The translations under genes and the position numbers were made by a program. The notes beneath the pieces were generated by a model. The model searched no databases. It saw nothing but the letters and a program-made list of their open reading frames with translations, and was not told the origin of the DNA. Positions 1-64,000 of a DNA stretch of 64,000 bases are shown here, piece by piece. Within the stretch, counting starts at the first letter, position 1; the number at the start of each line of letters is the position of its first letter. The DNA is taken from contig JAMQCK010000002.1 in the NCBI GenBank assembly GCA_024196135.1, positions 1-64,000 on the forward strand, written 5' to 3'. The stretch comes from Pleurotus ostreatus/Saccharomyces cerevisiae fusant (Eukaryota; Opisthokonta).

Positions 1-210
1 ATCGAGCTTCTCGCGCCCGGCAAGTTTGGTGACCAACTGGACCTCGCCTGTGCCACGCGCACCATACTTGCCGTTCCGGATAACAATGGCGCGCTGGGTG
101 GTTGGCTTTTCCGCGGCATCTTGCTTCTTGTTCGCGCTCTTCTGGAGGGCGGAGGGGCCCTTCTTCACGAGATCCTTCGTCGCCGGCTTGAACGACGATG
201 GGGGTGCCAT
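1..210 (-). CDS. Unrecognised protein, N-terminal 70 residues only
   Basis: An open reading frame starts with ATG at 210-208 on the minus strand and runs without a stop to the window edge, so only the first 70 codons are visible. The protein begins MAPPSSFKPATKDLVKK and is rich in Lys and Ala over its first 35 residues, then turns into a mixed segment with Gly and basic residues (TQRAIVIRNGKYGARGTG) that looks folded. The codon use matches the neighbouring genes. I do not recognise the family; the basic N-terminus would suit a nucleic-acid or ribosome-associated protein, but that is a guess. The rest of the gene lies before base 1. Confidence 0.45.
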   Translation of the reverse strand, partial: MAPPSSFKPATKDLVKKGPSALQKSANKKQDAAEKPTTQRAIVIRNGKYGARGTGEVQLVTKLAGREKLD

Positions 211-775
211 GGTGGGCGTCCAAGACAAGAGTGTGGTTGTGGTCCAAACAGACGCGCGCACTTGCCAAAATCGTCTTGGCCCTCGCGCGCCGCACAAAGA
301 GCGCGCTTGGACCGGCCCATTGTCCGAATCTCCCACGCGTTACGGTCACATTCAACCTTTGAGAGGAACGGTCATGGTGAACAATGGCAGACGAGGTCTT
401 CGAAGCTTCTATGTGTCTCATCTCCTCGCAGCAAGCTATATACAGCGCTATAGCTGCGCTTCGGCGTTGTGATGTGGCGTGTAGCCTCGAATCACAGCGG
501 CGCGGTACGGCCGTAGTCTGGCCGGTAGACGAGTATAGCGCGCGCTCCCCAGATCAGTTTCATTCAAACGGCCCCTTCCAAGCTCCATAGCATGTCATAA
601 ATCCCAGGTCCCTTCTGTTACATTCGTCCACGACACCTGTTCCTTCTGACCTCCGTAGATCGGCCCTTACTCGCGCCCATCTCGTATAGAGAAACGTTTG
701 CAGGCCCTTTATAGGCAGGCCCGGGGGCCAGGGTATCTCTTCTTCCCCCGCGATCCTTTTCGCATATGCTGTGTT
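211..775. other. Intergenic region, divergent promoter space
   Basis: This stretch lies between the start of the truncated minus-strand gene and the start of the membrane-protein gene. It has short overlapping ORFs on both strands with no recognisable protein and pyrimidine-rich runs typical of fungal promoters. I see no RNA gene or repeat in it. Confidence 0.5.
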
Positions 776-3108
776 ATGTCTTCTACCCTTTCACTTTCCG
801 GTGAGCATACAACGTCTTGTAGTGCATCTCCGCTGACAACAGCGACTTCGATGTAGTTGAAGACAGTTCTCCACTCATTTCTTATAACCCAGAAGGTGCA
901 TGGAAGGATGGGGACGAATCTGCCGCTGAGGAGCGCTACTTCGCTGGCACCTGCTAGCACGAGGTTGCTGAACACTACTACCTCGCAGCCCTACTCAGGC
1001 CAGTCATTCCACTATACGGCATACAAGAATGCGTCCGCCTCCGTCACTTTCAATGGTCAGCCTGCTTCCTTCTTGCTACCGGTGCCAATCTCTTGACATG
1101 TACCAAGGCACCGGCATTTCCATCTATGGCGCCAACGGTCCCGACTACGGTCCCTACACGATCTATGTCGACAACGTCCTCGTAGGCGCAGGCAACGGCA
1201 AGGCTTATTCGACGCAGACCAAGGCTCTGCTCGGCACCGTCTCCGACCTCGATCAAGGCGAGCACACTGTTGAGCTCATCAACAACAGTGATGCGCTGCT
1301 CGACATCGACTGGGTCGTACTGTCTACCGATCTCAAGTCAGACGGGTGCGCTTTCTTATCTGCCAACCGCTATTCTTGACATCGGGGTCTGATTTACTTT
1401 CGATAGGGTGTCTGTCGGTCACGAAGACAGTGGCGTCGAATACCACCCGTCCTCCGAGTGGAAGTCTACGGACGACGGACAGTACGTCGCATACACAAAT
1501 TGCAGTGATTCTGGCTAATGAGTGCAATAGCACGACATCGTCCGAAGTGGCGTATGCGTCGCTGACTTTCTACGGCGACGCCGTCGCGGTCTATGGCACC
1601 GCCTCCTCGAATGACACCCGGGTTCAAGCCCTCGTCGACGGAGATGCCTTTCCGATGCCCGCGACGAACACTACGGATTTAACAACAGCGCATACCGGGG
1701 TATGTTTCGGTTTCCCGGAGTCGCTACACCGCTTGCTGATGACCGTATAGGTTCTACTTGTAAGTGATCGCTCGCAGGTGCAGATCGACCGTGAACTCTG
1801 ACATTGCCTCAAGTACTTCTTGACCGGTCTTCCAACTAGCGAACACTCCCTTAAGATCGCCGCCGACCCCTCCTCATCGGGGAAGACCTTGGCCATAGAC
1901 TCCATCCATATTTATTCATCCTCCGGCTCTGCCTCAGTCGCGTGAGTACCTCGCCCTCGCCCGCCCGCCTATCACCCGCAGGCGTGGGACGTCCCTCGCG
2001 CGCCGCATGCCTTGCCCTGCTGACCCCCTACCCGCATACTTCCCCTCTGACGCGTACCTTACAGGAACTGGAAACCCGCGTCGACTTCGCACGAACTCCC
2101 ACTGGGCATAATTCTGGGCGCAGCCGTCGGCGGGGGCGTCCTCGCGCTCGTCCTTCTTTTCTTCCTCGTCCAGTTCCTGCGCAAGCGGCATAAGCGGCGC
2201 GCGCACGCCGGGTCGGACGACGAGTCCCCGTGCCCTGATTTGCCTATCGTCGCCGAGGGCCCATCGAGCCTGTTCAAGCCAATGATGCGGTCGTTCAGCA
2301 TGCGCACCAAGTCGCACTCGCGCTGGTCGGACGAGACGCTCGCAGCCAAGTGGCACTGGAAGAAGGAAAAGGGGAAGGGTAAAGGGAAGAACGCTAAAGC
2401 AAAGGACAAACGTGGCACAAAGAAGAGCGAGATGAGCGAGAAGGGACGCACTGGAACCCTAGGCGCAGACGCGACCCTGACGCCGCTTCCGCGTATGCGC
2501 GCGTTCTCACCGGATAGCACGACAACGCTCAGCTCGTACGCCTCGAACGCGCCTATGCTGTATTCTAGTCATACTAGCCCGTCGAGCGCGTCCTTCGGTG
2601 GAAACATAACACCGGCGACTGCTACCTTCGAAGCCCCGACGACCTTCCAAGCTGAACAGTACCCACGACAACTTACGGTGCGTAAATTCACTGCAGTCTT
2701 GGCATCCCGTACTTCCATCGTCCTGTCTTCCCGTCCTCTCCGTTTCCCGCCTTACGTTCTTCCTCTCGCCGAACCACCTGCATGGAAGCTGACATTCCCG
2801 ACAGCCCTACCGAGGAGGCCCTCACCGGCCGGAGAAACGACCACCTACGCTCCTGTACTGATCTGCGTTCCCTATTTAACCGTTATTTATTCACAGCTGG
2901 ACGCTGTGCGCATCGACCTAGCCTATCGATGCCCTGGGACTCTGGCATCTACTCGGAGAGTGGATTTTATCTTACTACTTACAGCCACCTCTCTGATGTA
3001 CGCACGGGTCGAAAGGGCCAAGTGTCCAGTGTTGGTAGCAGATGTACGAAGAAGGAGGTTTTGTGTTTCATTGGATCTCAGGACATAAACTGTTTAGAAT
3101 TTGGTTAG
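776..3108 (+). CDS. Single-pass plasma-membrane protein with two ectodomain modules; apparent frame break
   Basis: The protein starts at ATG 776 (MSSTLSLS), is interrupted by an intron at 801-856, and continues with VEDSSPLISYNPEGAWKDG, the start of an ectodomain common in Agaricomycete membrane proteins. A second intron lies at 1056-1107. The first module ends near DIDWVVLSTD and a second begins near GHEDSGVEYHPSSEW and ends near SLKIAADPSSSGKT. A transmembrane helix (IILGAAVGGGVLALVLLFFLV, bases about 2107-2170) is followed by RKRHKRR, so the tail is cytosolic; it is Ser/Lys rich. The reading frame that fits the family hits TAG at 955-957, and the matching sequence resumes one frame over, with no convincing intron between. 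The C-terminal exons after about 2675 are uncertain; a plausible intron runs from 2709 to about 2787. Function unknown; a cell-surface sensor or adhesin is a guess. Confidence 0.55.
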
Positions 3109-3430
3109 AATGTGTAGAGTCCAGGGGGGAAAACCTGGCTTTCTGAGTGCCCCTGCTGCCGGTGCTGGCACTAAGGTCGGGACCTGCACGTGATTCCCAC
3201 GGGGGGGGGAAATACATTTGTATACCGCGTCATGTACCTAAGACAAACTGCGGTGTAAACTACAGAAGTAGCCTACGAGAAACAATGAGGAACACGTGTG
3301 AGGTATGGATGTGAGGAGTAGGTAGGAGGACTTTGCAGGGAGGTGGTGACTTGAAGGTGGAAAATGGCATGCCAGCGTAAGTGACAGAGTACCAAGAACT
3401 ACAACTAGCCCGACACGTTGCAAACCAGCA
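3109..3430. other. Intergenic region between convergent genes
   Basis: This short convergent space holds probable 3' untranslated sequence of both neighbours and a homopolymeric G run near 3201-3209. I see no gene in it. Confidence 0.4.
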
Positions 3431-4798
3431 CTAGCCACTGTTGGCATCGCTACGATCGCCGCCGCGCCTACGCCTCTTCGGCTCAGGGGCGGGAGGGGAG
3501 GAATCGGGAGGGCGGCGAGCCGTGCCACTGCGGGTGATGACACCAGCCATGCCGGGCGTGTTCGAGGCGGTGGACGCCCGGGTCGTAGGCTCCACTTCCA
3601 TGGAGTCGACATCCCTTGCGGGATTGTGGCTGGGAGGTTGGGCGGGTGTAATAGGCGCAGGAGGTTGGGAGCTGGGAGTGGACTTGGGGGCGATAGGCGT
3701 TTTGAGTGCGCGCGGCTTCGGCTTCCACCGTCTAACCTTGGCCACCGCGCCGAAGGCATAGAAGGTGCCAGAAGCGAGCACTTGCCGTAGCATAGTGCCA
3801 TCCGGGTCCCTGAACGCGAATGTGAGGGACGAGAATGAGCCGGGGGTGTAGGAGCTAGGATCCCGAACCCAGCGCGGGGGCGTCTTGAGTTCGAGCTGCC
3901 TGTACATGGCATTGTTGGCGGCGAGGGTGGTATTGCACTCGGCTTCGGTGAAAGCGCCCGGACGATCATTGGCGACGCCAGTCGGTACGTGATCCAGGAC
4001 TACCTGCTCCCATACGTCGACGAGTTCCGTTCTGCAGATGGGGTATTCGGGCTTAAGGGCGGCGACGATTGTGTCGCTCGCGGCAACGAGTTCTTTGGCC
4101 GTGGTCTCCGGTCCGGCTACGATCACCAGGTTGCCCGCATGAGAGGGTTTCGCGGCGGAAACCCGAACCTGGGAGTGGAGCGGCGACGCTTGAAGTGCAG
4201 CACCAATCTTCCGGACGATCGCGGGGGCCGCGGCCCTGGCGGCGTCGACGGGAGTGGGGTGCTCGAGGATTAGGGCGAGGCATGGCCTCTCCGAATCCTG
4301 CTTGTGCGGCGGGGTAGGAGGGGTGGGTGTAGGCTCCTTGCGTTTGGGCTGCGCAGGCGTGCGCGGGGGTTTGGGCGGTGCGGGTGGGCGGGATGGGGTG
4401 CGCGCGGGCGGCGCTTTGGCCACAGTCTCTGCCCACGAGGGCATGCTTGGCTGCGGCGGTGCGGGAGGGGCAGGCGGAGGAGTGGCCTTGATCGACACGA
4501 CCAGGTCCCTCAACTCCGCCAGCTCCTTCCGAAGACTGGCGAGGTCTTCGGCAACGTTGGGCGGGGGTGGTTGTAGCCTGGGTCCGAGCATTGCACGGAA
4601 AAATTCTTCGCGTTCATCGTCATACCTGAGCAACAGCTGCTGCTCGGTTTTGGCATCTGCGTCGTGTTTCGAGTGAAGGACATCGTATGCAAGTTGGGCC
4701 TGCTCGAGGCAGTCGTTGATGTGGTGTCGGAGAGATAGGTTTGTAGCGTTTTCTAAGCGGGGCCACCGCATCGGCTGGATCCATAAGGGAGGAGCCAT
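3431..4798 (-). mobile_element. Orphan LINE (Tad-clade-like) ORF1/Gag-like protein, 455 aa
   Basis: One uninterrupted ORF of 456 codons starts with ATG at 4798. The N-terminus (MAPPLWIQPMRW) leads into a helical region with a probable coiled coil (LASLRKELAELRDLVVSIKA), then a long Pro-rich linker, then the motif PSWAETVAKAP, which is a hallmark of ORF1 proteins of fungal non-LTR retrotransposons. An alpha/beta region follows (about residues 175-300: CLALILEHPTPVDAARAAAP, GNLVIVAGPETTAKELVAAS), resembling the RNA-binding core of such proteins. The C-terminus is Pro-rich and ends in a basic KRRRR patch; I see no CCHC knuckles. No reverse transcriptase follows downstream on the same strand, where only about 320 bases separate it from the next gene. 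It is either a 3'-truncated element or a domesticated copy. The family call rests on motif recall, not a search. Confidence 0.55.
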
Positions 4799-5026
4799 GA
4801 TGGTCGGAGGCAAGTGGCGTCGTCACGTGGCCGTGATGCGTCCACGTGTGTGAGACGCGAGCATCCTCCAACTTAGCCGCGCACCCTACGAGCACCTGAG
4901 CATATCCACGTACTGAAGGTACCTTTGCATCAGCCCCATGGATGCTCAGGGTAGCGAGCATTTGACTGCGGCCATTTCGACATTTTTTTCTATCTCTACG
5001 TCGACTGCCTTTTACAATGGCACCAC

Positions 5027-5779
5027 TTATGCGTTTGCCGTCTTCTCCTCTCCTAAGTCAGGCCAGAAGGCTGCTTCCAACTCGATGGTGCGCTCCCAAA
5101 CCTCCTCTGCTCTCTTCCACCTTGGGGAATCGGGCTGAATGTCCAAGTCGTCAACGATGTCCCGCAAGTCTTCGACAAAATTGATGAACTCGTTGCAGGT
5201 CCAGTTTTCCGACAGGTCGTTTATCGGCTGGCCCGTTATGTTCAAGGCCTTGAGGCCCTTCTTCACATTCGTCCATACGTCCAAGTACGCCTAATCATGA
5301 TTAGCACAGGCCCTAGCGTTCATGAACATACGAACCTTCTCCATCGCCCACAAGAACACCATGTTTTCTTCCAGTGACGCAGTAGCGAGCCGTGCCATCT
5401 CCGCGGTGTAGTCTCTGGTACCCTTCCGCTCCTTCCAACCTTCGATCTTCAGATTGTACTGCTTCGCCGTGTCGCCGAAGAAGCCAACCTCCCGAACGAC
5501 ATTCTGCAGGGAGAACAGCAATATCGACAGGACGCGCTTATTGATCGCCTCCTTCTCCGCGTCTTCATAAGGAATCGCCGCTATTATGTGGCCAATGAAT
5601 TTTGGATACGCTTGCGATGCGTAGATCTTGTCCTGCGATAGCCAGTATCCCAGCGTGGACGCCGGGAGCTGTCCGGATCTGGCGGCTTCAAGGAAGGGGT
5701 GCGTGCGCGTCGCCACATTGTATAGGTCCTCCCGAAGGGTGACGAGGTGCGTGGTGAGCTTGCGCGATACGGGTGGCAT
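5027..5779 (-). CDS. TENA/THI-4 (thiaminase-2-like) family protein
   Basis: Two exons (5336-5779 and 5027-5290, intron 5291-5335, GT-AG) give 235 residues. The fold is the all-helical heme-oxygenase-like bundle of the TENA/THI-4 family. Diagnostic stretches are the early HPFLEAARSGQLP with LGYWLSQDKIYASQAYPKFIG near residues 25-60, where the family uses a tyrosine/aspartate pocket, and the C-terminal pattern in which a Trp and Glu helix (RAEEVWERTIELEAAFW) ends the protein. Family members hydrolyse thiamin degradation products (aminopyrimidine salvage); many fungal paralogues of this type are uncharacterised, so substrate is not assigned. Length fits the family's usual 210-240. It stands alone, with its own promoter facing 5780-5985. 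Confidence 0.8.
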
Positions 5780-5903
5780 AATGCTCCAACGCTGACGGCT
5801 TCAGGCAAGGAGTCAATGGGGGCGCAGTGTCAGTGAGTCGAGGCGCCCTGATCTGGCCTAAGATAGGCATCGTACAGGCCGTTGCGTCATAGGCGCCGGG
5901 CGC

Positions 5904-5911
5904 TTATAAGG
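5904..5911 (+). promoter_or_regulatory. TATA-like box of the first Cys-tail gene
   Basis: The sequence TTATAAGG lies 75 bases before ATG 5986. The paralogue at 6709 has a TATA-like element at a similar short distance. Confidence 0.4.
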
Positions 5912-5985
5912 TGGGTCTGCACTGCGCAGGGGCTCAGAAACAGGTCGCGCAAACCATCTTCGCGAACCGTACTCTACCGACTACC

Positions 5986-6283
5986 ATGCCATTCGTACCC
6001 AACTCCGTTGAGCTACCAGCCTTGCCCAAGGCGGCCCACAGTCCTGCCGGGGATCGCGTTACTTCCAGGCAACCCAGTCCCTCAAGCGGCATGTCTCTCA
6101 GCGGTTCCTCCTCCAAAGCAGGCGATCGCCAATCCGGACAGGAGGGGGCCATGAGGCAACGCGGAGGATGCATACCATGCCCGGTACGCCTGCATTGTCT
6201 TCCAGTGAACTTTGGGCTGATGCGCGCTCTAGGATGGATCTATATGCTACATCATCCCAATACCGTGTTGCTGCTGCCCTTAG
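5986..6283 (+). CDS. Small protein with Cys-rich tail (paralogue A)
   Basis: Two exons (5986-6183 and 6233-6283, intron 6184-6232) give 81 residues. The first 55 residues are low-complexity Ser/Pro/Ala/Gln. The end is strongly patterned: RQRGGCIPCP, then across the phase-0 splice DGSICYIIPIPCCCCP and stop. The gene 430 bases downstream has the same layout and the same tail, so the second exon, too short for ordinary ORF calling, is real. Tail cysteines packed against a hydrophobic stretch would suit S-acylation and membrane anchoring, but this is inference. I recall similar tails in other mushroom genomes but no known function. Confidence 0.75.
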
Positions 6284-6708
6284 GCGACAGTCATGTATTC
6301 CAGCTGGTTTGATGCTGTCCGTCTCGTGTACCCACCGAGTATACCCAACCTAATGACTGTAACTGTACTTCCTTTTTTTGATTCTTCTTGCTCTTGGACA
6401 ATGGACACCACCTTTATCCTGAAGCGCAAGAAGTCACATATCCCCCCTCCCCAACTCTCCTGACTGGGTCGGTGCAGCGCAGGTTCTAGTCTACGGCACA
6501 CCGTACACTTCGCTGCAGGTTCAGCGCGCCACCGACACGACTCCGGAGGTCTCATTTTGATCCGGCGGGTTGTCACGCACGTGGCCCTCGTCGCGAGGTC
6601 GTCATCGCCAAGCCTGACGCCCTCGCCGGGTCACTGCCTTCGCGCAGCCTTTTCTGATTCACTATATAGCGCAGCACCTCTTCCCAAACCACACCGAACA
6701 CGACAACC
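6284..6708. other. Intergenic region between the two Cys-tail genes
   Basis: Contains the 3' region of gene A and the promoter of gene B; only a TATA-like element is evident. Confidence 0.45.
6663..6669 (+). promoter_or_regulatory. TATA-like box of the second Cys-tail gene
   Basis: TATATAG lies 40 bases before ATG 6709, a short distance consistent with a compact promoter. Confidence 0.45.
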
Positions 6709-6974
6709 ATGAGCCCCACGCCCACCTACCCACCTGCGCCTACCGCCACTGCGCCGGCGAACCCCGCGCCTGTCGTACAGCAGCCAGGCGCCAACACCCG
6801 GGGCATGTCTGTGTCTCGCGAGGCGCAGAACCAAGAACAGAAGGCAGAGAGACTGAGGGGTGGATGCATTCCGCTTCCTGTGAGTCTTCGCGATCTCCTG
6901 AATAACAGCGATGCTGAGCAGGTACCTAGAACGGCGGTCGCTGCTGGATCATCCCCATCCCATGCTGCTGCTAA
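6709..6974 (+). CDS. Small protein with Cys-rich tail (paralogue B)
   Basis: Two exons (6709-6879 and 6930-6974, intron 6880-6929) give 71 residues. The N-terminal half is Pro/Ala/Thr rich. The end reads RLRGGCIPLP, then after the phase-0 splice NGGRCWIIPIPCCC and stop, matching paralogue A position by position, including the splice site after CIPxP and the run of terminal cysteines. The basic RLR before the first Cys and the aromatic-IIPIP core are the conserved parts; the N-terminal linker is not. The pair is a tandem duplication in the same orientation. Membrane attachment by cysteine acylation is inferred. Confidence 0.75.
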
Positions 6975-7698
6975 GCGTGTATGGAGTTACACACATCCGC
7001 CGCTTCTTTACGACCCATGATGCCAGAGATTTCGACGGACCAATATATGTTGTTCAATTGCAATGTCAGCCTCGCTTGCACAAGTCAACATTGCCCCCTC
7101 AATCAGGATCGAGGATACTTGCAGGATGGTGCGGGATAGCGTGTCTATCTGCCAAATGGGTATCAAACGCCCAGCTCAGAATCAGCGCATTCTGGATATA
7201 GCTCCTGACCAGCTGTATATGGCCTGCTGTGTGTTTGACCCAGCATACCGTCGCGCCATGGCCCATGATTCGCCGCTACTTTGAGTAAGCTCTACGCGTT
7301 GCTTTCGTCTTGTCCCGCGTTGCTACTATTCGCTCAGACGATGTTCTGTGTGGTTATGACTTATAGGTGGATAGCATACCCTTCCAGTGAAGGCGACATA
7401 TCGGAAGGTCCAGGTATGTTTCGGGTGGCGCGCACCTGCAGAGCGTGTCCATCACGCTTTGGTCCGACATGCGTTAGCGTCGGTCTCAGAGTCGTGTTAC
7501 GGCGCGTATCGGCCACCCCATAGATACACGCGTAAAGAGGCTCACCATCTCGAGGCATGCCGTATAATACCCGCGACCTTCGTCGCGAATCCTAGTAACC
7601 CGCTCGCGCCTTCCGCTGGTGCCATTTTTCCTTTCTTTCGACCATCTGGCTCCTCAAGTTCTCTGTCCACTCCCAGCTCCGCCAGACCGCAGACGGCC
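6975..7698. other. Intergenic region upstream of NYN1
   Basis: About 720 bases with only short overlapping ORFs. One of them (7063-7284, plus strand, 73 codons) has a protein-like composition but no recognisable family and no clear splice partners, so I do not call it. The last 100 bases are pyrimidine-rich and are the probable NYN1 promoter. Confidence 0.4.
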
Positions 7699-9359
7699 AT
7701 GTTCAGGTCCAGCGAAAAGGTTGCAGTGTTTTGGGACTACGGTGAGCTCGAAGTTTGTCCTCTTGATGGTCGCGTGCTCACCCACAATGGTCTAGAAAAC
7801 TGCGCTCCTCCAGCACAGGTGTCTGGCTACGACGTCGTCGACACTATTCGAGGCATCGGGCACCGCTACGGAGCCATATGCCAGCTGAAGGCTTACCTCG
7901 AGCCTCCAAGGCAGTATGTCGACCCGTCAGGGACGGCGCGGCTGCTTGCCTTGCGAACCGAATTGCAGGCGTCGGGTGTATCCTTGACGGACTGCCCGCA
8001 CAACGGAATGAAGGAGGTCGCTGACCATATGATGCAGGGTGAGCTCGCCGTCCTGCTCCCTTGTTCGTGCAGGTACTCACCAGGTTGTCGCAGTCGATAT
8101 GCTGGCATTCGCTCTCGACCATCCGGCCCCAGCGACCGTTATCCTCATCACTGGCGACCGCGACTTCGCTTACGCAACAGCCGTGCTACGGGCTCGACGC
8201 TACCGCGTCGTCATACTGTCGCTCCCCCACATCCACGAGACTTTGAAGGCGCAGGCCGACGAGTGGCTGGAGTGGGGACCTGCGGTGCGGGCGACAGAAG
8301 ATCGACGGAGAGCAAGAACTGCGGGAAGCAGTGCTTTCAGCGAGTCTGCGGAGGTGCTACGATCGACGCCGAAGGGAAGGGCGACGCGCGCGAGCTCACT
8401 GTCTTCAGTGACCTCAACCGTGTCTGCCCTATCCTCGTTGTCGTTGTCGCCGCCTTCGTTCCCCATCAGTGATGACAGGGACCTGTCCACCCCACCGTCT
8501 TCACCGCCATCTCTGACGACGTCGCCTGCCTCCACTAGTCAGGCGCCGGACGCCTACGATAGCGATGTGACGCTTGCGAACGTGTCGCCGTCTCCGACGC
8601 AGAGCGTTGAAGACAGGAAGCCCACGGACGTGCACCAGTTCGCGAAGACTTTGCTTGCATGCACCCCTCCGAACCTGCGTTTCTCCGATTTCTGGAGGGC
8701 GTCTCCTCAACTCATGTCTCCGGTGGTGAAACCCTTGTCGCCTGTCGTGACGCCTGCGACAGCGACAATAACGGGTAGTGTGGCGTATGCGCACCTCCAG
8801 CCAGATGTAGCAGCGGCGACTCCGCCCATTGCTTCGGCCGCGCCGGTGTACGAGGCACCGCCCATAGTCGTCCCCGCGCCGACCACGGTCTCCATCGCGC
8901 CCGCGCCTGCACCCTTAGAGGAGATACCGGCTATACCATCGGCCGTAGTGCAACCTCCTGTCGCCGCATCGCTTCCGACACCCCCTCCCTCCACGGCCCC
9001 GACCGCGCAGAACACACCGCAGGCTTCGGGTAGTTCGCCTGCTCAGATGAAAATCGTGCCGCAGAACTACGCCGCCCTCGTAAGTGTACTGCAAGATCAG
9101 CGTCGCCTCGGGAAGACGCAGTTCAGTCGCACTGAGCTCGCACGCTTGCTGAACATGAAAGACGTACGTTTACGCTCGCAACTTCGTACTCGCAGGCTGA
9201 CATTTACGACAGAGCATGGTCTACCGTCGCACGAAGGTCTCCGGTTGCAAGCAGTACCTTGCCCTAGCGGCCAAAGAAGGGTTTGTGGATCTAGGGGAAA
9301 CAGCCAGCACATCTTTGGCTTGGGTCGAACTGAAAGAGGAATGGCGAACGACATTTTGA
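7699..9359 (+). CDS. NYN1: NYN-domain RNase with one C-terminal LOTUS/OST-HTH-like module
   Basis: Four exons (7699-7741, 7796-8038, 8094-9163, 9213-9359) give 500 residues. The NYN (limkain-b1-type, PIN-like) domain fills about residues 1-170: VAVFWDY joins across a phase-1 intron to ENCAPP, then ASGVSLTDCPHNGMKEVADHM, then after a second phase-1 intron VDMLAFALDHPAPATVILITGDRDFAYA. The aspartates of FWD, AD and GDRDF, the expected metal ligands, are all present. The first intron is 54 nt and open, so a naive ORF wrongly retains 18 residues. A disordered Ser/Pro-rich linker leads to one module near residues 385-490 (YAALVSVLQDQRRLGKTQFS to ASTSLAWVEL), completed by the last short exon. It is the plus-strand, most upstream member of the cluster and is more divergent than NYN2-6: it has a seven-codon longer exon 2. 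Confidence 0.85.
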
Positions 9360-9940
9360 GTGGGCTTGCGGACTGGGAAGGCGAGCAACCGGTGAGAGTG
9401 CTGGCACCTCGCGGGCCTCCCGCATGGCGATAGGGCCATGTTGTATGCGATTATTCGAAGTGCTTGATCTATAACTTATTGGGCTTGTTGACTTCCACGA
9501 CGGTAGCACGCGAGCCCTATGAGCAAGCCGGTGAACTGTAGATCCGTCTCACCTCATGTCTTCCTGATAGCGGCGCGATCAGGCAATTGCTGAGCTTGAA
9601 GTGGCGCTGCTCGTGACCGGTTCAGTAACACAAGCGCGGTCCCAGGACGGTCGCTTGCCAGCAGCCACAGTGGCTTTCGGATCCGGCCGCAATCTGCTGT
9701 GTCATATAGGGCACGCAGGCGACTTACACTCACCGCATTGCATATCTCTAGCGTGGTACTGAATGCACAAACATGGAGGAAACGTGCATTTCGCATGTAG
9801 AACCTTGGTAATGAGAGGAGGTGTGCATCACAAGAACCCAAAACGACCCGTACCGACGTAAAAGGACAAGAGGAAAGCTGGAGGCATTGGAGCGCATTGA
9901 CTAACGCCGCGCACCAATGAGGAGGCTGCGATGACAGCGC
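9360..9940. other. Intergenic region between convergent genes
   Basis: Between the 3' ends of NYN1 and CMC2. Only short ORFs without recognisable products; no RNA gene seen. Confidence 0.4.
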
Positions 9941-10277
9941 TCAGCTCTCCCAAAAGTCCTTCTTCGCCTTTTCGAACTCGGCCTTCTTCCGCTTGGATTC
10001 CTCGCGGTTCTGTGCCGACCGGTTATTGCGCTAAGCTCTGTAAGCCGAGTGCGTGACGAGCGGGGATCGGACAAACTACTTACAGCCGCAATTAGGCACT
10101 TATTCAGCAGGTTCTCAATGTTCGAACATTTATCCGTCCATTTCGAGTAGGGGTCGGCCTCGCAGGCTTCCAGCGCCTCGACGAGTTCCTTGCAGTCTTT
10201 GCACCATGAGATATCAGTAGATGCAAGCAGATAGGGCGCCTACCGATACGCTTTTGGCCTGATAGTTGAGGATGCAT
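9941..10277 (-). CDS. CMC2: COX assembly mitochondrial protein 2 (twin CX9C)
   Basis: Three short exons (10244-10277, 10084-10196, 9941-10030) give 78 residues starting MHPQLS, the typical CMC2 start. Two CX9C motifs are visible: CKELVEALEAC and CSNIENLLNKC, the helical hairpin that is oxidised by Mia40 in the mitochondrial intermembrane space. The basic tail NREESKRKKAEFEKAKKDFW fits the family. CMC2 helps cytochrome c oxidase biogenesis. All exons are too small for ORF calling, which is why the gene is easily missed. It diverges from the transketolase gene, with 173 bases between the start codons. Confidence 0.9.
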
Positions 10278-10450
10278 TGAGGCGCAAGGAAAAGAGGAAC
10301 AGCAGTGCGGCAGTAGGTTGCGGCGGTCCGGGATCGGTCCGGGGTCGCCGAAGCGGACGCCTTCGGAGATTAGCGCATTGTGGGGATATTTATCGATCCG
10401 CGCAGATCTTGCTCTCCTCCTGCCCTTCTCCTCGTTACCACTTCACTACC

Positions 10451-13154
10451 ATGGCAGGATTCGCCCCCAACCCCGCCGACAACATCGCTGTTGCGACCAT
10501 CCGCACTCTCGCCGCCGATGTCGTCGCCAAAGCCAACTCCGGCCATCCTGGTCAGCCCCTCTGGAGGCGTACGCTCCCCTGGTAACTAACAAGCCCACAG
10601 GCGCGCCGATGGGCATGGCGCCGGCCGCCCACGTCCTCTTCACTCGGTATGTGGGACCCTCTTTCGAGAAAATCACTACTGAACCTTGTTCTAGTTTCCT
10701 GAACGCGAACCCCAAGGACTCGAAGTGGTTTAACAGGGATCGCTTTGTTCTGTCGAATGGGTGAGTTTCCTGCTCAACTGCAGCCATCTCATGTGCTCAC
10801 GTTCATGACAGACACGCGTAAATTGCCTTTCCTTTCATCTTGCGACACTCCACTCAAGTTTACCCCAGTTGCGCCCTTCAGTACATCATGCTGCACTTGA
10901 TGGGCTACAAGCTCTCCATGGACGACCTCAAGCAGTTCCGTCAGCTGGACTCGCTGACCCCCGGTCACCCTGAAGCCGGCCACACTGACGGTAAGCCAAA
11001 AACCTCATGCGTGTGCATGGCGTATGCTCAATGATGTCTGTAGGTATCGAAGTGACCACTGGGCCTCTTGGTCAGGGTATCTCGAACGCTGTTGGTCTTG
11101 CGATTGCGCAGGCTCACTTGGGGGCTGTCTACAACAAGCCCGGCTTCGAGCTGATCAACAACTACACCTACGGTTCGTCCATCCAGTTGCTCCACAACAT
11201 TCTTACTAACAAAAACCGCAGCTTTCACCGGTGATGGCTGCCTTATGGAGGGTGTTGCCAGCGAGGCCTGCAGCTTGGCTGGTCATCTGCAGCTCGGCAA
11301 CCTCATCGCGGTATGTAGCAAGACCAACAGCTAGGGATGTTGAGGCTTACTCTGCCCCGTAGATCTACGACGACAACCGTAAGCCTTTTATCCGAGGCTC
11401 TAAGCTTCTTACAAACGCATCGTTGCAGACATCACCATTGATGGTGACACCAATGTCGCGTTCACTGAGGACGTCCAAAAGCGCTTTGAGGCATACGGCT
11501 GGCAGGTCTTGCACATCGACAATGGCGACAGGTCAGCCAGACGAGACAATGTCCTCGTCACAGCTGCTCATCCATCCGCAGTGACCTCGAGGGCATCTAC
11601 AACGCTATCGCCGCTGCCAAGGCGGAGAAGAACAAGCCGACCCTCATCAAGATGAAGACCACCATTGGCTTCGGCTCTAAGCAGCAGGGCACCCACGGCG
11701 TCCACGGCTCGCGTAAGATTGCTCGCCTCACTCATCGACCCCCCATTGACTTCGCATAGCGTTGAAGGCTGACGATATCTCGGCGCTGAAGACCAAGTTC
11801 GGCTTCAAGCCCGAGCAGCAGTTCTACGTTCCGGACGAGACGTACGCCGCCTACGCTGAGGTCGCGAAGAAGGGTGCCGAGCTGGAGGCCGCATGGGACA
11901 AGCTCCTCGCTGCGTACGGCGAGAAGTACCCCAAGGAGCACGCCGAGCTCACCCGCCGCATCGCTGGCAAGCTTCCGGAGGGCTGGGAGAAGGCCCTTCC
12001 CACCTACACCCCGTCGGACCCGGCGCAGGCGTCGCGCAAGCTGTCTGAGATCGTCCTCAGCAAGCTCGTCCCCGTCCTCCCGGAGCTTGTCGGCGGCTCT
12101 GCCGACTTGACTGGGAGCAACTTGACGAAGGTCAAGGGCCAGACGGACTTCCAGCCGCCCAGCACCAACCTCGGCACGTATGCTGGCACATATATTCGCT
12201 ATGGTGTCCGTGAGCACGGTATGGGCGCTGTCGGTAACGGTCTCGTCGCGTACGGCGGCATCATCCCCTACGTCGCGACGTTCTTGGTGCGTGCATATCT
12301 TCCGTATCCTTTGCCGTGTCTAATGGCCTGGATAGAACTTCGTCTCATATGGTGTTGGCGCCCTTCGTCTGGCTGCCTTGAGCCACCAGCAGGTCATCTG
12401 GGTCGGCACGCACGACTCCATCGGTCTCGGTGAAGATGGCCCGACCCACCAGCCGGTTGAGACCGCTGCCCACCTGCGCGCGATTCCCAACCTTGCTTTC
12501 TGGCGCCCGGCCGACGGCAACGAGACCTCCGCTGCGTACTACAAGGCGATCACCATGTCCGGCACGCCGTCCGTCCTCTCCTTGTCGCGCCAGAACCTCC
12601 CCAACCTCGAGGGCTCGACCATCGAGCGCGCGTCGAAGGGTGGCTACGTCGTCCACGAGGTCGAGGGCGAGGACCTCACCATCGTGAGCAGCGGTAGCGA
12701 GGTGTCGATTGCCATCGAGGCTGCGGGTATCTTGAAGGAGCAGGGCATCAAGGCTCGCGTTGTCAGCTTGCCATGCTGGCTCTTGTTCGACCAGCAGCCG
12801 AAGGAGTACAGGCTGAGTGTCCTCCGTAGTGGCGCGCCGATCTTGTCGCTCGAGGCACTTTCGGTACGTTCAGGTCGTCACACATGTTCCGAAACCCTTC
12901 TGACATCGACTTTTACAGACCCTCGGGTGGCAGAAGTACAGCCACGAGCAGTATGGTCTTCCGGCATGGGGTGCGTCTGCCCCGTACCAGAAGGTGTACG
13001 AGAAGTTCGGCATCACTGGCAAGAGTAAGTCAAGGTCTGCCGTTCGTGTTGCGCGCCGCTAATGCATCCCTCAGACATCGCCTCCGTCGGCAAGAAGATC
13101 ATCGACTTCTACAAGGGCAAGGAGGTTGTGTCTCCCCTCGACAAGGCGCTCTGA
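10451..13154 (+). CDS. TKL1: Transketolase
   Basis: Fourteen exons give 682 residues covering the full enzyme: exons at 10451-10550, 10601-10646, 10695-10760, 10812-10817, 10869-10990, 11044-11172, 11222-11310, 11363-11378, 11429-11531, 11582-11712, 11760-12286, 12336-12863, 12919-13024 and 13075-13154. Motifs are [44 protein letters not shown] (thiamin diphosphate/Mg binding), [17 protein letters not shown], the pyrimidine domain with [29 protein letters not shown], and [15 protein letters not shown] at the C-terminal domain. It transfers two-carbon ketol units in the cytosolic non-oxidative pentose phosphate pathway. The fourth exon is only six bases long and carries the invariant His72 of NGHA. 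The gene shares a short divergent promoter with CMC2. Confidence 0.97.
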
Positions 13155-13425
13155 GTTTTGAGTGTATGAGATTTTGTTTCGTTAGATGACTAGAATTAGT
13201 TCGAAGATAACGTTGTATCCCTACTGTAGCTTGCCATAGAAAATGGACTTCCTCTAGCGTTGGTTGCGTCGGTGGGAAACGAATTTCGGCGGACTGGCGA
13301 GTCACACCGGTACCGCGGCTGTGACATCCGCGGTCAGCTGATGACTGTCACACTCGGCGCGCCGCATTGTTCTCCTTGATCTCTGCTATCACGGTCGAAG
13401 CTATCGCCCGGCCAGGCGTCCTGCT

Positions 13426-15263
13426 ATGCAGCCCAGCACACCCTATACACACGCTGAGATATTCAAATGGACGCTGGCTGCAGATGCGGTTGCACCCTGC
13501 TTCGTCGAGGACGTCTTCAAGCTTGAGGAGAACGAGAAACATAGTGCGTTATCGAAGTTCAACCGATCGAACATTGCTCATTGCGCGCAGCCAGCGATTT
13601 CTTCTGGCTTGGAAGTGTGCCCTGTAGGACGGTGAAGCTGGTGGGTATGCTCGTGGGCGTGCAAACCTACGAGAAGCGAATCGTGTACAGCGGTGCGTAA
13701 ACATGCCCTCCTGATGCGAGCATCTGCTCATCAGCCATCTAGTCGACGATGGGACTGCTGTTATCGACTGTGTCGACAGACATCCCACTCTGCAGGCCCC
13801 TTTGTCCTCGAGCTTCTTCTTTGGCAAGATGCCTCTGCCCATTGCAGACGTGGGTGCCTCCGTTATGGTAGTCGGGAACGTACTCCCCAAGAAAGAACGC
13901 CAGATCTCAATCTCGAGTATAGGTGAGTGCAAAGTCTGTCTTTCTCTAGAACTGTCGCTTACTCTTGTAGAGCGTTGCAAGCATGCAAATGCTGAGCCCC
14001 TTCATTGGCTTGCGGTCCGCCAGCTGCATCGCGTGTCGTACACCTCGACCACGCCATTCGTCATCCCAGAACAAACTACACCTACCGCACCCACCGACGA
14101 CGTACCATCTCGACCACAGACCCCAGTATCATTGGCGTCTTCATCTACCCCACCTAGCCCGACTAAGTCTATCGCTTCGTCGGTTGCGGCTAGCCCGAGC
14201 AAACTGAAGGTTCGTCTCTCATAGAAATTATATCATATCAAGGCTAACATTATCCCAGACTCTCATGAAGCTTCGGCACCCCTCCAGGCTACACACTCGG
14301 GACCTCACCCAGAACACCTTCCGGGTCTACCTCAAGCATTTCATGGACAATGCGCCACCCCCTTCCAAAGAAGACGATGTTCGACATCCCGCCAGCCCGT
14401 TCTCCACGCCGAAGAAGCGCATCCGTCGTGCTGACTCCGACGTTACACCTCGCGCCGCGCGGCTTATGCCTATCGAGAATACGCCTCGCGGCTGCCAACC
14501 TGCGGCCACGACCTGTCCCAACGAACCCGCGGCGATTGGCTTCACCGTGTCGTACCTGCGCCGCGTCCCGGAGCTGCACGATCTGGCGAAACGTGTCGTG
14601 AAAGCCGAAGCTAAACGTCGTGCTCGAGCAGCAAAGGAGAAGGAGCGTAAAACCAAGAACGAGGCAGCGGCTGGTAAACCTCGCAGCTCTACTACAGCCA
14701 AACCACGTAAAAGCATATCAGATGAGCCCATATCCCGTCGAATGAAGCGCTTGTTCCAGTGGGCACTCACCGCTCTGCTAAACGACGGCTATATCGTCCT
14801 CTGGGACGGGCCGCCACGACCCTGCTCTTCCGCGGAACCCCTCCCAGACACCAGCTGTCTTTGGAAAGTCTCGACGTCCGCCACCACCTCCGCCAGCACC
14901 GTCGACACAACTGCCAGCACCCTCCCATCAACCTCCGAATCGCAATCGCTTGACGACGACGAACTCTCAGACCCTGACGAGCGAGAGGAATCGTACGTTC
15001 CCCTCGAACCCACGGTACTGGCGAAAGCTGTTGAGGATGCCGTGTCCTCCCTGATAGCGCGCAAGCGCAGACACAAGGGTAGCACAGAGTCGCATGCGCT
15101 CTCGACCAGCAAGGAGTCCGTCATCGCAGTCATGCAGCGCGACGATCGGTGGCGATACCTACACGGCTGGCAGGTCGAGCAAACACTCGACCTTCTTGTT
15201 GACCAGGACATACTGTGCGAGCGCTCGAATGGACGGTATTCTTTACGACGGACGTCTCGTTGA
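13426..15263 (+). CDS. STN1: CST-complex telomere capping subunit Stn1
   Basis: Five exons (13426-13543, 13591-13692, 13743-13922, 13971-14209, 14259-15263) give 547 residues. The N-terminal OB fold is recognisable from FFWLGSVPCRTVKLVGMLVG, YEKRIVYSVDDGTAVIDCV and the later strand VGASVMVVGNVLPKKERQIS, the standard Stn1 order. Residues about 160-340 are a Ser/Pro and basic low-complexity insert. The C-terminal third has two helical stretches consistent with the tandem winged-helix region, ending DDRWRYLHGWQVEQTLDLLV and CERSNGRYSL. Stn1 works with Ten1 (and Ctc1/Cdc13 where present) to protect telomere ends and promote fill-in synthesis by polymerase alpha. It is much longer than yeast Stn1 orthologues of about 300-490 residues because of the insert. 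Confidence 0.85.
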
Positions 15264-15349
15264 GCAGATACACTATGCATACATACGTATGTACAACATT
15301 TGCGGAGGATAGATAGACGATAAGTACAGCAATATTAGGCGAAGGGGGT

Positions 15350-17639
15350 TCAGAGGTTCGCCTTCCATCTATCGTCCAACATGATCCAGGGCGATTCATC
15401 TCCCTCACCACCACCGGTAGTAATGATATTCGCGCGCCTCGCCCGGTACACATAGTCGGAAAAGTCCTTGCAATCCCTCGACAGCTTCCCATACAGCGTC
15501 GGATGCCGCTTGCGAAGTATCGTATTCACCACCTGCCGATTCGACTTCGTATACCCAGCCCGCAGCTGCGCCTGCAGCAGTTGCACAAGCGGTACAAACT
15601 GCGGCGGCAGCGACGGGTCGTCGATCGGTGGAAGCTCAATGGCCTCCGCCTCCTCCGCATAGGCTGGCGTCAGCTCGACGTACGCCTCCGCGCCCGAGCC
15701 TCCGGGAGCGACGAGACCCGCGGCCGTGGCTGCGGCGATGTAGTTCTTGAAGCTCTGCAGGCCGGCTTTCTGGTAGACGTCCTTGTCGGCGCGAAGTAGT
15801 CGGCCGCTCAGTTCTTTGCGACGTGGGCGAGAGCTGCCCGCTGCGTAGAGCGAGCGCATGACGTCCATGAGCGACTGAAAATGAGCTGGGAAAGTGGGCA
15901 TTTCGACCGATGGCGACGGCGCGTTCTCTGTCGTAAAGAAAGTCGATCCACCAGCAAGGGGGAACATTGGCTGCTCCTGTTGAGGTGCAAGAGAATTTGA
16001 GGCACCGCTCTGCACGATGATCTCTGCGGCGTCATCTGCGTTGTTGGGGACCGAAGTGCTTGTTTGGGCCGCGGTAGCCTTAACTGTGTTAGAGGTAGAA
16101 GGAGTAGAGGTGGAAGACGCCGATGGTGTTGAGGTAACCAATGATAGATCATACGACGGCGAAGCCACTCCTGGTACTAGATTGACTGCAGCGCTCTGCG
16201 GAAGGGTATCCGGAGCGGCATCTTCTTCGTCATCTGCATTGGTATAAGGAGTGGACAGGGATATCCACTCCTTTGCGCCCTCCCCGCCCAGCAGCACGAT
16301 GCCTTGGGCAGCCGCCATCGAGCAGTATTCTTTGAAGTTATTGGCACCGGCGTTCGCATAGGCGTCAACATCGCTTCCTATTAGCTTGATACCGACAGCG
16401 GACACCTTTGGGAAAGGTTCGCCTTCTTCGAGATAGGCGCGTAAGATTCGGATGAGAGGCTCGAACCGTAGGTGCGGTGATTGTAAAGGAGCGTTAGGAA
16501 GGACTGGTGGTGGCGGTGGTGGTAAAGTCGGTTCCGAGGGTATTACCGGTGCTGGTATGGTTGAAGGACCAGAAGGTGAAGGGATATCAGCTGCGCTATC
16601 CGGTGATATCCGAGAGGCAGGCGCGGGTCTGGGAGTCGCAACCGGGACAGCGGGCGTCTCGGGAGGTGATAGAACCGAAGGCAACAGCGTCTGTTTCCTC
16701 CTTGTTGCAGGCTCTGGGTCAATTGACGAGGGATTCGCTGACCTGATGTCGGGCTTGGTAGGGGATTGGTATCTTAGTGGCTGCACAGACGCGACCTCGA
16801 CAGATACCACTGCAGGGAAAGCACTCCTTGCAGAACGATCTGGACATAACTCAACAATTAGCATACTGCAATGTAGCTCAGTCAATCTACGCACCCCTTC
16901 GTGGCGAAGCTTGGTCTGGACCGGGGCTTGATGGCGTTACGTCCTGTCTCTCAAGGTTGCGTGCGCTCATAGACGGCGATTGCACATGTCGTAGGCTTCC
17001 CGAGGATGGCGAAGTAGGCGTCTGCATCGGTGGACGGCGCCTGACATCGTACTCGGGCTCGTTGAAGCCCAGTATCTCGGTGGCCCAATCGACGTGTGAA
17101 GCCACCTGGGACAACAGGGTCCGGTGCGGGCCAGGCTGCGAGCGACAGATGAGGATGACATTGTAGTGTCGACGGCGAAGGACAGCCGCCGTGTAGGCGA
17201 AGTCGCGGTCGCCTGAGATGAGGACGAGGGTCGCTGGGGCAGGATTGTCGAGCGCGAATAGCAGGATATCCGCTGGGTAGAGTCCAGATGTCAGAGCGCA
17301 CTCAGCGTCTAATTAGTAGGGGACATACTTTGAAGCATCTGATCGACCGCATTCTTCTGCCCATTGTGAGGGCAGTCGATCAGCGCGACCCCCGACGATT
17401 GCAGCTCTGAGCGCAGGTTGTTGGATATCGTGCACAGCTGCGGGTCCAAGTAGGCATTGAATGCTGTGACGCTCCCATGAGGGAGCGCGACGCGCTCAAT
17501 GTTCTTCGCGATGTCGAAGCCGGAGCAGCCTCCCGTGAAGTGACAGTTCTCTGCTCGTGTCAATCAGCATTCGCATCGCTCTCGACGTGCAGAACGACGT
17601 GCCGTAATCCCAGAATATACCTACAGGCGTACGTGACAT
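15350..17639 (-). CDS. NYN2: NYN-domain RNase with three LOTUS/OST-HTH-like modules
   Basis: Four exons (17603-17639, 17329-17550, 16895-17272, 15350-16809) give 698 residues. The NYN domain starts GIFWDY and continues ENCHFTGGCSGFDIAKNIER, SSGVALIDCPHNGQKNAVDQM and NPAPATLVLISGDRDFAYT; the nuclease aspartates are kept. Modules of about 70 residues lie near 328-397, 523-592 and 617-690, each with the pattern F-x-PL..., K/R-rich middle, F-x-x-Y, GG, W-hydrophobic-L. The first intron (17551-17602) begins with GC where all seven paralogues have GT; no alternative donor restores the frame. A further intron at 16810-16894, absent from the others, links the NYN part to the tail. The NYN sequence and last two modules are closest to NYN4. 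Confidence 0.8.
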
Positions 17640-17976
17640 GAGAGCAGAAGCAGAGAAGTGACCCATTCAGTCCCTTTCGGCTCTGCTTCGGTGAATGGCC
17701 CAAGCACGGCATTGCTGTTGTGGTATTCCAAGAGACTGAACATGATATTCAGAGGAGATGAAGGCATAGACAGGGTGAAGATACCAATGATAATGCTATT
17801 GTGCCCAAAAGAGTAGGTCGATCGGGAACTGTACACGAGGCGGTCGGAAGATGTGGATGTCAGCTATGTATTCAAGGTCGACGAGCAACAAAGTTGGTAG
17901 TGGTACATGGTGTGTAGAAGAAGAAATTCGTGTATATAAGTTAGTCTGGGTAGGACAGATCCACGTATCGTCTCCT
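17640..17976. other. Intergenic region between NYN2 and NYN3
   Basis: Holds the NYN2 promoter and the NYN3 3' end, which are in the same orientation. No other signal seen. Confidence 0.4.
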
Positions 17977-20688
17977 TCAAACCACCACCATCTTCTTCCA
18001 CTTCTTCTCCAACGCGATCCAGGTATGCCCTCCTTCAGGATCGCCACCTAGTACCACGATCCCCGCCTTCTCCGCGCTCGCCACGTACTCCCTGAAGTTC
18101 TCGACGCCCGCCTTCTTGTACACGCCCTTGTCGCGCTGAACCAGCGCAGACCCGATGAGTCCGCGATTAGGGCTCGCCTGCCCCGCCTCGCGGTACTCAT
18201 GCAGTATGCGTACAAGCAAGCGGTACTGTGAGGGCACAGCGGAGATGGTCGGCGGGGGAGGCTTGACGGCGGGCGGAGGTGCCTTCACGGAGGGCGTGCT
18301 GCCCAGGGAGATCCACTCCGCCCCATTATTGGGCCCACTGAGCGTGACGAGACCCACGGAAGCCGCACGCGCCATGTACTCCGCAGCACTGCTGGTCTGC
18401 ACACGCTTGCAGATATTGCAGTCGCACTTGATGAGCTGCTCCCCGACATAGGAGCGCAGCGGCCGCAGCTTCCCCGCCTGTTTCTGCTCTTGCAGGATCT
18501 GCACGAGGAGCCTGTACTCGGCTGGGACCGTCGAGGGAATCGAAGGCGCCGAGGTAGAAACCGATGCAAACGAGGCCGAAGGCGCAGGTGCAGGCGTCGC
18601 TGTGCCAAAGGCCCACTGGGTAGTAGCCGGTGGTGCAGCTTTGACACTGGCTATCGACACCCATTCCGCGCCTCCCTTCGTACCGCCCATTGTCACCAAC
18701 CCCGCCGCACTGGCAGCAGTCACGTATGCGGCAAGACCGCTGACGCCAGCCTTTCTGTATACCTCGGGGTCCTTCGCCTTCAACGAGCTGCCGACGACCG
18801 AGTACAGAGGTCGATCCTGACCTTCTGCCTTCAGCTGCCGTAGCACCCGCATGAGCGGCTTGAAGGAGGCAGAAACCTGGCTAGTGCTGGTTGAGTTTGA
18901 TACAGACGGAGACGGCGTTGCTTTCAGGGTCGGCGAAGGGGACGATGGAGCAGGCGTCGACATCTCCGTCCCGGTGACCCAAGGGACTTTGACCATAACC
19001 ATCTTTGGGTACGACAGCTCGCTCTCGCTCTGAGCGGTGGACGCGGCCGGCGCCGGCGTCGGCGCAGCAGGCGTTCCCGCTATAGCAACCCGCTTCGCAC
19101 CCTCCGCCGGCAGCGCTAGCCACGCGTCCCCACCCTCCCCTCCGAGTACCACAACACCGGCCTGCTCGGCGGCGTCAACGTACTGCTTGAAACGCGATAC
19201 GCCGGCCTTCGCGTACGCGTCCGGGCAAGTGGCGAGAAGGGCATTCCCGACTAGCGAGCGTCGCGGCCTTGTTTCGCCGACCTCGCGTAGCGCGGTCAAC
19301 ACGCGGACGAGCGGCTTGAAGACAGAGACGGATCGGAAGGTCGACGTAGAGGGCGTAGAGGGGTTAGTGGCGAGGAAGGCGGACCATGCTGAGGAAGCTG
19401 GTGCCGGTGATGGGGACGACAAGAGCAGCGTGCTTGGTGATGGTGATGGTGAAGGCGAGGGTGAGTCGAAGTTCTTCGTCAACGCAATCCACGTCTCTCC
19501 CCCTCCTGTAGCGGCACCACCGAGCGTCACCAACCCCGCTTGGCAAGCGCGCATGGCATACTCGGTGAAGTTCTTCACACCAGCCTTCTCATACACTCCA
19601 GGGCAATGGTGCGCCAGGCGATAACCAATCACGCCGCGATTGGGCTGTGAGAACCCGGCGTCACTCCGCTCCTGGAGTAGACGTATGAGCGGCTCGAAGA
19701 CGCCGTGCGCCCCGTCCTTCGCTAGCACAACGGCCGAGGCTGTAGGTGTGCGTTCTGCGGCGGCTGCGACAGACGACGTAGCTGTCTCGCATCTTGTGTT
19801 GGTTGACTTGCAGAGCGATGCGGTATCCTCGGAGGTGCATTTGTCGGCGAGGTCCGTGGACTCATTAGAGGGGCTAGTCGGCGGAGAGGACCAACTGCTG
19901 AGGGAGGCGGACGAACCCGAAGGCGTCGATGGCGAGTCATCCCTCTTCGAGAATGAGTCGTCTGCCTGGGACGTTGTGGTAGACATGATAGTGGATGAGG
20001 AGGAGCGCGACCATTCCCTTCGATGCGGGTCTTCGGGAAGGCCCAGTACCCTCGTGTTCCAGTCTAAACACGCCGACACCTGCCACGCTAGGCTCTTGTG
20101 CGGGCCCGGCTGAGAATGGCACAGTAGTACCACCTCGTATCGTCGGCGGCGCAGGACAGAAACAGTGTACGCAAAGTCCCGATCGCCTGAGATGAGGATT
20201 AAGGTCGCAGGCGCGGGATGGTCGAGGGCATAGGCCAACATGTCGGCTTGCAAAAGATTAGCTGACAGACGTGGAGCGGGGTACTAGCTACTCACTCTGT
20301 AGCATCTGGTCTACTACATCTTTCTGCCCGTTGTGCGGGCAGTCTACGAGGGCCACGCCGCTAGACTGCAACTCGGACCGCATAGCCGCGGGTAGCGCGC
20401 AGAACTGCATGTCCAAGTAGGCATTGAAGTCGGAGACCGTGCCATATTTCAAAGCAATCTGCTCAATGGCCCTTGCGATCTCGTAGCCAGATCGTCCAGC
20501 TGAATATCGACAATTCTCTGGTAAAGATCGGGCGTCAGCGACGTGCCTCGCGAATGTATGGGTCCCTTCAGGCCTTCCTCCCGCCTTACGTGGACATGCA
20601 CTCAGGGAAAGCAGATACAGGGTTGATTGGTACGAGGAGTACACTCACCAAAGTCCCAAAAGATGCCTACGCTCGCCGGACCAGTCAT
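17977..20688 (-). CDS. NYN3: NYN-domain RNase with five LOTUS/OST-HTH-like modules
   Basis: Three exons (20649-20688, 20296-20517, 17977-20246) give 843 residues. The NYN domain reads GIFWDF-ENCRYSAGRSGYEIARAIEQ, FNAYLDMQFC, SSGVALVDCPHNGQKDVVDQM, LAYALDHPAPATLILISGDRDFAYTV; nuclease aspartates are intact. After a Ser/Thr-rich linker come five modules near residues 271-343, 397-466, 549-620, 665-735 and 762-835, the largest number in the cluster. The fourth is degraded in its middle (KCDCNICKRVQTSS instead of the usual DPxVYxKAGV), while its GG-W ending is kept. Modules are separated by Pro/Ala/Ser linkers of differing length, one a (SP)n run. The long first intron (20518-20648) and the second intron are in the positions shared by all family members. 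Confidence 0.87.
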
Positions 20689-21555
20689 CGTGGTAGGAGG
20701 CAGGATGCGGGTAGGCTATGTACTCCCGCCGCAGGCTATACGCCGGGCAGCCCAAGGTCCCGTGAGCGACACATACTGGGGGACAAAGCATATCATCTTT
20801 CAGCTATATCGGTACGATTAGAGCGGGAGCGTGTCGGGGTGCGTCTGTTGGATGCAGCAAGGGCGCCATGAACGCTACGATCAGGATCATGGACGAAGGG
20901 CGGCGGCGCGGGCCGAGCTCCGGCCGATTATAGTGGCGCGCGCCGCCCACTTTCCCTCCTTCCTCCTTCTCCCAACTTCTCCCAATGACAAGTCAGACCG
21001 CTAATTTGCCTCACTATCATCGAATCGCGCACGGATGCCATTAGACTCGGCGCCAGTCCTAGGTCATTCCCGGAGTCGCAACCCTCGCGCAGCTAAAGTC
21101 CTAATATTGGGAGGTTGAAGCAGAGTTAAATGGGCCCTACCCACCCTCCTCTCCGATGCTTCTCAGTCTATAGCAACTCCGAAGCCTCTACACGATAATG
21201 CAGGCAATGATCTCCGGTGTCTCGCTGCATGACTTGCACTTGCGCTTGATTTCCCATCCCGCCCGTACTTCTGGCCGCGCTAGCACCTCACTTCAACGCC
21301 CTCCTTGCCGTCTCCGCCGCACGATATTGAATGCGGAAGAATGATAGGGCACACCGTCCATGGTCTGACAAGGGAAGATGCAAGCTAGCTGGACTGTTCT
21401 CTATCGAAACGCGTGTGGAGAGAGCGCTCGATTTACTCGGTCGTCAAGCGCGTACCTGGGAGCGCTCCCCGTATATAAGGTAGGATCTCCAATTCCCTAC
21501 TACGACTCCTACCGCGGCATTGAACACCTTCCTCTCCTTCACCTCTTTGCCTACT
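20689..21555. other. Intergenic divergent promoter region
   Basis: About 870 bases between the starts of NYN3 (minus) and the AA14-like gene (plus). Apart from the TATA box at 21472 and GC-rich inverted fragments near 20930 (ggcgcgcgccgcc) I see no gene or RNA. Confidence 0.45.
21472..21480 (+). promoter_or_regulatory. TATA box of the AA14-like gene
   Basis: TATATAAGG lies 84 bases before ATG 21556, a position typical for strongly inducible fungal secreted-enzyme genes. Confidence 0.6.
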
Positions 21556-23210
21556 ATGCGTTCTTTGATTGTCGTCGCTGGGCTTGCAGCCTTTGCCCGC
21601 GCTCACGTGGGCGCGTTCGTGAAGGGCATGTACTGCAGGAATGTAAGTACAATTCTCTAGATTTCGTCTGGACATCACTCATATTGCCATCAGGGTGGTG
21701 CTTCCTACGATGACCAGAACTCCAACAACGAAGTCAAGCCCATTTACGGGCAAAATCTGGAGAACTTCATGTGTAAGTGACCATTCTAGCGAGCGCGCAT
21801 AGCGACTGACCCGGCGATTCCCTGCTAGTCAACCAGGCGCAGAACGTACGTATGCCGGCGACGGTGACACAAACATACTCATGATGCCCAGTGCCTCAAC
21901 GACCCGCCACCCGAGGGCGAGATCGCTGACCTGTAAGCGACCAACCGTAACCTCGTCATGCGCCATTTACACCGTCGTCAGGCCGGCCGGTGGCACCATC
22001 AACATTGAGCTCGCCACGAACCGAGGCTGCACCACCTTTAGCTTCAACGGACAGTACGCCACAAAGTACATCGATGGCTACACGGGCGAGTACGATGACA
22101 ACTGGGTAGGCATCATGATCTCAGTGGTAGTCTATGTCCACTGAAATTTATCTGGAAGAATGACCCGAACTGCCTTACGAACCCGAACATCCACACGCAG
22201 AATAGTGAGCTCCACGGAGGATGATCGGCGCTCCTGCATCGCTAATGAACTACTCCAGAGTCGATGGCGGCCGGTACCGCGTTGGCCATCTCCTACGTCG
22301 TAAGTTCAAGTGATACCTTCATAGTGCATACTACAAACTAATTCACTTCCTTCAGAACGACCCCCACGACGTCACATTTGACAACCTAGTCGTGTTCTCT
22401 GTGCTCCCGAAGTAATTTACCCTTGCCTGACCTCTGACCTCTCTTGCTCACATTGAGCCCACAGCACGCCCTGGCTCTACCGTGAAGTACAGTACGAGAT
22501 CCCGGCCAACCTGCCACGTTGCCCGAACGACGTCTGCATCTGCGCTGTACGTCGTCCATTCACGTCTCTTTGTAAATACTGACACCCTCCACCAGTGGCT
22601 CTGGACGCCCAACGGGTAAGCTATCTAACTTCTCTTCCCATACCACATCGCTGCCGCGAACCCCTTGCTTACCCCGGCCCCAGCTGCGGCACTCCCAACG
22701 ACTACATGGATGGCTTCAAGTGCCGCGTCACCAACGCATCGGCCAACAAGCAGCTCGGCAAGCCTCAAGCACCCGTCTACTGCGGCCAGGACGCGGCTCC
22801 GTACGAGCCGAACGTACCTGCGTGAGTATCTGTCCTGCAATCGTCTCCTCAGCGTCTGCCATCTGCAGCGGGCGCCGCCTGCGTCGCATTCCGTTCCCGG
22901 CGCCGATGTCGGCGTACCCAATGCGTAGCACCGATGTCTATTCCATCACCGGCATCATGACCACCGATGCTCACATGCCCGCAGATGCGTCGAGGGCCCG
23001 AAGCAGATGGTCGTCTGGGGCCAGGACGGCATCGACAACGTCGGCGTGCCGGCGAACTCTGGCCTCTCTCCGGGCTACAACGAGAGGTCTGGCTTCCATC
23101 CTGGTGAATCTTTACCGTCCCTCACTTACGCAAACATGATTGCTGACAGTGAGCACTTCAATGCAGGTGCTCAGAACGACATCTTCTCGAACGACGACAT
23201 AACGTGGTGA
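21556..23210 (+). CDS. AA14-like secreted lytic polysaccharide monooxygenase
   Basis: Thirteen exons give 297 residues: 21556-21642, 21694-21772, 21829-21845, 21892-21932, 21982-22105, 22159-22204, 22259-22299, 22356-22411, 22465-22546, 22596-22615, 22684-22821, 22985-23103, 23167-23210. A 16-residue signal peptide (MRSLIVVAGLAAFARA) ends directly before His17, which would become the amino-terminal His of a copper histidine brace. Downstream, EIADLPAGGTINIELA, GTALAISYV, CPNDVCICAWLW, YMDGFKCRVTNASANKQLGK and APVYCG follow the order of AA14 xylan-active oxygenases of white-rot fungi. Many cysteines imply disulfides. AA14 enzymes are reported to cleave xylan coating cellulose; activity here is inferred. 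It is unrelated to the flanking NYN genes. Confidence 0.75.
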
Positions 23211-23413
23211 ACGTAGACTCGAGGTTGATTCTGGATAACGGGGCTACAGTGGTATCTTTATCTATTTATGTGGGTATATATTATCCGATACAAACGCGTC
23301 TAGTCTGGTCAGTATTACAGGGTCCAGATCGTATAGCATCAGTCCAACGTCGTGAGTGGGCACCGTGACTCGTCAGGTTCATCTGCGAGTGCACTCAGGA
23401 GGGAGCAGGAGGC

Positions 23414-24848
23414 TCAAAGATGTTCGAACACGCTCGCAGCCAAAGGCGCCGCGTAGATATAGGCGTTCAACGCCTGCACGCATTCCGCAAGGCCCAGCCC
23501 GAGCGTCTTGCGGACATGGTCGACGATGCACACGACGTGCTCGGCGATCATCTTCTCTCGCGCGCTGGCGTCCAGAGTCGTGAAGAGCATGGTAGAGGTC
23601 ATGGGGTTAGGCGTCGGAAGCTGCGAGACGCGTGTCAATGCACAGGCGATTGCACACCAGCGTTGTGTCAAACATACCAGAAACTGGGCGAGCGTGCCAC
23701 CGATAGTGATGGGGTCGCGGATGAGCTCGTACATGGGCACTCGCATCTGAGACGGCGATGACTGCAGGCATGACTTCATCGCGGCGAAACGCTGGACTGC
23801 GAGAGGCAGCAGTCCGGTCAAACCGCACGGCAGGTCGCAATTGGGTCGGGTCCGGGACAAGACGTGCATGTAGGGAGTCAACTATGGGGTCATGAGTACG
23901 ATACAACATCCTTCAGATGGGAAAACTCACTGCGCAGTCATTGCTCAGCGCAGCTAGAAACAGCAGCTTGTATGGACCGGGCCCACCAGAGGGAAGCTTT
24001 GCGAGCACTCGTCGGACATTGACTTCTAGATAGTTCCAGCAGACACGAGACTGAAGCTCCGTGACCGACAACGGGTTGCTGTATTCCACGTCAAGGAATC
24101 CCGCGCGCATTGCCACCCATTCCGCCGAGGCAATCCAGTTGCCTCTGCCAGACTCAGGGCCTTCCGCGTCTGCTTGATGCTGCGCCCTCACCGTACACGC
24201 CTCATGACGTGCGTAGAACGCGTCCCAAAAGGCGCCAAGCTGCTTGCAAAAGCTATAGGTGAGGTCGGCGTGAGTGAGTAGCTTGCAGAGCGAGGCGGTG
24301 GAGTCGTACAGAACGTGGCCATCAAACGCCAGCCAGAGACGCGACCATGTGAGCGCTGGCGCGAGATAGCGGTCAACTGTATCGTACGCTTGGTCCTCGG
24401 ATGAAGCAACAGCAGAGTGAGGGTGACCCTCCTGAGCGACAGGTCCGAAATTGGCGCGCAGGAGCAAGGCAGCGAAGGCGAAGAAGCCTTCGCATCCCGG
24501 CAAGGCATAACGAGGAGGTGGCAATGGCGAAGGATGAGTCCGCGGCCTCGGCGACACCGGGGAAGACCTTTTCGGGCTTGATTCGCATGGCATCGGCGGT
24601 GGCTGAATCACTTGCGGCTTGGGTGGCTGACCGGCAAGGTGAATTTGCCTCGATTTCCTGCGCGACCGTCTTATTGAAGCCTCAGGCGGCCATCGACAGA
24701 CGGGCTGAGTGGGCGCAACAAACGCCAGCGTTTGTTCTCTCCCTACTCTAGTCTGTGCCCTCTTCGCCATGTCTTCAGGCCAGCGAGCCGAATCGGTGCG
24801 CCTCGGGGTGCGACTGCGAGGAGGCTGCTGTTTCTCCATGCCGCCCAT
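23414..24848 (-). CDS. Unrecognised helical protein
   Basis: Three exons (23931-24848, 23678-23881, 23414-23620; introns GT-AG and frame-closing) give 442 residues. The first 140 residues are basic and Pro-rich without predicted structure. The remainder is hydrophobic-patterned and helical, with FFAFAALLLRANFG, TWSRLWLAFDGHVLYDSTASL, EWVAMRAGFLDVEYS and a C-terminal helix pair ending APLAASVFEHL. Cysteines are scattered, with no zinc pattern, signal peptide or clear membrane segment. I do not recognise the family; similar lineage-specific proteins are common in mushrooms. The start is the first in-frame ATG and could lie elsewhere. Confidence 0.6.
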
Positions 24849-25353
24849 TATGCGATAGCTGATGTCTGCCGTGAGGAGAGGGTGGGGTGAAGGGAAGAGT
24901 CAAGGTGGATCATCGTACTGCTGGACCCTCTCTTGCTACAACATTCGATGAAGGCCACAGCTGGTCCGAACACAATGACCAAGGGTCCTGGCACAAAGAC
25001 GCGTGTCGTCGGAGTCACATTCAATTTCGAACCATCTGCAAAGGCGACCGTAGTTCTTGTTCTGAAATTGCGAAGCAAGAGCCCGACATCCCAGCTGTAA
25101 ATATGATTGCTTTGAGAAACGAGGGTGAGGTCGCGAGCAAGGTTGTGTTCAGGCGCGTGACGCAACCGTGTTCAATCGGAATGTTCCGAGCAGGTTCTCT
25201 GTCGTTCACTGTTCACTATTCGCCCATAAGGATAGGATCCGGCAAAGCATATGATACAGTATAATAACACAAGGCGAACAAGCGCATGTATGTAGGATGC
25301 TTTCAAGTTTACATGGGAAAAACTGAATAAAAGATGGCAGGCGTGTGGCAAAC
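24849..25353. other. Intergenic region with one doubtful ORF
   Basis: A minus-strand ORF at 24848-25165 (105 codons) has protein-like composition (LLLRNFRTRTTVAFADGS, PGPLVIVFGPAVAFIECC) but ends exactly where the next gene's ATG begins and has no recognised family. It could be a small gene or decayed sequence; I do not call it. Confidence 0.3.
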
Positions 25354-27760
25354 TCAGGTTTGCTCGCGCCAGGTATCTGCAAGGGTCACCGAAGGCTGCC
25401 CTGTAGATTCACCTTCCTTTGAACCGCCACCTAGAGTAACCAAGCCGGCTTCGCTCGCTTGAAGCAGGTAGGCGGCATAGTCCGAGACGCCCGCCTTTTT
25501 GAACACAGCAGGATCGCGGTTACGAAGTATCCCGCCGATGACACTGCAATTGGACCGCAGATACCCAGCGCGTATCTGTGCACGAAGCAGCTGGACCAGC
25601 GGCCTGAAGTGAGGCGGAACGTCGGGATCCACCACATCGGGGAGCGCACGAAGTTGTGCGACGTACTGCGGCGCTAGAGACACCCACGCGTTCGTGTCTT
25701 CGCCGCCAAGGTCAAGTACTCCAGCTGCTGCTGCGAGCGCGCAGTAGCCTTGGAAGTCCCTCACTCCCGACTGCTTGTATAGCTGGCTGTTTGCCCGAAG
25801 CAAACGAAGCGAGACCTCGTGCGGGCGTGGTCGCACGTTGCCGGCCTCGAGCAAGATGAGCATGACATTGATGAGAATGTCGAACTGCTTGGCCGCCGCG
25901 GAGGACGTAGATGGATTTGGTATGCTGGTTGGGGTAGAGATTGTAGGAGACGAGAGATCGGGCGGTGTTCTCGAACTCGCACTAAGCGATTCGGACGAGG
26001 GCTGCAGGAGCGTTGCCGCAAAGGTCGCTGTGTCCTTTGCCAAGGGTGTATCCTGTCCAGCCGAAGCTCCAGCCTGCATGGGTGAAGGCTGCACCCCTGC
26101 AGCGCTTTCATCTAGGTAGTCGCTGGACAGCGCAACCCATGCGTTTTCTCCCGTTTCAGCACCGCCAACGGAGACTATGCCTGCTGCAGCTGCAGCCCCA
26201 ACATAATCACCGAATCGCTCGTAGCCCGCTTTCGTGTAGAAGTGTCGGTCAATGGCCATGAGATTGACATTGACGAGAGCACGACGAGGGCGTGTCTGAC
26301 CGTGGAGGTGAAGGGATCTTAAGACGTCGACGAGGCATGAGAATACGTTTTCACGAGCCGGAGGGTTCGACGGAGCTATTGGCGGGACAAGTTGTCCGGT
26401 CGACGAATCCGACAGGGTGCTGACCGACGACGTTGAAGAAAGTGTCGAATCTGAAGACGATTGCGCAGTAGATGCGCGTCCATCGGCTGGAGAGGGGTCG
26501 TTCCCTGCTGCCGAAGGTGGCGCGGAAGATTGGTCGCCTGACGATACGCTCGTAGCATCACTATTCGACGACGCCACGCTGATGATCGCACTGCTTTCAT
26601 CTGCTAGGGTAATCCAAGCCGAGGTCTGAGAGCCCCCGATTGCGACGACGCCTTCCGCGACAGCGGCAGCAGCATATTCTTTGAAACTCGAAACTCCAGC
26701 TAATTCGAAAGCTTTGGTTTCTTTGGCTCGAAGAGCGATGCCCACAGTCGAGCGGATTGGTCGATGCTCGCCCCTCTCATGGAGGCTACGCAACGCGGCG
26801 ATGAGGGGTGCAAATTTGACGGATACGTCCGAGGAGGAATGTGGTGATGTAACTGTGGGTTCAGCGGAGGGTGGCGACGAAAGCTTCGTCGCCTCAACCG
26901 CTATCCCTGAGTCTTGCGAAGGTCGCGTATCTTTTGGCATTGGTGGCGGGCCAGGCAGGCCAGGACTCGACATGCGCTGCGTGTGGACTGGTGTCACGAC
27001 GTCGTCGCTTGAAGAGGGCGGCTTCGTGGCGGAAGGAGGCAGCTCGTCTTTTGTCAATTTCTGCGGCTTGGCTGCACCGGATATTTGAGTGCTAGACGAC
27101 GTCAAAGTCCTGTTGGACGGCGCAGGCGGAAGTGCGGGACGTAATGGCGCAGAGGCTTGCGCTGAGGGTCGCCGAAGGTGATCCAGGGATGAGCTCGTAA
27201 GCCCAAGGACTTGCGTATTCCAATCGACGTGAGTAGACACTTGTTGAAGCAGGCTCTTGTGAGGACCCGGCGTCGAGTGACAGATCAAGACGACGTTGTA
27301 CATTCGCCTTCGAAGTATGGATGCCACATAAGCGAAGTCTCGATCACCGGAGATGAGAACGATGGTGGCCGGCGCAGGGTGGTCCAAAGCGAAGACCAAC
27401 ATATCCGCTGCAATGAGTTAGCCGCGCAAATCAGCATGATGAAGCATTAAAACGCACTCTGTAACATCTGGTCTACTACGTCCTTTTGCCCATTGTGGGG
27501 ACAGTCCACGAGGGCGACCCCGGTTGACTGCAGCTCTGATCGCATGCTCGCTGGGACGGCGCATTGTTGCAGATCAAGGTAGGCGTTGAAGCTCGCTATT
27601 GGACCGTGCGCAAGAGCGACTCGCTCGATGTTCTTCGCCACATCGAAGCCGGAGCAACCCGACATGAACTGACAGTTCTCTGCATGCCCGCCTGAGTTCT
27701 CGGCTCCAGACTATAGATGAGAAGCTCACCATAGTCCCAGAATATCCCCACGGAAGGCAT
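25354..27760 (-). CDS. NYN4: NYN-domain RNase with four LOTUS/OST-HTH-like modules
   Basis: Three exons (27730-27760, 27458-27679, 25354-27407) give 768 residues. The NYN domain reads MPSVGIFWDY-ENCQFMSGCSGFDVAKNIER, FNAYLDLQQC, STGVALVDCPHNGQKDVVDQM, FALDHPAPATIVLISGDRDFAYV, with the acidic residues intact. Modules start near residues 283, 440, 593 and 685. The last two are only 92 residues apart, joined by a linker ending DPDVPPHF, almost the same spacing and linker as in NYN2 (94 residues, DPSLPPQF), so the two genes share this terminal pair by descent. Linkers are Ser/Thr/Pro-rich. Both NYN introns sit at the family positions. Confidence 0.87.
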
Positions 27761-28279
27761 GATGAGAGGTAGAACAAAGGGACGAGTAGGCTGCAACCAG
27801 CCACACCTCACGGTCACTGGCAAGTTACGCTGCGCTGCATTTCGGGGGCGGCTTTACTCCTGATCAAATGAAACGGGCCTCTCAATCGGCGGAGCGTTCT
27901 GACTCGGAACCGAACGAGAGACGGAGTACTAGGATTAGGAAGATTTAAAGCAGTTGCTGTGTCCTTGTATTGAGAGACGGGACGCGTTCCGACATGGGCG
28001 TAGGTCAGACCAGTCAATCATGGGGAGCACTTGGGGAGCACTGAGAGAGGTTCAAGGCGTCCCACGACGTGCCGAACTCGGCCCCCTCTATCCACGTGAA
28101 AGAAAGGTGATAGTCACGTGGATCAATGTTCGATGACTTCAATTCAGCTACGCACGCATAATTACGGTCCCGTACGATGGAAGCTATCATGTTGTAAGTG
28201 TGAGGACAGATACATAGTCCTTAAGTCGTAGAGAAGAGTGACTATTACGTCCGTCCATTAGAGCATTCGTAAACAAGGA
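27761..28279. other. Intergenic region between NYN4 and NYN5
   Basis: NYN4 promoter and NYN5 3' region, same orientation. Only short ORFs, no recognisable gene. Confidence 0.4.
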
Positions 28280-30635
28280 CTAGTAAGTGTCTGCGAGGGC
28301 AATCCAGGTGTCGCCGTCAACACCTCCAAGCTTGACGATACCCGCATTGTAAGCTGCCACAGAGTAATCCTTGAAGCGCGTCATCCCGACTCTGCGGTAG
28401 AGCTGTGGATCGATAGCGAGCATCCTGACGTTGACTTCCGAGCGCGTTGGGCGAGGATATCCAGCGTTCTTGTAGTACAGTAGGGCGTCTATCAAAGGCG
28501 AAAAGACGTGCCCGTAAGGCGCAATATCTGTAGAGCGAGGCTGTGGCGTAGACGCAGGATCTTTTGGCCGCTTTCCTGTATCTGGAAGCATCGTCACAAA
28601 CTTTCGCGCAACAGGAAAAAAATCGGAAAATATTCACCAATATCATCCACACCATATGCAGCTGCTAGGCGAACTTTGCCGGAGCCATTCGCTTCGACTA
28701 TGCCAGCCTCTTTCGCAAGCCTTATGTACTCCGAGGCGCAGAAGACTCCAGCTTTGCGAAGTGCCCAAGGATCTTTGTCCACTACAGAGCGAACGAGATT
28801 GCTCTCAGAAAGACCTGCAAGTCCCATTGAAGAACGCTCTCGAAGGACTTCCAGAAGTGATGAAAACTGATTCGCAGCCGTACCGGATGCTGCATGCTGT
28901 GCACTCTGTGACCCGCTGCACAGCGCCGCCGCAACCGAAGGCGCCGTAGCTACAGGCCCCTGATAACCTACCGCGTTCTCGAGCGACACCGGCGCATGAT
29001 CGGGCTCCGCTAGTGCGATCCACGCATCCGCTTGTCCGCCCATCTCCACAACGCCAGCGGCCTCTGCTGCAGCAGAGTATTCCTCGAACCAGGCAACGCC
29101 CGCCTTCTTGTACACCTCGGGGTCCTGCAGCACGAGGTTCATGCTGACGAGCGAGCGACGTGGGCGTAGATCGCCCATCTGCCTGAGAGCGCGTAAAAGA
29201 CGTACGAGGGGCTTGAAGGCGGTGGGAGGGAGCTGCGGGACATGCATGTCGGCCGGAAGAGGCGACGGAAGTCGGTCGGAGAGGGAGTCCGTATCGCTAG
29301 GCAATACGATGCTCTCCTGCGCACTCTTCGGGGCGCAGAGATGCATGCGGCTGGTCTCCTTGAGTGCGACCCACGCGTTCGCCCCCGTGCCGCCCACGTC
29401 GACGAGGTCGGCAGCCTCTGCTTTGCAGATGTACTGCTTGAAGTGCCGGACTCCCGCCTTCGCGTACACCGCCTTGTCGCCAAGGGGCATGACGAGGCCT
29501 AGATGAGTACGCAGGGGACGCGCTACGCCCATATCCTGCAACGCGCGTAGGGTGCGGACCAGAGGTTCGAAGCAGGAAGGACCAGTCGTCGACGTCGTCA
29601 TGGCCAGGCTTCCCGACCTCCGTACGACGGTCTGGCACGACGACGCCTCCGTGGTCGGATTGCATGGCCCCACAGCCGCCATCGTCGACGCGGTTTGAGT
29701 TGATGGCATGCGAAGAGACGGATACACCAGAGGAATGGGCTGGAACGCATCGCGGAGAGCTTCCAAGGGTCGCAAGCCCGAAATCTCGACGCATATGTCC
29801 TTAGATGTCGCTTGGAGGGTCCTGTCATCGGACTTCGCCAGCTCCACCGTGTCGATCTCTGGGCTGGTCGGAGGAGAGGTGCTCGAGGGCTCCTCGAACG
29901 AGTCCAATGAAGCGGTGGTCGTCGCCGGACTCGTGCTGCCCCGAGAGGCAGTTGAGTGCCGGTAGCTCGACGGGGTCGTTGGCTCGGATCGTGCTGGACC
30001 GGAGGGGGAAGACGACTCCGAGGAGATCGACGAAACGCGCCATCGGCGGACTGCGACGGCTCCAGTCTTCAGTCCCAGGATCTCGGTGTTCCAGTCGATC
30101 CGCTGGCCCACTTGCCATAGCAGACTCTTGTGCGGCCCAGGGTACGCGTGGCAGATAAGCACCACGTTGTACCGCCTGCGTCGTAGCAAAGAGACTGCGT
30201 AGGCGAAGTCGCGGTCTCCAGTAATGAGGATGATGGTGGCGGGAGAGGGATGGTCGATAGCGTACGCCATAGCATCGCCTGCATACCTATCAGGCTCTAC
30301 CGACAGCCAGACATTGAGAACGCACCTTGCAGCATGTGATCCACGACGTCCTTCAGCCCATTATGTGGGCAGTCCACCAGCGTCACACCGCTCGACTGCA
30401 ATTCGGAACGAAAGGCGGGTGGCAGGTTGTGGTGCTGCATGTCCAGGTATGCGTTGAACGTGGTCACTACTCCATGTTCAAGCGCGACTTGCTCGATGTT
30501 GCGAGCGATCTCGAAGCCTGACCGACCAGCCGTATACTGGCAATTTTCTACAGAACACGAATCAGTGTCGCACTGAGCCCTTCAGACATGAACAGCGCGC
30601 TCACCGTAATCCCAGAAAATGCCAACACTTGCCAT
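28280..30635 (-). CDS. NYN5: NYN-domain RNase with four LOTUS/OST-HTH-like modules
   Basis: Four exons (30605-30635, 30326-30547, 28638-30278, 28280-28581) give 731 residues. The NYN domain reads MASVGIFWDY-ENCQYTAGRSGFEIARNIEQ, FNAYLDMQ, SSGVTLVDCPHNGLKDVVDHM, YAIDHPSPATIILITGDRDFAYAV; the acidic residues are intact. Three modules follow in exon 3 (starting FEPLVRTL, FKPLVRLL, FSSLLEVL) and a fourth (FSPLIDAL to GDTWIAL, residues about 658-727) is added by an extra last exon across the intron 28582-28637. The third module has lost its GG-W ending (EANGSGKVRLAA) and looks degenerate. Without the last splice the gene would stop in intron sequence, so the intron call matters. Confidence 0.85.
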
Positions 30636-31196
30636 GGCTATGGGTAACGACTTGGTTGCGGTCAAGCTGCAGGAGGGAACCAGGCGCCCAACACGCGCAG
30701 TGGAATCGGGACAAGCTACGCGAGGCTCGCGCGTGTAGAGTGGTGAAACTTGTCATCGTCGAGGCTTCGCTGTCCTTCTGACCTGCTTCGAAAGCCGGAT
30801 CAACGACTTCACGAACAAGATCCCGATGGCCGTGGCTCGGTGCAAAGACCTATAAGTATAGACATTACTTGACGCTTGACGGATCCGGGAACCGAAAGAT
30901 ACTCAAAACTTGCTCTGGACGATTGGAAAGGCAGTCCTTGGTCTCTTCCTTTTGATGACCGTGTCCATCAGCGCACGGCAGGACAGACGGTTACCTAGCT
31001 GATGTGAGCTCGACACACCGCGCTCCTCGTCTGAATCTGGAAGGTTCCTGCTCGAGACGATGGGAGAAGGCCAACCCTACGGACAAAGAACGTCTCAAAC
31101 CTGCTCCAGCTCGCAGCAAGTCATGAAGTCCTGAAGATTACATTCGGTTGAGCGAAGCAGATACAGCAAAGATACATGGCCAACGATAGACAGGCC
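30636..31196. other. Intergenic region between NYN5 and NYN6
   Basis: NYN5 promoter and NYN6 3' region. No ORF of note, no RNA gene or repeat recognised. Confidence 0.45.
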
Positions 31197-32975
31197 TCAC
31201 ACCTGAACGGCCCAATCCAACGTAATCCACGCCCCACCATCCTTCCCCCCCGTCCTGACCAGCCCCGCACCGACCGCCAAGTTCACGTACTCCGCAAAGG
31301 TGCTTACACCCGCGCTCTTGTACACCTCCCGCCCGAGCCGCAGGCCCACGCTTGAGCGCAGCGGTCGATCCGACCCCGACCTGCGGAGGTCATCTAGGAC
31401 ATTCACCAAGGTTCGGAAGGGAGGAGTGATCGTTGGTGCGGGGTGTGAGGCCCTGTATCGTTCGCGGGCTTGTTTCCAGGGTTCTACGGCGGCAGCTGGC
31501 TGGTATGCACGATATGTACGGTCCCTTTGGGGAGATGTGGGCGGTGAATGGAACGGACTCTGAGGTCGCGTATAGTACGACGACGCGTATGCACGACTGC
31601 AGTATGGGGAAGGAGAACGATAGTCGGATGTCGAAACTGAGCTATACGGCGAGAGAGGACGATGGTACGGCGAGGGAGATGAAGGAGCCGATGAGTATCC
31701 TGACGGAGAAGGTGGATAGCCCGGCGGGGAAGGGGGACGATGGTCGGGCATCCGTCTAGCCGGCCTCGCATTGGAGTAATTGCCCCCCTCTTTCCTGTCG
31801 GCGATGCCTCCATACTCAACAGTGAGCGCAATCCATGCAGCGGCATGTAATCCTCCCAAGACAACGACACCAGCAGCCTCCGCGGCAGCGGAATACTCCT
31901 TGAACCCAGCAACATTGGCTTGAGCATAGACCCTCGGGTGACCGGTAATGAGTTCGCTGCCTACGAGAGAGCGACGAGGGTACGGATCATTGGACCGAAG
32001 ATGCGCTTGAAGGACCCGGATTAGAGGTTGGAAGAGGGCGACCTTAGCCGTTGGGCTCGACTGAGTCGCAATAGAGCTTGGCAAAGGATGAGGAGCAGGA
32101 GCGGGCGAACGCCCACGAGTCGGCACTGGCGATGAGTATTCTGGATGGACCGAGTTGACGTCCGCCTCAGGGCTACCACTGGCAGCATCTGAGCGCTCTC
32201 CCGTAATCGGCGAGGACGACACGGGGATCGACGGGTATTCTTTGGGCGCAGCCTTTTCAGGTGCTTCCTCAGGCGTAGCTACTTCTCCAGGGATTACTTG
32301 CGTGACGGACTTCGATGGCGCTGTCAGCAGCTTCTTCTTTGCGGGCAAGATAGCCTTGTCCTCTTCGTCCATCTTCAGGATTGTCTGGTTCCAGTCCACG
32401 CATTCCGAGACTTGGGCAGCCAAACTTCTGTGCGGACCTGGCCGAGCATGGCAAACAAGAACCACATTATGGCCCCTTTGCCGCAAAATCGACGCAGTAT
32501 AGGCGAAGTCCCGATCACCAGAGACGAGCACGATCGTCGAGGGCGCAGGTTCGCTGAGCGCGAAGACGAGCATGTCGGCTACGAGGAGATCGGGTATGGG
32601 AGAGTCGAAGTTTACAGAAATTATCGTCAGCACATGTGGCAAAGGGGCGAAAGCACATAGCGCACTGAGAAGCATTAGATCCACCACATTCTTCTGCCCA
32701 TTATGCGGGCAGTCCACCAACGTCACACCGCTAGACTGCAGTTCGGACCGCAGAGTAGCAGGAGTGGCGCACTGCTGGACGTCCAGGTACGCGTTGAATG
32801 CCCGGACCATCCCGTGGCATCGGGCTTGCTCTTCTATACTTCTGGCGATGTCGAAGCCGCTACGGCCAGCGGTATATTGGCAGTTCTCTGCAGAAAGCGC
32901 GTCAACGACGAGGGACGACGCGCCGAAAGATTCCGGGAACGCACCATAGTCCCAGAATATGCCGACCGCGCCCAT
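31197..32975 (-). CDS. NYN6: NYN-domain RNase with two LOTUS/OST-HTH-like modules and an S/Y/P-rich linker
   Basis: Three exons (32945-32975, 32666-32887, 31197-32578) give 544 residues. Both introns (57 and 87 nt) are multiples of three and open, so an unspliced ORF also exists; comparison with paralogues shows they are introns. The NYN domain reads MGAVGIFWDY-ENCQYTAGRSGFDIARSIEE, FNAYLDVQQC, SSGVTLVDCPHNGQKNVVDLM, FALSEPAPSTIVLVSGDRDFAYTA, with acidic residues intact. Modules start at FQPLIRVL and FRTLVNVL (C-terminal). Between them lies a linker of about 130 residues dense in Ser, Tyr, Pro and Arg (SPSPYHRPLSPYSS), the kind of sequence that can phase separate or be phosphorylated, which is inference. 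Confidence 0.87.
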   Translation of the reverse strand: MGAVGIFWDYGAFPESFGASSLVVDALSAENCQYTAGRSGFDIARSIEEQARCHGMVRAFNAYLDVQQCATPATLRSELQSSGVTLVDCPHNGQKNVVDLMLLSALCAFAPLPHVLTIISVNFDSPIPDLLVADMLVFALSEPAPSTIVLVSGDRDFAYTASILRQRGHNVVLVCHARPGPHRSLAAQVSECVDWNQTILKMDEEDKAILPAKKKLLTAPSKSVTQVIPGEVATPEEAPEKAAPKEYPSIPVSSSPITGERSDAASGSPEADVNSVHPEYSSPVPTRGRSPAPAPHPLPSSIATQSSPTAKVALFQPLIRVLQAHLRSNDPYPRRSLVGSELITGHPRVYAQANVAGFKEYSAAAEAAGVVVLGGLHAAAWIALTVEYGGIADRKEGGNYSNARPARRMPDHRPPSPPGYPPSPSGYSSAPSSPSPYHRPLSPYSSVSTSDYRSPSPYCSRAYASSYYTRPQSPFHSPPTSPQRDRTYRAYQPAAAVEPWKQARERYRASHPAPTITPPFRTLVNVLDDLRRSGSDRPLRSSVGLRLGREVYKSAGVSTFAEYVNLAVGAGLVRTGGKDGGAWITLDWAVQV

Positions 32976-33269
32976 GGTGGCGAGAGCAAAGGTGGCCAGT
33001 CTCAGTCACAACCGATCGATACATGCCTGAAACCGGCACGCCGCGTGCGTATAGCAAATTCCTACCTTCCGAGTTGCCCATTGTTCGCGTCTTGCGGGTG
33101 AACAAGACCCATACGTGAGAGGGGGACGCGCTTGAGGATGCTGACCGACGCATATTCTAGTCACCCGATCGGTCTTTTCTCGCTGAGGTGAGGACATGGC
33201 GCGCTATATTGCCTGCAATTATATGCCTGCCGGACAAGGCTAGTAGAGTACGGGAAGAGTGCATGGTAA

Positions 33270-33623
33270 TCACTGTATACGATTTCCCAGACGAGAGAGG
33301 TGATAGTTGATCGTAGGCTTGTGTTGCGGCTTTGCTGGAGGCTGTCAAGCTTCCGTTAGTGCTCGGGTACGTCTTCAGAGGTCTTGCAACGCACCATTGT
33401 CCGCATGCACTCAAACAGCATAGTTGCATGGCTCGCACACTCATTCGTGGACATGAGGTCGCCGTGCGCCGCCCAGCAGCCCAACATTGAGTTCAGCTGG
33501 TAGATGCATGGGGTCCGCTGAATTTCTGCATAAACATGTGAGTATCCTACAGCTTTGCTGCATAGTTCAGCCATACTCACTCTTCTTTGGCCTGACCTTG
33601 ATGTTCTTAATGTGAATGGTCAT
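33270..33623 (-). CDS. MRP10: Mitochondrial small ribosomal subunit protein mS37
   Basis: Three small exons (33581-33623, 33395-33525, 33270-33341) give 81 residues. The CHCH-type core NSMLGCWAAHGDLMSTNECASHATMLFECMRTM holds the conserved cysteines of this Mia40-imported ribosomal protein, and the C-terminus KPTINYHLSRLGNRIQ is the characteristic tail that contacts the small subunit. The short basic N-terminus (MTIHIKNIKVRPKK) also fits. It supports mitochondrial translation. The gene is divergent from UBC6, 187 bases apart. Confidence 0.9.
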
Positions 33624-33810
33624 GTTGGCAGATGAGCAGACGACGGCGGCGAGCAAGCGCGACGGAGTTGGGAAGCGGAAATTGCCCGCCACGTGTGTGA
33701 CGATGTCACATGCGCCCGCGGGGAATCCGAGGACAGTGACCACGTCTGCAGCTTGTGTACCACCGTCATCGCCGTCCTCTACCGCTCATTCTTCTCGTCT
33801 TCTCTTCATA

Positions 33811-35038
33811 ATGGCAGGGCTCAACAAGAACAACTCAGGCATGTTTGCGTTGAGGTCTCCATCGACCTATGTTGACAGCAAATTCAGCGATAAAGCGCAT
33901 CATGCAGGAAGCGCGCGAGCTCGCCAATGACCCATGCACGGACTACCGCGCAGCCCCATTGGAGGTGCGTGTCATCTCTCACTCCCTCGCTGTATCTCTC
34001 ATGACTCTTTAGGATGATATCTTTGTAGGTTCTGCGCTGTAACCGTGTGCCCAACCCCTCATGCGCTTTCAGGAATGGCATTGCACCATCCGCGGCCCTG
34101 CCGACACTGAATTCGAGGGTGGTCTCTATCATTTCAGGATCACACTGCCTCCCGAATACCCCTTCCGTCCCCCCTCCATTATAATGTTGACACCGAACGG
34201 CCGGTTCGAACTCAACACCAAGGTACGCCTCCTTGCACGTCGCGATGGATTGGCCAAGGACACGCCGCTGACCCTTTGTCTCAGATATGCATTAGCTTTA
34301 CCAACTGTGAGCGTCCTTCCTGATCGCCCTACCCTGCTTCTCAACATATCGCACCCCAGATCATGAGGAGCTCTGGCAGCCCGCCTGGGGTGTTCGCACC
34401 GGTGAGTAGCAGTACCTTCTGATCTTTATCGGGGCGCCTAATTGAACGTGCGCGTAGCGATTGTTGGGCTGCAAGGCTTCTTCCCTTTGAAAGGGACCAA
34501 CGCTGTTGGACTCGGGGCCGTCGAATACCCTCCGGCCGAGCGAAGGCGACTGGCCAAGGCGTAAGTTAGTCCCCTTCATGCCGTAGGCACATATCTCACG
34601 CTATCTAGCTCTCGAGAATGGACCTGCCCACAATGTCAGCAAAGGAATCTAGACCTGCTGCCGGACCCGCCAACGTCGAGCGAGGGAAACACGAGCCATC
34701 ACCACAACGAGCCTAAGACGACCGTTGCTGCTGAATCGACCGCGACAGCATCTCCTGCCCCTCCTCCAGACGCCCCCATGGCAATTCATAGCGTGGGCGT
34801 TCCGCTACCGTCCGGTAACGTCCAACCGAACTTGGGTATCTCTGGTCCAGCCGTACAAGCAGCGGTGTTGAATCGCACTACTGTTGAAACCACCCCCGTT
34901 GCTCAGGCGCCGTCAGCCGGTGCGCAGCCCACACGACGTCCAGCACAAACGACTAGACGACCGCCGCTGCTGCTGGACACGCTCATTTGCGTGCTACTGG
35001 CCATGGTCGTTGGTTTGGTCTACCGACGACTGACCTGA
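33811..35038 (+). CDS. UBC6: Tail-anchored ubiquitin-conjugating enzyme E2 (Ubc6/UBE2J type)
   Basis: Eight exons (33811-33838, 33888-33964, 34013-34024, 34073-34222, 34285-34306, 34360-34401, 34458-34560, 34609-35038) give 287 residues. The UBC fold shows AIKRIMQEARELANDP, DDIFEWHCTIRGP, GGLYHFRITLPPEYPFRPPS, and the catalytic region NTKICISFTNYHEELWQPAWGVRTA with active-site Cys near residue 91. The tail has WTCPQCQQRN, a His/Ser/Pro linker, and a single transmembrane helix (LLLDTLICVLLAMVVGLVYRRLT), which places the enzyme in the ER membrane facing the cytosol for ER-associated degradation. Exon 3 is a 12-base microexon. Intron 1 starts GC rather than GT; only this choice gives the conserved NNS-AIKR junction. 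Confidence 0.9.
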
Positions 35039-35356
35039 GCGCCCGAGACTGGTTCCTGTTAGACTTTTAGTGACCTTCATTTCATGTCGAGGCTATCCTG
35101 CTATTCATTCGGATCTGTATTATTGTACTATAAGATCTTATAAGATTTGTCTATGGACGTGCGAATATGAACTAGACCCCTGCCGGACCCCTGTCACGCG
35201 CGAACGTGGCTCTGCCGAGCATCTTTCGAACGCAGTTTTTGTTCGCAACTGTTCTTTGTGTGCGACCTCGCCTCCCTTTGAAGCGCCGCGATCCCGCCCG
35301 GTTTTCCGCCCCGTGCGCAAATCCGAGGGTACATAAAGACGAGTGCGCGAGCGGGG
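35039..35356. other. Intergenic region downstream of UBC6
   Basis: UBC6 3' region with AT-rich sequence near 35110-35160 followed by the promoter of the next gene. No gene seen. Confidence 0.4.
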
Positions 35357-36103
35357 ATGCACCTCCGCATGGATACGCCGCTGCGCAGTGCCCGACAGAT
35401 CCAATCATCGTCCCGCGTCCAGGATCGCTCCTTCCTCACGACCCCCGCCATGCCCAATAACGTTTCCCCAACACGCTCATCGCCATCCTCTGCATCCTCC
35501 TCCCGCCGCTCATCTGTTGACATGGGCCGCAATACCCGAGGAAAGAGCTCCACAGCACGCGCCACAATCCACTCGAGACATCCTGGCCTCCGACTGGGCA
35601 AGCTGCCCGACCCAGCGCCCATCCCCCCATCCCTTCTCGGCTCGCCGCTCCTGCAAAATCCGGATAGCATCTTCCGGCGAGGGCTGACCACTCCGCTCCG
35701 TCCGTCCGAGGAGGACGAGCGGTGGCTGCAGGACACAGTGCCCCTCGTCTCGGGGACGCCGCCCACACCCACAAAAGCTCGCCGGCTCAGCCTCAGCGGC
35801 GGCGTGCGGGAGGAGGGCGCGCTCATACGCCGCCCAACGACCCAGCGCACGAGATCGGCGCAGATGCACCACCGGCCAAGCCCCAGCATGCCCAGCATGC
35901 GCAGCGTGATGCTCTCCCCGCCGCTGGTGCGTCCGCCAAGGACAGCGCCAGGCAACGGGATCAGGCGCTCACCACCGCGGCAGTACTCAGACTCGCTACT
36001 GCCCGTCCGCCAGCGCTGCGCCACAACCCCCTTCCTGCCGCTTGCCTGGCACGACCGCCCAGACTACTTCACCGGCCTCCCGCTACGCACGCAAGCGCGA
36101 TAG
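35357..36103 (+). CDS. Unrecognised disordered basic protein
   Basis: A single-exon ORF of 248 residues (MHLRMDTPLRSARQ) that is Ser, Pro and Arg rich throughout. It has several short phospho-site-like motifs (SGTPPTPTKARRLSLSGG, SPSMPSMRS, RSPPRQYSDS) and one more ordered-looking piece, RPSEEDERWLQDTVPL, but no recognised domain, signal peptide or membrane segment. The opposite strand also has a long ORF, but its composition (Gly/Arg/Glu) is that of an antisense shadow. The plus-strand reading is preferred for its codon use and TP/SP motifs typical of cell-cycle or cytoskeletal regulators; function unknown. A start at the later ATG (35450) is possible. Confidence 0.5.
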   Translation: MHLRMDTPLRSARQIQSSSRVQDRSFLTTPAMPNNVSPTRSSPSSASSSRRSSVDMGRNTRGKSSTARATIHSRHPGLRLGKLPDPAPIPPSLLGSPLLQNPDSIFRRGLTTPLRPSEEDERWLQDTVPLVSGTPPTPTKARRLSLSGGVREEGALIRRPTTQRTRSAQMHHRPSPSMPSMRSVMLSPPLVRPPRTAPGNGIRRSPPRQYSDSLLPVRQRCATTPFLPLAWHDRPDYFTGLPLRTQAR

Positions 36104-37152
36104 ACAATCTGCCCTGGCACCCCCGCCACCCGGCTCCTTCGCTCGTTCATCTCATGGGCAGACATATCGCCTATGCCATCCACCAGTACTGACCGCAGGA
36201 GCGGCCCTCCTTCCTTCATATATATCTTTTGGGATCCGCGGGGAGAAAGACCCAGGATAGTAGACCCTCGTATCCTTATTCCTCTTCCGTCTCGTTTTCC
36301 CCCCCTCGTCGTCGCATATATCATCACTGTACACATACGTCTCTGCACATACCATGGTGTCCCTTTGGTCTGGTCTCTTGCACTCGCATATCTTCTACGT
36401 CGCGCATCCTTTCTTTCACGCCATAGCACTACCTGGCGCGTACACACTCATCACTCTGTTGGGAATTCAGGCAATTCTTGGGCATTCTGGGGAGAACAGT
36501 TGCTACTAGCTACGTAGACTGTACACCATACTTTAGCTGTACTTTCACTAATGGTCTTTCTCATCGAACGGGTTTCAGTCGTCTGTTGCGCCCCCGTCGA
36601 CGATGCGTCTCTTCAAGCACGTCGAGACATGATGAAAGCCTGGCGACAAGAGCTTGAAGGTGCTGCGGATTGCAATAAACCGCTAGATGGTCCTCGAACC
36701 CCCTTCCTGCCTTCTCGCGCACTATCGCAGCGACCCTCGTTGCGATGAGTCGCCGGCGCTCCGCAACAGTCCTGGACACCTGAACATACCCGGTGCTTAC
36801 CGACTTACAATTGCGATAGGCACGAGCGAGACACTGAATTCACCCGCCAGCAGGCGACCCAAAGCCTGACTGACGGATCTTACTCAGTTTCCTTCACCAA
36901 CACTGCCGCCCGACACCGCTGATTCACTCACAATCCCACAGCGCAGCCAAAGCAGGCCCGGTGCCTTGCACCTGTCCGTTCGTACCCAGAGCCATGGGCG
37001 ACGGGAAGCGGTGAGGACGGCAGATTGGGCTTCGGTCCTTAACTTGAAGGAGGGGAATGACTTTGGCGCACGAAGAGCTCCAGTTGTATGAAGGGTAACA
37101 GAGTTCAAACAACGCATACACGTACAAGCATACACCTGCCCCACCCCACCCC
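36104..37152. other. Long intergenic region between convergent genes
   Basis: About 1 kb with 3' regions of both neighbours. A minus-strand ORF at 36561-36779 (72 codons, MSRTVAERRRLIATRVAAIV) and an overlapping plus-strand ORF at 36551-36748 are the only candidates. Neither has a recognisable family, so no gene is called. Confidence 0.4.
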
Positions 37153-39761
37153 TCAGCGCTTCTTCGGCGCACTGACACTGAGCACCAGCACGTCCTCCTC
37201 TTCCAGGTTGTGGCTCGCGATCGTAGTCGAGTTCGTCAGCATCTTGCCCTGGTACGAAAGCCGGATGCGCGACACGGGCGCTGCGCTCCCCGTCGCCTGC
37301 AGAATGCGGTCCCGCAGCGTCGACACAAGGAGGTTGAGCGGCAGCTCCGACAGCGTGACCGTCGTCCCGTCCAGCTTCCACTCCGGTTTCGTATCGTCCT
37401 TGGGGAGCTGTACTTGGAGCGAGATCGGGTACTAGGAGCGCCAATAAGCACGGTCATCCCCCGGATGCTATCTTCACTTACAGGGTGCATGGCAATCCAG
37501 TCAGCCTCAGGATAGAGCTGCCCGCCCGGCAACTTCGCGACGCGCTGCCGCTTAGCCGGGGGCGCCGCGTCTGCGCCGCCGTCCATCTCGTCCGCCGAGC
37601 GAACCTGGCCGGCCTGCATTGGCGGCGCGGGCGAACCCTGCCCAGGAGGGTAGCCGTACCCGCCGGCTGGCGGCTGACCCTGATAGTGCATGGGCGGCAG
37701 CATAACAGGTGGCTGCGCTGGGTACGCAGATGCAGGCTGAGGTCCAGATGCGACGGTGGCGGCAGAATATGCCGGGTTTGCTGCGCTGCCGCCCGGCGCC
37801 GCAGGTAGGGACGATGCGCCAGTCAACGGCGCCGGAACGGAAGATGCGGGCGCCAATCCTGGACCGATAGCGCTGGTCTCTTGCCTGTCAGATACAAGTT
37901 AGCGCCAGTAGTTGATTTCCGTTATGAAGGTTGCTTACGGTCCGAGACCCTTCGCCCGATGGATGGCAGCAATCTGCTCCTCGAAGTTGACATTGCTCGA
38001 GTAAGCATCGACCGTCCGTGCCATCGACGCCGTGTGACCATCCCAGACAACCTTCTCCCGCTCCTTGCGTCTTTGCCGCTCCTCCTCTTCCTCCTTCTTG
38101 CGCTTCTCCTCGTCCGCCTCCGCACCAAAGATATCCACACGCGTGCGAGCGAGGTTTTTGAGCGACGAGACAACGTTGGCGCCGCTGAGGAGCTCGGAGG
38201 CACGCGCACGGCGCGCTTCGTTCATGTCACGCTGCTCCTTCCACTTCGGGTCGAGCAGCTCGATACGCATGTGCTCCTGCAGCTCGTCGACGGGGATCTG
38301 CTGTCCGCAGACCGTGCAAGTCGTCATGGTCTGTTTCGACTTTGCGCCGACTAGAAGAACATGAGTATGCGGCTAACGACAGAGATCACGATCACTCACG
38401 TTTGGGAACGTAGTCCGTGCGGATCTTCATAGGACCGGAGCCAGCCTGCATGGCCTGAGCGTGCTCAATTTCGCGAGCGCGCTCCTGCTGCTCTCTCCTT
38501 GCGCGGTCTTCTGGTGTTTCCGCGACGCCGACGGGCTGCATGACCGTGTCCTGCTGCTGTTGCGCAACATTCTGCGCAGCTTGAGCTTGAGCAGCGGTCG
38601 CGGCAGCTTCGGCTTCCGCTGCAGCTTGACGCGCGCGGTGAGCTTCGACATCTTCGGCCGTGTTCTCCAGGATCATGGCAGCGTAACGCTTCTGCGCCAG
38701 AGTCATGTTCTCGACTTCCTGGACGCTCATCGGAGGAGGCAGTTCCGAGGTCGCATCGGCGGCGGTGAACTCGATCGTCTGCACGATGGCATAGTCGTGC
38801 CAGTCAATCTCCGCGAACGCAACTGCGTCAAAATGTGAGTGGCCAGTGACTTGGTTATAACGATAGTGCACGTACTGCGCTCCGCCTCCTGGTCATCCTG
38901 CCTCTTCTTCTCCCTCTCACGCTTGTTCTTCTCCCACTTCGCGTGCCGCTTCGCAATCTCGAGTTTCCTCCAGCGCGCGCCGGGCTCTGCATCCAGCTGC
39001 AGCTGTTCCAGCATGTCCTTATTAGGGTGCAAGACTTTGGTGTACTGGTCGACCAACCGATTGAAGTAACCGAAGAGGGAGTGCGTCGGTCGCAGGAATT
39101 CAAACTGAAAATTGCGCGCCTCACGAGCAGAAAGGGCCTGGATGAAATTGCGTCCGCGACGCGCGGTAAAGAGGGCAGTGAGCTTCATGATGTCGCTGAA
39201 GGCCGTTTAGCGTACGAAGCGGGTGATAGTAGGGGACGCACAGGTCAATTGCTGAGATATTGGGCATGTCCATGATGAAGTCAGGCGCCGGTGGTTCAAG
39301 TCCATGGTCGACCACCTTCACCTCAACATCCTTCGCCTGCGGGGTTGCCGTGCCGGTCTTGGGGGCCTCCTCGACCTCTCCTTGCGCGACCTTTGTCAGC
39401 TTGTGCCGGTAGTAGGCGTGGTAGGGGTCGGCAGGGTTCAGGAAGGAGAATTTAGGATCATTGCGCTGTCCCTCGCGAATCTTGTCCTCAAACTGAGGGG
39501 GATTGGCTGACCGCGCAACAAAGGTTGCGGTACGGTCAATGACAGCTGTAGAGGGTCCTCGTTAGTACCTCTACTGCATGAAGTGCACAAGTACGCACAT
39601 TTGATTTCCGGGGGAGGGAGAATGAGGCCGCTTGCAAAGCGCGCCACATGAGGCGCCTCTGCGTTCCCATTGACGCCGTTGGCCTCCCCGTTCAAGAGGC
39701 CGTTGGGTGGAGTCTGCACTGCGACGCTCATGTCAGGCACCGGCGTCGAGGTCGATGACAA
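37153..39761 (-). CDS. SF3A1: Splicing factor 3A subunit 1 (Prp21-type)
   Basis: Seven exons (39599-39761, 39242-39545, 38876-39195, 38400-38822, 37939-38350, 37482-37884, 37153-37431) give 767 residues. SURP1 is at about 55-105 (SVIDRTATFVARSA, DPKFSFLNPADPYHAYYRHKL) and SURP2 at about 155-205 (LDIMKLTALFTARRGRNFIQ, LRPTHSLFGYFNRLVDQYTK). A Lys/Glu-rich helix, the PRP21-like region, and a zinc-binding TCTVCGQQIPVDELQEHMR follow. A Pro/Gly/Ala linker with basic PPAKRQRVAK precedes the C-terminal ubiquitin-like domain (about 675-767, DGTTVTLSELPLNLLVSTLR, RLSYQGKMLTNSTTIA) ending APKKR. It is a core part of the U2 snRNP that helps branch-point recognition; the UBL domain binds U1 stem-loop 4 in animals. 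Confidence 0.95.
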
Positions 39762-39979
39762 GAAGGCAGTGAAGGCGCGTCGAGGCGCTTGGACGGGATT
39801 TCCTGGCGGTTGTTCCCACGCTTAGGCCAGGCCTGATCTGGAATGGATTCGGTCATTGCATTGCCTCACGCAGTCAGTGTTACAGTGTTACCAGCTGGCA
39901 GCGGTCCCCTCTCTATCGATACACGTTGCCCCCACACTCTCCCTACTCCTCCATGCTATGTAGCTTTCGCTCTACGACT

Positions 39980-42763
39980 ATGAACGACACACCAGTTGCC
40001 ATCTTTTGGGATTTCGGTGCGTTGCCAGTCAAAGGAGATCACCCGATACTCATCGCGACACAGAGAATTGTTCCCTCGCTTTGGGCCGGACGGGATTCAC
40101 GGTCGCTCGCAGCATCGAGTCCATCGCACAGAAGTATGGCTCGCTCAAGCTCTTCAAGGCCTACCTGGACGCCCAGAAGCAGCCCTTGGGCTCAGACATC
40201 TTCCGCGCTGAGCTGCAATCGTCCGGCGTCTCTGTCACCGACTGCCCTCACATTGGCAGGAAGGAGGTAGCGGATCGCATGCTGCAAGGTGTGTCCTCCC
40301 CCGACCCTCCCCGTCTTCTACTGATTCATCTTCCCTCAGGCGATCTGATGGCCTTTGCCCTCGACAACCCTGCCCCCGCCACAGTCATCATTATTTCGGC
40401 AGATCGGGACTTTGCCTATGCTGCCTCCGTCCTGCGCCAGCGACGCTACAATGTCGTCATGATCTCACACAGTAACCCACGGCCAAATCTCTGGCTCACT
40501 TCACAAGCAATCGACTGTTACGACTGGAAGAAGGACGTTCTTCACGTCGAAGAACGTGCTACGCCAATTCCTACCATCCTCGGGAAATCGGTTCCCACCC
40601 ACGCAGAGGTGCTAGCACAGTGCTTAGCACCCATCCCTCCCACCACCGGTGCCAATCCTTCCACCGTTACCACTTCCAGGGCGCCAGCGCCTCCTGCTGC
40701 TGCGCCACAGGCCGTCGCGAAGACGGCAGATCCCCCATGTGAGTGCCATCAGTTTCGCTCTTGTGCTTAGTCAAACCATTCACCCTGCACTAGCGCCGAC
40801 AGACAACTCTTTGTCGCACATCCCGCCCAAGCTGCGGGGCCTCGTTCAGGCGCTCCACAAGCTCGCGCCCAAGTTCGGGCCTGTGCAGAGGACGGACGTG
40901 TACGGTCAAATCAGGACCATCGACCCCAGATGCAGTAGGGACGAGTTCAAGCAACTCCTACGCGCGGGGCGCGCCCAGCATTTTATCAAGACCGGCAAGA
41001 AGCCCCACAAGTGGGTTTCCCTCAGGCCCGAATGCCTGACTGCGAAGACCTCGGACGGACGCACTTCGGAGGAGCTCGTCGACTCCGGCCACGAATCATG
41101 CTCGTCGGACGAGGACGACACCCTCTGCGAAGTGCCGATCCCCCTCGGCTTCGACATCCTAGTCCGCGCCCTGCGCGACATCGGCCCCACCGGTGACTAC
41201 AGCATGAAGCTCGGCGACGTCGCCGTCCTCATTGCGAAGCACAACCGGCGGCCCTACCTCCTCGCTGGCGTCGGTAAGCTCAAGGCCTACCTCGAGGTTG
41301 GCGAGCGGCACGGCGTCATCCAACGCGTCGGCCCCAAGACTACCTACCTCATGGGGCACGTGGCGCTCGCCGACAAGTATCGGCCTCTGGGCCGCCCATC
41401 CCCGCCGCCCTTCGTCATGACACACAGCAGGCGCTCGAGCGACACGACCGTCGTCTCGGACAGTGTCGAGCAGGCGAGCGAACTGGCTGAGAAGCCGCAC
41501 AGCTACGTCGGCTCCGATTCTGGCTTCGAGGAAGAGAGCGGGGCGGAGATGACCGCGCCGGCGTCGGTCTCGGTGAAGATAGAGGCGCCTGCGTGCCCTG
41601 CTCAACCGGAGTCTGCACCCGTTGACCCGCCGAAGGTCGACGAAGTGGTCGCTGCCCCACCCTCCGAGCCCGACAGTATCGTCGCTGACGAGTCCGCGGA
41701 GACGGACATTGCTTCCCAGGCACCGTCCATCCCCTCCGGTTTCGACGTGCTCGTCCGCGTCCTCCAGGAGGTCGGCCCAGGTGGCGAGTACCGCATGAAG
41801 CGGCTCGATCTCGCTGAGCTCATGTCTGCCAAGCACGGCCGCATGCCGTACGTCCAGGCGGGCGTTGGCAAGTTCAGCCGTTACCTCGAGCTGGCGGTGA
41901 GCTTGGGCATCGTGGAGGTCGAGGGGAAGATTGTCAGCGGGAAGAGGAAGGCGAAGACGGCAGTGGTGATACTGAGGGAGGCATATCGGGCGAGTCCCAT
42001 TGCGTCACCGTCTGTGTCGCCAATGCCATCGGAGGAGTCTGAGGCTCCTGCGCCGACCTCTGTGCCCGAGCCCGAGCAAGCGCCTTCCATCGAGGAGCAT
42101 GCTTCGCTCGAGACGGAGGCGCCTATCGCCACCTTCGAGGCGGCTGAGCTCACGGCTGCAGAGGAAGTCACTGCGGAAGAGTGCACGACTTGCGAGTCGC
42201 CTGCCACCGTAGTGAACGAGCCACTGGCCGCCGACACCCAGGAGGTGCCCCTCGCCGTGAAGACGACGCCGTTCAGCGAGCAGTCGTCCTGGGCTTTTGA
42301 GCTCATCTCACCGAATCCACCTGAGATCGAGATTGACTTTTCCTGCACCGAGTCCCTCGAGGCTCTGGTCGCCTCCAGCAACACATTCATGACTTTCGAC
42401 AAGCCATCCGTAACTGACATCGACGAAGAAGACACGGCTGCCGCTGCGGAAATACACATCTCCGCGCCTCAATCGTTCGTCTCCGACATATCGACCGTCG
42501 ACGTGGACGATCCAACACCCTCGCCACCGCCGTCCGCGACGGCCGGCGACATCGACGTACTCATTGAGGTCCTACACAGTCACCTCGACAAGGGTTTCAC
42601 GGAGCCCCTTCGCAGCATTGTCGATTTCGACCTTCGCTATCGCCTCGGCTGGGAGGGAAACCTCAACGGTCTCTTCCTGCAGGCCGAAGCCGCCGGTCTC
42701 ATCCGCACTGGCGTGCATCGATACAGCGGGCTGGAATGGGTTGCCCTCGTACCCGCATACTAA
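39980..42763 (+). CDS. NYN7: NYN-domain RNase with four divergent LOTUS-like modules
   Basis: Four exons (39980-40016, 40064-40288, 40340-40738, 40794-42763) give 876 residues. The NYN domain reads MNDTPVAIFWDF-ENCSLALGRTGFTVARSIES, SSGVSVTDCPHIGRKEVADRM, FALDNPAPATVIIISADRDFAYAA; the glycine before the catalytic DRDF is changed to alanine but all acidic residues remain. After the NYN domain come four modules: LRGLVQALHKLAPKFGPV, GFDILVRALRDIGPTGDY, GFDVLVRVLQEVGPGGEY, and C-terminal DIDVLIEVLHSHLDKGF to LEWVALVPAY. Modules two and three share a GP-GxY and YxLAGVGK pattern unlike the other paralogues, and the region 42000-42500 is a Glu/Ala/Thr-rich acidic spacer. It lies on the plus strand, divergent from SF3A1 with 218 bases between starts. 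Confidence 0.82.
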
Positions 42764-43584
42764 GTATCGCAGGCTGTCGCTGCTTACGCCATCGCCTTGC
42801 TCGGACGAGGTGACGCGTGTCTGGTGGCGAAGTCAGACTTCTAATTATTGGCGTTGTGGTGTGTACCCATATGATATTGACCTGTATCGCTCTCGTTTGT
42901 GTCGACGCTCTCATTTAGTCTCTAGTACGCTTGACCGCGCCTTGTATTATACTGCTCGTTCTCGAAGCCAATGCAATATCTATCGCTGCTCTCTCTCCAC
43001 CCGACCCTCAACGACGTACACGCCAACTGGTGAGCACTATTTCTTTCTCAGTTCGTGGAAGATGCACGGTAGAGGCGAGCGCGTGCAAGCCGCAATGTGG
43101 ATAAGGAGGGAAGCATCATACCTGACGTTCATTATTCGTGAGCGGCTTGGGAAAAGCATGTCGGGCGTTGATGCCAACGACGACCAACTCCAAGATCTGG
43201 GGGGCGTGGTGGCGTCTTTGCAGCGTCGGACGAGGTCTCCGGTTACTTGCGGCAGCCAAAAGCCTTCTATTGATCATGGTGAGTCTTCCTCTGCTAGAGT
43301 TATCCTCGACTGCGCGCTGAACGCTTCGCCATATAGCCTAGCACTCATCCTCATCCTCCCCATACGGACACGGTGGCTTCGGCGTGGGGCATCAGAGCAA
43401 TCAATTGACCTTTCGTCACCTCTTCATGTTCTTCCTGTGATACTCCGTGCCGTCATGACTGGATAACTGACGTCAAACAACGAGGCTGGAGGATAGAAAA
43501 GAATGCGCGGGCGCGCATTCTCTGGACACCTTTCGACTACACCACCCCTTTCGCCCTTCGCTTCGCCCGACTTACTAGAATACC
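42764..43584. other. Intergenic region with a perfect hairpin
   Basis: About 820 bases downstream of NYN7. Short ORFs on the plus strand have no recognisable product or consistent splicing. The notable element is the hairpin at 43500-43521. Confidence 0.4.
43500..43521. repeat. Perfect 9-bp inverted repeat with 4-base loop
   Basis: AGAATGCGC and GCGCATTCT are exact reverse complements separated by GGGC. The element sits 64 bases before the ATG of the next gene, so it could be a palindromic factor-binding site or form a hairpin in the 5' leader. Confidence 0.6.
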
Positions 43585-44061
43585 ATGGGGTGAGTTTTGC
43601 GTACTACGGACAGGGGGAACGCACTGACAGAAATGACAGTATCACCGCGTCTATACTCGCAGGCATCCCGGCGTTCATCGCGCCCATAACGGCCGTGTTT
43701 ACGAGCTGCGCTGACGTATTCAAGTGCGTGCTCACTATCTCGCACTGTTCATTCAGAGCGCTGAACTTTTCTTACAGGACTCACCATGAGACCAAACAGA
43801 AGAAGCACGAGACCAAGCAGAAGAAAAAGGAAACGGAGCAGAAGGAGAAACAAGCATCAGGCGATGATTCTGGAGGCCAGGGAGCTGGCGAGAGCGGGGG
43901 TGGTGGCGGTGGCGCTCAACCACAAGTTGTCGTGCAGCCCATCGTGCAAAGCGGTGGTCAGGGGGGTTCTCAAGGTTCGTCTGCGTAGCTCTCCATCTCG
44001 TTCGCGACCTCACGTCGTTGCAGATCAGCAACAACCGCAACAGCAGCCTCAGCAGCCATAA
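43585..44061 (+). CDS. Small protein with N-terminal hydrophobic segment and Q-rich tail
   Basis: Four exons (43585-43589, 43640-43723, 43778-43974, 44024-44061) give 107 residues. The first exon holds only five coding bases (ATG GG). The protein begins MGITASILAGIPAFIAPITA, continues to TSCADVFK, then a highly charged Lys/Glu/Gln segment (HETKQKKHETKQKKKETEQK), a Gly-rich stretch, and a Gln/Pro tail (DQQQPQQQPQQP). Gly2 followed by a hydrophobic helix could allow myristoylation or membrane insertion, which is inferred. All splice sites are canonical and close the frame. Family not recognised. Confidence 0.6.
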
Positions 44062-44219
44062 TCTAAGCAACAGTGATCAAATCACTTCGAGTTTATGCAG
44101 ACGCCTTCCACCGTATACCCGGAACTACAACCCCTGTACTACGTGTATAATAGAGCTAGAATTACCCCCAAAGTCTTCGTGCTGAGTGCTACGAACTCTT
44201 ATCACCCTGCGGCACTGGT

Positions 44220-45291
44220 TCAGCACGCCCAGCCAATCTTGATCCCGTTCTCTAGCAGTGAATGTACCTCCTGAATCGACGGCCGTCCTCGAGGGTCAGA
44301 CTGCCAGCAGTTGCATATTATTTGCCACATATGGTCGGTAAGCCTGTATGAATCAGGGCGTTTCGGGCGCGCCGAAGGGTTTCTGCATATCTCTGCCATG
44401 TCAAAGATGCTCTTGTCGTAGCCATATGGGGGACCACCGGAATATAACTACATAGATCAAAAGTTAGATATCACAGTGTTTCGTGACGCCTTGTGTCGCT
44501 CACCTCGCAAGCCATCATACCAAAGCTATAGACATCCGCCTGCGTACTGGCTCTTAGCTTCATGCCGGACGTGATGATCTCAGGCGCAAGCCATTGCTGA
44601 CTGATAGCGATAGAGTCGTAGGTTACAGGCAATCTGTACGGCATCCGAGTCATGTCGGATGCATCCATGCCGATGTCAGCCAACACGACTTGTCCGTTGC
44701 CTCTGATCAATACGTTGGCCTGGTGAAGTTAGTCATTTATCTCCATTGGCATTTCCGGCGATGCTCACGGCCTTGATGTTCCCATGAACCACAGCAGGTG
44801 TCTGCCCATGCATAAATCCCAGCGCATCTGCGACCTCGAGAAGCTGGAGCAGTTTTGGGAGGGTGACATGTAGCAGTGCGAACTACGTACTATTTGTGCG
44901 ATTTGTGCCCAAGACTTGACTTTCACAAACTGGAGAGCATCGTAGGGATAGATGGGCCTCACGAATGCAGGCAAAGAGATCTCGTCCACTAATATCCCAC
45001 AAAACTCAGCAATATGAGGATGGGAACGCACACGTTCCCACTCCCTCAGAACCCGTGCAATTGCCTGCAGGTCAACAGGATGCCACAAGATGCAGAGACG
45101 GTACGTACCTTGCGATACTCCTCTATGATCGCCTCAGTCGCATAGATGCTAATATTCCACGTCCGTATGAGAACCTTTTCCCCCCTCACCCGCGCTCTTT
45201 TGTGCTGAACGTATGTGCTGTGGGCATGATATCGTCCTTCCACGCACTCGACCTCATCAGCCAAAATGGCAAATCTCGCAACGTCGAATTC
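44220..45291 (-). CDS. Protein-kinase-fold protein, probable pseudokinase
   Basis: At least five exons on the minus strand assemble into a kinase fold; the 5' end is uncertain (an upstream exon around 45352-45412 is possible). The N-lobe runs EFDVARFAILADEVECVEG, then KVLIRTWNIS, where the VAIK lysine position holds Arg, then YRKAIARVLREWERVRSHPHIAEFCGILVD. The C-lobe has LLEVADALGFMHG, the catalytic loop VVHGNIKAANVLI (HRD changed to HGN), LADIGM in place of DFG, QWLAPEIITSG, ADVYSFGMMACE, GGPPYGYD and the closing CNCWQSDPRGRPSIQEV; stop at 44220-44222. Loss of both the catalytic Asp and the lysine argues against phosphotransfer. Such degenerate kinases are frequent in lineage-specific mushroom expansions. 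Confidence 0.7.
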
Positions 45292-46216
45292 CTGTTAGAT
45301 TCGTTTCAGTATGCTCGGAAGAAGATGGAGTAGAGACATTGTGTACGTCTGTCAGGATCATGAAGGAGGTCCACGATGAAGGTGCTGCGGGTTCCCTGTG
45401 ATCCCGAAAGCAGAGGATTGAAAGAGCACCGAAAGGCAAGGGACACCTGTTACGCAGCTTGCTGTCAGTTGCGCTGCTGCAGTGGCGGAAGCAAGTAGTT
45501 TGCGCAACGGGATACTCCTCACCTACCTTTATAGTCATCGCAAGCCTGTTTGTGACAATTGCACGCTCGTAACAATAGGCGGAGGAGGGCGCAAAGGCCC
45601 GTACATGCCGGTGCTTATTGTTGCATGCCGATCGCTATTGTTGCAGGTAAGATCGGTAACGTGCGCGTTGGCTAAGGTCACTCCGCCACAGTGCACGATC
45701 CCCACCGGTATGACATCCACTTGGACGAAATATAATGGGCCACCCGCTAACCTTTCAAATATCGTCAACCAGTGTCCGACAGCGAGATCACTGCAGGTAC
45801 TGTACCAGGCTCCGTTTGTGCATACATCGGTCGTCATATACCGTGCTTGCCCGTTACGAAACCACAACGAGAGCATGCACTTACCCAACACGTACCGTCC
45901 GCTTTCGCGCTGGCGCGCCACCGAAAAGGCAGCAATTAGCTGTATCCCGCAACGATGAAGCATAAGACTCGCTCGCTCGAGCGCATAAATTACCGGCATT
46001 ACACCCAGTGTGTTGTTATGTGTTATGGAGTTATGGGGGATTATAGTGTACAGAATATAGCATCGTAAGTGGTGGGTGCGACGCCAGCGGTATGTGGGAC
46101 ACCAGAAGGCGGCGGCAGAGCGCGCGAGAGCCGGTAATTCGAGGTCATTGACGGTGTTGGCGGACGGACGGGCGAGACGGTAGGTAGCAAGCGAGGACGG
46201 ATCGCTGATGACGAGC
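45292..46216. other. Region between the kinase-like gene and ERI1
   Basis: Holds the uncertain upstream part of the kinase-like gene (up to about 45540) and then sequence with long but uninformative ORFs on both strands (45482-45958 plus, 45535-46329 minus). Their proteins are Cys/Ser/Arg-rich without domain signals. I see no further gene. Confidence 0.35.
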
Positions 46217-47626
46217 TCAGACGTACTCTTCAAGCACGCGGCCCTTCTTGCCCATCCAAGGCCATCGACGGGTGATGTTGATAGGCGTGTTCGGCTTGAG
46301 CTGCACTCCGCGGCGCGCGAGCTCGGCAAGGATACGACAGATATTGCGCGTGTCCTAATAAGAGGTCAACAGAGCCGCGTAAAAGCAAAGTAGGATACAT
46401 ACGTCGATGCCGCTGTGCTGTCGACCCTGAAACTCAGGCAGGCCAAGGGCTCGCAACTGAGCCGGTATATTCGGCGTCCGCCGACGGGGAAACATGGGCT
46501 AGTGAAGATGTGAGATTGATGGGAAACGACACGATGGAGACTTACTTTATACTGATTATATTGGGGGGACGATGCATAAGACATAGGAGAAACAGAAGGA
46601 GGCGATCCAGAGGTCGTCGAAGAGGTATCCGAAGACGAAGATTGCTCATCCATCCATTGCATAACGGGAACCCGGACATCCAGGACGTCTCCGCGCATCC
46701 ATTCAGGGAAGACAATCTATCGCGAATCAGCAATCGTCTAAGAGTCAGCGTGATGATATTTACCCTCGACAGAAAGCATTGCTTCACGACGAAGTCACGC
46801 AGGTCGAAGGGACCGTCGCTGCACCAGCAGTACTTCACCAGCCGCTTTCCAGTCCGGCGGTCGATTAGCCCATGACGGATCATAAAGGCATAGAAGGACC
46901 TCAGGACGTCCGCAAAGGGGGGTGCGGCATCGACTTGTGACTACTGGCAACGGTGTTATAGCTCACGGCATCCTGATAGATTAAGAAGGTACAGACTTGA
47001 GTGATGCCGGTAAGGTCGGTACAGAACTGCGATAGTACAGGCCGCCAGGTGGGGCGGACATAACTATGGAAGGTGTCGACGACTTCGAGCTCGGAAGCCG
47101 TGCCGTCGTCGGCCTTGTCGCGCCACCGCATGAGGCAGACCGGGAACTCCTGCGGACGATGACTCGGTTAGCGGGGGTATGCAGTGGCAAGACAGTGGCT
47201 ACGACGCACGATGATCTCGTTCGGGTAGCTGAAAGTCGTTCCTTGCATACATGTGCCCTCTACGTCCACGACGAGAAAGGCGTCATAATTCTGTCTGGTC
47301 GTCGGCAGCTCTTGCGCCTCGCAGTGATCCTGTGCGTCGTAGACCGGCGACGGCGATGGAGACGGCGAAGGCGACGGAGTCCTGCGCGGAGGTGGCGCAA
47401 TCTTGATAGACGAGCGAACAGGCGAAAAGCGCTTCAGGTCATTCGCAAAAGAGGTACGCGCGTACGTAGGCGACGGTGGCGGGGATATCGGGAGAGAAAT
47501 GGGCGGAGGGGAAAAGTACTTTCGTACAAGAAGAAGACAAAGAAAGAGAGCAATCACAGAAAAAACAACAGGGACGAGCCATATCAGCGGCCAGCCTGCG
47601 CGAACAGGCGCCCACTGGAGACCCAT
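46217..47626 (-). CDS. ERI1: ERI1-family DEDDh 3'-5' exoribonuclease with N-terminal membrane anchor
   Basis: Six exons (47210-47626, 46997-47149, 46764-46940, 46546-46716, 46403-46498, 46217-46354), all introns phase 0, give 383 residues. A transmembrane helix (LIWLVPVVFSVIALFLCLLLV, residues 14-34) is followed by a Ser/Pro-rich stalk. The exonuclease core begins AFLVVDVEGTC (D121 and E123), then SYPNEIIEFPVCLMRW, TFHSYVRPTWRPVLSQFCTDLTGIT, WCSDGPFDLRDFV, and RQHSGIDDTRNICRILAELA, which supplies the final His and Asp. This is the DEDDh set and the ERI1/3'hExo/ERI3 arrangement; relatives trim 5.8S rRNA and histone mRNA and degrade small RNAs. A Ser-rich insert (SSSSDTSSTTSGSPPS) separates the third and fourth motifs. 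The membrane anchor is unusual for ERI1. Confidence 0.85.
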
Positions 47627-47765
47627 GGTGGCGGAGGAAGAAACGCAACCGAGCCCGGCGCGTGCTATGCGGGCAACCACCCACGTGGTCGCCCACACGT
47701 GGCAAGCGTTTTCCGGGATTTCCTTTTGTTTTCGGAAGCGATACCTCTTCGATCCTACTTCCACC

Positions 47766-48887
47766 ATGGCAGGCGGTGGTGACGACTTTGACGACGACTT
47801 TCAGCCCGATGAACTTGTGGCGCTCTCCGATGACGAGGCTGGTGAAGGCGTAGACCTAGAGGACGTCGGCCACAGTGCCGAAGGGGCCGACGAGGAGGAC
47901 GATCAGGACCCGACCCCCAATGATCGCTCGGTCGAGGACAAGAAACGGAAGCGGAAGGAGAAGATGAAGGAGAAGAAAGCTAAGGTGCGCGGCGTCTGCC
48001 CTTGTCTCGCGAGCAATCGGGTGACCCTCCGAGCAGAAGCGCAAGCTCATTGAGAGCATGATCCCGGACGAGCGGGAGGAGACGTCGGTGGCAGCCCGAA
48101 CCCCCTACGAGCTCGCGCAGTACCTCGCCACTGCACAGTCCAAGACCTTCAAGGACATGTCTGCCATTGAGCTCGAAGACATGCGCATCCCAGGTGCGCG
48201 CCACCCTCTTTCATTGCCATAAAGTCCTTAATTGACGACCAGACCTTGCTTATCCGTAGAGGCTGCCATTGTGGACACGACAATATGGACAGGCCCTCGA
48301 ACGCTTGATAACCTGGTCGACTTCATCATGAAAGGTAAGCCCACAGATTTTGTACGGAGGCCGCGACCACTAAGCGCGTCACCAGCGGTACCCTCACTGA
48401 AGACGCGCCTCGGGCAGAAGTCAAAGGCCAATGGCGCCCCCACCATGATCTACATTGCGGGCGCGGCTTTACGTGTCGCCGATGTTACCCGCGTGCTCAA
48501 GAACAAGAAGCTACGCGGAGAGAAGGGCGGAGACGTCGCAAAGCTATTCGCAAAGCACTTCAAACTGCAGGACCATGTTCAGTACCTGAAGCGCACCGCT
48601 ATCGGTGCTGCCGTTGGCACACCAGGTCGAGTGGGCAAACTTCTCTGCGAGACAGGTACGTCCTTTGTATCCGCCAACCGAAATTACCGCTCATCGACCA
48701 TGCCGCAGATGCCCTCGCCACGACTGCCCTCTCCCACATCGTTCTCGACATCACCTTCCGCGATGCCAAGAAGCGCAATATCTTGGACATCCCAGAGACG
48801 CGGGACGAGCTCTTTAGGACGATCCTGGGCTGCCCGAAGGTATTGAAGGGTATCAAGGACGGCAAGATCCAGGTCGTGCTGTTCTGA
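47766..48887 (+). CDS. CMS1: Cms1/CMSS1-like 90S pre-ribosome factor
   Basis: Five exons (47766-47984, 48037-48193, 48260-48334, 48386-48655, 48709-48887) give 299 residues. The N-terminus is acidic (DDFDDDFQPDELVALSDDEA) and then Lys-rich (KKRKRKEKMKEKKAK), as in nucleolar proteins. The C-terminal RecA-like half carries APTMIYIAGAALRVADVTRV, DVAKLFAKHFKLQDHVQYLK, and IGAAVGTPGRVGKLL, the DEAD-helicase-like 'TPGR' element retained in the family, and ends with FRDAKKRNILDIPETRD. Yeast Cms1 is a component of U3-containing 90S particles in small-subunit assembly. The gene is divergent from ERI1, 139 bases apart. Confidence 0.85.
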
Positions 48888-49203
48888 GGGCGGGCCAGCG
48901 ATATTTTTTATCGATAAGCTCCTGGGGAGCTGCTGCATCTGTTGTACATACTTGCTTGACCGTCTACCTACTCTCTACCCTGCACTGTATCTTTATCAAT
49001 GCTGACTTTCATACTTACATGGTTCCGTGCGTTCAATCCTATGTAGATGGTGCTCAACAAACAAAGGGTGCAAAGCAAAATTGAAGAACAAAAGTCAGTG
49101 TGCAGGGATATCCAGTAGTAATGTGCAGCGATGTCGTACATGTATTCTAGGTATGTGATCGTGAAGGTCGTGTCATCCAACAGGTGCATGTGCGATGTCT
49201 AGT
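48888..49203. other. Intergenic region between convergent genes
   Basis: 3' regions of CMS1 and the cytochrome b5-domain gene, AT-rich near 49020-49170. No gene seen. Confidence 0.4.
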
Positions 49204-49978
49204 CTAAGACGCAGGCTCAGGTACAAGGAAGCCGACCATACATTGGTCGAGCATAAAGTCGGCGTTGACCCAAGCATGAGTAACCGCTATCATAGCATCC
49301 GTCAGCCTTCTGACCACTGGTCGGCACACAATCACTCACCGAACAGCTTTGTCCCATCTCGCCCCGCCACCCGCATCAGCTCCTTCTCGCCCCCAGGATG
49401 GAAGGGCAAATACGCTGTCATATTGTACACCTTCCCATAGATCGCTGTCCACGCATCGTCCTTCTTGTTATGTGCCTTCAACATCGACGGCGTCACCCTC
49501 AGCAGCGTCTCCACGCCCTACACAACCGATTAACCACCACTTACTTCGTACCTAAGAGATCAGTCACCCTTAGATCTTTCCCCGACGCCTTCAGGTTAGC
49601 CCAATCAAGAGGGCCATACCCCGGTTGCAGGGCGACCTTCTCCCTCGCGCGTATGGGCTTAGACGTCGACGGCGGTAGCGCAAGCCCTCCTCTACTCCCC
49701 CCACTCGGTGGTGGCGCAAGCCCCGGATTGCGCACCGCGAGGCCCGGATTTGGTGGCGGAGGCATACGCGCGTTGTCGGTCAGTATCCTGGGCACGGACG
49801 AAGAGGCCCGCTGCGCGCTGTTCAAGGCCGGAAATGCGGGTGCGACGTCGTCCTCCGTCTCCGTCGCAGAGCCATCTTTGTCTTCCTCCTCTGGCGGGAC
49901 AACGGTAGGCGTAGCAAGAGTGGGCTCGGCAGCAGGTGCAGGCGCTGAAGAAAACCAGCTACTGAGGTACGAGGTCAT
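49204..49978 (-). CDS. Cytochrome b5-type heme-binding domain protein
   Basis: Three exons (49568-49978, 49340-49517, 49204-49286) give 223 residues. The first 135 residues are disordered, acidic then Pro-rich (ALPPSTSKPIRAREKVALQP, GYGPLDWANLK). The cytochrome b5 fold follows: LRVTPSMLKAHNKKDDAWTAIYG, KVYNMTAYLPFHPGGEKELM with the first heme His in HPGG, and after the last splice GTKLFAVTHAWVNADFMLDQ with the second His in THAWV. The C-terminus MVGFLVPEPAS is close to the family end. This architecture, with no membrane anchor, is the fungal CYB5-domain protein of Irc21 type; in yeast Irc21 affects DNA damage and drug response, but the role here is unknown. Confidence 0.85.
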
Positions 49979-50138
49979 CGTGTTGTCCGTCGAGCAGGAT
50001 GGGTGAGGTGAAGGAGGGCACGCTGATAGATCAAGCCAGTCAGAGGCAAGCGTTTAGCGCCGTGCCCCCGTGATGCGCTGCAGCGACGCGCCGTGATCGG
50101 CGCGGGCTTCCCACGCTCAGCACCTACTCCCGCCCGCC

Positions 50139-50605
50139 ATGTTCGGTGCCTTCAGGCCTACTCATGTAGCATGCGGCGGTAACCTATGGTGCGCAGCGCA
50201 AATGCGTCCAGCGACTGAGCTTAACAGCATTACAGGAAGATGCCCATGAAGCTCTCGGTGACGCGCAAGGCGAACGTGCGCTCCCGGCTGAAAAAGGTCG
50301 ACGCCGTCATTGAGGCCGTACGGGCGAGCGGAGTCGAGTGCACAGCACTGGTGCGTCTACCTCCCTGCTACGCGAACTTCATGCTGATGTGTGCCATCAG
50401 GAGCGCGCCCTTGAGCTACCGAAGGAGAGTGAGATGCCGGCGCGGGACAAGTACACCGTCTTCTCGCGCACGTCGCGGAATTACCGAAAACCTATCCAAT
50501 TCGTGCCCAAGTGGACTAGGGTGCGTGCTTTCTATCTACTCCCACACTACTGTCCACTTAATTGTATTATAGTTAACGCAGAGAGTGAACCCCAAGGGTT
50601 TCTAA
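50139..50605 (+). CDS. MRPL31: Mitochondrial large ribosomal subunit protein mL60
   Basis: Four exons (50139-50188, 50236-50350, 50401-50520, 50582-50605) give 102 residues. The start MFGAFRPTHVACGGNLWKMP, the basic helix RKANVRSRLKKVDAVIEAV, MPARDKYTVFSRTSRNYRKP and the final FVPKWTRRVNPKGF are the hallmarks of the fungal mL60/Mrpl31 protein. The last exon carries only seven codons plus stop. The cytochrome b5-domain gene diverges from it, with 160 bases between starts. Confidence 0.9.
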
Positions 50606-51042
50606 TCCCCAAGCGCTCCGTCTACTGCATACTTCCATGCCTGTGCTACCCGGTCAATCAATAATCCCTCTCTCATTCCGTGCCATACAAAGTTCGCTCC
50701 AAGCAACATGCCAAGTCGTGCAACTGCAAGCTTGAAGTCGATGCTCCCTCGCGCACTCAGCCTCAGCCTCGACCCGACCACTTTCCAAAGTGTCGCTCGA
50801 AAATTCAGACAACGTCAGACCAAAGCTCCGGATGAAAATGCATGAATGACGAGTGCATACGAGTGCATATGATACAGGTATCGCATAAAAGTGGTGTAGT
50901 GTCGCGAGTGCATAAAGCATGATTGTTCCAGAGTCCGTCCAGATGCCATAATTGTCTTCCAACTTAATCAGTCCTTCCTTCCCCTCCAGCCCCTTCGCCC
51001 CTCCTCTCCTCTCCTCTCCTCCCGCAGGTCCCGCATCGTCCT
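50606..51042. other. Intergenic region with CT-rich tract
   Basis: Between the convergent mL60 and NYN8 genes. No gene; a CTCCT microsatellite at its end is listed separately. Confidence 0.45.
51000..51022. repeat. (CTCCT)n microsatellite
   Basis: Four to five tandem CTCCT units lie just beyond the NYN8 stop codon, in its probable 3' untranslated region. Confidence 0.8.
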
Positions 51043-54000
51043 TCAAACCTTTACCTCCGTCCACTCATCCTCCAAAGCCACCCACTGCACTCCCTGATAT
51101 ATCCCTTCGTACACGATCCCCTCCTGTGCCGCCACCTCGATGTACTGCTTGAAGTTCCGCAGGCCCTGCTCGCAAATGAGTATAATTCCTTCCGACATCC
51201 ACACTATACAGCGACAAAGCAGGACACGACACTCACCGCGTGCACATACGCATCCTTGTCGAACTGCATGAGCCGGATGGCCAGCACACTGCGCGACGGG
51301 CCGAACTTGCCCTCCGCCAGGAAAGCTTGCAAAGCCTGGATGAGCGGCTTAAATCGCACCCTGGGCTCGCTCGCTGCAGCTGTCGCACTGGCGGGTGCCG
51401 CTGTCATCGTCGTAGTTGTCGTAGTCGTTGCTTGGAGCGTCGCTGTCGTCGTCGAGGCCTTGACCGCGTCCGCACTGGCCTTCTTCGTAGCCGCAGTGGT
51501 CATCTTCGGAGCCAGTTCCTCCTTCACCGTGGCCAAGGTCTTCAGTCCCGCACTTGCCTTCGAAGGTTGTGTAGTGCTCGTTGCCGTCGGAACCGGCGCC
51601 GGCTTGCTAGGCAATGAGGACGGCACTGCGGGCGTTTGCCCCGCGGCCATAGCGGTCACCCAACTCGACACCGATACTGGCTTCGCCGACGTGCCCTCCA
51701 CGTTCACGATCTCCTTCAGCGGCTTCCACTTCGACGCACCGGGCGCTGGCTGACTCGCAGCAGAAGCTTGCGTCGCACCCGACGAAGACATGGTCACGTC
51801 CATCGCTGTCACCGTAGCCTTGACAAACTGCGGCGGCGCCCTGCCCTTGACCTCCGTCTTCTTCGCCACCTGCGGAGGCACGAACGGCGTGTTGGACTTC
51901 GATCTTGACCTCGCCCGCGGCCCCGTCGGGACATGCAACGTCGACGCCGACCTCGCTGGCGGCGGCCTGTGCATTGGCGACCCCATCGGCGACGACGATC
52001 GCGCACGCGCCGTCGGCGTCCTGGACCTACCTCTCGGCGGAGTTCGCTCGCGGACAGACACCGAGGCACGCCGCTTGCCAACAGCGCGAGATGTCCTTGA
52101 CGGACTACGCGGCGGCAGCGCGGACCCGCCCCTTCGTTTCGGGCTCGCCGAACGTGACCTCGAGCGCGCGTTGCGAGTGTCCCAAGCGCCGCGCGAGACG
52201 CGTTCCCAGTAGGTCTCGTCGCCCGTCATCCAAATGACATCGTCCCCGAAGTCGTTGTTCTTCACGCAGGTGCCCTGCAAAGGCGGACGCCGATACTCCT
52301 GCCGTCCGTCAACGAGCATTGGTGAGGGTGAACGCGAGCGCGACGAACGCTGGCGCCGAGGACCTGGACTTGGGCCGCGCTCCGGACGATAATGCCGGTC
52401 GACCGCGTTGCTCCTGAGGCCTTCGGGACTCGTCAGCCTCTCATACAGAGAAGGACGGCGCGCCTGCTGTCGAGAAGGTCCTGCTGCCTGTGAGCTGGCG
52501 GGCGGCGCCGAGGCCTTCTTCAGCACATATGCTGCAGCCGCTTCGCGCGCTCGCGCAGCGGCTTCACGTTCGCGTGCTATCGCCTGCTCGCGTTCGGCTT
52601 GAGCCTCGTCTGGCTTGGGAGCTTGTATGTCGAGATCCATGGATACGTCTTCGGCGGCCTTCTGCTGCCCCTGAACTTGGTCCTTCAGCGCCTTGCCAGC
52701 CTGTGAATTAGCATCGCGGACTTCACAAAGGGACCGCCAAAATTCCCCTACCTCAGCTTTGGCCGAAGCCGTCAAGCGGTTCGCGATCTCGACAGCCTTC
52801 TGTCTTGCGAGCTCTGCACTGTCGCGAACAGCTTCGGTGCTCGACCCAGCTTCAGGTTGACGGCACGGTCCTTCGGTCTTCTGCAGCTCAGAACCCTTGT
52901 CATGGTGCAATCTCGTAGGCGAGGGCGGTAAAGACGAATCAAGTTCCATGTCCGCTTCGCCCATGTCGCATTCAGACTCGACCCCTTCCATCGGAGTCGG
53001 TGGCGGTGACGGCGAACGCGGAGGTTCTTGCACTTCCTCTTCGACAATTGCTTGTAAGGGCATCGAAGACGACGACAATGAAGGGCCGGACGATGCCTGG
53101 GCCGGACACTGGGCAAGGTTCTTGCTTTTCTTGGGTATCGGGATGACAATCGGGTCGCGCTTGCCTTCTTCTAGTAGTACCACACTCGGCGACCTCGATC
53201 GTGCGGCTGCAGACTGTGGCACTTGCAAGAGATTGACGTGAGCGGCTGTGACCTTGATGCCGGGCGCTGGGGCAGACGGCTCTACCAAAGTCGCGTCGGA
53301 AAGCGAAGACGATTGCGGGACAATCTGAACCTCAGGCGTCTCTGGCTGGCGGGCCGATGCAGACAATACCTGTTCTGCTCCGCCGTTTGATAAAGTTGAA
53401 AGCAGAAGATCGATCTTGCCCGTGTCTAGAGGAAATCGCTGCGCCTGAGGTTGTGATGACGAAGCTACCGCTTCATGTGGAAGAGTACGCGTCGCAGGTT
53501 GAGGCGGGCCTGTTGCGGATACGGGAGCGCTAGGTAGTTGGGAAGCCTGAGCGCGAGCATCATCAACTCTTGTGACGGACGTCGAAGGTTGCGTTTTGTT
53601 GACTAATCGACTGTTGATGAGCGCACGAGCGGCGATAGTCAATGCCACCGACGACGCCGAAGACCTTGCCTGTTGAACCTGCTCATTGACACCAGCAGGG
53701 TGTTGCGCAGTTCGCCAGTTGGTAGTCGTAGAAGACCCTGCGACGGTACCGTATTGCCAGGCATCAATATTTTGCCGAGCTAGGGCAGCCTTGTCTCGAA
53801 CGGTAGCCTTCTGCTGCGAAGGTCCCGGCGCAGGGCGTTTTGGTGGCAAGCTCGGATGAACACGTTTCGGGATGGCAGACGTTCCAAGCACCTCCGTCCT
53901 CCAGTCAAAAACCTGCGTCGCTTGCTCGCGAAGACAGGTGACTGCCTGGGCAGGTGTGATAATTACTATCCGGAAGTTGCGATTGCGCAGAATGGCCGCC

Positions 54001-54476
54001 GCATAGGCGAAGTCTCGATCACCGGAGATGAGGACAATGGTAGTGGGCGGCGGATTATCCCACGCGAATACAAGCATGTCGACTGCAAGAAACGGCAATA
54101 GCGATGTAAGAACGAAGGCGTTGGCAATGTGGAGTGAACTTCGTTGTGGTCCTCGTACCTTGAAGCATTTGATCAGCGACATCCTTGTAGCCGACGTGCG
54201 GAGTATCTGTGAGCGAGACGCCAGAGATCTGAAGCTCAGCGCGGACATTCGTGGCGTGCCCATTCACTTGCAAGTATGCCTTAAAGAGATTGATAGTGCC
54301 GTATTGCAATGCAATGTCGCGTATCCTCTGGACAGCACCGTAGCCGGAGTAGCCCTTTGGAACTGGGACATTCTCTGGACCGTTGCTCAGCACATGAACC
54401 CCATACAGGCGATCAGCGACGCACCATAGTCCCAGAGTATACCAACGACGCCGTTCCCAGTGGCCTGTGAAGTCAT
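51043..54476 (-). CDS. NYN8: NYN-domain RNase with long SR-rich linker and one C-terminal LOTUS-like module
   Basis: Four exons (54425-54476, 54159-54374, 51237-54082, 51043-51165) give 1078 residues, the longest of the family. The NYN domain reads GVVGILWDY-ENVPVPKGYSGYGAVQRIRD (ENV replaces ENC), ISGVSLTDTPHVGYKDVADQM, VDMLVFAWDNPPPTTIVLISGDRDFAYAA; acidic residues intact. A linker of about 780 residues holds an Ala/Glu/Gln helical part (AREREAAARAREAAAAYVLK) and an Arg/Ser section (RQRSSRSRSPSPML, NARSRSRSASPKRR, RARSRSKS) like that of splicing-associated proteins. One module (FKPLIQALQAFLAEGKFGPS, YVHA-GLRNFKQYIEVAAQEG to GVQWVALEDEW) is split by the last intron, as in NYN1. NYN1 and NYN8 thus share architecture at the two ends of the cluster. 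Confidence 0.85.
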
Positions 54477-54860
54477 GGCACGACTGGAAGAACCGTAAAA
54501 GGCGGTTCAAGCACGGCTGGACGAGAGATGATGAGGGCGAGAAACAAAGCACGGACGGCCACTCTTTATTGTGGTTCGCCGTGAGAATGCCATGGCCCGC
54601 CGGCGCGGACTCGGAGACGCGCCGCGATCGGCCTCGTGGTGTACACGGCACGTGATGGCGCAAGACTTGGAATCTGACAGTCATCGTCTCCCATTGCCTG
54701 CTAACTGCCAGGCTCTCCCTGAAGAAAGTGAGAATCAAGAATAACCGCTCGCTATAGCAATCCTGTTTAGCTTGTCTTGGAACCAGATCGCAATCCCTGG
54801 CCCTCACAACATTGACACTGCTGCTTGTTCCCGTCCGTGGAGTCTTCTCCTGTCGATATA
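54477..54860. other. Divergent promoter of NYN8 and MOG1
   Basis: 384 bases between start codons. No ORF of note or RNA gene recognised. Confidence 0.45.
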
Positions 54861-55503
54861 ATGGCTACCAGCGTTCGTGACCTATTTGGCGGTGCTATCA
54901 CCGCGCGCACTCCTGCCAATCTCATAGATGCATCGTACGTCTCTCTTGAGTCAACCACACCCATGCGCTCAACACGGTGTGACCAGAGATCTTCGCCAAA
55001 TCCCTGATACCCAAGAGGTGTTCCTCTACCCGGACTCTAGTGCCAGCATCATTGTGGAGATCCTTCAACGAGTTGAGCCTTCACATTACGACGCTGCGAT
55101 AAGGTGTGTTCAGTATTGCCACCTGCGATCGCCGCTCATACCTTATCGTAGGTTCCACTTCAATTCCCTTGCGCACGATAACGATGCCCAAGCGAGTACC
55201 ATCTCAAATGTCTCCGTCATACCCAACGACCGCGCAGGAGACCAAACACCATCCGCTATCATCCTTTCTGGCGTGCAGAGCGTGGCCAAGTTCAACCGCT
55301 CCACCCTGGACGAGGTTCGCGTCTTGATGGCGCTATATCGCGTCGAAAGCAAGGGCATCGACCTTGTCGTCACCTTCAATATTCCGACATCCACCACAGA
55401 CGACTCTGGCGCTGTCAGCCCCGAGAAATGGTCGACGATCGAGTCCGACTTCAACTCGCTTGTGACTTCACTTCAGATCGTAGATTTCGGCCTCTTTGCA
55501 TAG
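54861..55503 (+). CDS. MOG1: Ran-GTPase-binding nuclear import factor Mog1
   Basis: Three exons (54861-54934, 54987-55103, 55152-55503) give 180 residues. The start [45 protein letters not shown] and IIVEILQRV match the Mog1 N-terminus, including the conserved acidic Asp-Thr-Gln-Glu-Val patch that contacts Ran. The central LSGVQSVAKFNRSTLDEVRV and the LVVTFNIPT strand complete the alpha/beta fold. Mog1 releases GTP from Ran and supports nuclear protein import. Confidence 0.92.
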
Positions 55504-56019
55504 AGACGTCCCCGTCTAAGTACATACATCCAAGACACAAATGTACACAAATTGTATTTGTTAGCAATGTATGGTGCGCTCCCGACATCCCCACATTCCG
55601 CAACAATAACACTTGCCTTTCAGGTAGACCAATGGAGCGCCCTTTGTTGCCTTTCGGGGATGACGGGGACACGTAGGGCCAAGCGTCGAAATCCGGGGAA
55701 CAATAGTGCTGGTACCTTCTTATCGGTTCTGGCTCACGCTAGTCTATTCTGGAACAAGGTGGGGAATGCTGGCACCCCAGAAGCCCGGCGCCGAGCTGCG
55801 CAAGGCAGCGGCTCAATGATTCGGATACGTGTCCATTGTTGCAAGACACCATATAAGGTCGCGCCATTCTGCCGCTATTGGCACAGGTCACCCCCCCTCC
55901 ACCACCGCCTATAAAGCACCTGCCCCAACAAGTCTCGCTTCTCTTTAGCGCCGCCCACCATCTGTGTGCCACTCACCTGCATCCGCCACCAACTCCTTCG
56001 CACCGTCTGACTCGCTACA
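55504..56019. other. Intergenic region
   Basis: MOG1 3' region and the promoter of the next gene. TATA-like sequences occur near 55851 (ATATAAGG) and 55910. Confidence 0.45.
55910..55916 (+). promoter_or_regulatory. TATA-like box
   Basis: TATAAAG lies 110 bases before ATG 56020, preceded by a C-rich tract (ccccccctcc). Confidence 0.45.
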
Positions 56020-56562
56020 ATGCCCGGCCTCGCACTCTCCACTCCTTCGACGCCGTCGACCACTGCGTTCGCAGTGACCAAGCGCCCGCTCTGCGAGTCA
56101 CCCATCCCATTCCCCAGCGCACCCGTCGTCCAGCCAGCACGCCCGGCATATCCGTTCTGGTTCGCCACATACGCGGACTTGCCACTCGACCTGCAGGCCT
56201 TCCTCGCGGACAACGGCATCTACGACTTCACCCCTGAATCGTACGACAAGGAGGACGTCGACGCTGCACGCGTTTACCTAGCGGAGGAGTTCTACAACAA
56301 CGTGCGGAAGGCGCTGGATGCCACACAAGGCTACCCCGAGGAAGAGTTGCACTTCATGCTGCAGCAGATACTCGAAGCGCACATGCTACGATACGACGCG
56401 CTACTATGCTGCGAGGTCGTCGTGCGGGAGGAACTGGGAGAGCTGGTGGCGGCTGATTGGGTAGAGGACACCCGGCAACGCGAGATGGACATCAGGATCA
56501 GCGTCATGCGCGAAGTTGTGGCTAACTCGGACAATGACCAAGACCTCAAGTGCGCTTTGTAA
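56020..56562 (+). CDS. Unrecognised 180-residue protein
   Basis: An uninterrupted ORF. The first 40 residues are Ser/Thr/Pro rich with TP sites (STPSTPSTTAFAVTKR). The rest looks folded and helical: YPFWFATYADLPLDLQAFLA, DFTPESYDKEDVDAARVYLA, EEELHFMLQQILEAHMLRYD and a final acidic helix QREMDIRISVMREVVANSDN. It is acidic overall, with no signal peptide or membrane segment. The pattern of aromatic N-terminus followed by long helices is not one I can place. Own promoter with a TATA-like element. Confidence 0.6.
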   Translation: MPGLALSTPSTPSTTAFAVTKRPLCESPIPFPSAPVVQPARPAYPFWFATYADLPLDLQAFLADNGIYDFTPESYDKEDVDAARVYLAEEFYNNVRKALDATQGYPEEELHFMLQQILEAHMLRYDALLCCEVVVREELGELVAADWVEDTRQREMDIRISVMREVVANSDNDQDLKCAL

Positions 56563-57170
56563 TGGCTCTTCTGCGTACAACCTCTGCGGACTTTTACACA
56601 ACTCATATCGCATACCCTCTACCATACTCTTTATGCCTCGCACCCGGTCCTTGGCCCTTGCCTATCTAATCTCCCAACAAATGTACAATCAGGAATATCA
56701 CACAGCTCGAAGGGGTCTTCATGATGATTTTATGGTCAACCTGAACGTCGGCCGACCGCAAGACATGTTTCGACAACTTCAATACTACAGAACAGGAGCC
56801 CCGGTATACAAAGCTTAAAGAGACTACTGATACAATTGCATTTTTGGGTCCAATGAAGTACAAACCAACAGCCAAACCTGAATCATGAGTATCGTACGTA
56901 TGCAACCGTGCTGGACTGTCCAACGTTGAGTCGTCAGCAAAATCCCATGTGAATAAAGAGAGCGAGCCAAAATAACTATACAAAACACAGGAATCGTCGA
57001 GGAAGAGCAGCAAAGGCGGCGGGGTGTGGTTGTGGTTCTGCGGCTCCTCAAGAGCGCACGAGAGTGTTTTGTCGCCTGTTCCTCGGGAACAGGCCAACGT
57101 ATGCGCGCTGCGAGAGCTCGTGCCATTCCTCGAGAACGGCAGATGCGGTTCGCCATAAGCGAACCCGTGT
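56563..57170. other. Intergenic region between convergent genes
   Basis: 3' regions of both neighbours. Minus-strand ORFs here continue past the DUF6699-like stop in other frames and are not supported. Confidence 0.4.
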
Positions 57171-58045
57171 TCAAGCAGCTCTTGTCTCCAGCACGAATGT
57201 AGCTGGCTTCTGGGGGTGCGGCAACAGTCTCGTGAATACGCACCCGTTGCGCAGGACGTCGATCACTCGAACGCTTCGTTCGGCACGAGAGGGACGCCAA
57301 GAGGCGCCCTGAGCAGACGATGGAGGCAGTACGTTCGTTACGTCGCCTTGCAGGGCGGCAACGAGCGTGTTGACTACGTCTCCGACAGACAAGCCGTTGG
57401 GTGAAGGGGGCTGAACGACATCGACCTTGATCTTGACGTCCGACTTGAGGAGGACTTGCACGCAGACCTTGTTCACCGGTGGGAAGAAGGCTTGCTCGTG
57501 GTAGGGAAACTGCGAGTAGTCCGGCGGCGATGCGAGCGAGAAAGGCACAGCGCCGGACAAGACTGGATGGGCAGCCAAAGAGGCTGGCGGTGGGGTGGAG
57601 CCTGACGAGGAATAATGCGAGCCATAATCTGCAGTTGAAGCAGCATGGCCGCGCGAAGAATGGGACGAGGTCGAACCTGTGGACGGTGATCAGTAAAAGG
57701 ATCCGTGTGATGAACCTGCGACGCACCCGGATGCGCAGAGCGGACGGAGCCGGCGTAGTGGGTGGAGGTACGCGAGTGATAGCTTGGAGGCCCGGAGGCG
57801 TGACTAGGCGCCCCGCTGTGATAAGTCGGAGGATAATCCGACGCAACCGAGTGAAAACTGGGCGCAGGGGTAGGATAATAGCCAGTAGCGCCCGCTACAA
57901 CTGAATCGCTGAAGGAAACTGCCTTCGACGCGCTGCTCGATACCGAGCCCACGGGAGTCACGTAGCGGGGGAGCGCAGCTGTCCCCGATTTAAGGGTCGC
58001 AGACGAAGGGGTCGGGGTGTAAGAAGCGCGAGTGTGACCGGGCAT
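57171..58045 (-). CDS. DUF6699-like protein with disordered N-terminus
   Basis: Two exons (57727-58045, 57171-57676; intron 57677-57726, phase 1) give 274 residues. The first 130 residues are Ser/Tyr/His/Pro-rich (HTRASYTPTPSSATLKSG, SYHSRTSTHYAGSVRSAHPG-STSSHSSRGH). The C-terminal domain follows the order of the mushroom DUF6699 family: AAHPVLSGAVPFSLASPPDY, a middle strand region (CVQVLLKSDVKIKVDVVQPP), SPNGLSVGDVVNTLVAALQG, then RVIDVLRNGCVFTRLLPHPQ and FVLETRAA. These proteins are abundant in Agaricomycetes and have no known function. The splice is needed to bring the two frames together. Confidence 0.65.
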
Positions 58046-59037
58046 CTCTGAGTGCTAAGCGATGTGATGGCGGACGGCGGGTCGGATGAGGTGAAGGGAG
58101 TCATCCCGCCGCCCGCCCCCGTAATATATGGCCGCCCATTGATCGCCCGATAAGGCAATATTTGTCGGTGGTTGGCGACGGCGGGGAGCGCGACTGTGCT
58201 GCGAGCCCGAGCGGCACGGCGGGAGGCGGGGTGGCGGGAGGCGCATGTCCTGATGGCGGCGTGGCGGGCGGTGATGCGGATGCTGCGAGGTGATTATCGA
58301 TGCACATCAGGAAGGGAAAAGGCGCCCATATACGCGCAGGAATCCTTCTCATTGGCTCGAGGCCTTGGCCTAGGTGCTTCATTCGAACGTGAGAAGCGCG
58401 CCGCCCGCCTCCTGCGGTACCGATGTATTGAACGACAGCAAGCGCGGACACGAAAAGAAGGTGTCTCATGGGCACCGCAAGGCGGCCGTCTCCTTGGAAG
58501 ACGTCGGGGCGCCTGCGTTCTGTATTGGGCCGCCGAAGGGCGCCTAAGTGCAGACTTCTGGAGGCGACGCCGCACGATGTCTCTTCATAGAATGACGCAC
58601 AGCTCAACGCTTGGCAGGTAAGATGAAGCCTAGAAAACGCCAGTCACTTCGTTAGCATCCACGAGCTAGGTATTGACTAGACATACCTCTGAGTCGTTGC
58701 ACTTGATGAAAGGGACGGGAGTCACAACGGACACTTCGCAGAACGACACCGATGGGGACAAACATTATATGAGATCAATACGCGCGAGAGTGCGCATCCA
58801 AGAAAACCTAATGTACACCTATAAATACAGTGATGATAGCAAAGCATGCCAAGTCCAGAACGACAGGCTTTTGGTAAGCTGGAGAAATCATGAGTACGGA
58901 CGAAGAACGAGATACAGGGCTCGTACCGTGCCAGCAGCAACTCGCCGTGGGCTAACGCGGCCAGCCCCCATGATCACTCCACCTCTCTCCTAACACCTTC
59001 TATCATCGCCCTGCCTGAAGGCGTATAACACCCATGC
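58046..59037. other. Long region without a supported gene
   Basis: About 1 kb upstream of the DUF6699-like gene and downstream of the Atg38-like gene. Overlapping ORFs exist on both strands (58172-58621 plus, 58101-58607 minus); both are Arg/Ala/Pro rich GC artefacts and I do not support either. No repeat or RNA gene recognised. Confidence 0.4.
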
Positions 59038-60725
59038 TCATGCACCCTCCTCCTTTTCGGCCCGCTCCTCGCCCTCGGGGTCTTCCGCGATGGGCTGCTT
59101 CACCGCGCCCGCTGCAGCCTTCGCTTCCTTCTTCCGCCGTGCCGACTCTTTCAGCTTATCCCATTTCTCCTTGTACTTGATCAACGACGCTTTCTGTAAT
59201 GTAGTCAGAATATAGCGAGGAGGCTTGTCCAAAGTTTACGCACCTGCTTCTCGTTCTCAGCTTTCGCCGCCTTGAGCTCGTCCTCCAACTCCTTGACGCG
59301 TTTGGCGTATTGAGCCTCCCTTCCTGTGAGCATACCAGGCGGTATCTCGCGCCCCGGAGGAACGGCTGGTGGGTTGGCGATAGTAGAACCCATATCTGCT
59401 GCACGTTGTGGTGGTGGAGGAGGCGGCGGGGGTTGGTTGGCCATTCCGCCCATCAAGCGATGCGCCTGTGGAAGAGTAATCAGTCATTGGATCAACGGGC
59501 CCGCAAAAAGGCGCCAAATACTGTACGTACCTCTTTCGTAGCCAGATAGACGCTGTCTCGCAGCTGTATTTCGTGCTGCTTTCGCGCCTCGAGTTGTTGC
59601 TTGAACGTCTCGACCTGCTGCTTCATACTTTCAAGCGCAGACTTGAGGGCCGCGTTTTCCTTCTCGAGCGGCGTGGGCTCGTTTTCGGAGGGTATAAAGA
59701 GGAACGATCCAGAGAGTGAGTCTGCGGCTACAATGAATACTTCAAGCGCCATAAACGACGATGCAACACTCACCATCGTCCGAGCTTGACCAGTCATTTT
59801 CCGTATCGCCAGAGTAGGCATTCGCGGGAGGACGTTGTAGTTCATGCGCTAGTGTACTAGGACGACTCATACCCAAGCGCTTGGTCAGGCGCGACATCAT
59901 GTTCTCTTCGCCATCGGTATCGCTCGAAAGGCTGCCGTCACGCTGCAGTTTGCGATGCGCCGAACGCGCGTCCGGTGACTCTAGGGGGGCCGTGGCGAAC
60001 GCGACAGGTTGAGATAGGTTGTCCAGCATGCCCTGCATGATGTTCCAGAACTGGTTGAACGCGTCACCAGGATCCGACTGCGCCACTCATCAGCCACTGC
60101 AAGGGAGGGACGTGACAGATATGTATCAAGGGCTTACCCGCTGGCCAGCGAGGACCATGAAGCTCTCGTCGACGGTGTTCTGCGAGTCGGACATGGGGCG
60201 GGTGGATGAGGGAGGAGAAGGGTTGGAGCGTGGGTTCATGTAGGATGATGGGGGAGGACGAGGTTCGGGCTTCTGGGGTAACGTGGGGTCCTTCCCGTCT
60301 TGCTTCAGTTTGTCGATCCTTCGCTGGAGGTCCTTCTCCGTCTTCCTTTGCTCGTTGTAGAGGAGGTTCAAGGTGCGTTTGGCCTGCAGGTGACCATGCC
60401 GTAACGGAAAAGTTAACGTCAGCCGGACCATGGGCACAAACCGGCCATGAAGGAACGCACGGCTTCGTCATTGCTTCGCGCTGCAGCAGCGGCATAGGAT
60501 TCTGCAGCTTTGCTGTGCTCCTGCATCGCTGCCACTATCAAGCCTCTGTGCCTCGAATTAGCGCTATAATTCTGAGGGAAGGTGCGCGCCACCCACTGAG
60601 CAAACAACTCGTCCGCATTGGCTGCATGTTGGTGCGCCTGTCATCCACGCGTTTCAGTCGCGTGTTCGCTCTAACTTGACAAAAATCGTCACCGTTCGTA
60701 GAGGAACATCGTTCTGTGCCGACAT
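59038..60725 (-). CDS. Atg38/NRBF2-like MIT and coiled-coil protein
   Basis: Eight exons (60681-60725, 60597-60637, 60461-60545, 60138-60383, 59774-60077, 59532-59721 region, 59244-59465, 59038-59193) give about 429 residues. Residues about 16-85 form a MIT-like helical hairpin (AHQHAANADELFAQ, GLIVAAMQEHSKAAESYAAA, AKRTLNLLYNEQRKTEKDLQ) similar in layout to NRBF2 and Atg38. A disordered Pro/Ser region follows, then a strong coiled coil (PLEKENAALKSALESMKQQV, ETFKQQLEARKQHE), a polyproline stretch, a second coiled coil (QYAKRVKELEDELKAAKAEN) and an acidic tail. Atg38/NRBF2 joins the Vps34-Vps15-Atg6-Atg14 complex in autophagy. The assignment is by architecture only. The first exon and its weak GTCAAG donor are uncertain. 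Confidence 0.5.
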
Positions 60726-61607
60726 TGTCTGGCTGAGAAGGAGGAGATGGAGGCGATAGTCAAGTTTGCAGAGCGAATACCGGCTGTCTGACCACGGGCC
60801 GAACGCGCTTCCTTCCGCATTAGGAAGGCTTTGTGGCACGTGGCGGCCTTCGGCCCGCTCAGCGCGCGCAGCACGCCCAGAACTCGCTCTTGAGTCTCGC
60901 CAGCGCCCAGTGCACCTGCATGCTTTCACCCTGTAAGGCCCGCATCGCCAGCAGCAACCCAGAGGAGGAACTAGGACACACACTCCGCTCACTAGCTATC
61001 GTTTGGCTCCGAGAACGAAGCGGCGTGCTCCCCGCCCAGTTCTCGTCATCTTTCTTGCGCCGGGGACTGCTGGGGAGCTTTTCCAGTGCATTCAATCTTC
61101 CTGCCCTCTTTGCGAACCACCAGCAATTTTCGTGTATACAATTAGGATCTGCCAACCAGTTTCACCCCCAATCTGCAGGAGCGGCTTCGTGCGTCATCTG
61201 GCAGAAGGTTGCCTCGCGGTGTAGACTCTCAGCGCTCAAAGCGTCCTCTGCTCTCGGAGCAAGCCTGCGTTCTCTCGGTAGCTTTCCCCTTGTCCTCGAG
61301 TCCAAATGCGCAGCTCCGACTCGTCCCTTCCTCGCAACAGGCAAGACACGCACGAGACTGCTCGCGATCTTTGTGGCCACAAGACATCTAAGCGCGGCGT
61401 GTAACGATCTATTACAGGGGGAATGATCGACTTTTATAACGATCGGTGCTCCTCCCTCTAACTCCCACTCCCCTTCCCCCTCACCCCCCACGTCACCGTT
61501 ACCCTCGCTGCCCGCGCTCCTCCACGATATATAATCGACGCACCTGCTCGAATGCCCCCGTGAAGATCTCCGTGACTCAGCTGCTTTGTTCTTACTTCCA
61601 CATCGTC
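60726..61607. other. Divergent region without a supported gene
   Basis: About 880 bases. A plus-strand ORF of 197 codons (60833-61426) and minus-strand ORFs (60859-61155, 61162-61491) overlap each other; none has a recognisable product or consistent splice partners. The minus-strand pieces could be a small unknown gene. Confidence 0.35.
61528..61535 (+). promoter_or_regulatory. TATA box of the 256-aa protein gene
   Basis: TATATAAT lies 80 bases before ATG 61608. Confidence 0.5.
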
Positions 61608-62489
61608 ATGTTCGATTTCCTGCATGTATTTGAGAGACGGACCAAGGGAGAGTCGCGCAAGGCAAAGGTGCGTGTTCTCCGCCGCTGTGGGGAACGTCTG
61701 AGCTAACCGCGCCGCCAGCGTTTGACTATAGCTGCCCTCGAACGACCGACCTATAATGATTCACTCCCTATAGCAGTGGGCACCATTGTAAGCCTGCTTT
61801 CTTTCGTATGGCTCCAGTTCAGAGCCTCATCTGTTCCCCTCCTCTAGGTCTACCAGGAAGACGATGCCTCATCCAGCTCAACGGGATACAGTCCAGTCGA
61901 GCAGAAGCGCACCATGATGGTCTTCCACCGGCCCAAGCTCTCCCGCAAATCCATGGACCCCTCCCCAAGCCCCTCCACCCGCCCACGACCCGCCCTCCCC
62001 CGCATCCACTCCGAGCCCTCCGTCCCCCTTTTCGCCGGCCGCCACCGCGCCGTGCACAACCCGCGCGGCGCCCCCGCCAACGACCTCGGCGACTTCAGCA
62101 TCTTCCGCCAGACAGGCGCCGCCGAGGGCGACCTCGAGGAGCCCTTCTACGGCACGGGCACGGAGGCGCTGCGCAACGTGCGCGACGTCGCCGCGCGCCG
62201 CGTGCCGCTGTATCACAACTCGAGCACGGAGTGGGTGGCGGAGACGGTGGAGATCGTGGATCCGAGCGACTACGGCTTGATAGAGACTGCGTCGTGTAAC
62301 GGCGTGCAGAGGCCGCCCTACTTCCCGCCGCGATACGCGATGGGGGAGGACCTGTCCCCGATGACCGTGCGTGACCCTTCTTACTCATCCCTGACCCGAC
62401 TGAGCGACATCCCTCAGACATGCTCGGAGTCGGCTGAAGAATCAGACGACCACGATAGTTCCGACCGTGACTCGCTTACAAGTTCATAA
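61608..62489 (+). CDS. Unrecognised 256-residue protein
   Basis: Three exons (61608-61667, 61719-61787, 61848-62489), all phase 0. The N-terminus MFDFLHVFERRTKGESRKAK is amphipathic and basic, followed by RLTIAALERPTYNDSLPIAV and a Ser-rich stretch. The middle is basic and Pro-rich (KLSRKSMDPSPSPSTRPRPA); the second half has mixed, possibly folded sequence (TEALRNVRDVAARRVPLYHN, EWVAETVEIVDPSDYGLI) and an acidic Ser/Asp tail (ESAEESDDHDSSDRDSLTSS). No domain recognised. The short first exons make the N-terminus easy to miss. Confidence 0.55.
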
Positions 62490-62819
62490 CGGGCGGATCC
62501 TCTCCTTTCATGTCCCCTCGTTGACTGTATCAGGTTTCTTTGCTTCATCTGGGGCTGGGCATCGATTGCTCAGAGTGTTGTTGTTCTACTTATGTATCCC
62601 TCCTCGTTCTCCTTATATATCTTACCTTCTACGAAGGACTTTGAAGTACTTCATCAGGACAGTGCTGCTAATTACGCGTTCCTATACTTATCTCCCGCCG
62701 TGTAGCATGTCCGACGAACTGTTTTTCTAGGGTTTATCAGACCGTATCCGAAGCTGTATAATTTAGATCCTATGGTACAAACGAAAAAATCCTCTGAACC
62801 ACAACGAATACTTCATGCG
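62490..62819. other. Intergenic region between convergent genes
   Basis: 3' regions of both neighbours, AT-rich. Nothing else seen. Confidence 0.4.
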
Positions 62820-64000
62820 CTAAGTAACCATCCCCATCGCATGCATGACAATCCGCACAAAGGAAAGAAAGTCGAACAAAGCCTGCAGCAGTTCCTTTCT
62901 GAGGCGGACCACCTTCATCGTCGGCGCGCCATCGGGAGGATCATCCATCCTCAGCGTCGCGTACTCCTCCACCTCGTCCGTAAACCGAGTGAGCTCCAGA
63001 GCCTTGCACGTCTGCGACAACGACGTCAAGAACTCAATCCTCGTCGCCTCGTCCCTCGCCAGCGAGCGCCGCATGTCCTCCTGCCCACTCTCCTCATCCT
63101 CCAGCATCCGATCCGTCTCCGCCTCGCCCCACTCCTCTATCTCCTTGTCCTCGCGTATGATCAAGCAGAGACGCTTGACGCCCGAGAACGCCCGCCCCAG
63201 CCACCAGCGCACGTAGTCCAGGTCTCGATGGGGCGCTAGTAGCGGCAACACCAGGTCGAGGGTCTCGATGTGTGGCATGCTCAGCTGCGCCCCCGAGCGC
63301 GGAATCAGCTCCCAAAGCCCGCGGTCCATCGCCACCTGCGCCGTGCTCTCCGATAATTTGAGGCGCTTGAGTGTTGTGAGGCGCGCGATGGAGCGAAGGA
63401 GCTGGCTCATGGTGCTTAGATTGCAGTTCCCGCGGAGGTAGATAACCTCCAGACGAGGTAGGATGCCGCGGACAGTAAGTAGCTGATTAGCGAATGTCGG
63501 GTAGGTGGTGAGGCGTCGGACACCGGGAAGGGGGAGGATGAAGGAGATGTTGGAGGATAGAATTGATAGAACTGAGAGGTCCGCCACGTTTGGGTTCGCT
63601 GTTAGGAAGGCGAGTAGCGTATCCAGCTTCGTCTTGTTCGAATCGATGACGAACGCGGTGAGGCTCGGTAGCCTGAGGCCTCCGAGGATGACGGCGAAGT
63701 CGATTTGCTGCATTGTGTCTAGCAACGTAAGGCGCACAAGTTGGGACGCCTTGATTGAGCTCAGCAGCCAATTTCGGAGGAGGCTACCTTTCACGAAGAG
63801 CCCCGTCGAGATAGTGAGTGCTTTGAGGGTAGAGATCGCGCGCGGTACTGCCTTGGTACGGAGAGAGAAGATGTCGGCATATTCCATGCCCCCTACATGC
63901 AGCACCTGGCACGACGCAGAGCGTATCCCCCGTAAGAGATCGCAGAAGGCCTCACTCGCCGCATCCTCTTCGTCTCCTGAGTCTGCCTCATATATAAAGA
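62820..64000 (-). CDS. F-box/LRR-like protein, 5' truncated by the window
   Basis: The frame is open from the window edge at 64000 to the stop at 62820-62822, about 392 residues. The acidic start YEADSGDEEDAASEAFCDLL leads to repeated leucine-rich units of irregular length typical of mushroom F-box-associated LRR proteins: LRTKAVPRAISTLKALTIST, SQLVRLTLLDTMQQI, LPSLTAFVIDSN, NPNVADLSVLSIL, LPRLEVIYLRGN, LTTLKRLKLSES and MPHIETLDLVLPLL. An F-box, if present, would lie beyond base 64000. The family normally selects substrates for SCF ubiquitin ligases; this copy is one of a large lineage-specific group and no substrate can be given. Confidence 0.7.
   Translation of the reverse strand, partial: FIYEADSGDEEDAASEAFCDLLRGIRSASCQVLHVGGMEYADIFSLRTKAVPRAISTLKALTISTGLFVKGSLLRNWLLSSIKASQLVRLTLLDTMQQIDFAVILGGLRLPSLTAFVIDSNKTKLDTLLAFLTANPNVADLSVLSILSSNISFILPLPGVRRLTTYPTFANQLLTVRGILPRLEVIYLRGNCNLSTMSQLLRSIARLTTLKRLKLSESTAQVAMDRGLWELIPRSGAQLSMPHIETLDLVLPLLAPHRDLDYVRWWLGRAFSGVKRLCLIIREDKEIEEWGEAETDRMLEDEESGQEDMRRSLARDEATRIEFLTSLSQTCKALELTRFTDEVEEYATLRMDDPPDGAPTMKVVRLRKELLQALFDFLSFVRIVMHAMGMVT

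What the first reader, a model, noticed from the sequence alone, without database searches (positions are those of the whole stretch)
7699..54476. Cluster of eight NYN-RNase/LOTUS-like genes, a candidate undescribed RNA-targeting system
Eight paralogues (7699, 15350, 17977, 25354, 28280, 31197, 39980 and 51043 as low ends) occupy 47 kb between housekeeping genes. Each has an N-terminal limkain-b1-type NYN domain with the FWD, VD/AD and GDRDF aspartates kept, so all are predicted active nucleases, and a C-terminal tail of LOTUS/OST-HTH-like modules. In animals the same pairing (MARF1/limkain b1) destroys retrotransposon and other mRNAs in germ cells. A local expansion in a fungus suggests diversification against changing RNA targets, such as transposons or mycovirus RNA. 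Target and role are inference.
Basis: partly seen in the sequence, partly recalled or inferred. Interest (0 to 1): 0.93.

Follow-up and report, generated by a model that had tools for sequence, protein, structure and literature searches.

The report
Cluster of eight RNA-cutting enzyme genes
A split-gill mushroom (Schizophyllum commune or a very close relative) carries all eight copies that we could find of one family of predicted RNA-cutting enzymes within 47,000 bases, each with one to five modules that likely grip RNA, so an old RNA-destroying enzyme has probably been multiplied into a set in which each member would cut different RNAs.

The parts
7699..9359 (+). g1: NYN + 1 LOTUS-like module, 500 aa; exons 7699-7741, 7796-8038, 8094-9163, 9213-9359; E at the D215 site
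15350..17639 (-). g2: NYN + 3 modules, 708 aa; exons 17639-17603, 17550-17329, 17272-16895, 16839-15350; first intron would be GC-AG, third intron chosen among several candidates
17977..20688 (-). g3: NYN + 5 modules, 843 aa; exons 20688-20649, 20517-20296, 20246-17977
25354..27760 (-). g4: NYN + 4 modules, 768 aa; exons 27760-27730, 27679-27458, 27407-25354
28280..30635 (-). g5: NYN + 4 modules, 731 aa; exons 30635-30605, 30547-30326, 30278-28638, 28581-28280
31197..32975 (-). g6: NYN + 2 modules, 544 aa; exons 32975-32945, 32887-32666, 32578-31197
39980..42763 (+). g7: NYN (SADRDF in place of SGDRDF) + 3 modules and 1 weak one, 876 aa; exons 39980-40016, 40064-40288, 40340-40738, 40794-42763
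51043..54476 (-). g8: NYN + long disordered-looking middle + 1 module, 1078 aa; exons 54476-54425, 54374-54159, 54082-51237, 51165-51043; Q at the D215 site
9068..9335 (+). LOTUS-like module of g1, split by the intron 9164-9212
15377..16465 (-). three modules of g2: 16256-16465, 15671-15880, 15377-15598
18010..19698 (-). five modules of g3: 19480-19698, 19111-19320, 18652-18864, 18304-18516, 18010-18225
25417..26814 (-). four modules of g4: 26605-26814, 26128-26343, 25675-25884, 25417-25608
28295..29571 (-). four modules of g5: 29362-29571, 29011-29217, 28678-28866, 28295-28504; the second is the one folded alone
31218..32033 (-). two modules of g6: 31824-32033, 31218-31418
40886..42748 (+). 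modules of g7: 41150-41338, 41741-41929, 42554-42748, and a weak one near 40886-41023
51073..51353 (-). module of g8, split by the intron 51166-51236
11750..13025 (+). transketolase exons between g1 and g2 (not part of the family)
38395..38892 (-). PRP21-like splicing factor exon between g6 and g7 (not part of the family)
48232..48843 (+). CMS1 exon between g7 and g8 (not part of the family)
54928..55500 (+). Mog1 gene, right flank

Best explanation
The eight genes encode proteins with a MARF1-type NYN domain and one to five likely RNA-binding LOTUS-like modules; each is predicted to grip its own set of the cell's RNAs with its module array and to cut them with the NYN domain, so the cluster would be an old Schizophyllum set of specialised RNA-decay enzymes. 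Shown: the genes, the shared introns, the NYN fold match, the kept aspartates, the winged-helix modules and their profile link to OST-HTH/LOTUS, the genus-level origin of g2-g6, the slow change of NYN and modules. Inferred: metal-dependent cutting of single-stranded RNA (as reported for MARF1), RNA binding by the modules, different targets for different arrays, mainly host mRNAs. g8 may have weak or no cutting activity because its D215 site is Q.
Confidence: 0.6

Rival explanations
1. RNA immunity: the paralogues would recognise and destroy transposon or mycovirus RNA, and the array differences would reflect different invaders.
For: Local expansion in one genus, arrays of 1-5 modules, and a repeated mobile-looking ORF beside g1.
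Against: Domains are the conserved part and linkers the variable part between strains; orthologues of g3, g4, g6 are one-to-one in two other species; the genome keeps Piwi-domain (Argonaute-like) matches on 8 contigs, so RNA silencing has not been lost and replaced.
Confidence: 0.17
2. Selfish or incompatibility genes: some members would act as poison in a gamete- or spore-killing or nuclear-conflict system.
For: Two Arabidopsis pollen-killer proteins, KPOK3A and KPOK3C, carry limkain-type NYN domains (PMC11761171, passages); the paralogues are tandemly arrayed.
Against: Where recovered, members recur in several strains and species as orthologues with little change; no linked antidote was recognised, though this was not searched systematically.
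Confidence: 0.05
3. Redundant housekeeping: copies kept by dosage or drift, all doing one general RNA-decay job like plant DNE1.
For: Same architecture as DNE1 (NYN + two LOTUS; PMC10226599, passages); NYN strongly conserved in all groups compared.
Against: Paralogues differ in module number and identity (NYN 44-72% identical), while the differences between g3, g4 and g6 are kept across species.
Confidence: 0.18

Closest known systems
MARF1 (limkain b1), mammals
   Different: MARF1 is described there with two RRMs and eight LOTUS domains and a decapping-factor motif; Pfam shows no RRM in the window ORFs, full-length g4 or 53 homologues, arrays here have 1-5 modules, and there are eight linked genes
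DNE1, Arabidopsis
   Same: NYN followed by two LOTUS domains and no RRM mentioned in the passages seen; endoribonuclease acting on diverse mRNAs (PMC10226599, passages)
   Different: not expanded into a cluster in the passages seen; fungal modules are not found by Pfam OST-HTH
Bacterial NYN (DUF88)-OST-HTH proteins
   Same: NYN plus one or two OST-HTH segments that the fungal module profile also hits; family described in PMC2848206 (abstract and first part read)
   Different: NYN only about 21-36% identical to the fungal query over the best segment; single genes
Asgard NYN-LOTUS-OHA proteins (found here)
   Same: eukaryote-type NYN, 39-40% identical to the fungal query, and at least two modules hit by the fungal profile at E 4.7e-25 and 1.8e-20
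   Different: carry OHA (PF14418), which the fungal genome lacks by the same model

Membership tests
NYN-LOTUS endoribonucleases (MARF1/DNE1 type) | N-terminal NYN domain of limkain-b1 type | tested here: met
   8 of 8 by Pfam; Marf1 is the best solved fold
NYN-LOTUS endoribonucleases (MARF1/DNE1 type) | four aspartates needed by MARF1 (D178, D215, D246, D272) | tested here: inconclusive
   Three of four are D in 8 of 8; the D215 site is D in g2-g7, E in g1, Q in g8. Among 158 NYN domains this site is E 103, D 44, Q 7, other 4, so E is common in fungi
NYN-LOTUS endoribonucleases (MARF1/DNE1 type) | C-terminal LOTUS-related module(s) | tested here: met
   24 modules, one weak, tied to OST-HTH by profiles in both directions; the reverse profile is weak for g1, g7, g8
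NYN-LOTUS endoribonucleases (MARF1/DNE1 type) | cuts single-stranded RNA with a divalent metal | not testable with these tools
   needs protein
MARF1 in the strict sense (animal orthologue) | RRM domains between NYN and LOTUS array | tested here: not met
   no RRM in the scanned window ORFs, full-length g4, or 53 homologues; the region is predicted disordered in the P0001 model. Not filed as MARF1 itself
MARF1 in the strict sense (animal orthologue) | C-terminal motif binding EDC4/DCP1-DCP2 | not tested
   -
LOTUS/OST-HTH domain | winged-helix fold of about 70-80 residues | tested here: met
LOTUS/OST-HTH domain | significant profile relation to accepted OST-HTH domains | tested here: met
   hhalign 97.1%, E 7.7e-11; overlap with Pfam OST-HTH stretches on spirochaete proteins (only L073 is over Pfam's own cut-off)
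LOTUS/OST-HTH domain | direct detection by Pfam PF12872 (a detection threshold rather than a biological trait) | tested here: not met
   none and in 0 of 53 homologues; hence called LOTUS-like, a divergent branch
LOTUS/OST-HTH domain | binds RNA | not testable with these tools
   needs protein
NYN gamete killers (Arabidopsis PK3 type) | killer present in some strains and absent from others, with linked antidote | tested here: inconclusive

The most novel reading that the evidence does not exclude
Schizophyllum has built a standing set of eight RNA-guided-by-array nucleases in which the order and number of LOTUS-like modules is an address code: each paralogue reads a different RNA feature set and destroys that class of RNA, working beside RNA interference. 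The underlying enzyme is old enough that its eukaryote-type NYN-LOTUS form also sits in some Asgard archaea.
Probability: 0.2. Interest if true: 0.85.

Novelty: new variant of a known kind. Interest (0 to 1): 0.55.

Why it matters
MARF1 and DNE1 are single genes in the papers seen, and what their LOTUS arrays read is unsettled. A genetically tractable mushroom with eight paralogues whose arrays run from one to five modules is a natural series for asking how array length and sequence set the RNA target and whether NYN-LOTUS enzymes regulate host mRNA or guard against foreign RNA. It also shows that fungal LOTUS modules go unnoticed with the current Pfam model, so the domain's spread in fungi is underestimated. 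If the Asgard proteins are vertical, the enzyme class predates eukaryotes.

Tried and rejected
Direct Pfam detection of the modules: none. Direct PDB sequence search with the 24-module profile: four chance-level hits, none LOTUS. Foldseek with the module: no match at E <= 0.001; LOTUS entries at ranks 18 and 32. The apparent loss of g4 module 1 in some S. commune proteins (P0005-P0007) was rejected as a deletion: the window DNA holds a 189-nt GT-AG stretch whose removal gives the same joint, so it is a predicted intron or an exitron. Arms race as the main reading: rejected as default because domains are conserved and linkers are not. A search of the plant relatives P0168-P0287 for modules: 0 of 120 with either profile. 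Placing the Asgard trio inside or outside eukaryotes: not resolved; eukaryotes without Asgard p-AU 0.395, plants + Asgard p-AU 0.384, fungi + Asgard already together at 60/87. The second protein search returned few Schizophyllum rows although it used window proteins; 7994 candidates were scored, so its absences mean nothing. For the NYN set, 158 of 176 proteins had a long enough domain and 18 were dropped; the printed tree used 74 of the 158 rows, chosen by me.

Full report
What is there. The window is a stretch of contig C391 of a 40.05 Mb assembly in 1277 contigs. The best protein match of g4 is 94% identical over its full length to a protein of Schizophyllum commune Tattone D and 74% to strain H4-8, so the source is S. 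commune or a very close relative. Spliced models give eight genes: g1 7699-9359 (+), g2 15350-17639 (-), g3 17977-20688 (-), g4 25354-27760 (-), g5 28280-30635 (-), g6 31197-32975 (-), g7 39980-42763 (+), g8 51043-54476 (-), of 500, 708, 843, 768, 731, 544, 876 and 1078 residues. All eight share two phase-1 intron positions. The first intron of g2 would be GC-AG and its third intron was chosen among many candidates for its donor and a branch-point-like sequence seen by eye; transcripts were not available.

Is it more than chance. PF01936 gave 8 matches in the whole genome, all in this window. NYN queries from g8 and g1 gave 17 and 17 exon matches, all within the eight genes. A query with the g3 last exon, which holds five modules, gave 20 matches: 19 in the eight genes and one on contig C791. 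First looks are capped, so these are lower bounds. Housekeeping genes sit inside the span: transketolase exons at 11750-13025, a PRP21-like splicing factor at 38395-38892 and CMS1 at 48232-48843, with Mog1 at 54928-55500 beside g8. The tight tandem block is g2-g6.

Modules. A profile seeded with nine window stretches and iterated on the window's frames found the arrays; on the spliced proteins it gives 24 hits, one of them weak. Pfam calls none of them OST-HTH: not in nine window ORFs, not in full-length g4, not genome-wide with PF12872, and not in 0 of 53 homologues. A profile search of PDB sequences found no LOTUS entry. The second module of g5, folded with 20 other window modules, gives a winged helix at mean pLDDT 97.3. 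Structural comparison is consistent with LOTUS but not specific: TDRD7 7.5, TDRD5 7.5, Tejas 7.4, against 8.3 for SAMD1 and 8.0-8.1 for MCM and ORC winged helices.

The sequence link to LOTUS came from prokaryotes. A scan of genome contigs with a NYN alignment gave 65 loci. The profile built only from fungal modules hits 25 of their 1125 ORFs at E <= 1e-3 and 48 at E <= 1; all of these carry NYN, although only 64 of the 1125 do; at E <= 10 there are 72 hits, 16 without NYN. Pfam sees OST-HTH at E <= 0.1 in 6 of 10 of these proteins that I scanned, one of them (L073) over its cut-off, and the fungal profile overlaps those stretches. A profile built only from the prokaryotic segments (88, which may include Asgard ones) finds g3 at 4.6e-18, g4 at 8.2e-14, g5 at 4.4e-9, g2 at 4.4e-6 and g6 at 0.0019, but g8 only at 0.011, g7 at 0.41 and g1 at 3.2; profile against profile gives 97.1% and E 7.7e-11 over 61 columns. 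I therefore call them LOTUS-like, a divergent branch of OST-HTH. The one module outside the cluster, on C791, lies in an RS-rich ORF with what looks by eye like a CCCH zinc finger; Pfam named nothing there.

History. In a NYN tree of 74 rows g2-g6 group with 100/98 support with Schizophyllum proteins and three unnamed metagenome proteins only; g7 with an unnamed protein is their sister (100/97); g8 and its H4-8 orthologue group with an Armillaria row and g1 is unplaced among other Agaricomycetes. S. amplum (contig of 661552 bases) and S. fasciatum (32868 bases) each hold orthologues of g3, g4 and g6, apparently on one contig each. Linked pairs thus exist outside Schizophyllum and the set of eight is an elaboration. 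The protein searches are capped and clustered, so exact copy numbers elsewhere are not known.

Pace of change. Against the window proteins, named S. commune orthologues are 95-100% identical in NYN and 91-100% in complete modules, but 76-94% in linkers (g4: seven proteins, g2: five, g3, g5 and g8: one each). In S. amplum and S. fasciatum NYN is 81-88%, complete modules 51-83% and linkers 29-42%. A tree of 53 modules mostly joins modules of the same position across species (for example g3 M1, M2, M4, M5; g4 M1-M4; g6 M1), on few columns. Against this, P0010, which groups with g2, has four modules where g2 has three, and P0024, which groups with g5, has one where g5 has four. The missing first module in several S. 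commune g4 proteins is explained by a predicted intron that the window DNA could also splice.

What it most likely does. Human MARF1 binds 3' UTRs through LOTUS domains and destroys the RNA with NYN, and its LOTUS domains and NYN are separable parts (PMC7279887, passages). Plant DNE1 has NYN and two LOTUS domains and cuts diverse mRNAs (PMC10226599, passages). The fungal proteins have the same two parts, no RRM found, and long flexible linkers. I infer that each paralogue uses its array to select RNAs and its NYN to cut them, and that the set is specialised and old. Conservation of exactly the working parts across strains, together with the retained Piwi-domain genes on 8 contigs, makes a replacement for RNA silencing or a fast arms race less likely, without excluding defence against a constant target. 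A killer role is suggested only by the limkain-type NYN of two Arabidopsis pollen killers (PMC11761171, passages).

Known or new. OST-HTH/NYN(DUF88) fusions in bacteria and eukaryotes were described in PMC2848206 (abstract and first quarter of the text read; the words fungi and fungal do not occur in its main text). PMC5458760 states that LOTUS domains occur in fungi and lack the Vasa-binding extension (passages). Searches for this family in fungi or for the Schizophyllum cluster found nothing on it (open-licence papers only). I file it as a new variant of a known kind.

Side finding. Three of 227 Asgard genomes searched (L009, L010, L077) encode a eukaryote-type protein: NYN 39-40% identical to the fungal query in the two that the contig scan found, modules hit by the fungal profile and OHA over the Pfam cut-off in all three; five more genomes match only weakly at 24-26%. 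Their NYN domains group with fungi and plants at 100/99, apart from bacterial and other Asgard NYN, but their place relative to eukaryotes is unresolved. The L077 gene lies on a contig at least 1.5 Mb long next to an ORF that I read by eye as an archaeal F420-dependent reductase, which speaks against a stray eukaryotic contig.

Noticed in passing
L009:2483-4018 (+), L010:2507-3982 (+), L077:1495-2979 (+): Eukaryote-type NYN-LOTUS-OHA proteins in 3 of 227 Asgard genomes searched; descent or transfer unresolved. No paper held both 'LOTUS domain' and 'Asgard'.
   Followed up: partly
L089:3659-5110 (+), genome contig C791: One LOTUS-like module outside the cluster (E 5.7e-17), in an RS-rich ORF with a CCCH-finger-like N-terminus by eye; Pfam names nothing.
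   Followed up: partly
window 3434-4822 (-): ORF of 463 aa repeated elsewhere in the genome: 96-99% identical pieces on three other contigs and more distant copies on two more; looks like a mobile element protein by eye.
   Followed up: partly
window 26605-26814 (-): Module 1 of g4 contains a 189-nt in-frame GT-AG stretch that database models of several strains treat as an intron; a possible exitron that would switch the array from four to three modules.
   Followed up: partly
window 51043-54476 (-): g8 has Q at the MARF1 D215 site and a middle of about 840 residues rich in S, P and R; possible RNA binder without cutting activity.
   Followed up: no
genome contigs C802, C345, C416, C580, C347, C636, C519, C110: Piwi-domain matches on eight contigs, so several Argonaute-like genes remain.
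   Followed up: no
window 17551-17602 (-): First intron of g2 would be GC-AG (GCACGT...GAGCAG), unlike the GT-AG introns at the same place in the other seven genes.
   Followed up: partly
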